Assembly: GCA_964036045.1 (NCBI GenBank)
Contig: OZ038391.1
Location: 45,023,621-45,087,620, forward strand
DNA length: 64,000 bases
Source of the DNA: Eutreptiella sp. 'Long Island Sound 2002'
Lineage: Eukaryota; Euglenozoa; Euglenophyceae; Eutreptiales; Eutreptiaceae
Direction: 5' to 3'
Under the pieces are notes generated by a model. It ran no database searches and was not told where the DNA came from. It was given only the letters and a program-made list of their open reading frames with translations. The stretch's first letter is position 1; each line of letters begins with the position of its first letter. Made by a program: the position numbers and the translations under genes. This document shows, piece after piece, positions 1 through 64,000 of the stretch.

Positions 1-2079
1 GGATATCACCTGGTTGACCAGGTGGCCCCCCGGGGTCGAAAGGCGTCCAGTACCCGCAAAATCAAACCTCAAACCTCAAACCTCAAGCACAGCTACCCTG
101 ACCACAAGTGGGTCCTAGTACCTCTGGGCCACTGGAACTGGAAATGGAACCAGGCCAGGGGGAACTACTCCACCTATGAGCAGGAATTGCTCGCGGGTAT
201 GCTGGTGCTATCCTCACAAGCAGGACTGTTGGGGAGTAACCCCGTGGTCTGGCTATGCCACCAAGAGCCTGTCCGCACGTTCCAGAAGAGTCCCCGACCT
301 GAGAAGGCCAAGCTACGGCGCTGGTGGACCTACCTCAGTCAACTACGCTTGACATTACACCATATCCAGGGAGTGAAGAACGACTGTGCATACTACATCA
401 GCCGCAACAACTTCGACGCCCTGATTGGTGCCCGGTCTGAAGCGCTGGCTAAGGAGGCGTTCAGCTGTATGGACGTCCACTTGGATCTCAACATGACTAT
501 GATAGGCCCCCTGGATGGACTCCAACAATCGGAGTACCTGAAGGAGTTTGGGGATATCTACAAGCGCCTGGAGAAACGCCTTGAAACTCTCCTGGTCAAC
601 TCAGATCAGTGGAAGAGGGACAAGAGCTACCTCTGGTACAAGGACCGCATCGTGGTACCCAGTGACAGAGTCCCAGCGCTGCTGAAGTGGACCCATGAGT
701 CCAGCGGTCATGTGGGTGCTGACCGTACCCTGAGGTTATTCAAGCAGTGGTTCCACACTACGTGGACTGACGACCAACTGCGGAAAACCCTCCAGCCTAT
801 CGTGGACAAGTGCCTGTGTAGGTCCTGCAAACCATGGGATATCAGGGACAGAGGTCCCTACTCGACCCTGCCCATCCCTCACTGTGCTAACAGTGTCCTA
901 TACGTGGACTACACGGAGATACCGAAGTTCGGGTGCTATCACTTCGCCCTCGTGGTAACCTGTGGGTTGACCAGGTTTACCAGGGTGTTTCCATGTACCA
1001 AGCACATTACCGGGGAGGAGACTATCAAGATACTCCTGGAGGAATGGTTTTGTGTCTATTGGGCGCCCAAAGAGATCAACTCCGATGAGGACGTACGAGT
1101 ACGCTCAGATACCGGCTGGTACAAGAGGGTCCTGAGATTCCTCAATGTCCAGGTGTGTACGGGGATCCCCTACTCTCACACGAGCAACCCCCTCTGTGAG
1201 CGACAGATTCGTGTCCCCAAGGAGAATGTAAGGATATGGTGCAAAGCTGAACGCACCAGAGACTGGGTGAGACTACTCCCCGTCGTATCTTTGATGATGA
1301 ACTCCCAAGAGAGTTCTGCTACTGGCTACTCGCCCCATGAGCTTTCCCTAGGACGCCCGGCGTGGTTCCTACATGCTTCCTACCCAGAAGGCACCCATTC
1401 TTCCGTGCGTAAATGGGTCCAAGAGCAACAAGCGAAGGTGGACAAGGCCAAGGCTATGCTCCAGAGAGTGAGGGAGCGTCAGTGGAACAAGAAGAACAAG
1501 CACCGAGTACCAGCCACCTACCAAGAGGGGGACTGGGTGCTGGTGCACCACAGCCGACTACCCGCCTGGCCACGCTCTACCAGCGATGACCCATACTTCG
1601 GGCCCTACAAGATTCTATCTGTGGATGGACACCGTATAACCGTGCGTTGTTCTCCCCGTCTAGGGGGGACCCTGGTGTGCGCTGCTCAACATCTGAAGCG
1701 CTGCTATGATCCTGAAGACCTCTGTGGGGAAGAGTGGGAGCTTAAAGACGAGGAAATCGCCGCCCTAGACCTACAAGGGGCTGCAAGCCCTATGGAAGTT
1801 GAAGGGGAACTCCCCGACATGAACGCCGAGGAGATGGCTAAGGAGGGCTTCTACCTGGTGAAGTCTGTCCTACGCCACCGCTATCGCCAGGGTTGGCGCT
1901 TCCTCACCCTCTGGGAAGGGTTTGGAGTCGGAGAGGCCACCTGGGAGCCCTTCTCTGCATTTGTTCTACCTGAGGGACGCCTAAACTCAGTTCTGGTAGA
2001 CTACTTGTCCCAGAACAACCTCGGTGAGTTGCTGAGGCTCGCTGAGATGCTTGCCTCCAAGACTAAAGCTAGGGAGTGA
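1..2079 (+). CDS. pol: Element A Pol: RNase H, integrase, chromodomain (5' truncated)
   Basis: This is an open frame from the window start to a TGA at 2077-2079. By residue from the ATG at 22: RNase H remnant about 30-135; integrase zinc-binding and DDE core about 220-440; chromodomain-like C-terminus about 610-660, with the pattern WRFLTLWEGF followed by ATWEP. The integrase acidic residues are visible in VDYTE, SDEDVR and LCERQ. The RNase H looks inactive: where C has LCDQEP, A has LCHQEP, and C's SDHISR is AYYISR here. There are no stops over 685 codons, so the frame stayed open even as RNase H decayed. The true start is upstream of the window; the ATG at 22 is only the first in frame. Confidence 0.85.
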   Translation, partial: GYHLVDQVAPRGRKASSTRKIKPQTSNLKHSYPDHKWVLVPLGHWNWKWNQARGNYSTYEQELLAGMLVLSSQAGLLGSNPVVWLCHQEPVRTFQKSPRPEKAKLRRWWTYLSQLRLTLHHIQGVKNDCAYYISRNNFDALIGARSEALAKEAFSCMDVHLDLNMTMIGPLDGLQQSEYLKEFGDIYKRLEKRLETLLVNSDQWKRDKSYLWYKDRIVVPSDRVPALLKWTHESSGHVGADRTLRLFKQWFHTTWTDDQLRKTLQPIVDKCLCRSCKPWDIRDRGPYSTLPIPHCANSVLYVDYTEIPKFGCYHFALVVTCGLTRFTRVFPCTKHITGEETIKILLEEWFCVYWAPKEINSDEDVRVRSDTGWYKRVLRFLNVQVCTGIPYSHTSNPLCERQIRVPKENVRIWCKAERTRDWVRLLPVVSLMMNSQESSATGYSPHELSLGRPAWFLHASYPEGTHSSVRKWVQEQQAKVDKAKAMLQRVRERQWNKKNKHRVPATYQEGDWVLVHHSRLPAWPRSTSDDPYFGPYKILSVDGHRITVRCSPRLGGTLVCAAQHLKRCYDPEDLCGEEWELKDEEIAALDLQGAASPMEVEGELPDMNAEEMAKEGFYLVKSVLRHRYRQGWRFLTLWEGFGVGEATWEPFSAFVLPEGRLNSVLVDYLSQNNLGELLRLAEMLASKTKARE

Positions 2080-4235
2080 ACCTTACCCTTACCTGCCTAA
2101 GCGTATGTGTGAGTGTGCTATTCCTAGGGTCCTGAGAGCAAGCCGCAGAAGTGGTGTTCTAATTATACCCAAGTCTGCCCGCTTGCTAAACCTGGAGGAT
2201 TGTCTTAACCGGTGCCACGGGGTACGCCCCGGGTCTCTCCTCCCCTAAGTGCCCAATTTCTGTGCTGGCGCAAACTCTTGGGGGAATACCCAGCGTACTA
2301 ATCCAGGTATTTTTTTCCCCACCTATCTGTCTACTACAGGGAGGGGTGGTCAAAAGCTATGAAGGCTTGAAAACGCTCATTTGCTACGATGGCCAAAATC
2401 TAACCTAACCACTGCCACTGCCCACCAATCCCGCTAAAATTGCACGAAACCGGTGGGACAGTGACACACGCACTACAGGTCCTACACACTCTACAGTGGC
2501 ACCATCCTGGCTGGCGAGCGCTACTGCAACTGGCTCAAGCCCCCACTCAGGACTACCACTCCTACACGCACGCTCTACTGGGTGGCGTTGAAGATGAGGA
2601 CAAGAGCCCTAGCGGCTCACCTGTGAGAATACAAGAAAACACAGAGCTACCAAGCGTCTGTGGCCTGACAGGGACGCCACAACACGTTTCCCTGCTAGGG
2701 CTTGGAGGGAAGGAGTGCTCTTGGGGCGTGCACAGCGCATATGTCAATTGAGTCAGACTCCTGGCCCTGCCACAGGCAGACGCGGAGTTATCTGTTTGTG
2801 TGATCAGCGCCCTTGCTTAGCAGGGCAGGGAAAAAGGCGAACGCTGCTGCACCAATCACCCTGACCTTCCCACCTGTAAAGCAAAGGCAGATGACTGAGG
2901 TGTGCGGCCGAGGAACCAAGACTACCTCCACGTATTATACGCTTCTCAGGTGGCCCTAAAATACGCTGTCCTCAAACCTCAGTACAAGCAAGCAAGCTTA
3001 AGGAACTCTACCCGTTCTCTTATAGAACGTGGGGTGGAGCCCCTGGGTAACCTAGACAAGGGTTGTACCGAGCGCACCACCCGTGGCCTACCCTTTTAAT
3101 GCGTGTGTGAATGCACGAGCATGCCCGAGTTGACGCTCAGCCTGTGGCAATCTTCCTAATCTTACCCACAGTCAGGAACTCCACCAGGGGGTGGCCCCAC
3201 CTGGGCTTACCTACCTTACTCACCGCTGGAGAGTGAAGCAAGGTGAGGGAAAAGCGAGACACAAGCGAAAAACTACGCTAGGCATATGTGTGTATGTCTA
3301 ATCACCCTGGACTTACCTCTAATCATCAGCAATCTTTCTCATCTATCCCTCTATCGTTTGTTAGCGCTGCTACAAGGCACGTTCACGGAGACACGAGACG
3401 AGCAATGTGCATGCTGCATACGAGACGAGCACACCTGTGGTTTATACCTGATTCATTGAAGTCCTTCTGTTGATTTTTGAAATCTTGAATCTTGGATTCT
3501 TTCTGCCAATGTGGGTGGAATCTTTATGTTTGTTTCTTTATGTGTGTTTCGTCATTTTCGTCATTCTGCGTAACATACGTTTATAATCTTATTAATTCTT
3601 TTTTTTCCGGCGCTTTGCTAGGAGCCGCTCCTGCGCGCCGCTTTTTTCTGCGTAAGAATTTCTTGATTTGAAAAATCAAGAGATGACTACGAATTTTATA
3701 AAAATGTGCATCTGATGAACAGTTGGATTCTGTCCAGGTGTGTGCTTTCAGAAAAATTCTAGGCCGTCATTTGACGGATTTAGGTGTTGTCGCTTCGCTT
3801 TTGCGTGGATTCGTCCCTCATCCTCCCATTCCTCTGGTGTACAGACCTCCTCGCAAAGACTCGTTGAGTAGGCCGCTGTTCTGGCCGAAAAGCAGCAGCA
3901 GGAGACTGAGCCAGAATCAAGACCCGTCCAAGGGGCAATTCTAATTAAATCAGCGCACCCTCATCCCAGTACCAGGACAGGTGTCTCCATCAGGTTCCTT
4001 GAGACTTGGGTCGAGCGTCCTATGAGAGTCTGGCGCTGGGTTGTGTTACGCTGCAGCTTGGAGGGAGAGATGCACATGCATATGGTCTTGGCATGCCCTA
4101 CTCTAACCCCACCAAGCCACAGGAAGCCCGGCAGCGCCAAGAGCGCTCAGTTTTCTGTTGGATATTCTCATCAACAATACAGCAAGAGTCGCTGCCCATG
4201 GTAAAGCGCTCTTTTCCAGTGTTAGGGAGGCTAAG
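2080..4235 (+). other. Element A 3' untranslated region
   Basis: No supported gene lies here. The stretch 2249-3450 is recognisably related to 60385-61770 in element C; for example both share GTGCCCAATTTCTGTGCTGG. From about 3480 to 4235 I see only AT-richer unique sequence. The last bases before the LTR (around 4221-4235) are a weak purine-rich tract, as expected of a degraded polypurine tract. Confidence 0.6.
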
Positions 4236-4938
4236 TAAGAAAACGTCACAGCCATGTCTTTCTTGGAGGGCTTGATCCAGGCCAAGCCCCCCTTAAAACC
4301 CTTTTGTTGATGCTAAGAGTAACTTAAGTGTTTTTATCTCTCTTTTGAAGCCTAAAGTACACTTTCTCAAAGGTACTAGGGTTGTAACCCTAGCCCCCCA
4401 TGAAGTTCACCTCTACCACTCAACTAGGCGGAGGTACCTTCCTTAATGGAGGATATACCGAAAAAAATAGGCATTTCATGCTTGAGGCGTTGGAGGTTAA
4501 GCCTAGTGGTCTCCCACCCCAAGACCCCTATACTCAATTGTTTCTACCACTTATTGTGGTTCTACTTTTCAACTGTTTCTGAATTCAGTTGCTTGGCCAA
4601 GTCATTTTCTGTGTTGGCCTGACATCTATGCCCCACATTCCTAACCAGCACCATTTCACCCAAAGGAGTGCACATGAAGTGCCTAATGCTATCTTGGAGG
4701 CCTGAGTCAGTCCAATTTTCATATAAAATCTTTTGTATTATCCATTTGTGATTAATCTTTGTGTATAAACCTGCATTGTCTATCTGCAGCCCTTCTGTGT
4801 TACACTGGATTCCAAAACTATTCATTCATTCAATCCACATCCTGTTCTTGCTCTACTTGCTGCTTTGGTTTGGGTTTTCAACTTCAAACCCTGCAGGATT
4901 TCATCAAAATATCTAGGGCATTAATCAAGGACATCTTT
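4236..4938 (+). repeat. Left LTR of element C (possibly shared with A)
   Basis: This matches 62537-63242 closely over about 700 bp, with scattered single-base differences. It starts TAAGAAAA and ends near CTTT; the right copy starts TAGGAAAA and ends CTTA. The ends are therefore of TA...TA type, not the usual TG...CA. It is preceded by element A's 3' UTR and followed by element C's primer site and gag, so it may serve as A's 3' LTR and C's 5' LTR at once. Confidence 0.75.
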
Positions 4939-4939
4939 C

Positions 4940-4957
4940 TGGTACCAGAGACAGTCC
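4940..4957 (+). other. Primer-binding-site-like sequence of C
   Basis: TGGTACCAGAG sits directly after the left LTR. It resembles the initiator-Met primer site (TGGTATCAGAG or TGGTAGCAGAGG) used by many Ty3/gypsy elements, with one or two differences. Confidence 0.55.
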
Positions 4958-4989
4958 CTTGTGACCTTTTGAACCGACCCTGAGTTGAA

Positions 4990-7180
4990 GTGCAGCACAC
5001 AAAGCTCAACAAAAAGTTCATCATGTCCACGCCAAGCGTCAGGACCTGGCCAATAAGAACTGTTCAAGTACAAATGGGCAGCATGGCCCACCCTATGAGT
5101 GAACCACCTTATCAAGCTCCACAACATCTCAGTGGCGCATCTGGGTCCCAAGGAGATCCAGAACGCAGAAGGGCGGAAGAAAATACAGGCCTTACCACCG
5201 AGGCCTTAGCGGCACACGGTGGAGACAGCCTTCAGCATCTCCACAGGCGTGTACCAGCCTCAGTCTCCCGATCCGCCTGTCCGGCTTCATCCTCAACAGC
5301 GATTGGAGGCCCTGAGGAATACGAGGAGCTGAGGAAGAAAATGGATGAATACATCCTCCATGAGGAGTACTACAAATCCATTCGTGGAGAAGATGGGGAG
5401 GAGCCATTGGCAGTACATGGATCCAGACCACGTACAGACCTAGGGTCCTACACGCACTCTGGCCTGCCGTCCGACAGAGCCGAGACAGCATTCCTGCCAA
5501 GACGACCGAGACCTGAGTATCCAAGAGCATGTTGTCCAACCCCAAGGGCTCCCGAAGTGGGCCCGACTCGAGTTGAGGAACAACATCATCCAAGGCCAAC
5601 CTACGGTGCCCTGGATCATACGGCCGAACTGCTGGCCAAACTTCTGTCTGGATCAGAAGATCCAGATGTGACGGCCCTATCAGAGGCCATTAAGGCGAAA
5701 CTGGGTATTGCAGAACCCTTACCCAAGCCAGAGTTGTCCTCCCCCTCTCCCGGACTGAGTACCCTGGCCGACGATCTTAAGAGATCAAGGGTTTCAAGGC
5801 TGTTGCCTAAGGTCACCTCCCCCAGCCCCTTTCACCCCCGTGCCAGGACAGTGCCCATGGCTGAGCTACAGGACGTGCCTGTCACAGAGACTGAGAAAAG
5901 AGGGCTGTCAGCCCTGGCACCTCTTGCCGGCGTATCGCCTTCATGCCTAACTCCGGGGGGTGGGAAGACGGGCAGACCTATTGCCCAGGCGAACATCCAG
6001 CTGGAACTGCCGGAGTTCGACCCAAAAAATCTGCCCGAATGGGCAGAAGAATTTGCAGAGTTCCTTTTGCTGACTGGCCAATCCCATGTGGATGTGGCCA
6101 CCAAATGCTCACTGCTGAAACGCTCATGCAAAAAGAAACTTTTCCAAAACAGGTGAAACAGATTGTGAAAACCTGTTCCACTTGGGCAGAGGTAGTCCTG
6201 AGGTTGGAGAAAACATTCCCAGTCTATGAGACTGACCTCAGTGTGCGCACACAGATAGAGGAGCTACCTATGCTCCCTGAGTTTCCTTCCGCTGCGCGAA
6301 TCTCTGAATACGTGTGCGACTTGGAGTATCTGTTTTCGCGGATGAACGTGGGCTCCTACGGAGCCACTGAGCCCCACCTGTGGCTCATGAGTAAGATCCC
6401 CCAACGTACGTGGGATGATTGCTGCTCTACCTCTGAGAGGAAGAGTAGGACCCACTCGTACGATGAACTGCTGGACCTCTTGATTGAGCTAGCTCTTGAG
6501 AGAGAGAATGACTCCGACATGGAGGAATTCCTCAAGACGCATTTGGGTCGAGGTGGTACCCCTACCCCCGAACGTGGCGAAGGGAAAGGGCCTAAAACTC
6601 CCACTAACGCCAACCAGGGAGGTGGTAAGGGGAGGGGTAACCTACGTGCCATGAATGAGGTTAATCCTGATGCAGGTACACCCCCTCTGTTCTACAGCAA
6701 ACCTGTCAATGACAAGGGGGGCCCTGTCATGCCTCTGACTGCGATCACCGCAGTAGCTGTATGCTGCAGATGAAACGACAGCAGCATAGCAAGGATGGGA
6801 AACCTGTGACCCATCAGGACCATTTCAGGTGTACCATCACCTGTGGCTATTGTGGCAAACGTCGTCACTACGAGGACGAATGCCACATAAAAAAACGCGA
6901 GAGTGACAAACTCAAGCGTCAGGAGGCAGAACGCCAGAAGACCAAAACACCCACCAGAAATCCCCCGAATGGGGATAAGGGTGGTAAAGGAGGTGGCTAG
7001 GGGGGTGGCAAAAATGGACCCCCTAACCCCCAGAGGTGCTCATCAGCGCCCCTTGCTACACCCACTCCTGCTGCTACACCCGCTCCTGCCGCAGGTGATC
7101 CCAACAAGCGCCCCCAGGGGGATAACGCTACCCCTGAGGGGAATAACTCCAAGAAGAGGCGCTTGGCCTGGATGGCCAGG
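4990..7180 (+). pseudogene. gag: Element C gag (frameshifted)
   Basis: This is the capsid/nucleocapsid protein of C, now broken across frames: 4990-6156, then to 6773, then 6761-7000, then a fourth frame to 7180. The first switch falls in an A-rich stretch near 6120-6150; the last falls in a G-run near 7000. The region around 6150-6540 has the helical look of a retrotransposon capsid. A canonical zinc knuckle, C-x2-C-x4-H-x4-C, lies at about 6842-6890, followed by Lys/Gly-rich sequence. The gene stops where element B inserted at 7181. No protease is seen before the RT resumes at 43421. Confidence 0.75.
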
Positions 7181-7660
7181 TGTAACGGCAGCAGTGCAAG
7201 CACTCAATTATACACTGATGTGATCAGAATTTCAATGATTCTCAGATGTACATTAGTGCAGTGAATTTTCCGCTTCATTTCATGTTTTCCGTTCGCCGCC
7301 AGATGTCGCCTGTGAGCGCGCGTCGAGTCGCATTTGTCTTTCGTGATTTCCCAATCGGATTTATTTAAATTATTTCGAATGATTTCACGTTGTGTCATTA
7401 TTTGCGATGAATGCGCATTGAGATTCTATGTCTGCTCCATTTTTGTAGACCGGGTTTTCGTACCTTTTATATTCCACCATGGAGTTCACTGGACTTACAA
7501 GTGCTTCGCATATGTCGCTCCCAGAGGCTGGATATGGGTCCGAAGAGGGTTATGTGGGTTCGGAAATATCAGGGGCAGTGTCGGGCGTTACGACCCCTGG
7601 GGCATCAAGGCTACAGGCTTCGCAGTCACAACAAAGATCAACCACTATGCAGCGGTTACA
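7181..7660 (+). repeat. 5' LTR of element B
   Basis: It starts TGTAACGG and ends GGTTACA, a perfect 6-bp terminal inverted repeat (TGTAAC/GTTACA) with standard TG...CA ends. It is nearly identical to 42022-42501 and the same length. The initiator-Met primer site follows at the next base. The likely Gag start codon (7479) lies inside this LTR. Confidence 0.9.
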
Positions 7661-9806
7661 TGGTAGCAGAGGAAATCATGACTCTGTTTCTGGAATCTCC
7701 ACGGATACTCTGAGATCTTCGAACTTTAGCGGGGCTATCACTCGTAGAGAGTCACTGCGTGTTCCCCCTGAGGTTACATTCGTAGCATCTCCCCAGCGAA
7801 CTGAAGATCATCCGTCAGAGTGCCCTTACTGTGGCCATAAACATTGGCCTGGTGTTCATACTTGTGCTGAGTTTTGCATGAACGCCCCACCCAACCTTAA
7901 ACCCGGTCGAGAATCTCCCTCCTCGAGTGAATCTGGTTCCAGCTCCCACGCTTTGCCTGATCTTGAGGACAGCAGCAGCGAAGGAGAGCCATCCAATACT
8001 GGAATGGATGAGATTTCTGGTGAATACTGGGAACACCAATTTCAGGATATTTGGAACCAAGAATTTCTGCAACGCCAGAATTGGCTGCTGGCGGAGGCGG
8101 GCTACCGTGGCCGCCTGAGGGACTGGTTCAGGGCGTTGTGCCAGTTCATCAGGGACACAGGCCGTTCGAGATTCGACGCCCAGTTGCAGGAGCAAGAGGA
8201 TTGGGAAGAACTGCTGGACCAGTTCGACCATCAGGCCGCCGTGATGGTGCAGATGGCCATCATCGCCGAGGAGAGACGCCAGAATCTGCGTCAGCAGACT
8301 GGTCCGTCGGGCGCCTGGGGTCGACACGACGAAGAGGTCGACGAAATGAGGTGTGATTCGACACATTCTCACCTCTCCAGGGAGCAACTGTCCAAGCTTC
8401 CTGACTCCAACTCCAGTGTTGACAGCTGGGTTGATGAAGTCAGAAGCAAGGGAAAAGGGACGAGTTGCCCTTCCTGTGCCGAGTGCGCCAAGGACTGCTC
8501 CTGTCGAAGGCAGATTTCGTCGCTGGAGAACAAGGTGAAGGAGCTGAAGAACGCCGCCAAGGAGAAAAAGAGGGATGATGACAGCAAGTGGAAGGAGATG
8601 GAGCAGAAGCTGGAGAAGCTTACGAATCTGGTACAAAATCTGAGCACTACTGGGCTCACTGGACCAGCGCCTACGATGGCAAGCCACCCAGCACCTACCT
8701 CCTCAGCTGCACCCACATCCACGCCTTACGGCGCTCCACATTCTCCAGCACCCCCAGCTTTTACTGGTCACCATCCAGCTTTTACTGGAAATTCTGGTAT
8801 CCCCCTTACTGGATTTGGAAGTCCTATTGGGTTGAATCTGGGTACCGAAGGAGGAGAATCTTCGTCGCATGGGTCTATACTGTCTGTTGGTACTGTCGGA
8901 GATATTGATGGAGAAGCAAGGACCACCGTGAAGGAGCGATCAATGGCCTTGAAGAAGAAGGACCGGCGGCAGAAAGAAAATGAGGCCAAGATCAAAGAAA
9001 AGCAGAAGAAATTGAAGGAGATGAGGCTGCATCAAGCACCGCAGACGCCGTTCGTGCAGCCTACTATGGACCAGGCGTTGCTGGCGGCCGCAATTGCGCA
9101 GGCACAGGCAATGGGAGGCGCCGCAGTCAACCCAGTGTTCGTCAACCCGGTCGGCACATCCACAGGTTTCAACCTGAACCACCTGCTGAACCCGTTGCAC
9201 ATGAGGCTTCGTGGTTCAGTAATGAAGCAGCCTAAGTTCTCAGGGCACCCAAATTACTGGGCGTCCTTTGAACGGCAGTTCATGGTGTGGCTGCAGACCG
9301 AGAAGCTGGACAAGGAACTATGGATCCTTGGGTTGATGGATTGCTTGACTGGCAAGCTCCGAGAAAGCACATACAATCTGTATGTGGAGAGGCAAAATCA
9401 GTGGAATCCCCTGAGGTATGAGGAGCTGTACAGAAGTCTCAAGAAGAAAGGGTCTCGACTACCTGAAGATCATTACAGGACCCGTCTGGAAAACTTCAGG
9501 GCGATCAAGAAATTATTTCTGGAAGAAATTCAAATTGCAAGGCAAGATTGGGAGTTTTTGGTGCAAGAGGCGGAGAACTCTGGAGAAGGACTTTCTGAAG
9601 GCGAAATGAAGAAGATCCTCCTGAGCAAGCTCACGCCGGAGACCAAGCAGAAGATCAGGGACTCTCAGGCGGACCAAAAAGTCCTGGGCAACTGGGTTGA
9701 AGTCCGAGGATTACCAGAAACTATGGGAAAAATGGCTGTTCGTGAGTTGCTACACTCTATCAGTGCTACTGGATTGAAGGATATCACTATTCGTGAGGGC
9801 AGATGA
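7479..9806 (+). CDS. gag: Element B Gag, N-terminal and capsid part
   Basis: A 775-codon frame begins at an ATG inside the LTR and ends at a TGA (9804-9806). About the first 60 residues are LTR-encoded, and residues 61-65 are the primer site. A Cys/His cluster beginning CPYCGHKH (residues 115 on) could bind zinc. Residues 330-390 hold a second Cys-rich patch and a charged coiled coil. A capsid-like region follows at about 575-720, with features such as FSGHPNYWASFERQF. The same frame continues past the TGA into 9807-10661, so the stop may be a mutation or a readthrough site. An internal ATG after the primer site is an alternative start. Confidence 0.75.
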   Translation: MEFTGLTSASHMSLPEAGYGSEEGYVGSEISGAVSGVTTPGASRLQASQSQQRSTTMQRLHGSRGNHDSVSGISTDTLRSSNFSGAITRRESLRVPPEVTFVASPQRTEDHPSECPYCGHKHWPGVHTCAEFCMNAPPNLKPGRESPSSSESGSSSHALPDLEDSSSEGEPSNTGMDEISGEYWEHQFQDIWNQEFLQRQNWLLAEAGYRGRLRDWFRALCQFIRDTGRSRFDAQLQEQEDWEELLDQFDHQAAVMVQMAIIAEERRQNLRQQTGPSGAWGRHDEEVDEMRCDSTHSHLSREQLSKLPDSNSSVDSWVDEVRSKGKGTSCPSCAECAKDCSCRRQISSLENKVKELKNAAKEKKRDDDSKWKEMEQKLEKLTNLVQNLSTTGLTGPAPTMASHPAPTSSAAPTSTPYGAPHSPAPPAFTGHHPAFTGNSGIPLTGFGSPIGLNLGTEGGESSSHGSILSVGTVGDIDGEARTTVKERSMALKKKDRRQKENEAKIKEKQKKLKEMRLHQAPQTPFVQPTMDQALLAAAIAQAQAMGGAAVNPVFVNPVGTSTGFNLNHLLNPLHMRLRGSVMKQPKFSGHPNYWASFERQFMVWLQTEKLDKELWILGLMDCLTGKLRESTYNLYVERQNQWNPLRYEELYRSLKKKGSRLPEDHYRTRLENFRAIKKLFLEEIQIARQDWEFLVQEAENSGEGLSEGEMKKILLSKLTPETKQKIRDSQADQKVLGNWVEVRGLPETMGKMAVRELLHSISATGLKDITIREGR
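7661..7678 (+). other. Primer-binding site of B (initiator tRNA-Met)
   Basis: TGGTAGCAGAGG lies immediately 3' of the LTR. It is complementary to the CCTCTGCTACCA end typical of eukaryotic initiator tRNA-Met. It is also inside the open Gag frame, where it reads His-Gly-Ser-Arg-Gly. Confidence 0.8.
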
Positions 9807-10661
9807 AGAGTTGGTTTCCACGATTCTGAACAGTCGGAGTTTTTCTGCAGCATGGTGGATGGAAAAGTGAAGTATAAGGGAACAGTTTTGAAGGTGCGAC
9901 CGTGGATCTTCAGTTATGGAGTCGAGCAGATCTGGGACCAACTTGAAAAGTATGCAAACTTAGAACGCCAGAAGTCCCAGGATGCACATGGCTTCGGAGG
10001 CAAGGTCAACGCCGTTGGTGAGAAGGGATGCTCTGTGTGCATTGCCCTTGGAAAAGAAGGTCGAGCGGCGACTCACACGACCGCAGATCACAGGTGGACG
10101 CCCTCAGATCTCAAGACAATTCAGTCCAAAATGGATGGAAAAGGAAATTCTCCCAAAAGTCCCCAGCAGGATGGAGCACGAGATGCTGACCAGCATGGAC
10201 GGGGAAAGGGTAAAGGGCAGTCCAAAGGAAAGAACAGAGACTGGACTCCAAAAGATTACTCGCAGCAAGGCGGAGATCCAAGCGACTCAAGATGGGCCGA
10301 TGCTGGTGGAAAAAATGGTGGAAAAAATGGCCAAAAAGGTGGAAATGGCAAAGGAAAGTCCGGGAATCAAGATGATTCCAAGGTGAATGGCAACCCCCTG
10401 TACGCGGAGACGCCAGCGAAGAAGACCTTCGGCAACAACAAGGATACTGGAGGTCGAGGCAAGGGCGGATCCAACGAATCCAACCCCAATTCCAACACCT
10501 CCAACAACAAAGGCCAAGGAGGTAAGAAAGGTGGTAAGGGGAAATCATTTGGAGGTCGTGGACGTGGAAAAGGAGTGAATGCCGTCGAAGCAGGAGAAGA
10601 ATGGGTTGACGAAGGACAAGTACAGGACGTACAGCCGAACAAAGAAGAAGAATGGCAATAG
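9807..10661 (+). CDS. gag: Element B Gag, nucleocapsid part
   Basis: This is in the same frame as the upstream Gag, after a single TGA. It holds a C-x2-C and two later His residues (CSVCIALG, then HTTADH) that look like a variant zinc finger. A long Gly/Lys/Asn-rich tail of repeated GKG and GGK runs follows, as in RNA-binding nucleocapsids. A TAG at 10659-10661 ends it, and the frame then continues into the protease. The first ATG is at 9852. It is more likely the C-terminal half of Gag than a separate protein. Confidence 0.7.
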   Translation, partial: RVGFHDSEQSEFFCSMVDGKVKYKGTVLKVRPWIFSYGVEQIWDQLEKYANLERQKSQDAHGFGGKVNAVGEKGCSVCIALGKEGRAATHTTADHRWTPSDLKTIQSKMDGKGNSPKSPQQDGARDADQHGRGKGKGQSKGKNRDWTPKDYSQQGGDPSDSRWADAGGKNGGKNGQKGGNGKGKSGNQDDSKVNGNPLYAETPAKKTFGNNKDTGGRGKGGSNESNPNSNTSNNKGQGGKKGGKGKSFGGRGRGKGVNAVEAGEEWVDEGQVQDVQPNKEEEWQ

Positions 10662-11055
10662 GGAAGCCAACTTGACCCAAATCCCAACACTGGGGTTGAG
10701 TGGCAGGAGGAAAAACCCATCAGGGTAGTTGGGGCGGTGGATGGACGCTGCTGGGATCGACTGGCGCGGTCCTCCGGCCTCCTGTACCCTGCCTGGGTCC
10801 TCAGCGCTGTCCGGCGAGGCAAGCAGCGCCAGTTTGTCTGCTGGATCCAGGTCAGATCGACGGATGGCAAGGTTAAACTTGCCAGATGTCTGATTGACAA
10901 TGGTTCAGAGGTCAATCTGGTGAGGAAAGGCTTTCTGCAGGAGGATGAGACGAAGATGTCCTCCACCCCTGTGCAGCTGGAGGGAGTCAGCGGACATCGC
11001 CTTGACGGTGGCGACAGAGAAGCAGAATTGGCGGTCAGATTGGTGAAACAATCAG
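10662..11055 (+). pseudogene. pro: Element B protease, 5' part
   Basis: This is an aspartic protease in the same frame as Gag after one TAG. The motif CLIDNGSEVNLV corresponds to the retropepsin active-site region, normally D-S/T-G; here it reads D-N-G-S. The gene is cut at residue sequence LVKQS by the giant LINE and resumes at 36084 in the same frame (SVWSVEETV), so removing the insertion and one copy of ACAATCAG restores it. Confidence 0.75.
11048..11055 (+). repeat. Target-site duplication of the giant LINE, left
   Basis: ACAATCAG here is repeated at 36084-36091. Joining the flanks at this octamer gives a continuous protease frame. Confidence 0.9.
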
Positions 11056-11073
11056 GTAGGTAGGTAGGTAGGT
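11056..11073 (-). repeat. LINE 3' terminal microsatellite tail
   Basis: A GTAG-type tetranucleotide repeat on the plus strand (CTAC on the element strand) abuts the target duplication. Simple-repeat tails in place of poly-A occur in several LINE clades and mark the 3' end. Confidence 0.8.
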
Positions 11074-12071
11074 GCACTCGGTCGTGGAGAGGCGCCCCTT
11101 GGTTCCCCCTGGCGTCGCCCCTGTGACGAACAGGAAGAGGCTTCACGCGTGAAGAGGGGAGGCGGCTTACTTCCCGCTAGACCTGACTGTTGGCCCCCAA
11201 CAAAGCGGCCCCGGGCTACGCCGGGAGGGCTGATCGCCGCCAGCGTGACATGCTTGTCTCGCCGGGAGGGTGTGCCCCCGTGCTTGCGCACGTCCCCTCC
11301 TTTGGGCGGAACCCTAGGGGTTCACCGGACTTCCTGGCGTATCCCGTTCCCAAGGCGTGCATGCACGTTCCTGGTACTAGGGTTCCGAGGCGCTTGGGTG
11401 TCGCACGCTCCGCCTCGAGTCCCAAAGCAGCGCAGGCCTTAGGATGCAGCCTTACCCCCGGGCTCCGGATCTCGTTTGGCCGGGTCACCTGCATGGCACG
11501 GGCTGCCTCAGTGCCCGGGCTGTGGGCACTGGGTTTCCTACTGTTGTGTGGTGTTTGTGTTTGGGTCCGGTTGGCGGTTGGGTGCGGGTTTTGTTAACCC
11601 CGTCAGTCCTGGCTGGGGTTTAGGGTGGGTGTTTTTGGGCTCGATTTGTGGTGTTGTCCCTCTAGTGTCGGCTATCTGTGGTGTTCGCGGTTGGGCTTCG
11701 GTTTCGGCCTGCTTTTGGGATGTGTGTGGTTTCGTGGGCGCCCCGCTTGCCCCCCGCCGTTTCCGGTTCCGGCGCGCGGTGTGGGCGTGTGTGCTGGGCC
11801 CGGGTCTCGCCTGTGCCCAGTCCGTCTTGGCTGCATTGTCGGGGTGTTTTTTTTTTTTTTTTTTGCGCTTTGGTTTTTTCTTTTCTTTTTTTTTTTTTTT
11901 TCTGGGCTTTCTGGTCCCTGTCCCTCCATCCCCTTTCTTTTGGGCTGGGCTGGTGGCTCTCTTTTTTTTTTTTTTTTTTTTTTTCCGTGTCCCTTTTCCC
12001 CGTGGTCCGCTGTTACTGGCTTGCTGTTGCCGGTTTTGGGTTGGTGGTTCCCCTGTGCCTCTGCGGGGGTC

Positions 12072-12103
<32 letters not shown>

Positions 12104-13143
12104 CCTGGGGGGGGGGGCCTGGCCGCCTGTGTTGGTGTTGGCGGGTGGTTGGGCGGCTGTGGGCTGTTTTCGTGTCTTTTCCCCTTCCCCCCTCCTTTTT
12201 TTTTTGGGGGGGGGGGCTTGCCTGTTCCTCCCTCCGCCTTCCCTGGGCTGGCGCACGCACTGGCCTGTATTCAGTGTTGTCTTCCGGGCTGCTGTCTTCA
12301 GTTGCGTTCTGTGTGGCCATGTTCCGGCCCCATGGGTCGGGTGGGCTCTGTACACGGTGGGCTCGGCGCCCCTTCTTGCTGGGTTAGGTCCTGGCTCTGC
12401 CGGCTGGGCGGCTGCGCCAGGCGGCTGCTTGTGGTTTTGGGTTAGGGGGCTGGGGTTGCTCGTGTCCTTACCCCTCTGCGGTGCCGGCTGTAATCTTCTG
12501 GGTGGTCCGTCACCGTTGTCGCCTGGCGCGCTGTGGTCCCGTGTGTGGCCTGTGGTGCTGGTGTGTGGCGTGGTGGCGCGGCGCCTTCCCGGGTGTGCGG
12601 TGGCTGGCTTCGGTTAGTCCCTCAGATTAGGGTCAGTTGTGTCGTGTTGTGCCGCTCTGTGCCGCGTCGCGTCGCGTCGTGCTGTGGTGCGTTGCTCTGT
12701 GGCGCGCTGTGGTGCGGTGTGCCGTGGTCTCGCGTGGTGCCGCGGTGGGTCAGTGGAGGTCAGCCTGGCCTGTGTGGGTCGGTTAGGTCTTCGGGAAATT
12801 CTGCTGAATGATCACGGTGTCCTTGGGGCGTGCACCCTGACTCTCACCCATGGACTCAATCTTCACCGGGCCTCGCAGACAGGCAGGTGTACTCGGGGTG
12901 TAGGAAAGGCGTTCCTTCTCCAAGGCAGACAAACAGACATCAGGAGTCGGACGGTGGAGGTGGCTTCCGAACGCTGTTTGAGTGGGGAATGGCTTTCACT
13001 GCAGCTCGGCTGCGCTGGCAGGGTCCGGGTCGGTGCCGCCGGCAGGGATGAGCTCACACTGTAGGGTCAGGGGGATGTCCATATCTCCGGTGCTGGACTG
13101 CTGGGGTCCGGGGCATCGGTAGTATTCTTGGCACTTCCAGTCT
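11074..13143 (-). other. LINE 3' untranslated region with homopolymer runs
   Basis: No supported gene. Positions 11840-12220 contain several T-runs of about 15-22 bases on the plus strand (A-runs on the element strand) alternating with G- and C-runs. Open frames across it encode only Phe/Lys/Gly-rich low-complexity sequence and are not real. About 12640-12740 is a GTCGCGT/GTGGTGC-rich stretch. The 400 bases nearest the tail (11074-11500) are of ordinary complexity and may hold the RT recognition site. Confidence 0.6.
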
Positions 13144-13890
13144 TCACGGCGCTCGGAGATGGCCTTGAAGGGGGCACCGTCCAGCAGCACCAAAGCCTTC
13201 GCGATCGATCACAGCGTTTCGCTTCCCCTTGCGGTGCTCGATATTCATCATGGACGGGATCGGTGTGCCGCCGCAGTGCCATTCCTCCACTGGACGCAAC
13301 AGGTTGGTGACGGACGGACTCACGGACGTGAGACCAGCCGAGATCAAGCCCTCGTAGCAATACTCTGCGTCAAACCGCGACGGTAGCGCAGCCCGGCCCT
13401 TATAGCCCATGGTGTGGTCGCGTGACGGTCCGTGGGGTTGCCCTCCCTGGGGGCCTGTGCCTTGGTCCCGTGTCCTCTGGGGGTGTCGGTCCGTAGTCGT
13501 GGGTGCCGCGGCCGTGCTTTCGTCCTCTTCCGGTGCCTGTGAGTTGGCCTTCGTGGTGGTCGGGGTCGTCGGCTGGCGGTGAGGGCATGGTGGTGTGCCG
13601 TGCGGCGGTGTTCCCTGCGGCCTCCTCTGTGGGTGTGGCCCGTTCTCCCCGTGTAGGTGTGCCCTCCGTTCTCCGTGTGGTTTCCGGTGGCCGGTGGGCG
13701 TGCGCTGGTGTGATCCGCATGGCGTCCGATGTTTGCTTCGGTGGTGTGTGTTGGGGTGTTTGGTGGGGGTGGGGCGGCGCTGGTCTCCCCGTCGGTGTGG
13801 GTCGTGGTACCTGTCGTGGTGCCCTTTTCCTCCGTGTCTTGGTCCCCGTTCCCGCTCCTTCCTGGTTCTTGGGTGGTGTCCTGCCCCCAT
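13144..13890 (-). CDS. LINE ORF4, hypothetical protein
   Basis: A 248-codon frame begins 42 bases after the ORF3 stop. Residues 1-160 are His/Arg/Pro/Thr-rich low complexity. The last 85 residues are ordinary-looking, with aromatic, Cys and charged residues, which suggests a real C-terminal segment. I do not recognise the family. It could be an ORF3 tail displaced by a frameshift, or chance. Confidence 0.3.
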   Translation of the reverse strand: MGAGHHPRTRKERERGPRHGGKGHHDRYHDPHRRGDQRRPTPTKHPNTHHRSKHRTPCGSHQRTPTGHRKPHGERRAHLHGENGPHPQRRPQGTPPHGTPPCPHRQPTTPTTTKANSQAPEEDESTAAAPTTTDRHPQRTRDQGTGPQGGQPHGPSRDHTMGYKGRAALPSRFDAEYCYEGLISAGLTSVSPSVTNLLRPVEEWHCGGTPIPSMMNIEHRKGKRNAVIDREGFGAAGRCPLQGHLRAP

Positions 13891-13932
13891 GTGGTGTCAC
13901 TTCCGGCGCCCTGTCCCTGCGTGTGCCTGCCC

Positions 13933-16900
13933 TCACTTGGGGCCCTTCCGTGCCCTCTTGCCTGTGTGGTCCTTGGTGCCCCTTGCCCTTCCCTTGCCCT
14001 TGTCCGGGGCGGCCTCGTTGGGGTTTGCGGGGGTGCGGGTGCGCACCTCCTCGAAGGTATGCACCATGTGCATCCCTTCGTGCCTTCCCGCTCCTCCGGC
14101 CCATTTCACCCAGCCGCGGAGCTCCTGCAGAGCGGAGGGAGACCACCAGGCGAGGTAGGCGGGGGCCCGGGGGGGGGAGGGGTCCGTGCCTGGGGTCCTG
14201 GAGCGGCGGGGGGAAGACGTGGACCTGCGGTGGTGGCGGGGGTGGCGGTGCCTGGGGGAGCGGGAGCGGCGGCGGCGGGGGCTGGGGGTGGAGGACGGGT
14301 ACGGGCGGAGGGGGGAGCGGGAGGGGGAGGTGGACATGGGGCGGCGGTGGCGCGCTCGGTGGCGTCCGGGGGAGCGGGAGTGGTGGTGGCGGGGGCTGGG
14401 GGTGGTGGATGGGTACGGGTGGTGGGGGGAACGGGGAGCCCGGCGGGGCGTGTGGGGGGAGGGGGAGGTGGACGTGGGGCGGCAGTGGCGTGCCTGGCTG
14501 CGTCGGGGGGAGCGGGAGTGGTGGTGGCGGGGGCTGGGTGGCCGGTGGGGGGAGGGGGAGGGGGACATGGGGCGGCGGTGGCGCTCGTGGTGGTGCCCGG
14601 GGGAGCGGGAGCGACGTGAGCGGGGTCCCTGGGGGTCGTGGTGGTACCTGGGGGAGCGGGAGCGGCGCGAGTGGGTGGTTGAGGCGCGGTGGGAGTGTGG
14701 GCGCCGTGGGCGAGTGTGCCGTGCGGGGGGGGAGCGGGAGCGCCGCCGCTTGCGGGACCGGCCCTCGTCGCTCGAGTCGGGCCAGTCCGGAAGCGTCGGC
14801 GGCCTCTGGGGGGCCTTGCGCGGCGCCCCTTGGGGGGGGAGGTCCCCCGTCGTCCTTGGGGCCCCTTCGGCTATCGGATGGTGGCCGGGGGGGTACGGGG
14901 CGTCACGCGGTGCTGGTTGGGGGGGGAGGTCCCCCGTCGTCCATGGGGCCCCTTCGGCCATCGGATGGTGGCCGCGGGGGTACGGCTGGTACGGGGGTGG
15001 TGGCTGGTACGGGGGGGGTGGGTATGCGGGCGGGGCGTTCGGCGGCTGCCATCCCGTCCGCTGGTGCTGTTGGTGTACGGGGGGTTGTGGCCCGGTGGGG
15101 TAGGGCGGTGGGCAGTGGTAGTGGTGGGGGTGGTGTTGATAGTGGGGGTGGGGCCGCTGGTGGTGGTGGTGTGTGTAGTGGTGGGGTTGGTGTTGCGGGT
15201 ATGGCCCATGGAGTCCTTGTGGGTTTTCCGGTCCCCCTTGTGGGGGTGGGGGGTTGGGCATCGTGGGCAGTCCCCGGGGCTGCACTATGTGGTGGGCATG
15301 GGGGAAGGGTTGGGGGCCGGGCTTGACGGTGACGATGGTTGAGGGGTCCCACGTCCCTGGGTCGGTTTGGCCGGCGGTGGTGGTGGTTTGTGGGGGACGG
15401 ATGACGGGGCGCTTGGTGACGGGGATTTTGACGAGGGTTTGGACGGGGTCGTGCTGGGTGGCCGTCTCCGCGGTGGTGGTGGGTGCCGGCGGGAGGGGGG
15501 CGCGGGTCGTGGTGGGTGGGGGGTCCTGGCTCTGGCGAGGGCCCGGGCGGGGGAGGTATCGGGTGGTTTTGTGTCGTTGCGTATGCGGTGTTGTGTGTGG
15601 TCGCGTGGGCGCCGGCTTGGGTTTGGGGTCGGGTTTGGGGTTGGGGTCCGGTTTGGGTTTGGGGTCGGGTTTGGGGTTGGGGTCCGGTTCCAGGTTGAGG
15701 AGTACCTCTGTCCGGAGGTGTGAGGGCGTCGATGCCGGGTCGGGGGTCGTCCCGGTGGGTTGCCGGGGTGCCTGAGTCGCCTGTGTGGGGGTTGGGGGGT
15801 TGGTGCGTGCGGCCGCGGCTTTGGCTTTCGCCGTGGCCTTGAGGATGAGTTTGGCGGGGAGGGGGGGGTCGGAGGATGAGGTGGAGGAGGTGGACGAGGC
15901 TGAGGACGAGGAGGAGGTGGTGGACGCGGGATGGGCTGTGATGCGGGCGGGCTTGCGGGCGGCGGCTTCTGCTGCGGCCACGGCGGGGAGGATGGAGGGC
16001 ATGTCCCCGGGTTGTAGGTTGGGGGCGGGCGGCTGGGGGGGCCCGGTCGTGACCTGGCGTCCCGGCGGGCCGATCTGGTCGGCTGCGGCGGGGGAGGGAG
16101 GCGCGGGGCTGCGGCCTTCTCTTTCTGGGCTCGGCTGGGCCCGGGTCCTGCAATGTGCGAGGTCGTGTGGGTTGGTGTCAGCGGGGGGGAACAGTTCGCG
16201 TGGGCTGCATTCAGGGGCCGGGGGGGGTGGGCCTGGGTCCTCTGGGGTGTGTGTGGGGGGCGTGGGCGGGCCACTGGGTGGGGTGGGCGTGCTGCGGGGC
16301 GTGGGGCTCCCCGTGGCGGGTGTGTGTGGGTTGTCGAGTGTGGGGGGCGGTGAAGGGTGGCCGGTGGGTGGGTGTGTGGCGGGCGTGTGCTGGTGTACGG
16401 GCGGGTGGGGAAGGCCCGTGTCGCGGGGCCCGGGGGTGCGCGCGATAGTGGGCGTGTGTGGGTCTCCGGTTGAGCAGCGAGATGGGGGGGGCATGGGCGG
16501 GGATTGTGCGGGGGGTTGTGCTGTGCCGGTGTATGTGTCCGCTTGCTGCGCGCTTGCGTGGGTAGTTGTAGGCCGGGCGGTTTGGAGGAGAAGCTTGCCG
16601 TCTTCTGCTGCCGCGGCAAGGATTTCGCAGACGAGCGTTCGTATCTGGTGGACCTCTTGGTCAGTGGTGGGAAGGGGGCATGCTAGCTTTGGGCTAAGAC
16701 CCGCGCGGTTCAGGACCCTGTGGATGGCGTGGTTACCGCAGGTGAGGGACTGCTGCGGCCTGGGGGGGGGGTTTGGTCGTGTGTCCGGGCCTGCTTCGAC
16801 TTGTGTGTGGGCGGTGGGGATGGCCCAAACCCAGGGCACGGTCCCCGTGGGTGGCCAGTGGCGCTGGATCCAGTGGGTTAGGCAGAGCATGGACAATCCC

Positions 16901-17160
16901 AGGTGGTAGCCCGCCTTCCCTGAGGTGATTTGGGCCAGGGCGCGGGCTGGGGGCGTGTCCCCTGGCTGAAGGAGACCCCTGAGGATCCTGTGTTGGGTGG
17001 TGGGGTCCCCCACTGTCCCTGGTGGGGCGGTCTTCGGGGCGAACATGGTGTCTGTCCCCTGGATGATCCATTGCGGGCCGTGGGACGTAGCCATAGCGGC
17101 TATCACGTAGTAGTGGCCGCGCTCGAGGACTGTAACCCAGACCTCCGGCGGGGGGTGGTC
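13933..17160 (-). CDS. LINE ORF3, protease catalytic half and RS-rich tail
   Basis: Just upstream of the first usable start (17106) the frame reads GHYYV, then QWIIQGTD about 12 residues later, and QQSLTCGNH about 100 residues after that. This His...Asp...Gln...Cys-Gly order is the layout of Ulp1/SENP (C48) cysteine proteases. The Gln-to-Cys spacing is two residues shorter than usual. After residue 180 the protein is Pro/Thr-rich, with a repeated DPNPKPDPKPKP block around 15610-15690. Around 14170-14800 it carries a long Arg/Ser-rich (RSRSP) tail like that of splicing factors. The last 50 residues are Lys/Arg-rich. The N-terminal half lies in another frame (17161-17851). Confidence 0.55.
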   Translation of the reverse strand, partial: DHPPPEVWVTVLERGHYYVIAAMATSHGPQWIIQGTDTMFAPKTAPPGTVGDPTTQHRILRGLLQPGDTPPARALAQITSGKAGYHLGLSMLCLTHWIQRHWPPTGTVPWVWAIPTAHTQVEAGPDTRPNPPPRPQQSLTCGNHAIHRVLNRAGLSPKLACPLPTTDQEVHQIRTLVCEILAAAAEDGKLLLQTARPTTTHASAQQADTYTGTAQPPAQSPPMPPPSRCSTGDPHTPTIARTPGPRDTGLPHPPVHQHTPATHPPTGHPSPPPTLDNPHTPATGSPTPRSTPTPPSGPPTPPTHTPEDPGPPPPAPECSPRELFPPADTNPHDLAHCRTRAQPSPEREGRSPAPPSPAAADQIGPPGRQVTTGPPQPPAPNLQPGDMPSILPAVAAAEAAARKPARITAHPASTTSSSSSASSTSSTSSSDPPLPAKLILKATAKAKAAAARTNPPTPTQATQAPRQPTGTTPDPASTPSHLRTEVLLNLEPDPNPKPDPKPKPDPNPKPDPKPKPAPTRPHTTPHTQRHKTTRYLPRPGPRQSQDPPPTTTRAPLPPAPTTTAETATQHDPVQTLVKIPVTKRPVIRPPQTTTTAGQTDPGTWDPSTIVTVKPGPQPFPHAHHIVQPRGLPTMPNPPPPQGGPENPQGLHGPYPQHQPHHYTHHHHQRPHPHYQHHPHHYHCPPPYPTGPQPPVHQQHQRTGWQPPNAPPAYPPPPYQPPPPYQPYPRGHHPMAEGAPWTTGDLPPQPAPRDAPYPPGHHPIAEGAPRTTGDLPPQGAPRKAPQRPPTLPDWPDSSDEGRSRKRRRSRSPPARHTRPRRPHSHRASTTHSRRSRSPRYHHDPQGPRSRRSRSPGHHHERHRRPMSPSPSPHRPPSPRHHHSRSPRRSQARHCRPTSTSPSPHTPRRAPRSPHHPYPSTTPSPRHHHSRSPGRHRARHRRPMSTSPSRSPLRPYPSSTPSPRRRRSRSPRHRHPRHHRRSTSSPRRSRTPGTDPSPPRAPAYLAWWSPSALQELRGWVKWAGGAGRHEGMHMVHTFEEVRTRTPANPNEAAPDKGKGRARGTKDHTGKRARKGPK

Positions 17161-17851
17161 ACTGTCTGTAGGTGGGGGGGGGGAGGTCGTCGTCCGGGGT
17201 GCGGAGGCCGGCGGCGCGGAGGGCGGTGTCGCGGTTGGGCGCGGTGGCCTGTTCCCACTGCTCTGGGTGGTTCGGGTCCGCTGGGTGGTCCGTCTCCGCT
17301 TGGGCCCGCCGTAGGCGTCCGGTCCCTCGACGCGTGACGTTGCTGCCGGTGTCGTGCGTCAGGGCCTGGCCCCACTCGATGGGGGGGATCCAGATGGGCT
17401 GGCCCCGGGTGTGTTTGCGGGCTCGCCAGAGCACGAGGTCTACTATGGTCTCGTGGAGGCCGCTGCCTGGGGTGGTCAGGTCCCGGAGGGCTTTGACGGT
17501 GAGCTTGGTCCAGTCCTCTTGTAGGCGGTACCAGCCCAGGGGGGTGGTCGGGGCCCTGTCTTGGAGGGTCGCTCGGAGGAGGTCGGGGTCGCGGATGGTG
17601 GCCGGTGTGAGGGGGGGGTGCCCCGGGTCCGGGGGGGGTGGGCTGGATGGGCTGCCGGGGTCTTGCGCGTCTACGTCGATGGATGGTTGGCCCTGGCTGG
17701 GTTCGGCCGGACTGGGCGGTGACGGGTGGCTTCTTGGGTGCGAGACGGGTCTCGGGGCGCTGTGGTGGTGCCTTGGAGACCTGTGGATGGAGACGGGGGG
17801 CGCGTGCGGGGCGCGGAGCGGGTTAGTGGACGTCTGGGTCATGCACGGCAT
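17159..17851 (-). CDS. LINE ORF3, N-terminal part
   Basis: This 230-codon frame has an ATG that overlaps the last 29 bases of ORF2. It starts with a Pro/Ser/His-rich stretch. Residues 105-165 then form an ordinary domain (including GLHETIVDLVLWRAR and PIWIPPIEW) that resembles the N-terminal part of a Ulp1-type catalytic domain. It stops directly after a run of ten C (plus-strand G10 near 17174-17183). A +1 shift there joins it to the downstream frame, giving about 1300 residues. This may be a real mutation, a programmed shift or a homopolymer read error. Confidence 0.55.
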   Translation of the reverse strand: MPCMTQTSTNPLRAPHAPPVSIHRSPRHHHSAPRPVSHPRSHPSPPSPAEPSQGQPSIDVDAQDPGSPSSPPPPDPGHPPLTPATIRDPDLLRATLQDRAPTTPLGWYRLQEDWTKLTVKALRDLTTPGSGLHETIVDLVLWRARKHTRGQPIWIPPIEWGQALTHDTGSNVTRRGTGRLRRAQAETDHPADPNHPEQWEQATAPNRDTALRAAGLRTPDDDLPPPTYRQ

Positions 17852-20800
17852 GGTAATGGATGAGACGCTGCATGTGTTCCCTGGCGGTTGGGTCGGTGAG
17901 TTGTTCCGCGTGTGTTAGCAGGAGGTGTTTGCGGTGTACCATTTGGGCCGCTGCTCTGCGGACCGCTTCTAGCTGGAGGTGTGCTGCTGCCTCCATGGGG
18001 CTTTCCGTGTGTTTGGTGAGGTGTCGGTGCAGGGCCTGTGTCACTGCCCCTCTCATGGTGGCTTCTTTGATCAGGGGGTCCCGGAAGAGGTGTTCGGTGG
18101 CCTGGTGTGCGTGGCTGTGGGCTGGCCATCCTTCGTGTTGTCGCAGGGTTTCCGCCGGGGACCAGCCCACTAGGGTGTCCCTGTCTGTATGGAGGGGGCA
18201 TTTCTTGAAGTGTTCCCAGTCCTCCGGGGTGGTGTGGTCGCATGGGCAACGGGTGTGTTCATCGGGGGGGTGGATGTGCTTGCGGGCGAGCCATCTGGCG
18301 ACCCTGGTGAGGAAAGGCAGTTGCTCCCTGAGGAGCTGGATGCGTCGTTTCTGGAGGTGGGCTGGGACGTTTGCTGGGCGGAGCGCTGAGTGGTAGAGGG
18401 GGACTTGCAGTCTGTCCTGGAGCTCCTGGATGTGCGCCCGGCTGTCTGCGTCGCCGAGCACGCGGGCGAGATGGTGGACGGGGTTGGGGTAGTGGTACGC
18501 TCTGTCGTGGGAGGAATAGGGGGCGTCCTCTGGTACCCAGTCCGGGGTCAGATGGGGCTCGGGTACAGGGGGCACGTGTTGGAGGTGTGTGTGGTTGCGG
18601 CCGAGGTCAGGGATCTGGAGGGCTGGTAGGTGTGTTGTGCGCTGGTGTACTGCCTGGTTGTCGACCTTACCATTTCCGTATTGGTGCCTGTGGGACTCTT
18701 GTTTCACGATGTGGAGTTGGACGTGGGGGGGAAGGCTGCGTAGGGCTTTCCAGAGTAGCAGTGCCTGGGTGCCGAGGCTCGTCGCGGTTGCTTTGTGAAG
18801 TGGCTGCCTTGCTATGCGGAGGAGCAGGTGCGTGTCGACAGTGGCGTCTACCACGAACCAGACCCGGACGATGTGCGGGGAGTGGGCGGGTAGGTGGGCC
18901 GCGACCTCGGTGATGGCGTCGGCCATGGCCCCTAGCTCCCCGTGGGAAGAGGCCCCATAGGTGGTGTGGCCCGTGTGGTGGTCCATGTGGTAGTGTCCCC
19001 CGGTGTGGGTTAGCTGCAGGGTGGCCCCTCCGGTGATGGGCGTGAGGGCGGATTCGCCTGAGGCGTCGGTGAAGAAGAGCCGGTCCGCCGGTGATGGTTG
19101 TTGGAGGCGGCATGGGTTCATGGGCAGGTAGGCGTATATGGCAAGGCCCGTGGCGAGGTGGGCTACTGGGGTTGTGGGCTGTAGGATGGGGGTGGCGTAC
19201 ACCCCTATTCCTTTGGAGATGATGTGCTTCGCTTGGGGGGACAGGGCTATGAGTCCCTGCTCCGGCTGTCCTTGTGTGAGGTAGGAGTAGATGTAGTGGA
19301 GGATGTAGGCTGTGTCGGGGTTTAGGTCGTGGCATGTGAGGGTTTGTGTTCGGTGCTCCGGTGTGTGGCAGGAGTGGTGGAGTGGATAGTAGGGGTGCTC
19401 GTGCTTGCCCGTTCTGCCTGGCTCGTACATGCTGTAACGGATGGCGACCCCTGCCGGGTCGGGGCGGGGGCATGTGGGTGTAGTGGTGAAGAGCCATTTG
19501 GGCGCGTGGTCGGGGTTCCATGCTACCGTGGGGTTAGTGTCGGTGCGGTGGAACCATGGGGCTATCCATGCGTAGGCCTGTGGTGGTAGGTGGGTCGTGG
19601 GGTGGGTGTGGTGGCGTGCTATGAGGTGTAGCACGGGCCATGGTGCGGTTGGTGCCTCGGGGTCACAGGCCCAACATGTGCGTGGCATGCTCTGGGAATC
19701 TTGGGGGACCTTTGGTAGGTCTCGGGCGGTCATGTGGTGTTTCGGTATGCGCCATTTTGCCCCGTGGTGGATGACGGTGGTCTGCGTGGGTTTAGCTTCA
19801 TTCGGGGCCAGTAGCAGGGTTAGTGGTGGGACTGGGCCCGTTACTGGGGGGACACGTTCGTGGCTCGATCCGGTGGGTGCGTAGGGCGGTGTCTCTGGGA
19901 TGGGTCGCGGGTGTTGCTTTGTGAATTCTCGGTAGGCTGTGCGCATGTCTTTGCTGCCCGGTAGAGTGTGTCCCGCTGTTCGTGCCGTCTGTGTGAGGTA
20001 CTGGGGGAAGAGGCGGTATTGTGGCCATTCGGGAAGCTGTAGAAAGGGGGTGTGGTGTGCCCCGCTGTGGTGCAGGACCCGCATTTGGGCGAGGGTGACG
20101 TATACTACGGTGATGGAGGCCCCGACAAGGTCTATGGTGTGGATGGTGCCCTTGGGGTGGTGGTGGAGGTCCCCGCAGAGGACCGCTAGTGGCCCTTTCT
20201 CTGGGCACGTGTGGTTGGTGAGTATGGCGTGGTGTGGGGATGGGAGCAGAAGCTGCAGGTGGTTCCACAGGCGGGTGTTCATGTTGGTGGGCATGCCCGT
20301 CTGGTGGAGTACCCAGCGCGGGCATGTGTTGCGGGCCCGTTGTGCGGCTTGGAGGCGGATGGCGGTGACCTCGCGGACCTCCGGTGAGTGGTTGTGGGTC
20401 ATGCGGTGAAGGAGGAGGGCGGTGTGTCTGGTATAGGCCGCTTTCACCTCGTCCCCTATGGCGTCTCCATAGTGGGGCCATGCCGCTCGGATGGCGCGGG
20501 TGGGTATGGAGGTGGGCCAGCCCCCGTGTGCTGCCCATGCCTTGGTCACGGCGCGTGTGGCCGGCTGGAGGGCGGTGGTGGGGTGTGTTAGGTGGAGTGC
20601 TTGGAAGCCTATGGAGGCGTTCAGGACCCCGGTGAGGTAGTACGCCAGGCTCTGGTGGGACAGGGAGAGGGCCTTGGTGGTCGGGGACGCATATCTGGGG
20701 AGATGGGCGAGGTGTGACTGCAACTTGGGAGGGAGGGTGGCGTCCTCAGGGTTGGCGGCCTGGACTACCCCCAGGTGGGTGGTGGTCGTCACGACTTGCA

Positions 20801-23171
20801 TGGGGGGCCCTTGTGGCCCCAGGGTGGGAGGTGTGGCAGACCCCTTGATCATGGCCACTGACTTTGTGGGGTGGACGATGAGGTTGTTGTGGGAGAGGTA
20901 GGAGACGGTCACGTCCAGTAAGTCGTTGGCCTGTTGGGTGACCGTTGGTCCGGGGTCCGGGGCATGGGGGTCGTGTGGGGTGTGCGCGACGGTGAGGTTG
21001 GTGTCGTCCGCGAAGCCGACCAGGGGGGAGAGGAGGGGGTAGGGTGCGTAGGCCGGGTAATCCTGCTCGATTGCGAGGGCCAGGGGGAGCGTCACTAGAA
21101 GGTACACGAAGGGGCCCTCTGCTCCCCCTTGGGGGACCCCGCTGCCTGGCTCCAGGAAGGGGGTGAGGCCTGCTCCTGTGCGGACCGTGTATTTGCGGGT
21201 GCGGATGTAGTCGGAGGTGAAGTTGTAGAAGGGGAGGCCTAGGCGTTTCCACACCGCTTCTAGAAGGAGCCAGGGGGTGTTCGGGAAGGCTCCCTTGACG
21301 TCGAGGGAGGCGATGATGAGGTCCACCGGGTCCATGTCCGCGATGGTGTCCTGGAGGAAGATGGCCTCGTGTGGGGAGCGGCCTGGGATGGCCCCCCAGA
21401 GGCTCGCTGGTATGTGGGGGTCCAGGTGGGGGCGGATGCGGCGCAGGAGGAAGGTCCAGACGATTTTGACCTCCGTGACCGCACAGACTATGGGGCGCCA
21501 GTTGTCCGGGTTCGCCCAGTCCCCTTTTTTGTAGAGGGGGCGGACAACGTTTGCCCAGTCTGGTGGCAGGGGGGTCCGCCCCGTGACGATGTCCCAGAGG
21601 CGGTGGGCGAGGACGCGGAGGAGGTGGGCGGGGAGGTGGTAGTATGCCTCTGCAGGGAGGCCGTCGTAGCCTGGGGTTTTGTGTTGCCGGAGACTGTGGA
21701 TGGCCTTCCGGACTTCGTGGATGGTGAAGGGGCGTTTTTCCAGGTGCCTCCTCTGGGCGTGGTTGAAGACCCGAGGGAGGCGGTCGATTTTGGCCTGGGT
21801 GTCCGGGTCCAGTGTGTCTTGGGTGGGGGTGTGTTGCCGGAGGAAGCTGTCTTGGGTGGCTTGGAGCACTGTGGCTGGGTCGTTGGTGAGGGAGCCGTCC
21901 TCCTGCCGGACCGTGGTGATGGTGCGGTGGCCGGTATCGGTCATGGCGTCGTTGAGGTGGCGGATGGCCTTGTAGGGGAGTTCGTGTTGCGCATACCGTT
22001 CGTGTTCCTGGGCGATGCGCTGTTGCCTGTGGATGTGCCACCGCTGCAGGTCCGCCCTGATTTGGGCTATCTGTGTCCTGCAGTGGTGTATCTGGCGGCG
22101 GGTTTGGGGGGTGTCGGTGTGGAGGAGGGTCGCCAGTTGTTGCTTCGCATGCCAGAGGTCATGGAGCATGTCCCCCAGGGCCGTGGGCGGTTGGTCGTCG
22201 TCTGTGTGGGGGTGTTGCTGGAAGCCGCAGGCGACGGCGGCCGTGCGCATGGCTGTGAGTAGGTCGGTGGGGTCTGGTTGGATGCGCCGGGCGCGGTCTA
22301 TGGCCCTGTGATATTGGGACCAGGCATGCTTGTCATGCAGCGGGGGCATCTTCAGGGGGGGTGGTAGGCCTTGGTCCGCATCTTCTGGGGGGCTGGGGGG
22401 AAGGTTGGGGATGGTGAGGCGGATGTGCAGGGGGCTATGGCCTGTGGGTCCCAGCGGGAGGGGTCCATATCGGGCCTCCGCTCGGATGATGGTGGTGGGG
22501 TCGCCATAGCATACGTCGATGCGGGATGGGGCGGCATCCGTTTGGTGGGGGAAGTGGGATGGTTGGCCTTCGAGGCTGGCTGTTAGGTCCACGAGCCCCA
22601 GCATTTCGATGGTGTCGCGGACTGCTTGGTCCTGGGGTGTGGCCTGTCCTCCTCGGTCCGCTGGGTTGGGGGCGGCGTTCATGTCGCCGATGATGACTGT
22701 GGGGGCGAGCATGGCCATTTGGCGGTACGCCTCGGCCAGGGCCTGGAGGAAGGGTTCCGTGGCTTCGCCGAAGGGGACGTGGGTGTTGATGACGTTGAGT
22801 TGCCATCCGTCCCCGACGACCTCATAGACACCTAGCCTCCCTGGGACGCTGAGGTGGTGGACGAGGTGGACGTGGATGCCGGTTTGGGCGTATAGGGGGG
22901 TCCCCTTGTGCCAGTAGCATTTGTACGCTTTCTGGTCCGGGGTATATATGGGGGTGGTTTCCGGGGGGTCGTCGCGCTGTAGGCCTCGTTCCTGGAAGGT
23001 GAGGAGGTGGGGGACCCACCCTGGCCCCTGTGCCATCGGGAGCTCTTGGAGGGCGGTTGTGGCGTCCTTGGAGTATGTGACGGCCGGGTGGTTGAGGTCG
23101 AGGAGGTTGACGGTGGCCTCGGTGGGGGCGGGCCGGGGCTGTGGAGGCTTGTACCCTCGGCCCTTGCCCCG
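17823..23171 (-). CDS. LINE ORF2: endonuclease, reverse transcriptase, RNase H
   Basis: The frame opens right after the ORF1 stop; the first ATG is at 23036. Numbered from that ATG (1737 aa), the apurinic-type endonuclease spans about 1-210, with INTH (84-87), GDMN (117-120), SRIDVCYGD (171-179) and GHSPL (199-203). Its first strands lie in the 45 codons before the ATG, so the protein probably starts further up. The RT spans about 450-760, with NWRPI, SLDVKGAF, GVPQGG and the catalytic FADD (675-678). RNase H spans about 1318-1470, with FTDASG, HGELGAM, VVDAT and a final GNGKVDNQA. Near residue 1595 a C-x-C...H...C cluster (CPCDH to HFKKC) resembles the C-terminal zinc motif of LINEs. It nicks the target and reverse-transcribes the element RNA. 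All catalytic residues I can place are intact. Confidence 0.9.
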   Translation of the reverse strand, partial: RGKGRGYKPPQPRPAPTEATVNLLDLNHPAVTYSKDATTALQELPMAQGPGWVPHLLTFQERGLQRDDPPETTPIYTPDQKAYKCYWHKGTPLYAQTGIHVHLVHHLSVPGRLGVYEVVGDGWQLNVINTHVPFGEATEPFLQALAEAYRQMAMLAPTVIIGDMNAAPNPADRGGQATPQDQAVRDTIEMLGLVDLTASLEGQPSHFPHQTDAAPSRIDVCYGDPTTIIRAEARYGPLPLGPTGHSPLHIRLTIPNLPPSPPEDADQGLPPPLKMPPLHDKHAWSQYHRAIDRARRIQPDPTDLLTAMRTAAVACGFQQHPHTDDDQPPTALGDMLHDLWHAKQQLATLLHTDTPQTRRQIHHCRTQIAQIRADLQRWHIHRQQRIAQEHERYAQHELPYKAIRHLNDAMTDTGHRTITTVRQEDGSLTNDPATVLQATQDSFLRQHTPTQDTLDPDTQAKIDRLPRVFNHAQRRHLEKRPFTIHEVRKAIHSLRQHKTPGYDGLPAEAYYHLPAHLLRVLAHRLWDIVTGRTPLPPDWANVVRPLYKKGDWANPDNWRPIVCAVTEVKIVWTFLLRRIRPHLDPHIPASLWGAIPGRSPHEAIFLQDTIADMDPVDLIIASLDVKGAFPNTPWLLLEAVWKRLGLPFYNFTSDYIRTRKYTVRTGAGLTPFLEPGSGVPQGGAEGPFVYLLVTLPLALAIEQDYPAYAPYPLLSPLVGFADDTNLTVAHTPHDPHAPDPGPTVTQQANDLLDVTVSYLSHNNLIVHPTKSVAMIKGSATPPTLGPQGPPMQVVTTTTHLGVVQAANPEDATLPPKLQSHLAHLPRYASPTTKALSLSHQSLAYYLTGVLNASIGFQALHLTHPTTALQPATRAVTKAWAAHGGWPTSIPTRAIRAAWPHYGDAIGDEVKAAYTRHTALLLHRMTHNHSPEVREVTAIRLQAAQRARNTCPRWVLHQTGMPTNMNTRLWNHLQLLLPSPHHAILTNHTCPEKGPLAVLCGDLHHHPKGTIHTIDLVGASITVVYVTLAQMRVLHHSGAHHTPFLQLPEWPQYRLFPQYLTQTARTAGHTLPGSKDMRTAYREFTKQHPRPIPETPPYAPTGSSHERVPPVTGPVPPLTLLLAPNEAKPTQTTVIHHGAKWRIPKHHMTARDLPKVPQDSQSMPRTCWACDPEAPTAPWPVLHLIARHHTHPTTHLPPQAYAWIAPWFHRTDTNPTVAWNPDHAPKWLFTTTPTCPRPDPAGVAIRYSMYEPGRTGKHEHPYYPLHHSCHTPEHRTQTLTCHDLNPDTAYILHYIYSYLTQGQPEQGLIALSPQAKHIISKGIGVYATPILQPTTPVAHLATGLAIYAYLPMNPCRLQQPSPADRLFFTDASGESALTPITGGATLQLTHTGGHYHMDHHTGHTTYGASSHGELGAMADAITEVAAHLPAHSPHIVRVWFVVDATVDTHLLLRIARQPLHKATATSLGTQALLLWKALRSLPPHVQLHIVKQESHRHQYGNGKVDNQAVHQRTTHLPALQIPDLGRNHTHLQHVPPVPEPHLTPDWVPEDAPYSSHDRAYHYPNPVHHLARVLGDADSRAHIQELQDRLQVPLYHSALRPANVPAHLQKRRIQLLREQLPFLTRVARWLARKHIHPPDEHTRCPCDHTTPEDWEHFKKCPLHTDRDTLVGWSPAETLRQHEGWPAHSHAHQATEHLFRDPLIKEATMRGAVTQALHRHLTKHTESPMEAAAHLQLEAVRRAAAQMVHRKHLLLTHAEQLTDPTAREHMQRLIHYHAVHDPDVH

Positions 23172-26100
23172 TCAGGGAGGGGGACTGGGGGTTGGGGACT
23201 TTTTGCCGGTTTGTGGGCGTTTGGGTAGGCGTGGCGGGGGGAGGCCTTGGCTCCACTCCGGGGGGAGCTCCCCAGTGTATTTGGTGCCTGTGTGGGCCTT
23301 GTTCTCTTCGGTGCGGAGCCGGATGGGGTGGGCGCTGGTGAGTTCCAGGGTGTCGCCGAGTGGTTTGTCCGGGGCGCTGTTGCCTTGGTCTAGCTCCTTT
23401 TGGCGGTGCCAGATCACCCGGATCTGTGGCCCCCCGTTGTCCCCCGGTCCCTTGAGGCGGTACTGGATCGTGCCCTCACACCAGATCCAGTCGCCTGTGT
23501 GGTCGTTGCGGAAGGGCTGTTGGACCTTCGCACCTTTTTCGAACCCTGGGTACGCTTTGGGCGGGGCCTGTGCTGGTGGCGGGAGGGAGGATGATGAGGA
23601 TGCCTGGTCCGGGTGGGGCGGTGGTAGTGGTGGGAGGGAGGATGACGAGGATGCTTGGTCTGGGTTCGTCGGGTGGGTCGGGTGGGATGCGGGGGGTCGG
23701 GAGGTTGCTGCTTTTCCGGCTTGGCTGGGGGCGGGTGCGCCCTTTTGTCGTCTCGTTCGCTTGGGTGGGACTGGAGGTGGCGGGGCTGGGGGGGCATGGG
23801 GTTGGAACAAGGGGTGCGTTGCTTGCTGGTCTGGATCCCTCAGTGGGGGTTCTGCCGGTGTTTGCATTTTCGCTTTCGCGTGGCTGCGTATGATGTCGGC
23901 GAGCTTGCGTACGGTCTCCGGGGGATCTGTTGGCCATGGCAGTGCGGCGGGGCTGTCGTCGAAGGGGTGGTGTAGGTGGTAGTTCCTCATGGCCTTGGCC
24001 TGCCTGACCCAGGCCTCTGTGGGTTCCGGTGTGTCCGGGCCGTTGGGGGAGCCTTGAGCCCAGTAGAGTGCTGTGTGGAGGGCTTCCCAGGGGGCGCCTT
24101 CGCGGCCTGTGAGGGTGGTGGCTTGGAGGAGGCGCTGCTGGCCCCGTGGGGGGTCTTCCGGGTCCATTTCCGGGGTATAGGCCTGGGCCGCCATGAGGAC
24201 TCCGTGTGCCCAGTGGAGGACCCACCATTGGGTGTCCGCTTTGAGGATGTGGATGGCGGGTTGTTGGGGGGGGGTGTCCAGGGTGTCCCACGATGCAATG
24301 GCTAGTGGTATCCTGGAGGGGTGGAGGTTTGGGGGGGCCTTGCGGCTTAGGAGTTGATCGATGTGGAAGGGGGTGACGGGATCGTTGGGGCCTTGGGGCG
24401 GTGGGGGCATTGCTGGGATGGTTGTGGGGTCCCAGTGGCGTTCGTGGGCGGCAAGGGTGTACAGGGCGGCGGTGATGATCTGGTGGGCTTGGCCCTCCAG
24501 GACGATGTGGCGCTCCGTGCCGAAGTCCTTTGGTAGGTGGGCTGCGGGGTGGAGGGTGATGTGGGCCAGGGCGCGTTGGTGGGCCTTTTTTCCCCCGTCT
24601 GGGGCCTGTGTCCGTTTGTCCCCCGGGATGTGTTGGTGTTGGTGTTTTGGTTGGGGTGGTCCCAGGGCGAGGGATTCCACACAGTGGAGGGGGATGGCGT
24701 GTTCCCTGGACCTGTTGGGCAGGATGTATATGCCCGGGTCTCCCGGTACGGTGCCCAGGTACATGTTGCCCGTGATGGTGGGGGCCGGCAGCGGTTGGCG
24801 CAGGGGCGAGGTGCATGGGGTGGAGCAGGGCGGGTCATGGTGCTCACACCGGGGGTGGTCGATGCCGTACGGGGTGACGTGTACGGCGAAGGGTCCAACG
24901 GCGCGCTGGAGTTTGTGGGGTTGGATGTTGTGGAGGCGCGCCACCGCCCGTGTGTGGGAGCGCCCTTCGCTGATCCATACGGCGTCTGCCCGCGACGCCG
25001 CTGGGTTCAGGCAGTCCGTGGTGTTGCCTGTGATCGTGCGGTTGTGTGTGGTATCTGATACCCTGGCGGGGGGGGCGCCGATGCGGGGGATGGTGTGGTC
25101 GTCGTGGAGGGTGCGGGCCTTGCGCCTCGCTTCGTGTCGGTGCTGGGCCTCCTGGGCGTGGGTGTGCACACCCGTGTGTTTGGGCTTCTTGTTGGGGCGG
25201 TCCGCTGTGTGGAAGGGGGTGGGCCAGGAGGGGGCGTGGTGGGGGGTGGGGTGTGGGAGGTCCCCCCGTGTTGCCCATGTGTACAGGGTGGTCGCGGCGG
25301 CCCCTTCCGCCTGTATGGTGTATCGCTCGTCGTGTCGGCGACGGGTGACGAGGACGTTGGGGGCCGTCAGCTCATACACCTGTGTGGTGTGGGGGAGGTG
25401 GCGGGTGACGGTGATCTTGGCGGCGTCGTTCTTGCGGGTGGTGGTGTGGGGGATGATGTAGTGGGTCGCCCATTCATCCTGGGGGGTGTGCTCCGTCGGG
25501 TCTAGCTTGAGCGGGGGGTGGAGCGGCTTCGGTGTTGGGGGCTTGTCTTGGCCCTTCGCGTGGGGCGCCACTTTGGTTTCGACCAGGTATTGTGGGCCCC
25601 AGGTTTCCGGGGCCCCTACCTGTGTGGCTGCCGCTGTTGCGGCTTGGAGGAGGGCGGTGGTGTTGGTGTCTAGAGGGGGGGCCACCGGTTGGGGGGTGAG
25701 GGTGTCATGGTCTTGGTACGCCCACCAAATTGTGTAGCCTCGTTGGGTGTTGCGGTGCGGGGTTTGGGTCTGGGCTTGCTGGATGGATAGGGCGGTCTTG
25801 ATGTCCTCCGCTGCTTGTGGGTTTATGGGTGTGGCGTAGGCCCATACTCCCGGGGCGTGTATGCCGTGTGACGCTTGGCCTACTCCTCGTATCGGTTGTA
25901 GGGTGTGGTGGGTGTGTGTGAGCCCTAGGTGTTCTTGGAGGAGGTCCCCTCGGATGTCCTCCCATCGTTGCTGCCAGGTGTGTGTGTGGTCATTGGGGGC
26001 GGGGTAGGTGATGACGATGGCCTGCCAAGGGGTGGGGCCTGGATGCACCGTCATAGGTGCCGACGATGCTTGCGGGGGTATGTGGACGGCGTGGGCGGGG

Positions 26101-26909
26101 GCTGCTGTTACGGGGTCTCCTTCCGTGGGTGTGATCGTGGCATCGCCTTGGACGATGAGGAGGAGGTGGTGGCGGTCCGTCGGTAGTGCCCAGGTGGTGG
26201 TGGGCTCTGCGATTGAGTGGAGGCGGATGGCCTGGAGGCCCGGTGTGATTTCGTCCCATCGGAGTGTGCCGTTGTGGACCGCCCATTCCCGCGGCAGGTC
26301 TCGAAACCCGTTTCGTTCTGGTGTGGTGCGGTGTTGTGGGGGGAGCTCCATTGTGGTGATGGGGTGGGTGAGGGGCTCTGTGCGGGGTTGGTCTTGTGTG
26401 GTTGATGGTGATGGTGCCTGGGGCATGTCTTCGTCCAGTTGCTGGGGGGCTTTGGCCTCCTGGAGCTCTGCACTGATGGCGGCGAAGACATCTGGGAGGG
26501 TGGGGGAGGCGGGGGGGTGGGGTGCCGGATCGTCCCAGGTGATGTGGTATTCTTCTGGGTTCTCGGGGCTTTGCTGTACGGTGATGGTGGCTGTGGCGTC
26601 GTCTTCAGGTGTCCATCGGTGCGGATTGTGGTCGAGGGGGTGGAGGGTGACGGTGTGGCGGTGTTTCCAGCTGTGGAACGCTAGGAGGGCGTGGAGGCCG
26701 TGTCTGGTGTCCCCGGGCGGGCGGGGGTAGGTTTCGGCTGCTGCCTCGAGGAAGGCGTCCGCGGTGCCTTTCCAGGTGTCGTCCCAGAGAAGGTCTTCCT
26801 CTGTGCCCCACTCGTTGTCGTACCTTTTCTCCTGCTTCCACCCCTGGAGGGTCGCGTGGTCCTCAGGGAGGTCTCGTTGGACGGACTGGTAGTACTGCTC
26901 GGCGTCCAT
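23172..26909 (-). CDS. LINE ORF1, 1245 aa, possible cupin-like domain
   Basis: A long uninterrupted frame ends in a TGA (23172-23174). It is in the same frame as ORF2, with 45 codons between that stop and ORF2's first ATG. I do not recognise it as a standard ORF1 with RRM, zinc-knuckle or esterase domains. Residues 225-302 have a beta-strand pattern with HHLLLIVQGDATI and HAVHIPPQ that looks like a single cupin barrel; this is by eye only. Residues 1040-1130 are Pro/Ser-rich with two SSSSSLPP blocks. Residues 1135-1210 look like a small beta domain (WIWCEGTIQYRLKG, IRVIWHRQ). By position it should be the RNA-binding or particle-forming protein. Confidence 0.7.
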   Translation of the reverse strand: MDAEQYYQSVQRDLPEDHATLQGWKQEKRYDNEWGTEEDLLWDDTWKGTADAFLEAAAETYPRPPGDTRHGLHALLAFHSWKHRHTVTLHPLDHNPHRWTPEDDATATITVQQSPENPEEYHITWDDPAPHPPASPTLPDVFAAISAELQEAKAPQQLDEDMPQAPSPSTTQDQPRTEPLTHPITTMELPPQHRTTPERNGFRDLPREWAVHNGTLRWDEITPGLQAIRLHSIAEPTTTWALPTDRHHLLLIVQGDATITPTEGDPVTAAPAHAVHIPPQASSAPMTVHPGPTPWQAIVITYPAPNDHTHTWQQRWEDIRGDLLQEHLGLTHTHHTLQPIRGVGQASHGIHAPGVWAYATPINPQAAEDIKTALSIQQAQTQTPHRNTQRGYTIWWAYQDHDTLTPQPVAPPLDTNTTALLQAATAAATQVGAPETWGPQYLVETKVAPHAKGQDKPPTPKPLHPPLKLDPTEHTPQDEWATHYIIPHTTTRKNDAAKITVTRHLPHTTQVYELTAPNVLVTRRRHDERYTIQAEGAAATTLYTWATRGDLPHPTPHHAPSWPTPFHTADRPNKKPKHTGVHTHAQEAQHRHEARRKARTLHDDHTIPRIGAPPARVSDTTHNRTITGNTTDCLNPAASRADAVWISEGRSHTRAVARLHNIQPHKLQRAVGPFAVHVTPYGIDHPRCEHHDPPCSTPCTSPLRQPLPAPTITGNMYLGTVPGDPGIYILPNRSREHAIPLHCVESLALGPPQPKHQHQHIPGDKRTQAPDGGKKAHQRALAHITLHPAAHLPKDFGTERHIVLEGQAHQIITAALYTLAAHERHWDPTTIPAMPPPPQGPNDPVTPFHIDQLLSRKAPPNLHPSRIPLAIASWDTLDTPPQQPAIHILKADTQWWVLHWAHGVLMAAQAYTPEMDPEDPPRGQQRLLQATTLTGREGAPWEALHTALYWAQGSPNGPDTPEPTEAWVRQAKAMRNYHLHHPFDDSPAALPWPTDPPETVRKLADIIRSHAKAKMQTPAEPPLRDPDQQATHPLFQPHAPPAPPPPVPPKRTRRQKGAPAPSQAGKAATSRPPASHPTHPTNPDQASSSSSLPPLPPPHPDQASSSSSLPPPAQAPPKAYPGFEKGAKVQQPFRNDHTGDWIWCEGTIQYRLKGPGDNGGPQIRVIWHRQKELDQGNSAPDKPLGDTLELTSAHPIRLRTEENKAHTGTKYTGELPPEWSQGLPPPRLPKRPQTGKKSPTPSPPP

Positions 26910-29900
26910 GGGGGCTAGGGTGCTGGCCAGCGTGGCGTAGATGTCCTTTGGGGGGGGGGGGCGGTGGGGGCGTGGCGGCGCGGCCGGGGTCGGGCTCCTC
27001 TCGCTGGTGTTCCGCGTTCCGGTCTGCGGTGGACGCGGGGGATATGGGGCGTGGTGGCATGGGGTGGTCGGGCTCTTGCGGTTCCGTGGGTTGCTGGTGG
27101 GCTTGTGGGCGCGGGGCCGTGGCTGCCAGTAGGTGTCGGATGGCCGGGAGGATGTCGAAGTCGTCTTCCCAGCAGTGGGCTGGAGCGCACGCCCTGTTAG
27201 GGGAAGCGGGGGGGGGCGTGTTGCGGAGCGGTGTACGATAGGGTGGGCGACGCGTGCGGGTGGTGGCGTGCTCGCTCTGCCGTTCTGTTTCCCGCGGGCC
27301 CTGACCTTGGGGGTGGTGGTGTTGGTGATGTTGGTGGTGAGGGTGGTGTGGGCGCCGGAGTGGATGATTGTGTCCGTGGCGGCGCTGTTGGCGAGGGTGG
27401 TATGGGCGTTAGAGTAGATGAAGCTGGTGCTGGGCTATGGTTGATGGTGGTTAGCAGGTGGGTCAGCTGTTGTCGCTGTCGTCGTCGCCGGTGGTGTTGG
27501 TGTCTCTGATGACGAGGTGATGGTCGGTGAGCATGGAGTGGGTGACGTATGGGCGTATGTGGTGTTGTCGGTGGTAACGTTTGTGGGCCGGATGTGGCGG
27601 TGGTGGCGAGCGTGCTGTAGTTGACGGGTGGTGTGGCCCACGTCGCCTCCTGTGGTGGAGGTGTGATGGGTGCCGTGGTGGTGTCGGCTATGGTGGGGTG
27701 CCGCGGGTGGTGTATTGGTTGTTGGTGGTGGAGATATTCCTGGTTTGTGGGTAGTCCCTGTCCGGCGGTGGTGGTGTTGGTGGTGTCGGTGCTCGTTGAG
27801 GCCGTTGGCGACGCCGGGGGTTCCTGGTCTCGCGTGGGGTGGTGGTGGCGGTGGTGAGCGTAGGCGGTGCCATGGCGGTGGTGCCATTGACGGTTCGGCC
27901 GGGCGTGCTGGTGCCGGTTTCGGGTGTAAGTGTGGTTCGGGGTGCGGCATTGGTGGGTGGCTTTGACGGCGGGTGGCGTGACTGGTGGGTGGCAGCGGTA
28001 GGGGGGTGTCGGTTGTTGGTGAGGCTGTCGTTGTCGGTGTCCCGGTTGGTGCCGGTGACGGTGTCGCTGGCCGTGCAGATGGTGGGGGGGACTCGTACCC
28101 TGGGGTGGCCGTGGCGTTCGGTCGACGGTGGTGCTTCCGGTGGTGTTCGTGTGAGTTGGCCGGGAGTGGTGTCGGCGTTGCTCTGGCTGGTGCCGTGTGT
28201 GCGGGCTGTGTGATTTTTGCGTCCGGGGTCGGTGGCGTTGGTGACGGTGGTGTGTTGGGGGTCGGCGCCGGTGGTGACGGTCCGATGGTGAGGGTGCCGG
28301 GGACGTTGGGTGGGTCCGCGCTGTTGGGCTTTCTCCTCGCCATTTCTGGCGGAGGGTGCTGGCAGTGGTGTCGCTGGTGGCGAGGGTGTGTTGGTGTTGC
28401 TGTGGTGTTTTGTGCTGCTTGGGTGGGTGGTGGGGACCCCTGGTTGATGTTGACGTTGCTCCGGGTGATTTGGATGCGGTGGGTGCGATGGCGTGTGGCG
28501 TTGTTGTTTCTACCCTTGGTTGGGGGCCTGGTGGGCGGCGCTGGTGGCGTTTGTTCGCCAGCCGTGGTGGCGTCCTTGGTGGTGTCGTCGATGGGGGCGC
28601 CCTAGGTTTTACTCTGTGCCGGGGTCCTGGTGGTGGTGTTAGGGGTGTTGTGGCTGATGGTACCTTGGTTCGTCGTTGGTGGGGTTGGCGGTGGTGTGTC
28701 TCGCGGTGGTCCGGTGGCCTGTGTACCGGTGTTCGGTGGTTCCGGGCGTGCCATTCGTGGCTGGTGTTTGGCCGGTCTGTGGTCCTGGTGGTGTCCGCTG
28801 TCCGTGGGTCCGTAGTGACAGGTGTTGCTGCGGTTGCGGTTTAGGGTGACCTTGCTGCGGTTGGGTGGTGGTGTCGCCGTGTTGCCGCTGTCGGTGGTGC
28901 CGGTGTTGGCGTTGGTGGGGGTGCTGCCGGGGGAGCTGTGTGTGTTGGCGTTGTAGGGTGTTGTAAGTGCTGCCCTGGCGGTGTTCTGACGGCGGAGGGG
29001 GGACCTCGCCACTCCTGGCGGAGGTTCCCACGTGCGTCGTTGGCTGGTGGGTTGGCCTTGGCCCCCTCGGTGTCCTTGCTGCGGATGGTGTCTCACCGGG
29101 ATGCGGGATGGGGGATGCTCCGGGTTGCTGTCGGTGAGGTCGCACTGCCGGTGGCGCCGTCGGTGGTGCCGGTGGTGAGGTTGTTGCGGGCGCTGCTATG
29201 GTTCACGGTGTCTCTGATGTTGTTGATGCTGCTGGTGGTTGGTGTGGGTCTGTGTGTGGTTTGTCAGTGGCTGCTGCTGGTGCTGGTGGTGGTTCTGGGT
29301 GCGGGCCGGTGGGTGGCGCGGTTGGAACGCCTTTGGTGTAACTTGGCCGCTGGGTGGTTTCTTGTGTTGGTCCGTTGTTGGTTCCGGTCGTCCCCGTTGG
29401 TGAGGGTGTTGTGGTGTTCGGTTTGGGTGTTGGCGGCGGTGCAGGTGTGGGTGTCGCAGTTCCTGGCCCTGGGTCTTGGCGTGGCCGTTCGGGTGTTGCT
29501 GGGTGTGGGCGTTCGCCTCTCCTGGCTGAGGGCTCGGTGGCGTTCGTTCGCCAGCCGTGCTGGCGTCCTTGGTGACGCCGTTGGTGGGGTTGCCCTAGGT
29601 GGCGGGGCCGTGGTGGTGGTGTTGGGGGCGTTGTAGGTGACGGCACCTCGGCCCGTCGTTGGTGGGGTTGGTGGTGGTGTGGATAGTGCCGTGGGTGTTG
29701 GTGGCGTTGGTGTTGCCGAAGGCGAGGGTGCCTTATGTGTTACTTGGTGGTTGGCGTGTGTTGTGGTGGTCTGTTGGCGTGGGCGTTGTTGGTGTTGGTG
29801 CTGGGCGCGGCCTGTGTTTGGGTGGTCGGCGGTTCCGGGCGTGCCACTCGTGGCCGGCCGTCGCGGTGTTGGTGACGGTGCTGGCGAGGGCGCCGCCGGT

Positions 29901-31600
29901 GGAGCTGTGGCCGATGTGGGCGCTGCGGGTGTTGCCCTGGTGGATGGTGGTGTTCTGACGGCGGGGGTGGGACCTCGCCACTCCTGGTGGAGGTACCCAT
30001 GGGTGTCGCTGGCCTGTGTGTTGGCTCCCTTGGTGTTGTTGATGCCGATGGTGTCGTACCGGGCGGTGTTGCCGTGGCGATTGCTGTTGATGCTCTGGTT
30101 TGTCCGTGCTGAGGCCGTACTGCCGGTGTCGGTGTCGGTGATGCCGGTGGTGAGGTCGTTGTGGGCGTCGCTATGGTTCTCGGCGTCTCGGACGCTGCTG
30201 ATGCTGGTGGTGGTTGGCGTGGGTCTGTGTGTGGGTGGTCAGCGGCTTGCGTTCAGGGCGGTGGTCGGTTTCTGTGGCTCTGTCTGGGGGGGTGTGCAGT
30301 AGGTGGTGTGGTCCGCTGGTGCTGCTGTTGGTGTAGGTGGCGTAGGTGTTGCCCCGGGTGGTGTCGTGGGTGAGGGTGGTGTTGGCGGCGCCGGTGGTGT
30401 GGGTGTCGCCGGGGACTGCATGGTGGTTCCGGGCGCGTGCCCTCGCTTCCCCTGGCCGGGGCTTGGTGGTTTGTTGGCTCACCGGCTGTGGTGGTTTCGG
30501 TGTCCTCCGGTGGCAGAGGTTGCTGGTGGCGACGCTGATGGTGGGGTGTTGCCGGCGATGGTGTGCTTGATGTCGTTGTCGTGGGTGATGTAGGTGCTGG
30601 AACCGGCGGTGGCATGCGTAGGTGTCGTAGGCGTTGGTGCCGGCGGTGACGGTGTTGGTGAGGGTGTTGTGCTGGCTTGATTTTTGGCGGTGTTGGTGTT
30701 TCCGATGGCGTGGATGCCGGTGGCGGTGGTTCTGGGTGCGAGCCGGTGGGGGACCGGATCGGCTGGGTGCGGTCGTTGGTCAGTGTTGGGTGGGTTTTTG
30801 TGTTGGTTTGTTGTTGGTGAGGGTGTCCCTTGTCCTAGTGTTTTGGTGGGTGCTGGGGTCGCTGGTGTTGCCGATGGTGCTTCCGCTGGTTTCGGGTGTG
30901 TCCGCTGGTGAGGGTGTCGTGGCGTCCGGTTTGGGCGTTGGTGGCGGTGCTGGTGTGGGTGTCGTAGTGCCCGGTCCTGGTGTTGGGCGTGGCCGTTCGG
31001 TTGTTTCTGGGTGTGGCCGTTCGCCACTCCTGGCTGCGGGCTTGGTGGGTCCTCCTTTGCGTCCTAGCGGCTTCTGGCGGCCCTGCAGCCCCCCTGGCGG
31101 GGGGGGGTTGCTGGGTTCCTGTTGTTTGGGTTTGTGTGTGTTGTGTGTGTGGTGCGGGCGGCGCCTGCGCTTTGGTGTGTGGTGTGCGCTTATGGGGCTC
31201 GTGTCGGTGGCGGTTGTGGGGGTGTGTGTTGTGTGCACGCTCGGGCGTGTGTGCGGTGTGTTGGTGGTGCGTTTGGGCGCCTGCCCTCGCCTTTGCGGGC
31301 GTGGTTTGGCGGCCCTGTTTGGTGTGGGGGCTGTGTGTCGTGCCCCCCCCCCTGTCTCGGCTGTGTGGTTCCCCGCCCCCCTTGGCTGGGGTCTGTTGGT
31401 GGTGCGTCCCCTTGCTGTCCCCTTTGCGTGCCCTCCTCCTTCTGTCTCTTTTCCGTGTCGCTTGGGGCGGTGTCGTGCCCGGGCCTTCCCGGCTGTGGTG
31501 TGTGGGGGGGGGTCCTTGTCGCCGGCTCGGGTCCCTTCCCCTGTTGTTTCCCCGTGGGGGGGCCGGTGCTTGCACTCCCCGTCAGGGTGTAACTCTGTTG
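26910..31600 (-). other. LINE 5' region, G/T-rich low complexity
   Basis: No supported gene. The plus strand is a long run of GGTG, GTTGG and TGGTGG words with little C or A. Long frames on both strands encode only His/Thr/Pro or Val/Gly/Trp repeats. Short hairpin words of the form GCCACTCCTGGC appear at 29008 and 31023, with variants near 28335, 29830 and 29980. It likely belongs to the 5' untranslated part of the LINE. Confidence 0.55.
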
Positions 31601-32229
31601 TACGGATGCCGTCCATGGACCTGTTCCGTAGCCAGGTACTCCAGCCGTTCCCCACACCGGGGTCGGGTACACTGTGGGTCGCTGGGGAGTCCTTGCGGGA
31701 CAGGCGCGTCTCTTGCCTGCCCCGATGGACGGTGTGCCCTACCCGCAGCCCCTCGCTGGGCCCGAACCGCAGTACGTGCCGTGGGGAGTGCTCTTGGTCA
31801 GGCCCATTGGTCACTCCCCCAGGCCGGTGCCACCGCGGGCCGCTGACCAACGGTCCCGGGCGTATCCCACCTTATTGCGTGTGCTCAGGTGGGGCCGATA
31901 CGGTCACCGGGGGGGCCCCCAAACCCCTGAGGTTGGGTCCCTCTCCTGCGCCCCCCGTGGGCCCTTTTCGTCCCGCCCCCCTTTTCGCTGTGCGGTTTGC
32001 GGTGGTTGGTGTCCCGTCTCTCCGGGGTGGGGTGGTGGTGGTGGGGGGGGGGGGGGTGTTCGCTGTTCCTGGCTGTGTTGCTTGCGGGCGTGTCGCCCCC
32101 TCCTCTGGTCGTGGGTCGCCGCCGGTGTGTGTGTTTGTGGCGCGGTGCGTGCGCGCGTGGTGTCTGTGTTGGTGTGTGGTGCGTGGTTTGTGGTGTGTGG
32201 TGTGCGGTGGTGGTGTGTTGGTGGGGTTG
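31601..32229 (-). other. LINE 5' region, non-repetitive island
   Basis: About 300 bases from 31601 are of ordinary complexity and do not share the flanking repeat words; G-rich sequence then resumes. I recognise nothing in it. It may be a unique piece of the 5' UTR or a remnant of another sequence. Confidence 0.35.
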
Positions 32230-34310
32230 TGGCGGGTGTGTGGTGTGGTTGGTCCCTCGCCACTCCTGGCGGAGGTTCCTGTGTGCTACTCCCCGCCACT
32301 CCTGGCTGGGTTTCGCTGCCTGTGGTGTTGTGCGGCTCCCCGCCACTCCTGGCTGGGGTTCCACCGCCGGCAGTGGCGTGTGGTGTGTGGTGTGTGGTGT
32401 GTGGTGTGTGGTGAGCGGTGGCGGTGTGTTGGTGGGGTTGTGGCTGGTGTGTGGTGCGGTTGGTCCCTCACCACTCCTGGCAGAGGTTTCCGTGTGCTAC
32501 TCCCCGCCACTCCTGGTTGGGTTTCGCTGCCGGTGGTGGTGGGCGGTCCTCGCCACTCCTGGCTGAGGTCTCCGGGCGGCGGTGGTGTGTGGTGGGGTTG
32601 TGGCTGGTGTGTGGTGTGTTTGGTCCCTCGCCACTCCTGGCGGAGGTTCCTGTGTGCTACTCCCCGCCACTCCTGGCTGGGTTTCGCTGCCTGTGGTGGT
32701 GTGCGGTTCCCCGCCACTCCTTGCTGGGGCCTGCTGGCGGCGGTGGTGCGTGGCGCGTGGTGTGTGGTGTGTGGTGTGTGGTGGGCGGCGGTGCTGTGTT
32801 GGTGGGGTTGTGGCTGTGGTTGGTCCCTCGCCACTCCTGGCGGAGGTTCCTGTGTTCTACTCCCCGCCACTCCTGGCTGGGTTTCGATGCCGGTGGCGGT
32901 GGGCGGTCCTCGCCACTCCTGGCTGAGGGCCCTGGGCGCGGTTTCCCGTCACTCCTGGCTGGGGTTCGCTGGCGGCGGCGGTGTGTGGTGGGGTTGTGGT
33001 TGGTGTGTGGTGTGGTTGGTCCCTCGCCACCCCTGGCGGAGTTTCCTGTGTGCTACTCCCCGCCACTCCTGGCTGGGTTTCGCTGCCGGTGGTGGTGGGC
33101 GGTCCCCGCCACTCCTGGCTGGGGTCCGCTGGCGGCGGTGGTGTGTGGTGTGTGGCGGTGGTGTGTTGGTCGTTGGTCCCTCGCCACTCCTGGCGGAGGT
33201 TCCTGTGTGCTACTCCCCGCCACTCCTGGCTGGGTTTCGCTGCTGGTGGTGGTGGGCGGTCCTCGCCACTCCTGGCTGGGGTCCGTTGGCGGCGGTGTGT
33301 GGCGTGGTCGGTCCCTCGCCACTCCTGGCGGAGGTTCCTGCGTGCTACTCCCCGCCACTCCTGGCTGGGTTTCGCTGCCGGTGGTGGTGTGCGGTTTCCC
33401 GCCACTCCTGGCTGGGGCCTGCTGGCGGTGCTGGTGCGTGGTGTGTGGTGTGTGGTGTGCGGCGGTGGTGTGTTGGCGGGGTTGTGGGTGGTGTGTGGTG
33501 TGGTTGGTCCCTCGCCACTCCTGGCGGAGGTTCCTGTGTGCTACTCCCCGCCACTCCTGGCTGGGTTTCGCTGCCGGTGGTGGTGGGCGGTCCCCGCCAC
33601 TCCTGGCTGGGGTCCGCTGGCGGCGGTGGTGTGTGGTGTGTGGCGGTGGTGTGTTGGTTGTTGGTCCCTCGCCACTCCTGGCAGAGGTTCCTGTGTGCTA
33701 CTCCCCGCCAGTCCTGGCTGGGTTTCGCTGCTGGTGGTGGTGGGCGGTCCTCGCCACTCCTGGCTGGGGTCCGTTGGCGGCGGTGTGTGGCGTGGTCGGC
33801 CCCTCGCCACTCCTGGCGGGGGTTCCTGCGTGCTACTCCCCGCCACTCCTGGCTGGGTTTCGGTGCCGGTGGTGGTGTGTGGTCCCCCGCCTCTCCCGGC
33901 TGGGGTCCGCTGGCGGCGGTGGTGTGTGGTGTGTGGTGTGTGGTGTGTGGTGTGCGGTGGTGGTGTGCTGGTGGGGTTGCGGCTGGTGTGTAGTGTGGTT
34001 GGTTCCTCGCCACTCCCGGCGGAGGTTCCTGTGTGCTACTCCCCGCCACTCCTGGCTGGGTTTCGCTGCCGGCGGTCGTGGGCGTTCCTCGCCACTCCTG
34101 GCGGAGGGTCCCGGGCGCGGTTCCCCGCCACTCCTGGCTGGGTTTCGCTGTCGGCGGTGGTGCGTGGTGTGCGGTGTGTGGTGTGCGGCGTGTGGCGTGC
34201 GGCGGTGGCGTGTGTGGTGGGTTTGTGGCTGGTGTGGTTGGTCCCTCGCCACTCCTGGCGGAGGTTCCTGTGTGCTACTCCCCGCCACTCCTGGCTGGGT
34301 TTCGCTGCCG
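32230..34310 (-). repeat. Tandem array of short palindromes in the LINE 5' region
   Basis: About 35-40 copies of GCCACTCCTGGC or near variants recur every 35-75 bases. Each can fold as a GCCA/TGGC stem with a CTCC loop, and CGCCACTCCTGGCG copies extend the stem. They alternate in two settings, one followed by GGAGGTTCCTGTGTGCTACT and the other by TGGGTTTCGCTGCC. A higher-order period of about 490 bp is visible from 33021 to 33509 to 34004. TGTGG microsatellite fills the gaps. Confidence 0.85.
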
Positions 34311-34599
34311 GTGGTGGTGTGGTGTGGTGGTGCGGTGGGTGTGTCTTCCGGGTGCCCTTCCCCTTGGCCCTGGTGTGTGTGTGTGCGCTGTGTGGCCCTT
34401 CGTGTTGGTGTGGGTGGCGTGGGGGGGGGGGGGTCGCGCTCGGTGTGGCTGTCGTGCGTGCGCGTGTGTGTGCTCGCGGTGTGTGGTTGGTGGGGTGGGG
34501 TGTGTCATACCTTGGCTGGTTCTCGTCGTCGGTCGTCGGCATGTTTCAAAAGGCAGAAGAAGAGGTCCTGTAGATGCGTAGCAGAGATGCGTGGCATGT

Positions 34600-35600
34600 G
34601 TGATGCGTAGCACGTACCTGTCCTTTCGTCCCATCATGTTTTCTTCCCCTGTTGAGAAAGAGCGTGCGCAGGTCCTTTTTGTTTTTTTTTTTGCGTGTTG
34701 TGGTTTGTGTCTCCTCCCTCGTGTTTTTTTTTTCTCTCGCTGCGTCTTCGATAACATACCCCTCCGCATTGTGTTTCCCCTATAGAGAGGGCGTGGAAGG
34801 CGGTTTCGTGGTTTTTTTTTTTTCAACATACTTGTTGTACCTTGTGCCGCTTCTTGTTGCCGTCCCCTATAGAGAAAGCGTGTGTTTGTTTGTGGGTGGG
34901 GCGGGGGTGGGGTTGCATACCATGACTTTCCTTTGTCTCGTCTCCGTCTTCGTGCATCTTGCGGCTTTGTGTGCGTTTGTGTTTTCGTCCCCTTGGCGCC
35001 TCCCCTCGCATTTTTAACATACTTGTTCGTCATACCTCCATACCATTGTTTCCCCGTGGTACGTGGTCATTCCCTATAGCGAGAGCGTGTGTGTGTTTGC
35101 GGGCGCGGCGGTGTGGGGTTCATACCTTGTTTTTCCTTGCTCTTGTCTCCGTCTTCTCGCTCCTTGCGGTCTTGTTTATGTGTGTGCGTGTGTGCGTGGT
35201 CCGTCCCTTTGGCGCCCTCCCTCGTATTGTTAACATACTTGCTCGCCATACCGTTGTTTCCTCGTGGTTGGTGAACGTTCTCTTGTTCGCCTTTTCATTG
35301 TTTCCCCTTTGTCCGTGGCCGCCCCATACCTTTTGCGCTTTTGTGGATTTTTTTTTTTTTTCGCGGCGGTCGGGGCCAATGGAGGAATAAATATGGGGGA
35401 TATATGGTTGTGGTTTGTGTTTGCGGGCGTGCCTTTTGACGTGCGTGGCGGTTCGTCGTTCTTTTGTTTTTTTTTTTGCGTGCGGTGTTGTCCCTTGGGC
35501 GCCCTCCTTCGCAACATACTTGGTTTTCTCATCCACGTATGCGTGGCGGTGGATACGATATGTATGACGCATGGGGCCGTAACATACTTCGTTGTCATAC
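34600..35600 (-). repeat. Irregular tandem repeats near the LINE 5' end
   Basis: Blocks containing TTGGCGCC, CCCTCG and AACATACTTG recur, with AACATACTTG or a variant at 34825, 35016, 35232, 35513 and 35581. CCCTATAGAGA-type words lie between the first copies (near 34780, 34865, 35073). Units are about 190-280 bp. Repeated 5' monomers can carry promoters in LINEs; that role is inferred here. Confidence 0.6.
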
Positions 35601-35699
35601 CTCGTTTTCCCGTGGTCCGTGGTCGCGTCTTTTTTGTTTGTGGTTTGGTGTTTCTCTTTTTGTTGCGTTTCCTTCTCTCTTTTTTTTTTTTTTGACGCT

Positions 35700-35890
35700 T
35701 ACATGTCGCCTAGCTCCTATGGCACGCACTTTGCTAGGTGGCTCGGCGCTCGCTTTGTTCTTGTCTTCGTCGTCGTGGCTTGCTGGTTTTTGGTGTTCGC
35801 CTCTTTTCTTCTTCTTTGTTTGTGGAGCGCGCACAAGTCCCTAGCGCCTAGGACACGCACTTTGCTAGGTGTTTTGGAGCATGCAACGCT
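35700..35890 (-). repeat. Two-copy repeat near the LINE 5' end
   Basis: Two copies of a roughly 30-base word around CACGCACTTTGCTAGG lie at about 35709 and 35840, a spacing of 131 bases. From 35890 to 36083 the sequence is unique and ends at the target duplication. Confidence 0.55.
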
Positions 35891-36083
35891 CAGGTTCTTC
35901 GCCGTCGCGACTCTATTGTTCGTCTTTGTTTTGTGAGTGTCCTAAATTTTGCGACCTCGCCAAACAGCGGCGTAAAATTTTTGGGGGGGTTTCTGAGGTC
36001 GGAAAAAACGATTTTTCGCTTTATTTTTGCTGGCGGTGCGTCGTTTTCTTAGTTTTGTATTATTCTTCTGCTGCGATCGTGCG

Positions 36084-36091
36084 ACAATCAG
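36084..36091 (+). repeat. Target-site duplication of the giant LINE, right
   Basis: ACAATCAG, identical to 11048-11055. Downstream, element B's protease resumes in frame. Confidence 0.9.
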
Positions 36092-37056
36092 TCTGGAGTG
36101 TGGAAGAGACGGTCACTGAGGAGTGGTTTGCTGGAAAATTCTATGAAGCCAGCATAAAGTACGATTTATTCTTGGGTCAACCATGGCTTCACGCTCACCG
36201 TGTGTCGCCCATGGGACACAGGACGTGCTTCCTCCAAGATACGTCGACCAACGACCCGTCCGATCTGTATTATCTGCACCCATATACCAAGAGTATCCAC
36301 CAATTCAAGGAAAAAAATAAGCTGCATTTTCAGCAAGATGGGCAGGAATGGACAAGGAATCAAGAAGATTTCGACGAAGGAAAGGTGGATTCGTTGAACA
36401 GCAAGAAGTGGAAGTCAGTTTGCTATCGAGTAGTCTACAAATGGCGGGACATTCTGGTGGATTATTTCGAAAAGAACCACAATTTTCGTCCTGAAGTTGA
36501 TGCTTTTGCAAACAAAAAGAATAAAAGATTTCCGAAGTTCTACGACGATGCCTGGAGTGAGGACTGGTCTGAACCTCTTTGGATCAATCCGCCCTTCGAC
36601 GTTTTTCCTCGTGTGGTGCAGAAGCTGAAGCAATCCGGCGCAAAGGCGATTTTAATTGTCCCCAATTGGCCAAGACAAGAGTGGTTCAAGGACATTATGG
36701 ACATTTCTATCGACATTGTCGAGCTACCTCACAAGGGAGTGAAGCTGTGTTGCGAAGACAATGGCAAGCCTTTACCACAGCGTTCGTGGAGCACGTTGGC
36801 GTGCTTAGTTGACGGGAATCTGGGAGATTATTGGCAAGATGGCAGTGAAATGGGAACAGAAGAGGTTATCTCAAATTCCTCAAGAATCGATGAAATTGAG
36901 GTGGATGAAGACGATCGAGAGCGGAATCCTGACGTATCGTCGCGGAAGGAGGGAAGGACAATCGGCGTCCCTCAAGAGAACGCCTCCATCCATTACAATT
37001 CGTCCCCATCAGACAAGAATCAAGCCAAAAAAGTCAAGAATTTCAAGCAAGAATGA
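36084..37056 (+). pseudogene. Element B protease 3' part and DAM-like segment
   Basis: The first 35 codons complete the retropepsin; YDLFLGQPWL (about 36160-36189) is its typical last strand. A separate domain follows at about 36448-36816: VDAFANKKNKRFPKF, then WINPPFDVFPRV, then AILIVPNWPRQEW. NPPF has the form of the D/N-P-P-Y/F motif of N6-adenine methyltransferases, and the overall pattern resembles the DAM-like domain of DIRS retrotransposons. Finding it between protease and RT of a Ty3/gypsy element is unusual. The frame ends at a TAA (37054-37056) and RT lies in the +1 frame, overlapping from 36809. The upstream start at 35869 lies in LINE sequence and is not genuine. Confidence 0.65.
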
Positions 37057-38302
37057 AGACAAATCTCCAAGAATCTCGCCTGAATTGACAGGAATGAAGC
37101 TGAATTCGTCCGACCATCCCTTCAAGACATTTGTGGACCCCTTTCATTGGTGGGATCCCACGGAGGAGCGAGCTCAGGTGAGCTTCATCCGCCAACAATG
37201 CGACGAAGAAGTTTGGAATGAAGTGGCCAAGAAAATGAGACCACGACCAACAATTCGCAAATTGGGGGACATAATGTCGGTGATTAAATGTGGGAATCAG
37301 GTCGACGGAGACAAGATATCTGCAAGAAGGGACGCAGTGTTCGAAGATTATCAAGATGACGTGCTGAGTGGGAAGTTGTGGAAAAACCCCCCAATTCGAT
37401 GTGAAAATGGGGAAGCCAAGATTGACATAATCGAAGGCTCCAAGGTTCACAAACAACGTCCATTCTATCTCCACGGCACCAAAGCAGATGCCCTGCGAAA
37501 GATTATTGAGCGCAATCTCTATGAGTCCGGTTGGTTGGAGGGCTGCATGAGTTCTGAGTGGTGTTCAGCACCATTTACCGTGCCACAACCCCCACCTGCT
37601 GATCAATCCAGCATAGATGCTTGGCGTCTAGTGGTGGATTACAGAGCCCTGAATGCCGCCACAGTACCAGACGCGCATCCTCTTCCTTTAATCGGGAAGG
37701 AGATCGCCGCGAGAGCAAAAGGCAAGCTCTTTACTGTGTTGGATTTGCGCCATGGCTTTCACCAAATGCCACTTCGAAAGGAGGATAGGCATTTGACGGC
37801 AATGTGCACGCCCTGTGGCACTGTCCAGTGGACTGTACTGCCGATGAGTCTGAAGGGTGCGCCGTCGATGTTCCAGAAGATGATGGAGACTATTTTATTT
37901 CAGAAGCACAAGTCTCTGGATTTACAAGAATTCTGCAGCATCTACATTGACGACCTTCTGATTGCCACGCCGTTGGGAAAAAACTTTGATGAGTGCCTGA
38001 AGTTGCACGAGGAACAAGTTCGAAAAGTTCTCGAAGTCCTTCGACAAGAGAAGCTCGTGTGTGGACCCAAGAAGGGCAAGATGTTCCTCCAATCGGTGGA
38101 ATTTTGTGGCTCTGTCTTGGAAGATGGGACAAGAAGACCAGCCCCAGGAAAAATGGCTGCCCTGCAGCTCTGGGAAAGGCCTAAAACCATCACGCAGCTT
38201 CGTGCCTTTTTAGGCTGCTGCAATTACTACCACGAGTTCCTTCCTCTCTACGCCAAGTTCTCTGGTCCATTGACAGAGTTACTGAAGGTTGGCAAAATAT
38301 AA
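36809..38302 (+). CDS. pol: Element B reverse transcriptase
   Basis: Ty3/gypsy RT. From about 37440 it shows LVVDYRALN, FTVLDLRHGFHQ, VQWTVLPMSLKGAPSMFQ and the catalytic IYIDDLLIATP (near 37945). The first 200 residues are a Lys/Arg/Ser-rich linker. The frame ends at a TAA (38300-38302) in the tether to RNase H and continues in the same frame after it. It is shifted +1 from the protease/DAM-like frame, so Pol must have come from a frameshift or the shift is a mutation. Confidence 0.85.
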   Translation: MTGIWEIIGKMAVKWEQKRLSQIPQESMKLRWMKTIESGILTYRRGRREGQSASLKRTPPSITIRPHQTRIKPKKSRISSKNEDKSPRISPELTGMKLNSSDHPFKTFVDPFHWWDPTEERAQVSFIRQQCDEEVWNEVAKKMRPRPTIRKLGDIMSVIKCGNQVDGDKISARRDAVFEDYQDDVLSGKLWKNPPIRCENGEAKIDIIEGSKVHKQRPFYLHGTKADALRKIIERNLYESGWLEGCMSSEWCSAPFTVPQPPPADQSSIDAWRLVVDYRALNAATVPDAHPLPLIGKEIAARAKGKLFTVLDLRHGFHQMPLRKEDRHLTAMCTPCGTVQWTVLPMSLKGAPSMFQKMMETILFQKHKSLDLQEFCSIYIDDLLIATPLGKNFDECLKLHEEQVRKVLEVLRQEKLVCGPKKGKMFLQSVEFCGSVLEDGTRRPAPGKMAALQLWERPKTITQLRAFLGCCNYYHEFLPLYAKFSGPLTELLKVGKI

Positions 38303-38809
38303 GGAAAGAAGGGATCTCAAGTCAAGCTCAAGTGGACGCCAGAATGTGAAGAAGCCTTTACTGGTGTCAAGGAAGCACTGGCAAATGTGGTTACATTAAA
38401 GACTCCGTGGCTGGATGGAAGACCTTTTTACATTCGTACAGACGCCAGTCGTTACGCCATTGGTGCTACGATCGAACAAGTCGATGACGAAGTTCACCAT
38501 CATCCTCTGGCTTTCCAGTCTCGCAAGCTTACAACAAGACAGCGAAATTGGAGTCCAAGGGAACAAGAAGCCTACGCAATCCTTTGTGCCTTACGGCGTT
38601 ATGAAGGTTGGATCTTGGGCCATCGCGTCGAGGTACTGACTGACCACAAGTCACTGGAGAGCTGGAGGACAGAACATGTGGATACCCCTGGTGGACCAGC
38701 TGGGAGAATAGGCCGTTGGCATGAAACTCTCAGCAGATTTGACCTCCATGTGACTTACATTCCGGGTCGCTACAATACAGTGGCGGACGCCCTGAGTCGC
38801 TGGGCTTAG
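38303..38809 (+). CDS. pol: Element B RNase H
   Basis: In frame with RT after one TAA; the first ATG is at 38387. RNase H motifs are present: FYIRTDASRYAIGA (first Asp), REQEAYAI (Glu), EVLTDHKSLE (Asp) and TVADALSRWA (last Asp). All four acidic positions are kept. It ends at a TAG (38807-38809) right after the domain. Confidence 0.85.
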   Translation, partial: GKKGSQVKLKWTPECEEAFTGVKEALANVVTLKTPWLDGRPFYIRTDASRYAIGATIEQVDDEVHHHPLAFQSRKLTTRQRNWSPREQEAYAILCALRRYEGWILGHRVEVLTDHKSLESWRTEHVDTPGGPAGRIGRWHETLSRFDLHVTYIPGRYNTVADALSRWA

Positions 38810-40336
38810 ACAGCCTCAGAGGCTTACTCTGAAGTGAGTTTTCATGGGACAGCGACGGATAAAGCTGAAGTGATCGAGTTCGACAAGGAGGAACAAGCAC
38901 TGATCAAGAAACATTGTCTCCAATGTTCGATTAAAAATCGGATGAAGGTGGATTTGGTCAGATGCAAGGAGATTACCAAGGCAGATCAGACTGCAGGAGT
39001 TAACTCTGACTCTGAGTCGTCGCTGCCACTCCTAAATGTGTTTCCTCTGACGAGATCCAAGTCGAAATCCACGCTCCCTCCACAACAAAAGGACAAGGAA
39101 ACTTCCTTCCTCTATGTGGATTGGACGAAGATGTACAAGGAGGACAAATTCTTTGGGTCTGTATACCACAAGTTGAAAGGGGACAAGCCTTACGACTCTG
39201 AAGAGACGTCTGATTTCAAAATCCAAGGCGACAAGTTATTTTGGCAAGGACGGATTTGTGTTCCTGATTGTCTGATTGACCAATATGTCAAACATTGGCA
39301 TCGGAATGAGACAGCCCACACACATTCTCGTGTGCTGGAGCAGGAGCTACGCCACAGAGTGTACACAAGGAACCTCAAGGGTGCCTGTGAACGAGTTGCC
39401 AAAGGATGCAAGCAATGTAAGGCGACCATCCCCAAGAATCAAAAGGCAGAAGGACTACTGAAGGGATTACCAATTCCTGAGAGGCTGTTCGACAAGGTGA
39501 CGGCGGATGTCTTCGAGTTGGGACAAATCCAAGAGGAATGTCTCTACACGAGGAAGCCTATCGATGGGGTTTTGTTAATTCAAGACCGCCACAGTGGCTA
39601 CATCCAAGTCCTCCCTTGCAACACGAAGCATCTCACCTCTGAAATGGCTGCCAAGTGGACTGCAAGTCAGTGGATGAGTAACTGGGATGTGCCCAGTGAA
39701 ATTCTGACGGACAGTGGGAAAGAGTTCATTGGGACTTGGTGGGAGAACATGTGTGCCCTATTGGGAGTTCATCACCTTCGTGCCCGAGTCTACGACCATC
39801 GAGCTCTCCCTGCTGAACGCGCTGGAAGGATTCTTATCTCCATTCTGAGAAAATTCCTGGCGACTGAGAAAGACTACAATTGGTTGGAGACAATTTACTG
39901 TGTCTTGAGAAGATACCATCGTACCAAGAATTACACTGGATTAAGTCCGAATGAGCTGGTTTTTGGTCGCGAGAAGATGGGTCCAGGACCGGTGATGCAT
40001 CATCCAAGGCAGTGCTACGACGCCTCGCAATGGTTTGAGCGGATCAAGGATTTAGAAGCCAAGTGGATCCAAGCCAAAGTGGAAAGTCAAGCAGATTGGT
40101 TGAATTTCAAAAATAAGTCAAGAACGCAAGGAAAACCCTTCGAGAAAGGCCAGCAAGTTTGGCTTCGTAAGTCAGACGACACCCTGAAGGACGACAACAA
40201 ATTGTTACCTTTGTGGGATGGCCCATTCCAAGTCAAAAGTCAACTAAGTGAGACTACATTCAACATTGAGATTGAGCCAGGCAGGCATCAAGAAGTACAT
40301 CGAGATCGTTTGAAGGCCGAAGTACCCTGCCCGTAA
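38810..40336 (+). CDS. pol: Element B integrase
   Basis: In frame after the TAG; the first ATG is at 38834. A zinc-binding HHCC module lies near 39290-39420 (HWHRNETAHTHS, later CKQCK). The catalytic core has D in TADVFELG, D in LTDSGKEF and E in PAERAGR. The C-terminal part contains the GQQVWLRKS and LLPLWDGPFQV features of the gypsy GPY/F module. It ends at a TAA (40334-40336). It would insert cDNA into the genome. Confidence 0.85.
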   Translation, partial: TASEAYSEVSFHGTATDKAEVIEFDKEEQALIKKHCLQCSIKNRMKVDLVRCKEITKADQTAGVNSDSESSLPLLNVFPLTRSKSKSTLPPQQKDKETSFLYVDWTKMYKEDKFFGSVYHKLKGDKPYDSEETSDFKIQGDKLFWQGRICVPDCLIDQYVKHWHRNETAHTHSRVLEQELRHRVYTRNLKGACERVAKGCKQCKATIPKNQKAEGLLKGLPIPERLFDKVTADVFELGQIQEECLYTRKPIDGVLLIQDRHSGYIQVLPCNTKHLTSEMAAKWTASQWMSNWDVPSEILTDSGKEFIGTWWENMCALLGVHHLRARVYDHRALPAERAGRILISILRKFLATEKDYNWLETIYCVLRRYHRTKNYTGLSPNELVFGREKMGPGPVMHHPRQCYDASQWFERIKDLEAKWIQAKVESQADWLNFKNKSRTQGKPFEKGQQVWLRKSDDTLKDDNKLLPLWDGPFQVKSQLSETTFNIEIEPGRHQEVHRDRLKAEVPCP

Positions 40337-40675
40337 GGAAGGTTCAAGCCTCTCTATTGGACTTCGAAGTACCTAAGCGACAGGAAGATGGTCACAAGCA
40401 GTTTCGAGTTGGAGAAGATTCTTGAGTACAAGAAGAATGCTCGTGGCAAGTGGTACTTTCTGTGCAGATGGAAAGGATTCGGTCCAGAAGAAGACAAATG
40501 GGAGCCAGCTTCAAGTTTCATCCATGGGTATACGGACACTTTCATCAAGTTCCTGAAGAAACACCCTGAGATTGACAAAGAGCTCTCGCTGATCAAGGAT
40601 TGTGTCACCAAGGAAGACTTACAAGCACAAGAAGAAGCTCCAATCGTGGCATCATCCATCCCAGACAAGATGTGA
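40337..40675 (+). CDS. Element B chromodomain
   Basis: In frame after the TAA. FELEKILEYKK, then KWYFLCRWKGFGPEEDKWEP and an SSFIHGY helix form a complete chromodomain of about 55 residues, as at the end of chromovirus integrases. In related elements it targets integration to marked chromatin. The remaining 30 residues are acidic. Ends at TGA 40673-40675. Confidence 0.8.
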   Translation, partial: GRFKPLYWTSKYLSDRKMVTSSFELEKILEYKKNARGKWYFLCRWKGFGPEEDKWEPASSFIHGYTDTFIKFLKKHPEIDKELSLIKDCVTKEDLQAQEEAPIVASSIPDKM

Positions 40676-42010
40676 TCAGAATTTGAGTCGCCGGAACTTT
40701 CGAAGAGGTTTACGGTCGACATATACCCTTGGCATGGGGACATACCAGTCCACACGCATCGTCTATGTGGTTCGATGAACAGATGATGGGACATTCTGGG
40801 GTCATCCTGGTCATTCCATCCATCATTCCCATCATGGTCATCATGTGAATCATGTGCTTTATCTCAGATGATTCCAATCCGAAGATCCGAAAGGCCATTA
40901 TCCTCAACCACGACGACACTCTCGTGTTTAGCTGTCGACTGGACCCCTCTACTCGCCTTGGGAAGGACTCGTTCGAGTTCGTGCTCATTACAGAGATTCT
41001 GGCACATGACTGAGTCTGATCCATTTCATGTGTTTGACGGATCTGCTCAGAATGTGATTACCATCAGCTCTTACATTGAGACAGTTGGTTTCTCTTCCAA
41101 ACGACCACTGTCAAAGGGCTTATATAGACCAAGTGACGACGATGGTGTTCTTACTTGTGTCGGCTCGCTGTTCATCTGTGGATTGTGTTGGAACCCCCCT
41201 CAGAATCAGCTCAATTTTGGCAAATTCCCAGTACCAAGCATTGGATGCTTATACATTCCGGGACTATAACGAGTCAATTACCCCTTCTGGCTCATACTGG
41301 ATTAAACATGAAGCCCTGGGAACAATACTGACAGTGTGGGGAATCCCCACTGGGTTTTCTTGGCTATCATTACTTTAAATGATTGGATTTCCATCATGGG
41401 ATTCATCATCATCATGAGGATTTGACCTGGATTGGCTATGAATGAGAACTGGAATTCCGTTCAACCCTACACACAGTGTCTATCGACATTGAATTGGACC
41501 TATTTTGGCTTGCGGTGAGTTTCGCCACCCTGAATCCGTGTGCGATTCGCTGATTTTGGTCTCAATTTTGGCACATTTTGTACCATAATCTGGCATCTGG
41601 TCTCATGACTGCAAATGACACCAGCCGGTTTCACACATCTTGGACTCCATGAAGGGATACCCTATTTTTTTGACGCTCGGCGGCATGGCGACGCTCGTTT
41701 TCTGTTTTCTGGCAGTGGGATGTCAGATCCTGATTTCAACATGAATCATGGATCATGGATCATCATGTACATTCTTCACTCAGACTTTCAATTTTCGAAT
41801 TTTCGAGCTTGAACGAAGCTTTTTCTGTGTGCCCTGAGGTACCTATACGTTTCATTCAAGTCGATGGCCATCGTGAAGCACAGATCTCAGCACAATTTTG
41901 CTCAATTCAGCTCATGCTCACACATTTTGGCATAGATTTGTCAGTTTTTGGTCACTTTCGCCGTTTCGTTCACTTCACTTGACCCAGCCTGACATACTGG
42001 CGTATGTTTT
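40676..42010 (+). other. Element B 3' untranslated region
   Basis: No supported gene. AT-richer than the coding part, with scattered CATCATGG-type words (40830-40860, 41390-41430, 41745-41770). Confidence 0.6.
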
Positions 42011-42021
42011 CAGAGGGGGAG
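42011..42021 (+). other. Polypurine tract of B
   Basis: CAGAGGGGGAG directly precedes the TGTAAC start of the right LTR, the expected place for plus-strand priming. Confidence 0.8.
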
Positions 42022-42501
42022 TGTAACGGCAGCAGTGACAGCACTCAATTATACACTGATGTGATCAGAGTTTCAATGATTCTCAGATGTACATTAGTGC
42101 AGTAAATTTTCCGCTTCATTTCATGTTTTCCGTTCGCCGCCAGATGTCGCCTGTGAGCGCGCGTCGAGTCGCATTTGTCTTTCGTGATTTCCCAATCGGA
42201 TTTATTTAAATTATTTCGAATGATTTCACGTTGTGTCATTATTTGCGATGAATGCGCATTGAGATTCTATGTCTGCTCCATTTTTGTAGACCGGGTTTTC
42301 GTACCTTTCATATTCCACCATGGAGTTCACTGGACTTACAAGTGCTTCGCATATGTCGCTCCCAGAGGCTGGATATGGGTCCGAAGAGGGTTATGTGGGT
42401 TCGGAGATATCAGGGGCAGTGTCGGGCGTTACGACCCCTGGGGCATCAAGGCTACAGGCTTCGCAGTCACAACAAAGATCAACCACTATGCAGCGGTTAC
42501 A
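42022..42501 (+). repeat. 3' LTR of B, also 5' LTR of a second copy
   Basis: 480 bp, same ends and near-identical sequence as 7181-7660. It is preceded by B's polypurine tract, as a 3' LTR should be, yet followed by a primer site (42502) and gag, as a 5' LTR should be. This marks a tandem arrangement from LTR recombination. Confidence 0.85.
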
Positions 42502-43420
42502 TGGTAGCAGAGGAAATCATGACTCTGTTTCTGGAATCTCCACGGATACTCTGAGATCTTCGAACTTTAGCGGGGCTATCACTCGTAGAGAGTCACTGCG
42601 TGTTCCCCCTGAGGTTACATTCGTAGCATCTCCCCAGCGAAATGAAGATCATCCGTCAGAGTGCCCTTACTGTGGCCATAAACATTGGCCTGGTGTTCAT
42701 ACTTGTGCTGAGTGTTGCATGAACGCCCCACCCAACCTTAAACCCGGTCGAGAATCTCCCTCCTCGAGTGAATCTGGTTCCAGCTCCCACGCTTTGCCTG
42801 ATCTTGAGGACAGCAGCAGCGAAGGAGAGCCATCCAATACTGGAATGGATGAGATTTCTGGTGAATACTGGGAACACCAATTTCAGGATATTTGGAACCA
42901 AGAATTTCTGCAACGCCAGAATTGGCTGCTGGCGGAGGCGGGCTACCGTGGCCGCCTGAGGGACTGGTTCAGGGCGTCGTGCCAGTTCATCAGGGACACA
43001 GGCCGGTCGAGATTTGACGCCCAGTTGCAGGAGCAGGAGGATTGGGAAGAACTGCTGGACCAGTTCGACCACCAGGCCGCCGTGATGGTGCAGATGGCCA
43101 TCATCGCCGAGGAGAGACGCCAGAATCTGCGTCAGCAGACTGGTCCGTCGGGCGCCTGGGGTCGACACGACGAAGAGGTCGACGAAATGAGGTGTGATTC
43201 GACACATTCTCACCTCTCCAGGGAGCAACTGTCCAAGCTTCCTGACTCCAACTCCAGTGTTGACAGCTGGGTTGATGAAGTCAGAAGCAAGGGAAAAGGG
43301 ACGAGATGCCCTTCCTGTGGCGAGTGCGCCAAGGACTGCTCCTGTCGAAGGCAGATTTCGTCGCTGGAGAACAAGGTGAAGGAGCTGAAGAACGCCGCCA
43401 AGGAGAAAAAGAGGGATGAT
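42320..43420 (+). pseudogene. gag: Truncated second copy of B gag, fused to C RT
   Basis: From 42502 to 43420 this repeats 7661-8579 almost base for base, with few substitutions. Identity stops abruptly after GGGATGAT. The frame continues without a stop into C's RT (Trp-Gln-Lys... from 43421), giving a 564-codon chimera to 44014. Only the N-terminal Cys/His part and coiled coil of Gag are kept; the capsid region is missing. Confidence 0.8.
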
Positions 43421-43952
43421 TGGCAGAAAAAGAAAGAACATGGAAAGAGCATCCTCCATGCTGAGAAGGACTTTCTTCAGAAACTCGAGAGTCTTAACCT
43501 TGACCCCCGCCGGAAGAAACTGCTGACAACCTATGAGGAGGTGTGCGGCGCCTTGCCGCCTCCCCTCTCTTGTAAAAAACTGGTCCAGATGGACCTGAAA
43601 CTGAAACCTGAATTTGAAAAGACGCGAGTGAGGTGTCGTCCCTATCCCGCTTCACAGGAACAGGTTGAAGAAATCGAGCGCAAGATCCAGGAATGTATTG
43701 ATGCTGGCCTCGTTGAAGAATATAAACAGGGGGACTACCCCCATCACTGCAGTCCCTGTTTCCTGGTTGCCAAACCAGGGTCGACTGCCCTACCACTGGT
43801 TGTAGACTATGGTGAGGTCAACAAGAAAACCCAGAACCACTCAGGGAGTATTCCTAACATGGAAGATACCCTGGAGCGTATTGCCAAATGCAGGTACAAA
43901 ACCAAAATGGACAAACGCTCTGGTTTCTGGCAGGGGGACCTAACCGCCGCAG
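43421..43952 (+). pseudogene. pol: Element C reverse transcriptase, N-terminal part
   Basis: Starts of RT motifs are clear: RCRPYPASQEQVEEIE (primer-grip lead-in), PLVVDYGEVNKKT, and MDKRSGFWQGDLTAA. The gene is cut after codons reading L-T-A-A by element E and continues at 57163 with QELLAFITPKGR. Its N-terminal side joins the truncated B gag. C's codon phase at 7180 and 43421 agrees, so C gag and RT would be in frame if B were removed, but no protease would lie between them. Confidence 0.8.
43949..43952 (+). repeat. Target-site duplication of E, left
   Basis: GCAG, repeated at 57159-57162. Joining the flanks restores C's RT frame exactly. Confidence 0.8.
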
Positions 43953-46319
43953 TAAAGAAGGTCCCTACCAGGACCGGCCCCCGCTGTGCCCCTTCCGCCT
44001 GTTACCCCTGCTGATTTACTCCGAATCAACGATTGCATTTCTCAAAATCCTCAAAGTCCAGGGTCCAAAATCCAAAAATGTAGAAAATGTAATCCTCCTT
44101 CAACCCTGAACAGCAACCAGATCCCACAAATACAGCAATAGCCGAATTCACAATCCAAATCAGGCTGCGGGCATCCGTTCAGCACACCGGTCGTCTCACG
44201 GTGGCGGGCATGTACAAGAATTGCACCAAAGAGGAAAGCCCTGAAATTGGCATATGAACACAGATAAAGCAAAGTTGGGGAAAGAGGTAAACATACACAT
44301 TCGCAGCCATAAACCCCTCATTCCCTGGACTCAAGACTTTCCCTTGACTCACCAACATATTGCCCTGAACCAGGTCAAATGAGATGGCTGAATGCCATGT
44401 ATCACATGTCACTACACACACCCCAAAAATGTGTTCACTTCCAAGCCTCTAAATCCTAGCCCAATGGGGAAGCTGGCGTGTCATGGCCTAGAGTGGCACT
44501 CAGGCCCATGCCCTACCCTGACATAACCTTGGTTGGACTTGGAATCGAATGGGCTTAGAGAAATGACCAATGAGTTTGAACTCATAACATGCCAAAAAAC
44601 TGCCAATTCACACCATATTGGCCATATATCACATATATGCTCAAAATTGAGGTTACCACTTATCCGAAGGCTCAAAGCATGCATGGACTCGAAGTCTAAA
44701 ATTCATGGAGGATAGAGACCAAAGGCCAATGCCCATGTACATCCCACTTTACCCTCGAAACCCCATTCGGATATGGGCGCCACGCACTGCCCAAGTCAGC
44801 CCATGATCTTGAGACCAATTCTTGTGATCTTTCGTGCGCCAAGCCAAATGGAGTACGCGATCCGGCATATGGTGGTGTTCAACTCCAAAGCATATGCCAA
44901 CATATGAACAACATACCATGGTTCGACTCTCCATAGGCTTCTTGCTGTTTGCCGACCAGGTAAGTACACAAAACGCAAAAATGAGCACAAATTGAGGTCA
45001 AAAACATGAAAATATGACCAAATACAAAGTTGTCATGATAGTATATCTCTATGCTCACCCATGATATCCGCGCATGGTTCAATACACAAATGATTGGAAC
45101 CATTTGCGAACTATTCCCCCACTTGGATCCCCAATCGGGCGCATGGAGATACCTTCGCCACTCATATCTACATGCCCCATGAAAATGGGAGTGCACTCAT
45201 CGATCTCTTTGCCAAACATACCATGAGCAATACATATGCGGTAGACTTAGTCTAGCGCTTTGAATTCCACAATTGGGACATGGGCAAAGCCCTTGTCACG
45301 TATGGCTCCCCATCTCTTCGGCCACACGAAGATATATAACATGGGCGTGAGCATATCAAGACATATACCATGCATATAACACATACCCTCAAAATGTGGC
45401 TCCCACCATGATATGCCATGTCCCTCCATGGACATAACTTCACGTTAAAAATACGTGGGAACCCAATGAAAGTATCTATGCAACCCCAACACTCATGCGG
45501 TACACTCGAAAGTCGCAATAAAATATTCGGTTGCACGGTCCAAGAGTTATATATCACTTTATACCCTCTTGACCCCTATCCCTTGCTACACTGGACATGT
45601 GTACACACCAAAGGCGTTTGATGCTTCCTAAATTAAGTTGAGACCAAGGCGCTTGCAACGCAACTTTCCTTATTCTCTTTCCTCACACTCGCTCGTAGAT
45701 ATGGCCCTTCAAAGTGGTCCCACGATTCACTTTTGTTTCCCTTATATCTCCAAGTCAAATGGGTGGCAAGTATAAGGGAAACCTGATTCGGGCATAGGGA
45801 AAAGAGTAGGACCACTGGAGGAAGTCCAAATCAAGTGCGGCGATGTCGAAGTCAAAAATCCGATTTCGACATCGCGAAAAATTCTGATTAAAATTTCGAG
45901 TGCTTATTTAGAAAATTGCAGAAGCAACGAACCCTTTGCTGATGAAATCTGACCCTTCAACGGAGTATCCGCCAAAATATCTGGAAATAACAGTTAACCA
46001 ATCGGTTAACGCAAAATCGCGAGCCAACTGACGGTCGCCGATACATTGACCATCAGAACGAAAGGCTGAAAAATTACGGAAACATCCTGATAATAAAACC
46101 CTGTTGATTCCTGATATTCTGATATATAAATCTCAGCTGGCGGCGCCTCGGTACTGAATATGGCCGCTCATAGCCGGAATGGCCAAACCTATCACACTAT
46201 CACATCGGGTTAGGTCAGGTGGATGGGAGAGTATGATATCAGCCAATGGCGGCTTGCCGGCGCATAGATACACACCCCAAGTGACCCTAAGATGGCCACG
46301 GGGGTCCGAACCGGCTTCA
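43953..46319 (-). repeat. 3' LTR of E
   Basis: 2367 bp, the same length as 54792-57158 and near-identical. On the element strand it begins TGAAGCCGG and ends CTTTA, so the ends are TG...TA. No gene is supported in it; short frames are chance. Confidence 0.9.
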
Positions 46320-46330
46320 CCCCCCTTCTC
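46320..46330 (-). other. Polypurine tract of E
   Basis: GAGAAGGGGGG on the minus strand, directly before the 3' LTR. The 380 bases between it and the integrase stop hold no supported gene. Confidence 0.8.
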
Positions 46331-46713
46331 AGAGCGTTGTTACTGCTCGGAAGTCATTGAAGAGAGGACGGGAGGACCCCAATGGGCTCCAACCCCCCCC
46401 TCCATGTCCCAAGGACACATGGAGGCCCCACACACGTCGTAGGCGTCCCCCACGCCCCATGGGAGGGCCGAGGACACTGATAATCGGTGCCCTACGCCAT
46501 ATCCGGTCTCCTCTTGATCTACAACATGGACCAAGGGGATCAAAGATAGAAAAACGTCGTCGGTCGACCTAAATAAGTATACCACAATGAAATATATATG
46601 TGGAGATCGAGTGAAGGGGGTAGATGGCCAATCAAGGCCCAAAAAATCCCCGGATGAACGCCCTCACCCGTCTCCTCAATCACAGAAACAAACAAAATGC
46701 CAAGGGGGATCCG

Positions 46714-48093
46714 TTATGGTGCTACAGCAGCTACCAAGGGGACCAACACGTCCTTGACATCCAAAGAAATGTTCTTTTTCTTCAGGTAGTCCATCCAGAC
46801 CGTGGTGCACCTCGGCACAAAACTGCTCGGAGGCTCCCACGAATCCCTGGATGCGGCAAATCCCTTCCAACGGACTTTATAAAGCCTACCCCCAGGCGTC
46901 CCCGGGTCCGGCTTGTCCGCCAGGATCTTCTCAGCGGTGAAGTCGTCGTCCTCACCCTCGTCGGCCGAGTCCACATCGCCGGCCGTGAACTCGAAGGTGA
47001 CGGGACGTCCGCTGGGGTCTGGTGCTCGGGGACGAAGCTGGGTATGGTCGCCGTCCAGGATCTTGTTATCACCCACACGAACCGCATACACATCCTGCCC
47101 GACCTTCCGCACGATCACCCCCGGCACATACCAAGACGCCTGCCGATGCCTGGACAGGACATCCTTGTGGTGCCGCTCCACCCACACGGTGTCTTGGAGA
47201 GCATACTTCTGGACCTTTCCCCGCTTGAAGTACTTGGCCCTCTTATCATGCTCGTCCTGAAGTGCCTTGCACACCTTGGCCGCCGTGTCGTCCGCCTCAG
47301 CCATCATGGCGTTCGCATCCCGGGCCACTCTGCCATGGTTCAACCACGGGAGAGTGCGTGACACTCGATCCCGTAGGAACAGGATGCGATGGGGCGACAG
47401 TCCAGTGGGTCCCGGAAGGTCGTGATACGCTTGGAGCACTCTCCACAGCGAGTTATACCAGTTCCGGCCCGGTTCGTCAATGTGCAGCTGGCGGAACTTC
47501 TCGAACATCTGCCGCCCGGCCACCTCAGCACGGCCATTCGACGGGCTGTGGTACGCCACGGTCTTGGCATGCCGAATCCCCATGTGCTTGCACATCGTCT
47601 TGAACCACGTCCCCACGAATCGACTGCCCCGATCGCTGCAGATGACAGCTGGGACATCAAAAATCGTCAGCCAATGCCTGATCATGGCATTAGCGACGGT
47701 CTTGGCCTGCAGCCCCACTCCATGCTTGTCCTTCTTGTCCTTCTTCTTGGACTTCTTGCCAGGGACTGCCACGATATACCCGCTGTGCCTGTCCACCGCC
47801 AGGATGACACAGTCATATGTCTCTCCTTCCACAGTGACCTCCGGCATGGCGAACACATTCATGGCCACGGACCGCATAGGGGCCTCCGGTATAGCCGTAT
47901 ACACCGGGTTGCCCGCTGTGGAGTGGTTGGGGCTCTTCGTGGCCCGACACACGGCACAGTCGCTGCAGTACCTATCCAGGATGGCGTAGTACCCCGGAGG
48001 GAACTTGAAACGCCACTCCAGGTCCTGCTGCATCTTGTCTCGGCCAGGGTGCATGAGCTGGGCGTTGTGCCAATGGTCAATGAGCTCCTCCAC
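46714..48093 (-). CDS. pol: Element E integrase and chromodomain
   Basis: By residue from 48093: zinc module 7-50 (HWHN, HPGR, CSDCAVC); core about 75-230; C-terminal chromodomain about 385-445 (AEKILADKPDP, YKVRWKGFAASRDSWEP). The core has D in CSDRGSRF and E in GRAEVAGR. The position of the first catalytic Asp is Asn (AMNVFAM, codon 47857-47859), a likely inactivating G-to-A change. The frame begins immediately after a TGA (48094-48096) shared with the RNase H frame, so it is really the continuation of one Pol. Confidence 0.85.
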   Translation of the reverse strand: MEELIDHWHNAQLMHPGRDKMQQDLEWRFKFPPGYYAILDRYCSDCAVCRATKSPNHSTAGNPVYTAIPEAPMRSVAMNVFAMPEVTVEGETYDCVILAVDRHSGYIVAVPGKKSKKKDKKDKHGVGLQAKTVANAMIRHWLTIFDVPAVICSDRGSRFVGTWFKTMCKHMGIRHAKTVAYHSPSNGRAEVAGRQMFEKFRQLHIDEPGRNWYNSLWRVLQAYHDLPGPTGLSPHRILFLRDRVSRTLPWLNHGRVARDANAMMAEADDTAAKVCKALQDEHDKRAKYFKRGKVQKYALQDTVWVERHHKDVLSRHRQASWYVPGVIVRKVGQDVYAVRVGDNKILDGDHTQLRPRAPDPSGRPVTFEFTAGDVDSADEGEDDDFTAEKILADKPDPGTPGGRLYKVRWKGFAASRDSWEPPSSFVPRCTTVWMDYLKKKNISLDVKDVLVPLVAAVAP

Positions 48094-50271
48094 TCAGTTC
48101 TCGGGCACCAGCAGCTTGTCCTTGAGGAACAACTTGTCCCCATCCTCGGTCAAGCCCTCAGGCCACTCGTCGTCCGACGGGGCGCTCACGGCATTCCAGT
48201 ACTTGCTCCAGTGCTCGGATGCCGCGTAGTCATCCGACCAGTCCTCTGTGAGCACCGACCTGACTAGCTCTACAGGGGCCAGCATCCACTGCTCGAGGGT
48301 TTCCTCCCGAATAGCCTGGACGCGGGCGCCCCGGAACTTGGCCAGGTCCGTACGGTTTGCCATCACCACAAAGCACTTGACCCCCTCTTGCTCCATGGCC
48401 TTCTCCATCTCGATGATGCGCTTGGCCTCCTCGGTTTCCTCGGCGTCCCCATGGCTGGATATGTCCATCCAAGCCTTGCCCGCGGGGTAGGCCCATCGAC
48501 TGAGGCAATCTGCCACAGTGTTGTCCTTCCCCGGGACGTATACGACGCTGAGGTCGAACTTGGCGAACGTCTCGTGCCACCGGGCCCTCCTTGCCGCCGG
48601 TCTGGAGGGGGTGTCGACGTGCTCCTTGTGCCAGCTCTGCAAGGACTGATGGTCCGTGCACACCACCACCGGTTGCAATCCGATGTGGCCAGACCACTTC
48701 CTGAGCGCACAAACAATGGCGTATGTCTCCTTCTCCCTCGCGGTCCATGTGCGGCGTTGGCCCTCGGCCAGGATCCGACTCCAGAACGCCACGGGTACAT
48801 GTGACCCGTCGTCCCGGATCTGCTCGAGGACTGCCCCCACAGCATAGTCCGAGGCGTCCCCCCGTAGCACAAATCCCTTGTCCGGGTCCACCAGGAATAG
48901 CCCCAACTGCCCCAGGAGTCGCTCCTTCAGGCGGTTGAACGCATCTTCAGCCTCAGGGCTCCAGGTAAGGTTCTTCTTGCTCCCCTTCCGGCCATCGAAC
49001 TTGCCCACCCGCAGCATTTTGTGCAACGGCCCCGAGAGTTCTGCATACATCCGGACATAGCCCGAATAGTAATTGCAGAACCCCATGAAGGACCGGAGTT
49101 CGCTGATGGTCTGGGGCTTCTCCCAGTGGTGCAGGGACGCCAGCTTCCCAGGCATGGGACGGCGTTGCCCGTGACCAACCACGTGACCCGCCAACTCCAC
49201 TTCCTTCACGAAGAGTGAGGCTTTGGTGGGCTTGCACACCATGTTGTGCTTGTCCAACTCGCTGAGCACTCGGCGCAGATCCTTCTCATGCGCGTCGATG
49301 AGCTCGTCCTCAGTCATGTTCTCCGTGCCGGACCCGATGATGATGTCATCCACGAAGGGATCGGCACAGTCCCGGACAGGACCGAGTAGGTCCTCCATCA
49401 TGCGCTGGAAAGCGGCGTTGCCATTCTTGGCACCCATAGGCACCACTTTCCACTGCATGGGCCCGGGCAGCGTCAACATCGCTGTGCAGGGCCTCGAGTC
49501 CGGGTGTAGCGGCATCTGGTGGTAACCGTGTTTCAGGTCCAACACCGTGAAAATCCGCTTTTTCTGTTGCTTTTGGAGGATGGAGTCGATCAGGGGAAGC
49601 GAGTATGAGTCGTGCTCGGTCTGCTCGTTCAAACCTCTGCAATCAATCACCAACCTCCACTCGCCCTTCTCCTTCTTGGGCACGATGAAGGCTGGGCTGG
49701 CCCACTCACTGTCGGAGGGTTCGATCCATCCCCGCTCAATGAACTCGGCCAACAGCTTCTTCATGGCCTCGGCCCGATCGCCCTGAAGTTGGTACTCCCG
49801 ATGGCGATAGATCTTTGGGTTCGGCTTCAGCTTGATCTTCGCTGTACCAAACCTCCCACGATCTGGAGGGTTCTTGTTGGCGACGCCACTGAATAGCCGC
49901 GGATAGGCCTTGATCAGCCTCTCCTTCAGCTCGGCGACCTTCAGGTTCTCCTGGGCCTCTTCAGCCGCTTGCTTCGGTATAGATACAACCGACCGCACTG
50001 CGGTATAGGCCTCTTCTGGGTCTGATTCCGACTTCTCCTCGTCCGATATGCCGTCTTCATCGTCGTGGGGAGCTCTTCCCACTGATAATCTTCGGAAATT
50101 TGCGGCCTCGGGCTGGTGACTGTCGCTATCGGCACCCATTCTTGGAAAATCCCATGTTGGTGGGTCCGACCCAACCGGACCATCGTATTGGTCCGCGATG
50201 TGATACATGACCCTCGCCACGAACTCGTCCTTCTCGTACTTGCCGGTGACCAACATCTTGTCATCCCACAA
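48094..50271 (-). CDS. pol: Element E reverse transcriptase and RNase H
   Basis: 725 codons. RT about residues 140-400: LVIDCRGLNEQ, FTVLDLKHGYHQMPL, MQWKVVPMGAKNGNAAFQ and catalytic FVDDIIIGS (Phe where Tyr is usual). RNase H about 440-590: VLRGDASDYAVGA, REKETYAI, VVCTDHQSL and NTVADCLSRW, all acidic residues kept. A TGA at 48094-48096 interrupts the start of the integrase. The protease frame overlaps it upstream, with a frameshift in between. Confidence 0.85.
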   Translation of the reverse strand: MWDDKMLVTGKYEKDEFVARVMYHIADQYDGPVGSDPPTWDFPRMGADSDSHQPEAANFRRLSVGRAPHDDEDGISDEEKSESDPEEAYTAVRSVVSIPKQAAEEAQENLKVAELKERLIKAYPRLFSGVANKNPPDRGRFGTAKIKLKPNPKIYRHREYQLQGDRAEAMKKLLAEFIERGWIEPSDSEWASPAFIVPKKEKGEWRLVIDCRGLNEQTEHDSYSLPLIDSILQKQQKKRIFTVLDLKHGYHQMPLHPDSRPCTAMLTLPGPMQWKVVPMGAKNGNAAFQRMMEDLLGPVRDCADPFVDDIIIGSGTENMTEDELIDAHEKDLRRVLSELDKHNMVCKPTKASLFVKEVELAGHVVGHGQRRPMPGKLASLHHWEKPQTISELRSFMGFCNYYSGYVRMYAELSGPLHKMLRVGKFDGRKGSKKNLTWSPEAEDAFNRLKERLLGQLGLFLVDPDKGFVLRGDASDYAVGAVLEQIRDDGSHVPVAFWSRILAEGQRRTWTAREKETYAIVCALRKWSGHIGLQPVVVCTDHQSLQSWHKEHVDTPSRPAARRARWHETFAKFDLSVVYVPGKDNTVADCLSRWAYPAGKAWMDISSHGDAEETEEAKRIIEMEKAMEQEGVKCFVVMANRTDLAKFRGARVQAIREETLEQWMLAPVELVRSVLTEDWSDDYAASEHWSKYWNAVSAPSDDEWPEGLTEDGDKLFLKDKLLVPEN

Positions 50272-51350
50272 TGCGGAGATGTGACCATGGCCCGCCTCTT
50301 CTTGGCTGCCACACGGTCGTGCATCCCCATCCGCATATAGTTGACGACGTCGTCGATCTCGGCGTGGGACAGGACGTCAATGCCATCAATAGGCTGATCC
50401 GTCCCCTCCTTGGGCTCAAACATGACCTTCATGGGCACCGCCTCCACCCTACGGATGAATGCTTCATCACCCGTGGGCTGGGCTTGCGCCCCATCCACCA
50501 GGAAAGCCTTGGTACCCCACGCTTGACCCGGGGAGGGCATTGATACACCCTTGGCGTCGATGAACAACTCCTCCTCTGGCCCGAATGACATCTCGTTCAG
50601 GGTGATGGAGTCCAGCGTCGACTTGAGACCCTCCAGCGGACATGGGGTGGATCCTATGCCGGTTATGACCAGGATCCCCTTCGCCCTATCCGCAACGATC
50701 TTCTCCACCGTACGTCTGGTGTTATCCAGGGAGCCATGCCAATACATGGGCCCCCACTCCTTCATACCCCAATGCCTGTGCCAGGCTGAGTCTGCTCGGT
50801 GCCAATGCCTCCTACACTTCCGCAAAAGTGGAGCATCCCGGGAAGCGAAGACCTCCGTCTCGGGCGCTTCAGCTCCCAGCGTCTGAATCATCCTGGCGTA
50901 CACTTGCGGCGCCATTCCATACTCCGTGACCTGAACTCCACGGTCTCCTCTGGACTTGGCGCCCACAGCTTGCACCGGTCGGACGATCCGATCCTCTTCC
51001 TCAGCATTCCATTGGGATGACCCGCACGCATAATCCGTGGACAGCCATGTGAGGCATTCGTCGTCCTCCCGGACCAGCGTTGCGCGATGGGGAAGGGCTC
51101 CAATGGCGTTGGCCACCATGAAGTCATACCCCATGATCATATCCCAATCGGTAATGTCGGCCACATAGAAGTTCCCGGGTAGCGTGCTTCTCTTCGCCTG
51201 ATCAGGGCGGTTCAAGCGCTCATGCTCCCAGAATTCCATACTGATAGTGGCCTCATGGGTGCCACCACCCATGATCTCTCCGTTGGCGACCTTCAGGCGG
51301 ACCGGTCTCCGGCTGGGCTGCAGGAGTTCCTCCTTGAACAACCTGGGCAC
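49941..51350 (-). CDS. pro: Element E protease C-terminal part and linker
   Basis: Starts just after the active-site triad, which lies in another frame at 51350-51380. Residues 1-70 complete a retropepsin-like fold (GNFYVADITDWDMIMGYDFM). Then follows a long linker of about 300 residues, with TDQPIDGIDVLSH and similar, that I cannot assign. The last 110 codons (from 50271 down) overlap the RT frame and are a shadow. Confidence 0.65.
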   Translation of the reverse strand: MPRLFKEELLQPSRRPVRLKVANGEIMGGGTHEATISMEFWEHERLNRPDQAKRSTLPGNFYVADITDWDMIMGYDFMVANAIGALPHRATLVREDDECLTWLSTDYACGSSQWNAEEEDRIVRPVQAVGAKSRGDRGVQVTEYGMAPQVYARMIQTLGAEAPETEVFASRDAPLLRKCRRHWHRADSAWHRHWGMKEWGPMYWHGSLDNTRRTVEKIVADRAKGILVITGIGSTPCPLEGLKSTLDSITLNEMSFGPEEELFIDAKGVSMPSPGQAWGTKAFLVDGAQAQPTGDEAFIRRVEAVPMKVMFEPKEGTDQPIDGIDVLSHAEIDDVVNYMRMGMHDRVAAKKRRAMVTSPHCGMTRCWSPASTRRTSSWRGSCITSRTNTMVRLGRTHQHGIFQEWVPIATVTSPRPQISEDYQWEELPTTMKTAYRTRRSRNQTQKRPIPQCGRLYLYRSKRLKRPRRT

Positions 51351-51678
51351 CCGTATCCACTAACACATCCACCACCTTCTCCTCTCGTCCGCACCGTACT
51401 CGCACTTTCAAGTGCAACTGCCGCTCGTCACCATGAGGTGTATGGACGACTCCCACGGCATGCAACTCTAGCACGTCCCGGTGCATCAGGACTTCAAGGG
51501 TATGGTCACGGATGGTGTAGATCTTGGGTTGGTCCTGCCCGTCCACGGGGCTCTCCGTGGTCGCTCCTTCCTTCTTGCCATGTCCCATACCCACATGTAC
51601 TTCCCTTGGCAGGGCGCTCCAGGGGTTGGGAGTGGCGAAACTCAGTGGTTTTGGCTCTTCTGGAGCCTTCTTCGGCAC
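51253..51678 (-). pseudogene. pro: Element E protease active-site part
   Basis: VDVLVDTGAQV gives the aspartic protease triad D-T-G. The frame then turns to low-value sequence, while the next frame carries on the protease (PRLFKEELL), so one shift near 51350 splits the gene. Upstream it overlaps the gag end by about 170 bases in a different frame, consistent with a gag-pro frameshift or decay. Confidence 0.6.
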
Positions 51679-54600
51679 CCGATGTGCCTTCGCTTTCTCT
51701 GGGATTCCACTGATTTTCGGAGGAGAGACCTCCGAGGTCCCACTCCCGTGGGGGCTCCTCTAGACTTGGCTTCCCGCAGCCCCTTTCCGGCTGCGATCCG
51801 CCAGGACTTTGTCCTCCACGTTGCTGGGCTTTGAGTTCCTCCAACGTCCTCAACATGTCCTCAGCAACTTCCTCGATCGACCTCACTCGTCGGTCTTGAC
51901 CAGGTCCACCACCATAGCCTCTTCCTCCGCCTTTTCCTTGGCCTTTGCCTTGGCCTTTTCCCCCGTCTCCGCCCTTCGCCTTCCAATCGGAAATCCGCTG
52001 CTCCTTGGGCTTCTTCTCGGGGTGAGCGGCGAAGTAGGCCTTCTTGTCCGCCTCATACACCTTGCACTGACGGTGGTCGTGAGCATGGTTGTTTCCCTTG
52101 CCATAACAGACCCAGCACCCGTCGTGCTGAGACCTGTACTCTCGAAACGAGAGCGGTGGGTTCCCGATCCTCCTTGGCGCGTTGCCCTTCTTGGGTCCCA
52201 CCGGGCTCCATCTGGACCGATCCTGCCCATGGTTCCTCACGTTGTGCGCCACAAACGCGAAGAAATGGGCCTCCTCGTGATCCTCCCAGGACCCGGTCCA
52301 GTGGTCTTGGCCACTTCCACTTCCATCCTCCGTGGAGTTGGCCGTGTCCTCCTGGATCTCCCGATGATGGCGGTCTTCTCGGTGTCCTCGTTGTCCATGA
52401 CCATGCCGATCCTGCACGTGGGCCTCGTTCTTCGTATTGAGCGTCAACTCCACCGTGATGTACTTCACGATCTCGTCCAGGCTCATGCGGGCGAAGATGA
52501 CTTGCATCCTCAGCGGCTCCCCGCGCCTCCACTCCACGTTGTTGAGGCGCAGCAACCTTTGCCCCATGGAGTCCCCAAATACCTCCACGTACACGGCGTT
52601 CTTCAGGCCCAACATCCGGTTGGGTTCGCCCAGGTTCCTCCTGAAGAACTCCATGATACCCGCATGGGTATCCTCCGCCGCCATGATCCTCACCGCCACC
52701 CGCTTCTTGGCGCGCTTCTTCTCCTCGTCCTCCACTCTCCTCTTCCAGTTGCCGGGGAGGACGTCCTTCAGCAAGTGGCGGATCTCACTGGCCTCGTTCC
52801 AGTCTTCCACCAGCTTGAGGCATCTGCGGTACTTCCGCAGATACCGGTTCCACTCCCGGACCCGCAACTCACCGCGGTCCAGCGGCAGTGGGATGGACCA
52901 GAGGTCCTCCAGCTTCTGATTCGGAGCGTCCACCCGCTCCTCATCCTCCAACCACTGGAGGCAGGCCTGCTCAGTACGGATCAGTCCTTCCCGGATCTGA
53001 TCCCGCAGCTCCTCTTTCAGGTCCTGCGCCAGCCGGTGTGGGAATGTCCGGCATACCCACTTGTCCCGCGGCGCTCCCCGCATCTCGCCGACGACCTCCT
53101 CGGCGAAGTCCTCCCAGTCCAGGATGAAGTCATCCAGGTTGGACGGGTTCCCGTCGTAATAGGGGATTTTGATTCCCCTGAGGTCATCAATCCTGATGGC
53201 GTCTCCGACGTCTCCAGCCACCACTCCACCGAGACGGATACCACCTGTGGCCGGGGGGTGTGAGTACACTCCCCGTACATCCCTCTCCTCCATGGAGTGC
53301 GGTCCAGTTGGGCCTGAACCCATGGGGTTTGGAATGCGGGAAGGACTTGCTCCATCGGCCGTCCATATCCCCGTATTCGGGTCCTTCGCCCACAGGTTTC
53401 CGCTTGGATGGCCTCGACCATGTCCGTCGGCGCTTCCCATGGTTCGCCCCTGCATGGTCTGGTTCTGGATGTCGATCTTCTCTTCCGCATAGACTACCAT
53501 ATTCGTCGTGATCGGTACATCCTGGGCGGCATGGGACATCTGTACCGTCAGGCTCCTCGGGTCCGTGGTTACGTGCCCTTCCCGCATGGACCCAGCCGGT
53601 GCCGTGTGTTCTCCGAGCATTGTGGATTCGCTGAACATGGGAACAAACGGCAGCGCACCCGGGTCAACACGCGGAGGCGCGTAGGGTGCCTCTGCAGGGC
53701 CGCCCATGGGTTTATCCATGGCGCTCCTGAGGGTCTTAACCCGCTCCACCAGCTCTGCCGCGGCCGGCTTTGCCGGGAGCTCCGGACCCGAGGCGAGGGG
53801 CTGTAGCTCCTCTAGCCTTTTCAGGCGTCTCGACATGTCCTCCACCAGGTGGAGGAGGCTGTCCACCACTCGCTGCTGCTTCTCCAGGGCCAGCTCCAGA
53901 TTCTCCCGGTACCGGTCCCGTTCCGCTCGCAGCTCCTCCATGTCTTTCTCCGCGGCCGACTGGTCGTCCAGGATCCCCGCGACGTCCTCCTCTAGACCGT
54001 CCTTGGCGTTGTCCAGGCGGTCAAGGCGATGCACGATGGCGTCCATCCCCATCCTCGGGTACTTGCCCATGAGGAAGGACACGTGCTCGCAATGGCACGC
54101 AGCGTGCTTTCCGCTGGATTCAGCGCATCCCGCGGTTCCCGGCACCTCAGACTCATCGCCCATGGGCGTATCGCCTATGGCGTCCGTCTCTGGTCCCGTG
54201 TGCCGGGGCACAGGTGCCGTCCGGGCCCTGGCTGGCCTCTCCAAGCCCTCGGCGTCGTGCTTCAGGGCAGGCTCGGGGGCCGTATGCGCCCTGGCGATCG
54301 GCGCGGACATCTCCGACTCCGAGGGTGGCTCGTAGGCTGTCCGATAGCCCTCGGAGTGCCCCTCGGATTCCCACAGCCTGACCTGGCTGGGGTCCGTGTC
54401 CATAGCCCCGGCGTCCCTTGCCGCGGACTTGGGTGACCCGCGCTTCCGGTAGCGCCGGGCCCGTCCTCCACTGCTGCCTGAATGGCAGGCCTCATCAGAG
54501 TCCTCCGCGGCGAGGCGGAGGTTGCATGCCTTTCGGCAGCGACGCTCACACATGGAGACCAGGTCCTCCATGTCACGTCCTCCTTTTCCCGAATGTCGTA

Positions 54601-54877
54601 CTTCTCTTCGGGCTTCAACTTCCGGAGTTCGCCATGTTCTTGAACGTCTCGGTTCTTCTATGGCTCCAATCTCCGGCATGGTCTCCACCGAGTCCACAAT
54701 ACACACCCGGGGCGTACTTGGGCAGGGCTCATATGGGCCCAAGTCCCCGGGTCGGCGGTTGGTAGGGGCAGCAGGTAAGCCTCTGCTACCATAAAGAAGG
54801 TTCCTACCAGGACCGGCCCCCGCTGTGCCCCTTCCGCCTGTTACCCCTGCTGATTTACTCCAAATCAACGATTGCAT
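51506..54877 (-). CDS. gag: Element E Gag
   Basis: 1123 codons, opening a little inside the 5' LTR and reading through the primer site; the first internal ATG after the primer site may be the real start. Residues 290-350 are a charged coiled coil (KDMEELRAERDRYRENLELA). The capsid-like part is about 560-780, and a zinc-finger-like GCWVCYGKGNNHAHDHRQC lies near 905. Gly/Lys-rich sequence follows (GKGQGKGQGKGGGRG). It packages the element RNA. Confidence 0.8.
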   Translation of the reverse strand: MQSLIWSKSAGVTGGRGTAGAGPGRNLLYGSRGLPAAPTNRRPGDLGPYEPCPSTPRVCIVDSVETMPEIGAIEEPRRSRTWRTPEVEARREVRHSGKGGRDMEDLVSMCERRCRKACNLRLAAEDSDEACHSGSSGGRARRYRKRGSPKSAARDAGAMDTDPSQVRLWESEGHSEGYRTAYEPPSESEMSAPIARAHTAPEPALKHDAEGLERPARARTAPVPRHTGPETDAIGDTPMGDESEVPGTAGCAESSGKHAACHCEHVSFLMGKYPRMGMDAIVHRLDRLDNAKDGLEEDVAGILDDQSAAEKDMEELRAERDRYRENLELALEKQQRVVDSLLHLVEDMSRRLKRLEELQPLASGPELPAKPAAAELVERVKTLRSAMDKPMGGPAEAPYAPPRVDPGALPFVPMFSESTMLGEHTAPAGSMREGHVTTDPRSLTVQMSHAAQDVPITTNMVVYAEEKIDIQNQTMQGRTMGSADGHGRGHPSGNLWAKDPNTGIWTADGASPSRIPNPMGSGPTGPHSMEERDVRGVYSHPPATGGIRLGGVVAGDVGDAIRIDDLRGIKIPYYDGNPSNLDDFILDWEDFAEEVVGEMRGAPRDKWVCRTFPHRLAQDLKEELRDQIREGLIRTEQACLQWLEDEERVDAPNQKLEDLWSIPLPLDRGELRVREWNRYLRKYRRCLKLVEDWNEASEIRHLLKDVLPGNWKRRVEDEEKKRAKKRVAVRIMAAEDTHAGIMEFFRRNLGEPNRMLGLKNAVYVEVFGDSMGQRLLRLNNVEWRRGEPLRMQVIFARMSLDEIVKYITVELTLNTKNEAHVQDRHGHGQRGHREDRHHREIQEDTANSTEDGSGSGQDHWTGSWEDHEEAHFFAFVAHNVRNHGQDRSRWSPVGPKKGNAPRRIGNPPLSFREYRSQHDGCWVCYGKGNNHAHDHRQCKVYEADKKAYFAAHPEKKPKEQRISDWKAKGGDGGKGQGKGQGKGGGRGYGGGPGQDRRVRSIEEVAEDMLRTLEELKAQQRGGQSPGGSQPERGCGKPSLEEPPREWDLGGLSSENQWNPRESEGTSGAEEGSRRAKTTEFRHSQPLERPAKGSTCGYGTWQEGRSDHGEPRGRAGPTQDLHHP
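54776..54791 (-). other. Primer-binding site of E (initiator tRNA-Met)
   Basis: TGGTAGCAGAGGCTTA on the minus strand directly follows the 5' LTR end. The first 12 bases equal B's primer site. Confidence 0.85.
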
Positions 54878-57158
54878 TTCTCAAAATCCTCAAAGTCCAG
54901 GGTCCAAAATCCAAAAATATAGAAAATGTAATCCTCCTTCAACCCTGAACAGCAACCAGATCCCACAAATATAGCAATAGCCCAATTCACAATCCAAATC
55001 AGGCTGCGGGCTTCCGTTCAGCACACCGGTCGTCTCACGGTGGCGGGCATGTACAAGAATTGCACAAAAGAGGAAAGCCCTGAAATTGGCATATGAACAC
55101 AAATAAAGCAAAGTTGGGGAAAGAGGTAAACATACACATTCACAGCCATAAACCCCTCATTCCCTGGACTCAAGACCTTCCCTTGACTCACCAACATATT
55201 GCCCTGAACCAGGTCAAATGAGATGGCTGAATGCCATGTATCACATGTCACTACACACACCCCAAAAATGTGTTCACTTCCAAGCCTCTAAATCCTAGCC
55301 CAATGGGGAAGGTGGCGTGTCATGGCCTAGAGTGGCACTCAGGCCCATGCCCTACCCTGACATAACCTTGGTTGGACTTGGAATCGAATGGGCTTAGAGA
55401 AATGACCTATGAGTTTGAACTCATAACATGCCAAAAAACTGCCAATTCACACCATATTGGCCATATATCACATATATGCTCAAAATTGAGGTTACCACTT
55501 ATCCGAAGGCTCAAAGCATGCATGGACTCGAAGTCTAATATTCGTGGAGGATAGAGACCAAAAGCCAATGCCCATGTACATCCCCACTTTACCCTCGAAA
55601 CCCCTTCGGATATGGGCGCCACGCACTGCCCAAGTCAGCCCATCATCTTGAGACCAATTCTTCTGATCTTTCGTGCGCCAAGCCAAATGGAGTACGCGAT
55701 CCGGCATACGGTGGTTTTCAATTCCAAAGCATATGCCAACATATGAACAACATACCATGGTTCGACTCTCCATAGGCTTCTTGCTGTTCGCCGACCAGGT
55801 AAGTACACAAAACGCAAAAATGAGCACAAATTGAGGTCAAAAACATGAAAATATGACCAAATACAAAGTTGTCATGATAGTATATCTCTATGCTCACCCA
55901 TGATATCCGCGCATGGTTCAATACACAAATGATTGGAACCATTTGCGAACTATTCCCCCACTTGGATCCCCAATCGGGCGCATGGAGATACCTTCGCCAC
56001 TCATATCTACATGCCCCATGAAAATGGGAGTGCACTCATGGATCTCTTTGCCAAACATACCATGAGCAATACATATGCGGTAGACTGAGTCTAGCGCTTT
56101 GAATTCCACAATTGGGACATGGGCAAAGCCCTTGTCACGTATGGCTCCCCATCTCTTCGGCCACACGAAGATATATAACATGGGCGTGAGCATATCAAGA
56201 CATATACCATGCATATAACACATACCCTCAAAATGTGGCTCCCACCATGATATGCCATGTCCCTCCATGGACATAACTTCACGTTAAAAATACGTGGGAA
56301 CCCAAGGAAAGTATCTATGCAACCTCAACACTCATGCGTTACACTCGAAAGTCGCAATAAAATATTCGGTTGCACGGTCCAAGAGATATATATCACTTTA
56401 TACCCTCTTGACTCCTATCCCTTGCTACACCGGACATGTGTACACACCAAAGGTGTTTGATGCTTCCTAAATTAAGTTGAGACCAAGGCGCTTGCAACGC
56501 AACCTTCCTTATTCTCTTTCCTCACACTCGCTCGTAGATATGGCCCTTCAAAGTGGTCCCACGATTCACTTTTGTTTCCCTTATATCTCCAAGTCAAATG
56601 GGTGGCAAGTATAAGGGAAACCTGATTCGGGCATAGGGAAAAGAGTATGACCACTCGAAGATGTCCAAATCAAGTGCGGCCATGTCGAAGTCGAAAATCC
56701 GATTTCGACATCGCGAAAAATTCAGATTAAAATTTTGACTGCTTATTTAGAAAATTGCGGAAGCAACGAACCCTTTGCTGATGAAATCTGACCCTTCAAC
56801 GGAGTATCCGCCAAAATATCTGGAAATAACAGTTAACCAATCGGTTAATGCAAAATCGCGAGCCAACTGACGGTCGCCGATACATTGACCATCAGAACGA
56901 AAGGCTTAAAAATTACGGAAACATCCTGATAATAAAACCCTGTTGATTCCTGATATTCTGATATATAAATCTCAGCTGGCGGCGCCTCGGTACTGAATAT
57001 GGCCGCTCATAGCCGGAATGGCCAAACCTATCACACTATCACATCGGGTTAGGTCAGGTGGATGGGAGAGTATGATATCAGCCAATGGCGGCTTGCCGGC
57101 GCATAGATAAACACCCCAATTGACCCCAAGATGGCCACGGGGGTCCGAACCGGCTTCA
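54792..57158 (-). repeat. 5' LTR of E
   Basis: 2367 bp, paired with 43953-46319. On the element strand a TATA-like TTTATATATC lies near 56970, about 190 bases into the LTR; it may be the promoter core, but this is weak. Confidence 0.9.
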
Positions 57159-57162
57159 GCAG
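57159..57162 (+). repeat. Target-site duplication of E, right
   Basis: GCAG, identical to 43949-43952. Confidence 0.8.
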
Positions 57163-57983
57163 CTCAGGAGCTGCTGGCTTTTATAACCCCCAAGGGCCGT
57201 GTCTTTAAGTGGAAGGTTATGCCTTTCGGGGTGGCTAATGCCCCAGCGCTCTTCCAGGAGCTAATGAACAAAATTTTGTACATACTGAGGCGCAGGCCTC
57301 CAGTACAGGAGTCGATTTCTCGGGATGCAGAAATGGAGGCTCACATCGACGACGTGAGTTTGGGTACTAATACCAAAGAGGACCATGTCCTTCTCTTCCG
57401 TGAATTTTTCATTGTCTGTCAAGAAAACAATCTCCGAATCAAACTCGAAAAATGTGAGTTTATGAAAGAGGGGATGGAATATTTGGGTTTCCACGTGGGG
57501 TATGGTTGGTGGAAACCAGCCGCGTCTAATATGCAGCACCTACAGGACATGCAGATTCGCGATGACCCTAAGAAGGGTCTACACGACGTGAGGAGTTTTG
57601 TGGGCGCCTGTAATTTCTATCGGCGTCACATGCACAATTTTGCTTACTCCTCTGCCCCCCTCACTTACCTAATCAAGAAAGCTACTCCCTGGAGGTGGAC
57701 CACCAGAGAGGAAGAGTGTTTCCAGGAGTTGAAGAAGAAGATTGCCTCCTCCAACTGCCTGGGAGTACCCCGCCCTGAGGGCAAGATAGTCCTGATCACT
57801 GATGCCAGTGATGTAGGGGGGGGGGGTACGATCTACCAATGGCAGGTGCTTAACCCCGCTGAACTAACCCACTGCCATTATCGTACCAGTGGACTGAACC
57901 GTGATGGTTCGTTGAAACATGACTATCCTACCAGTGAGTGGCGACTGGTGCCACTGGGACACTGGAATTGGAAATGGAACTAA
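57163..57983 (+). pseudogene. pol: Element C RT, C-terminal part, and start of RNase H
   Basis: Continues the RT cut at 43952. It shows FKWKVMPFGVANAPALFQ and the catalytic HIDD (57342-57353; His where Tyr is usual). The thumb and tether follow (LRIKLEKCEF, VGACNFYRRH). RNase H begins with LITDASDVGGGG near 57795. A TAA at 57981-57983 stands where element A has Gln (KWNQA). Confidence 0.85.
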
Positions 57984-58379
57984 GCGAGTTCCAATTACAG
58001 CACCTATGACAAGGAACTCCTGGCCGGTATGTTGGTGCTTTCGTCACAATCCCAACTCCTGGGATCTAACCCTATTGTCTGGCTGTGTGACCAGGAGCCT
58101 GTGAAGTCTTTTCAGAAGGGCCCACCACCAGAGAAAGCAAAGCTAAAACGGTGGTGGACTCACCTGAGCCAGTTCAGGCGGACAGTGCATCATATCCCCG
58201 GATTAAAGAATGAACTGTCTGACCATATATCGCGCAACAACTTCGATGCGCTTATAGGTGAGAGCTCTGAGGCGCTCTCCAGAAAGGCTTTCCAGCGTAT
58301 GGATGTCCAGCTTGACCTGTCCATGCGCACTGCTGGAATCCTGGAGGGTTGGAGTCTAACCGACTATCAGTCAGAGTAA
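57984..58379 (+). pseudogene. pol: Element C RNase H, remainder
   Basis: Same frame after the TAA. It keeps the acidic positions lost in A: YDKELLAG (Glu), WLCDQEP (Asp) and LSDHISRNN (Asp). Ends at a TAA (58377-58379); the frame goes on into the integrase. Confidence 0.8.
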
Positions 58380-59909
58380 AAAGAAATTCTCCAAACCCTC
58401 AGCACTGGTCTCGAACCCCGTGTCATTGACGGGCACCAGTGGTATAAAAACAATCAGTACCTCTTCTACGAGGACCAAATTGTGGTGCCTGAGGCACGAC
58501 TGGATGGGTGCCTACAGTGGTCCCATCTCAGTTCCCGTCACACTGGCGCTAATCGCTCAGTGGACTTCTTCTGTGAGTGTTTCTACTCTGGTCTAACCCT
58601 GACTGTTCTAAGGTCGCCTATGCAGCCCATTGTGGATGCTTGTGGCTGTCATGCCAGCAAGCAGAGCGACAGTAGGGATAGGGGCCTGATCTCCAGCTTA
58701 CCCATACCCTATTGTGCTAACTCTCTTCTCTACGCGGATTTCATCCACGGCCTACCACGCTTCGGCGGCTATGATAGTTGCCTAGTGGTCACCTGTGGCC
58801 TATCTTGTTTCACCCTTGTGTTCCCTTGCAATAAGAAAATCACAGGTGAGCAGACTGTGAAAATGTTGGTCGAACAATGGTTCGAACCCTATGGAGCACC
58901 TAAGCAGGTGCACTGTGATGAGGATGTACGCATCCGCAGTGACACTGGGTGGTACAAACGAGTGCTAAATGCCCTCAACGTGGAGGTTACCACAGGTATG
59001 CCCTACACCCACACGTCTAACCCTCTCTGTGAGAGACAGAACCGTGTGGTGGAGCAAAACTTAAGAATCCTGATGAAACAGGAGCGTACCAAGGACTGGG
59101 TACGCCTAGTGCCCTGGGCAGTGCTCACCATGAACTCACAGCGGAGCTCCTGTACGGGTTTCACCCCCCACGAAATGTTCCATGGAGGACAACCTGCTTG
59201 GTTCTTCAAAACCCCTTTTCCTGAGGACTTCAAGAGCCCTGTGGGAGACTGGCTGGAACACAAGCAGTCTCTGGCTAACCAGGCGGGGACTAACCTGAGA
59301 CACATTCGTGACCGTGAACTGAGCCGACAGAACCGCCTACGGCGACCTGCCAGCTTCAAGGTTGGTGACCTTATTTTGGTTCACCATTCACGCCTACCCT
59401 CCTGGCCACGTAACTGCCTACAGGACCCTTACTTTGGACCCTATCGTATCATCAGGATAGATGGATCCAGGATCCATGTCAGGTGCAGTCCACATCTAGG
59501 TGGTGAACTGCTGTGTGCACCTAAACAGTTGAGGCACTATCACTCCCCTGACGACTTGTCTTGGGATGAGTGGCGCCTCAGCAACAGTGAGGTCGGGCGT
59601 ATAGACCTAGAGAACGCTGCCAGTCCAGAAGAGGCAGACGAACTCGAAGAGATGACTGCCGATGAGATGGCAGTCGATGGTTACTACGTGGTTGCAGGTA
59701 TTGCTCGCCACGAGTATAAACAAGGCTAGAATCTCCTAACCCTGTGGGATGGCTATGGGTTATATGAGGCGACCTGGGAACCTATGTCAGCCTTCATACA
59801 ACCAGACGGGAGTATCAACCCTATCTTCCGCACCTACCTCGTTGAGAACAACGAGGGGCAGCTCCTAACCCGTGCTGAGACTATGTCCCAGCGTAAAAAG
59901 CGAAACTAA
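58380..59909 (+). pseudogene. pol: Element C integrase and chromodomain
   Basis: Same frame after the second TAA; the first ATG is at 58482. The zinc module begins LSSRHTGANRS and is followed by ACGCHASKQ. The core has D in YADFIHGL, D in CDEDVRIRSD and E in LCERQNRV. The chromodomain (YKQG-stop-NLLTLWDGYG, ATWEP) is interrupted by a TAG at 59727-59729, where A has Trp. The final stop is TAA 59907-59909. With three in-frame stops this copy is dead. Confidence 0.85.
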
Positions 59910-62521
59910 TTTCCCTGTGTCAGTCTACTGACAGGTGCTTACTGAGCACTGCACTGACCCTGTCTGTGCCCTGCAGACCCATGCCTATGGTTTCCAGCGT
60001 GAGGCAGGTGGCCGCTTATCAGGATTGCAGCCACCCAGCGAGTGTATGCCTTGTTGACCATGTGCCCCATGGGGACTGCCCTAATGTAATGACCTTGGGG
60101 AGCCAACGAAGAACGGTGGCTTACTACACCAGGGGGGAATGACAAGCAAGGTGTTATGAGGCAAGGTGTGCCTTCCCTCCTTGGGGACAAGCGAGCCCAC
60201 AGTTAGGACCCCTGACTTGTTCAGACCCATGGGGTTCTACCCTTCCTTACAGGGTTTACCATACCGCTATGTGTGCTACGTATGTCTGTGTGCGTCTCAG
60301 TTCTCTCCCCAGCGTGGCTCCCGGAGACCGGGCTTCGCTGACGTCGGACCGAACTCCCAATCAGGTACTATTACCACTCCTATGGTGCCCAATTTCTGTG
60401 CTGGCGCCTTTCCTTGGGGGAAGACGGCAAAACCCCTACCTACTAGAGGGCAGGGGTGGCCAAGTGTGCTAAGGGCATACAAAACGCCCATTTTTGCTAA
60501 GGGCCAAAAGCTAACGCACTCCCCTGCCCACGAGGAAAAGCACGCGGGACAAGAGACACCACTACACTACACTCACTAACGGCAGCACCGGCCTTCGAAG
60601 GCAGGGTGAGCACTCATCACCTGCACTCAACTCCTGCCAGGCCTGCTGACCCTAACCCCTACACACGCTACTGCGTGCTGCTGTCAATGAGGTCTCAGGT
60701 CCTAATGACCCTCCTGTGAAGAAGACAAGAGAACACAGCGCTGCTAAGCAACTGTGGCCTAACAGGGACGCCACAACACGTTTCCCTGCTAGGGCTTTTT
60801 TTGCACTGAACGGCGCCTTTTGTGGCTGGCCAGGCCGTTTTCTCTGCTACGGCTTGGAGGGAAGGGGTGCTCTTGTTGCGTGCACAGCGCGGATGTCGAT
60901 GAAGTCGAACTGCCCACGCCACTCCTGGCTGAGGCGCAGTCAATTGATTGTGTGAGCAGCGCCCCTGTTTAGCTGGGGCAGAAAAATGGGATAGCCGCCA
61001 AAGGCAGCTGCTGCGTGCACCAATCACCCTGAACCTCTACCACCTGTACAACAGGGGCCAATGAAGGGGTGTTTGCGGCTGAGGAATCAAGCCACACTCC
61101 ACGTATTATACGCTTCTCAGTGTGACCGATAATACACTGTCCTCAAACACACCCTGTCAAGCAAGCAAGCGTTAAGAGACTCCTCAGGTTCTCTTAAAGA
61201 ACGTACCGAGGAGCCCCTGGGTAACCTAAACAAGGTTTACCGTGCGCATTTCGCGTGGCCTACCCTTTAATGCATTGTGTGCACGCATGTAGGGAAGGGA
61301 GGCGGAACCATAATCACTGACTGAACCAGGAGGTGAGCTCCTCCTGGGCTAACCTACCTTACTCACCATGCATCGTGTGAATGCCGAAGTGAAGCGAACG
61401 CAAAGCAACCCTATTGCGAGTTTTAAACAAGCCTAAGCGTTTTAAGCGGCCCTACTTTAACGATACAGCTACACACGAGCAAACACCTTCCTTTCCTTGC
61501 CTGTGAGGAGGAATCAAGGATGAATTGGGGTACAGGGAAAGCGTCACAGCGTGTGAATGCCTCAATTAGGCACATGTATCGCGAGCACAGCGCATATTCT
61601 AACCCTACGTGCGCGCTGCGCGCTCCATTCGCATCGCATACCTTTCATTCCTGTTTTGCCCTGTGCAGAGCAAAGGAGATGAGCGCCCGAACTCCCAACG
61701 GACACAGCGTTGACAACCCTAACGATTTGACGAAGCAACCAACACGAGAGCAATGCATGCGTGTGAGATGACGTTGGCATACCTGGGAGTCGGGTTGTCC
61801 GCCGGCTCTGTGCTGTGGGTTGAGTTTCAATACTTTTCACTAAAGTTTATACAAATTTTGATGCAACTGTGCAAAAATTTCCTTTAGAACTTTACAAACT
61901 ACGGCTCATACCTTCTTTTTCAAAAGCCGTTTACGCTTGCGCAACCTTGTTTTTGAAGTCCGCTTCCTTTGCGCTTGTCTGCAACTTTGAGTTATGTGTA
62001 AAAATGACGATTTCCCGCGTGATTTTGTCCGTTTTTAGCGATTTGACTTGCTAAATCGCAACCCCTTTCGCTAAACCGCAGGAATCACTCCCTGTTGGTT
62101 ACATTTTCTATTTTTTTCAGCTCCTGGAGGTTTGTGTCCTCCATTGGGAGTATTGCTCCGCCCTGGCCCTTGGTCAGGACGTTTACTAAAACGCTGTTTA
62201 TACAGCGATAGCTGTCTGCATTGGAGCGGTCAACTGTACCCTAGTGGCAAGAACATGTGCTCTAGGGAGGGAGTCCTGGGTTCAAACCCCACTACCCCCA
62301 AATTTGTTCCAAAAGTTTTCGTCGCACGCCGGCGACTTTTGAGGAATGCCCCATCGAAGGGACATCATTTACGGTACATTACACTGTTTTTCGAGGCACC
62401 TACAGTGTGATAGGCTTCTATGAACTGATGAGGATGTTTTTGGTAAGTTCAATGCATTTTCTGAGGTAATTTTGGGAATATTTGAGCCTTTTTCCTTGGT
62501 CCTACTAGCTTAGCTAACAAG
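59910..62521 (+). other. Element C 3' untranslated region
   Basis: No supported gene in 2.6 kb. 60385-61770 is related to A's 3' region. One hairpin word GCCACTCCTGGC, the same as in the LINE array, sits at 60918-60929. The end holds a tRNA-like segment (62227-62310). Confidence 0.6.
62227..62310 (+). ncRNA. tRNA-derived SINE-like head
   Basis: An A-box-like TACCCTAGTGGCAAGAAC and a B-box GGGTTCAAACCCC lie about 45 bases apart, with a T-arm of CTGGG, loop TTCAAAC, then CCCAC. It resembles 63631-63700. It is more likely a SINE promoter head inserted in C's 3' UTR than a functional tRNA, as the acceptor stem does not close. Confidence 0.55.
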
Positions 62522-62536
62522 TACTCCAGGGGGGAG
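62522..62536 (+). other. Polypurine tract of C
   Basis: A run ending CAGGGGGGAG directly before the right LTR start. Confidence 0.75.
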
Positions 62537-63242
62537 TAGGAAAAGCTCACAGCCATGTCTTTTCTTGGAGGGCTTGATCAAGGCCAAGCCCCCCTTAACA
62601 CCCTTTTGTTGATGCTAAGAGTAACTTAAGTATTTTTATCTCTCTTTTGAATCCTAAAGTACACTTTCTCAAAGTTACTAGGGTTGTAACCCTAGCCCCC
62701 ATTGAAGTTCACCCCTACCACTCAACTAAGCGGAGGTACCTTCCTTCATGGAGGATATACCGAAATAAAATAGGCATTTCATGCTTGAGGCGTTGGAGGT
62801 TAAGCCTAGTGGTCTCCCACCCCAAGACCCCTATACTCAATTGTTTCTACCACTTATTGTGGTTCTACTTTTCAACTGTTTCTGAATTCAGTTGCTTGGC
62901 CAAGTCATTTTCTGTGTTGGCCTGACATCTATGCCCCACATTCCTAACCAGCACCATTTCACCCAAAGGAGTGCACACGAAGTGCCTAATGCTATCTTGG
63001 AGGCCTGAGTCAGTCCAATTTTCATATAAAATCTCTTGTATTATCCATTTGTGATTGAATCTTTGTGTATAAACCTGCATTGTCTATCTGCAGCCCTTCT
63101 GTGTTACACTCGATTCCAAAACCAATCATTGATTCGATCCCCATCCTGTTCTTGCTCCACTTGCTGCTTTGGCTTGGGTTTTCAACTTCAAAACCTGCAG
63201 GATTTCATCAAAATATCTAGGGCATTAATCAAGGACATCTTA
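62537..63242 (+). repeat. Right LTR of element C
   Basis: 706 bp, closely matching 4236-4938. Starts TAGGAAAA and ends CTTA. Confidence 0.8.
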
Positions 63243-64000
63243 CTAGCTATAGGTATTTTAAAGTAGGTGTGGAAACCAAAGAAAGGCCAAGAGGAAATCC
63301 CTTTTTCCTAAAAATGCGACAGTGGTGGCCACCACAGCACAAGGGGGGAGTAAGAAAAAGTGCTTTTCCAATGCTTTGGGGTATACTTTAGTTGTATCAG
63401 AGGTGCTCTAAGCACTCTTGCATTTTTATCTTAGTATTGGCCTAACCAAAATGGGTGATAACACATTTTGACCTATGGAACCAAACACTAAATCAGGATA
63501 TTGTGTTGACCCCTTTATCCCCAAGCTATAAGCACTGAAACATCGTTTCCTGGGTTGCTGAGGCACTGATATACTGAGGGCAGAGCCTATGACTTTATCT
63601 ATGTTTTCTCATGAATTCTTAGCTATCGTAGTGGTATGCACCCTAGGGGGCTGGGGCACCTCTTTTTGAGAGGTCCTGGGTTCAATACCCAGTCAGCCTA
63701 GCTAAGTAGGAATATCCCATGTGAAATGGCAGTGACCTCAGCGCCACAAGCCATGCCACCTCAGCACCTATGGGGCCCAGAAACAACGAGTGCACATCTC
63801 AAGATGGCACTATGGATGAAAGTGAGCCCTTGGGGCAGTTTTCCAATCAGGTTTTCTCAAACATGTAAAATATTTCATCCTGAGTTGCAATGTAGGCTAA
63901 TTGCTGTGGTCTACTGTTGTTAGTTGTCTTTATCTAACTCTTTGTGACTGCAGCCCTTCATGCTTTGATCCTGTTTATCTTCTACTTGCTTATCTCTGGC
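63243..64000 (+). other. Right flank of C
   Basis: No gene seen. Around 63341-63355 a purine run followed by TAAGAAAAAGTGC copies the layout of C's polypurine tract and LTR start. The next 100 bases are faintly LTR-like, so an old diverged relative may begin here. Confidence 0.4.
63631..63700 (+). ncRNA. Second tRNA-derived SINE-like head
   Basis: B-box GGGTTCAATACCC with a perfect 5-bp T-stem (CTGGG/CCCAG). An anticodon-like arm ACCTC, loop TTTTTGA, GAGGT lies before it, and an A-box-like CACCCTAGGGGGCTGGGG is upstream. It shares spacing and words with 62227-62310, so both may be members of one family. The variable region is too short for a normal tRNA. Confidence 0.55.

Follow-up and report, generated by a model that had tools for sequence, protein, structure and literature searches.

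Is the 25-kb interval that interrupts a protease gene in the window, the whole 64,000-nucleotide stretch of Eutreptiella DNA analysed here, the product of one insertion event, and if so, of what kind of element? We conclude, with a probability of roughly 93%, that it is a single ~25 kb minus-strand non-LTR (LINE-type) retrotransposon sitting within the protease gene of element B, an LTR element, and that it likely arrived via target-primed reverse transcription of one full-length RNA. The features of the element are listed in Table 1; element coordinates (e) are given as 36084 minus the window position. An earlier note, made from the sequence, had described an 8-bp flank duplication, a protease frame restored by joining the flanks, and a microsatellite tail at the correct end, and all three could be confirmed. 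An exact ACAATCAG lies directly outside both ends of the interval, the flanks joined once return element B to a single open frame (with ELAVRLVKQS running directly into VWSVEETVTEEWFAGKFYEASIKYDLFLGQPWLH), and (CCTA)n forms the 3' end of the minus-strand element. Because 1 of 156 mismatched flank pairs also reached an 8-bp match (9 bp: 0/156), the duplication in the window is by itself modest evidence; it adjoins both element ends exactly, and sister copies have duplications of 9-14 bp. The element contains neither LTRs nor TIRs, as judged from the lack of inverted pairs of at least 60 nt within the window and of any direct repeat linking its two ends at E 1e-20, and an LTR retrotransposon identity was dropped for want of long terminal repeats. 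No ribozyme or other known RNA was found in an Rfam scan of positions 11000-36200 (E up to 1), and one scan with six peptide patterns returned no relatives in viral contigs.

Table 1. Features of the 25-kb element and its insertion site (window positions).
Feature	Position	Strand	Remarks
Target-site duplication, element 3' side	11048..11055	.	ACAATCAG on +
Whole element, 25,028 bp	11056..36083	-	Duplicated flanks, nine end-to-end copies, collinear interior samples
3' tail (CCTA)n	11056..11073	-	Same 3' end (e25017-e25028) in 22/24 other sampled copies
3' region	11074..13932	-	One array-motif copy at 11598
ORF3 region	13933..17851	-	ATG at 17851 overlaps ORF2 end; window copy frame-shifted after 230 codons
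ORF2 frame, 1,782 aa	17823..23171	-	First Met codon 46 (window 23036); endonuclease (predicted fold) and reverse transcriptase; putative RNase H from motifs
45 codons, ORF1 UGA to ORF2 first in-frame AUG	23037..23171	-	First strand of predicted endonuclease fold
ORF1 from first Met, 1,245 aa	23172..26909	-	UGA stop at 23174-23172; relatives P0020-P0030
5' region upstream of ORF1 first Met, 9,174 nt	26910..36083	-	T 1-12% per 500-nt bin, sense strand; collinear in C8, C11
GC-rich tandem array	32170..34321	-	GCCAGGAGTGGC motifs
A-rich 5' end	34508..36083	-	Holds 29/41 ATGs of the 5' region
Target-site duplication, element 5' side	36084..36091	.	Exact repeat of ACAATCAG

The same note had assigned an endonuclease, a reverse transcriptase and an RNase H to one ORF, accompanied by a large ORF1 and an ORF3. 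The reverse transcriptase is recognised by Pfam (RVT_1, E 2.9e-14), and the best PDB sequence matches of ORF2 are L1 ORF2p (E 1.1e-12). An APE-type endonuclease is identified by its predicted fold, in a model (mean pLDDT 61.5, about 50 for the strand preceding the Met) that is matched equally well by cellular AP endonucleases and by LINE ones. RNase H-bearing LINE clades include I, R1, Tad and others. In our element, a putative RNase H after the reverse transcriptase is indicated by the motifs DASG, HGEL, VVDA and GNGxxDxQA, which were read by eye and are conserved in relatives; neither Pfam nor PDB gave an RNase H match. The long ORF1 frame was confirmed. It belongs to no Pfam family, and a cupin-like domain suspected by eye was dropped, as PDB matches were at chance level only. 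ORF3 is a real frame, open over all 508 codons available in 17 of the 26 copies analysed below, but is shifted out in the window copy. Its motifs resemble, by eye only, those of a Ulp1-like cysteine protease; there is no Pfam or PDB match, and the structure model has a pLDDT of 38.7.

ORF1 and ORF2 share one frame that is split by a UGA in 26/26 copies, and in none of these is there an in-frame AUG between the UGA and codon 46 of ORF2, whereas the predicted endonuclease fold uses residues from 19 on. Since a single frame is divided by a UGA throughout and the predicted endonuclease begins before the first AUG, ORF2 is likely produced by UGA readthrough. A deposited protein, P0030, continues from ORF1 into ORF2 and has a residue where the UGA would stand. 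Alternatively, translation of ORF2 could begin by termination-reinitiation or at a non-AUG codon just past the UGA, as the new frame opens immediately there, the ORF3 AUG overlaps the ORF2 stop in a reinitiation-like arrangement, and the relative P0010 is annotated with a Met start near the homologous place. The missing AUG, the early start of the predicted endonuclease and the continuity of P0030 argue against this alternative, which we regard as a serious contender with clearly less than an even chance of being correct.

We compared the element with 26 scored copies with intact ORF2 from the window's own 2.28-Gb assembly; these are the best-scoring among 32,584 first-look places, so the share of full-length copies is likely inflated. 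The 5' end of the window element is common to 10/26 copies (within 36 nt, with alignments from e1, e17 or e36), and its (CCTA)n 3' end recurs in most of the others sampled (Table 1). Nine copies measure 24,702-25,360 bp from end to end, a set that omits C17, whose 3' match extends only to e24904, as well as C6:97.7, which is truncated at e770 and 24,122 bp long. In two further full copies, C8 and C11, 19/19 interior samples are collinear, those from 27-36 kb included. Five exact truncated 5' ends are all distinct (e770, e11495, e11553, e11802, e12700), and others are bracketed by samples at ~e4.9-7.9k (two copies), e8.7-9.3k (one) and e9.5-11.4k (two), presuming that a missing sample reflects truncation and not a nested insert. 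Four copies are in register at e4.8k, their 5' ends not being found within the sampled stretch, and C8:63.4 was sampled only to 1.5 kb. A recurrent short-repeat-tailed 3' end combined with scattered 5' truncation, as is typical of LINEs, is present. The mean pairwise ORF2 difference among the 26 copies is 0.59%, and their ORF2 pN/pS of 0.23 is likely deflated because the copies were chosen as best-scoring.

Fifteen copies were entered for analysis of both junctions; C17 and C20, in which no tail could be located, were excluded, leaving 13. Duplications of variable length (8-14 bp) are present in ten of these and were not found in three (C18, C5:124.8, C4:104). That of C2 lies 102 nt away and comes from a 700-nt flank search without matched control, and that of C8 is ambiguous because the target is a tandem repeat. 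In truncated copies the duplication, where found, adjoins the element (3/3). Exact empty sites were located within the window for two of five tested insertions, C7 and C1, and the joined flanks of C11, C6 and C2 gave no clean empty site there. As the C7 and C1 elements start at e1 or e17, their empty sites show that the 5' region arrives together with the remainder. The targets that could be identified, those of the window copy, C7 and C1, are all LTR elements interrupted internally. Copy-specific filler of 24-39 nt is found at the 5' junction of five full-length copies; the window copy is full-length yet has no filler. T-runs are present in the filler.

These data bear on whether an ordinary ~16 kb LINE starting near 27 kb might have acquired a second, independent repeat element of 9 kb through insertion or capture on its upstream side. 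ORF1 does start at 26909, the 5' region is repetitive and non-coding as far as seen, and in one copy (C5:48.5) the break falls near 27 kb, in the span from about e8662 to e9313. Against this, the ten copies have the recurrent 5' end (e1-e36) at a distance of ~25 kb from a common 3' end (that of C17 being incomplete), the 5'-region samples are collinear in C8 and C11, and breakpoints are spread out without clustering at 27 kb; 5' ends near that point, with 27-36 kb absent or separately mobile, which the earlier note had named as speaking against one unit, were sought in the 26 scored copies but do not form a pattern there. Given the recurrent ends, the collinear samples and the exact empty sites, we rejected a nested or composite element as very improbable. 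Spread at the DNA level (by segmental duplication, gene conversion or a DNA transposase) would fit the high similarity of the copies, but is highly improbable in view of the recurrent short-repeat-tailed 3' end, the 5' truncation that spares the 3' end, the variable-length duplications, the LINE-type reverse transcriptase, the lack of inverted repeats of at least 60 nt in the window, and the two empty sites, which argue against flank duplication.

Recurrent 5' and 3' ends ~25 kb apart, duplications, collinearity and scattered truncation therefore together indicate one non-LTR unit, as originally proposed. Each ~25 kb copy likely stems from one giant RNA that was reverse-transcribed, and target-primed reverse transcription is the likely route, judging from the structure of the insertions. 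Transcription would start from or near the recurrent 5' end, driven by a promoter located somewhere within the 9-kb 5' region. ORF1 would be translated, with some ribosomes reading through the in-frame UGA (context CCC UGA CGG) to yield an ORF1-ORF2 fusion that contains both the endonuclease and the reverse transcriptase, and ribosomes likely reinitiate at the AUG overlapping the ORF2 stop to translate ORF3. The endonuclease may nick the target, where the (CCUA)n tail would prime with an overlap of 1-3 nt, and the enzyme may copy up to 25 kb in a single pass. Early stops of reverse transcription would generate the truncated copies, and runs reaching the RNA end may often add the filler prior to joining, likely by a template jump.

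LINEs are usually roughly 4-8 kb long and are regarded as compact, their length being limited by early reverse-transcription stops. With APE-type LINEs (L1, R1, TRAS1) our element shares an ORF2 in which an APE-like endonuclease lies on the N-terminal side of a LINE reverse transcriptase, an upstream ORF1, a short tail, variable target-site duplications and 5' truncation. It differs from them in its ~25 kb length and 9-kb 5' region, in the single UGA that separates ORF1 from ORF2 within a common frame, in its long third ORF, and in the additional filler at several full-length 5' junctions. Drosophila TART, about 10-13 kb in length, and HeT-A are likewise non-LTR elements enlarged by non-coding sequence; they are telomeric and carry the extra sequence on the 3' side, whereas here it is mostly 5' and the identified targets lie inside LTR elements. 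PMC5537684 mentions unusually long 3' UTRs, and one of its figure legends notes non-terminal repeats in TART. Rotifer Terminons, outlined in PMC6431247 as giant Penelope-like retroelements of up to 40 kb with several ORFs and mostly 5'-truncated copies, resemble our element in size, in their several ORFs and in truncation. They are, however, Penelope-class, endonuclease-deficient and telomeric, and we rejected a Penelope-like or Terminon identity because the best sequence matches of our reverse transcriptase are to L1 ORF2p and the predicted endonuclease fold is of the APE type. Nematode NeSL and Utopia-1_TSP encode a Ulp1-like cysteine protease, according to PMC4640811, which recalls the motifs read by eye in ORF3. 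There, the protease is located at the N-terminus of the reverse transcriptase protein and the endonuclease is restriction-like, whereas our candidate protease ORF lies downstream and the endonuclease is APE-type by predicted fold; a Pfam scan gave no match to a restriction-like endonuclease.

No LINE near 25 kb appears among the titles or abstract openings returned by searches of open-licence PMC text, which is no proof of absence in print. That ten of the 26 best-scoring copies are essentially full-length insertions of 25 kb suggests that target-primed copying can extend this far repeatedly, and the enzyme is thus a natural candidate for the study or use of highly processive reverse transcription. 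The conserved single UGA and the predicted endonuclease start before the first AUG present a directly testable case of LINE readthrough. Only tentatively, at a little under even odds for the whole combination, would we propose that no larger autonomous LINE has been seen so far, that its 25-kb RNA is copied in one pass often enough for many full-length copies, that its reverse transcriptase is made by UGA readthrough as an extension of a giant ORF1, and that a jump to a second template seals completed insertions, with copy-specific filler marking full-length events. Repeat libraries expecting 4-8 kb could split such an element into unrelated 'unknown' pieces. The 5' region itself had been described as about 9 kb of repeats; this length was borne out, but the strong tandem array covers only ~2.1 kb (32.17-34.32 kb), and the rest contains weaker repeats.

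The main point of the earlier note, that one insertion placed a single unit of about 25 kb in this stretch, is borne out. The minus-strand insert is bounded directly on both sides by ACAATCAG, and the protease frame of the LTR element that holds it (element B) is uninterrupted when the flanks are joined with a single copy of this duplication. A (CCTA)n tail lies at the 3' side. The element shows each testable structural feature of a LINE; RNase H, which does not define LINEs, is a putative feature here.

Features of the element and of the surrounding LTR-element nest (window positions)
Feature	Position	Size or detail	Strand
ACAATCAG duplication	11048-11055; 36084-36091	8 bp	
5' region upstream of ORF1 first Met		9,174 nt	minus
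A-rich 5' end	first 1.5 kb of 5' region		minus
Strong tandem array	32.17-34.32 kb		minus
Weaker repeats after array	down to 28.9 kb		minus
ORF1		1,245 aa from Met, then one UGA	minus
ORF2		1,782 aa, same frame as ORF1	minus
ORF3		ATG overlapping ORF2 stop	minus
3' region, then tail	after ORF3		minus
GCCAGGAGTGGCGGGG sites beyond array	28335, 29004, 29973, 31019, 31371, 11598	last in 3' region	same as array
LTR-nest repeat pair	4234-4937/62535-63241	96%	
LTR-nest repeat pair	7180-8579/42021-43420	98.9%	
LTR-nest repeat pair	43953-46319/54792-57158	98%	

We searched the assembly (2.28 Gb, 2,205 contigs) for other copies, named here by contig and Mb, and scored the best 26 of 32,584 loose first-look places. 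All 26, the window copy counted, carry an intact 1,782-aa ORF2 at 99-100% identity. Counted from the element's 5' end (e, equal to 36084 minus the window position), ten of the 26 begin at e1-e36: the window copy, C2:158.7 (e36), C7 (e17), and C8:35.6, C18, C17, C5:27.5, C1:6.7, C5:124.8 and C11:0.99 (all e1). Exact 5' truncation points were located in five copies (e770, e11495, e11553, e11802 and e12700). In five more, samples bracket the 5' end: ~e4.9-7.9k and e9.5-11.4k in two copies each, and e8.7-9.3k in the fifth; here a nested insert rather than truncation is a possible cause. Four copies are in register at e4.8k, but the stretch sampled did not reveal their 5' end; C9:9.19 is broken after e6592 by ~8.5 kb, and C8:63.4 was left out of this sampling (1/26). 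The 3' end falls at e25017-e25028 in 22 of the 24 other copies sampled, the exceptions being C17, where the match ends at e24904, and C20, whose sampled stretch matches to e22757 only. End-to-end length is 24,702-25,360 bp in nine copies, the window copy included, and in C8 and C11 all 19 interior samples between e3.8k and e23.1k are collinear at 90-100% identity.

Target duplications were sought in 15 copies, with both junctions available in 13. A string of 8-14 bp common to the two flanks lies within 60 nt in 9 of the 13; of 156 mismatched flank pairs, one matched over 8 bp and none over more. The string of C2, 14 bp long and 102 nt away, came from an extended flank that had no matched control; no duplication was found in C18, C5:124.8 and C4:104. 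Joining the flanks of C7 reproduces an uninterrupted stretch of element C within the window (52869-53168; 97%, 300/300 bp, no gaps), and those of C1 reproduce window 720-1019 (94.7%, 300/300 bp, no gaps). The window match of the joined C2 flanks is split in two pieces, and those of C11 and C6, two of the five insertions tried, have no match within the window. The insertions of the window copy, C7 and C1 all lie within LTR retrotransposon sequence. Window 4234-63241 is an LTR-element nest, in which the repeat of element B appears, oddly, to take in the start of its own gag frame.

Five copies beginning at e1 or e17 (C8, C7, C5:27.5, C1 and C11) have 24-39 nt of copy-specific filler between duplication and element. 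For C7 and C1, comparison with the empty target sites shows that the filler arrived at insertion; a template jump or upstream transcription may be its source. Three truncated copies with a duplication have none, nor has the window copy, although it is full-length. The dinucleotide GT directly precedes e1 in the window copy and in seven others.

Along the whole 25 kb (window 11056-36083) T is extremely depleted on the sense strand, at 1-15% in every full 500-nt bin. Low T leaves few stop codons, which likely explains the many long frames. Six same-strand sites of the array motif GCCAGGAGTGGCGGGG (≤3 mismatches) occur in the element beyond the array, a count reached by 0 of 200 shuffled motifs; the element's opposite strand has three weaker matches. 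A strong 15-of-16 match lies beyond the element at 60914, inside the outer LTR element.

The UGA separating ORF1 from ORF2 (window 23172-23174) and its context are identical in 26/26 copies, none of which has an in-frame AUG between it and codon 46 of ORF2 (window 23037-23171). The predicted endonuclease fold aligns from residue 19-20, ahead of the first Met of ORF2, and the counterpart of N14, the catalytic Asn of L1 EN, would also precede this Met. Residues preceding this Met are kept in a 43%-identical relative, and the deposited protein P0030 has a residue in place of the UGA, ORF1 running continuously into ORF2. The simplest reading is that ORF2 is made by UGA readthrough; reinitiation or a non-AUG start could also produce it.

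Size, ORF layout and 5' junction set the element apart from known LINEs, which are usually 4-8 kb long; TART reaches ~10-13 kb. Our searches of open-licence literature found no LINE near 25 kb. In parts of a giant-transposon review, non-LTR elements come up in connection with 3' transduction of 1-3 kb rather than as giants, and Terminons, up to 40 kb, are giant like our element but belong to the Penelope class (PMC6431247). NeSL and Utopia may carry a Ulp1-like protease but, as described in part of another paper, differ in their endonuclease (PMC4640811).

Public protein clusters related to ORF2 include ones of 758 (99% identity), 573 (93%) and 469 (50%) members, and one related to ORF1 holds 509 (92%). 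Between copies, pN/pS is 0.23 for ORF2, a value biased by copy choice. The final 1,497 nt of ORF1, open in 19/22 copies, give 0.42 (153 pairs), and ORF3, over its first 508 codons, gives 0.64 (153 pairs from 18 copies). ORF2 copies differ by 0.59% on average pairwise, and thus have likely moved recently. P0007, P0009 and P0010 are 43-50% identical relatives that represent a second large family, and one of the three counts 469 member sequences. In a deposited protein, P0034, a different LINE (Pfam RVT_1 and RNase_H) is fused to ORF3 of the present family, a structure that insertion of one LINE into another would give.
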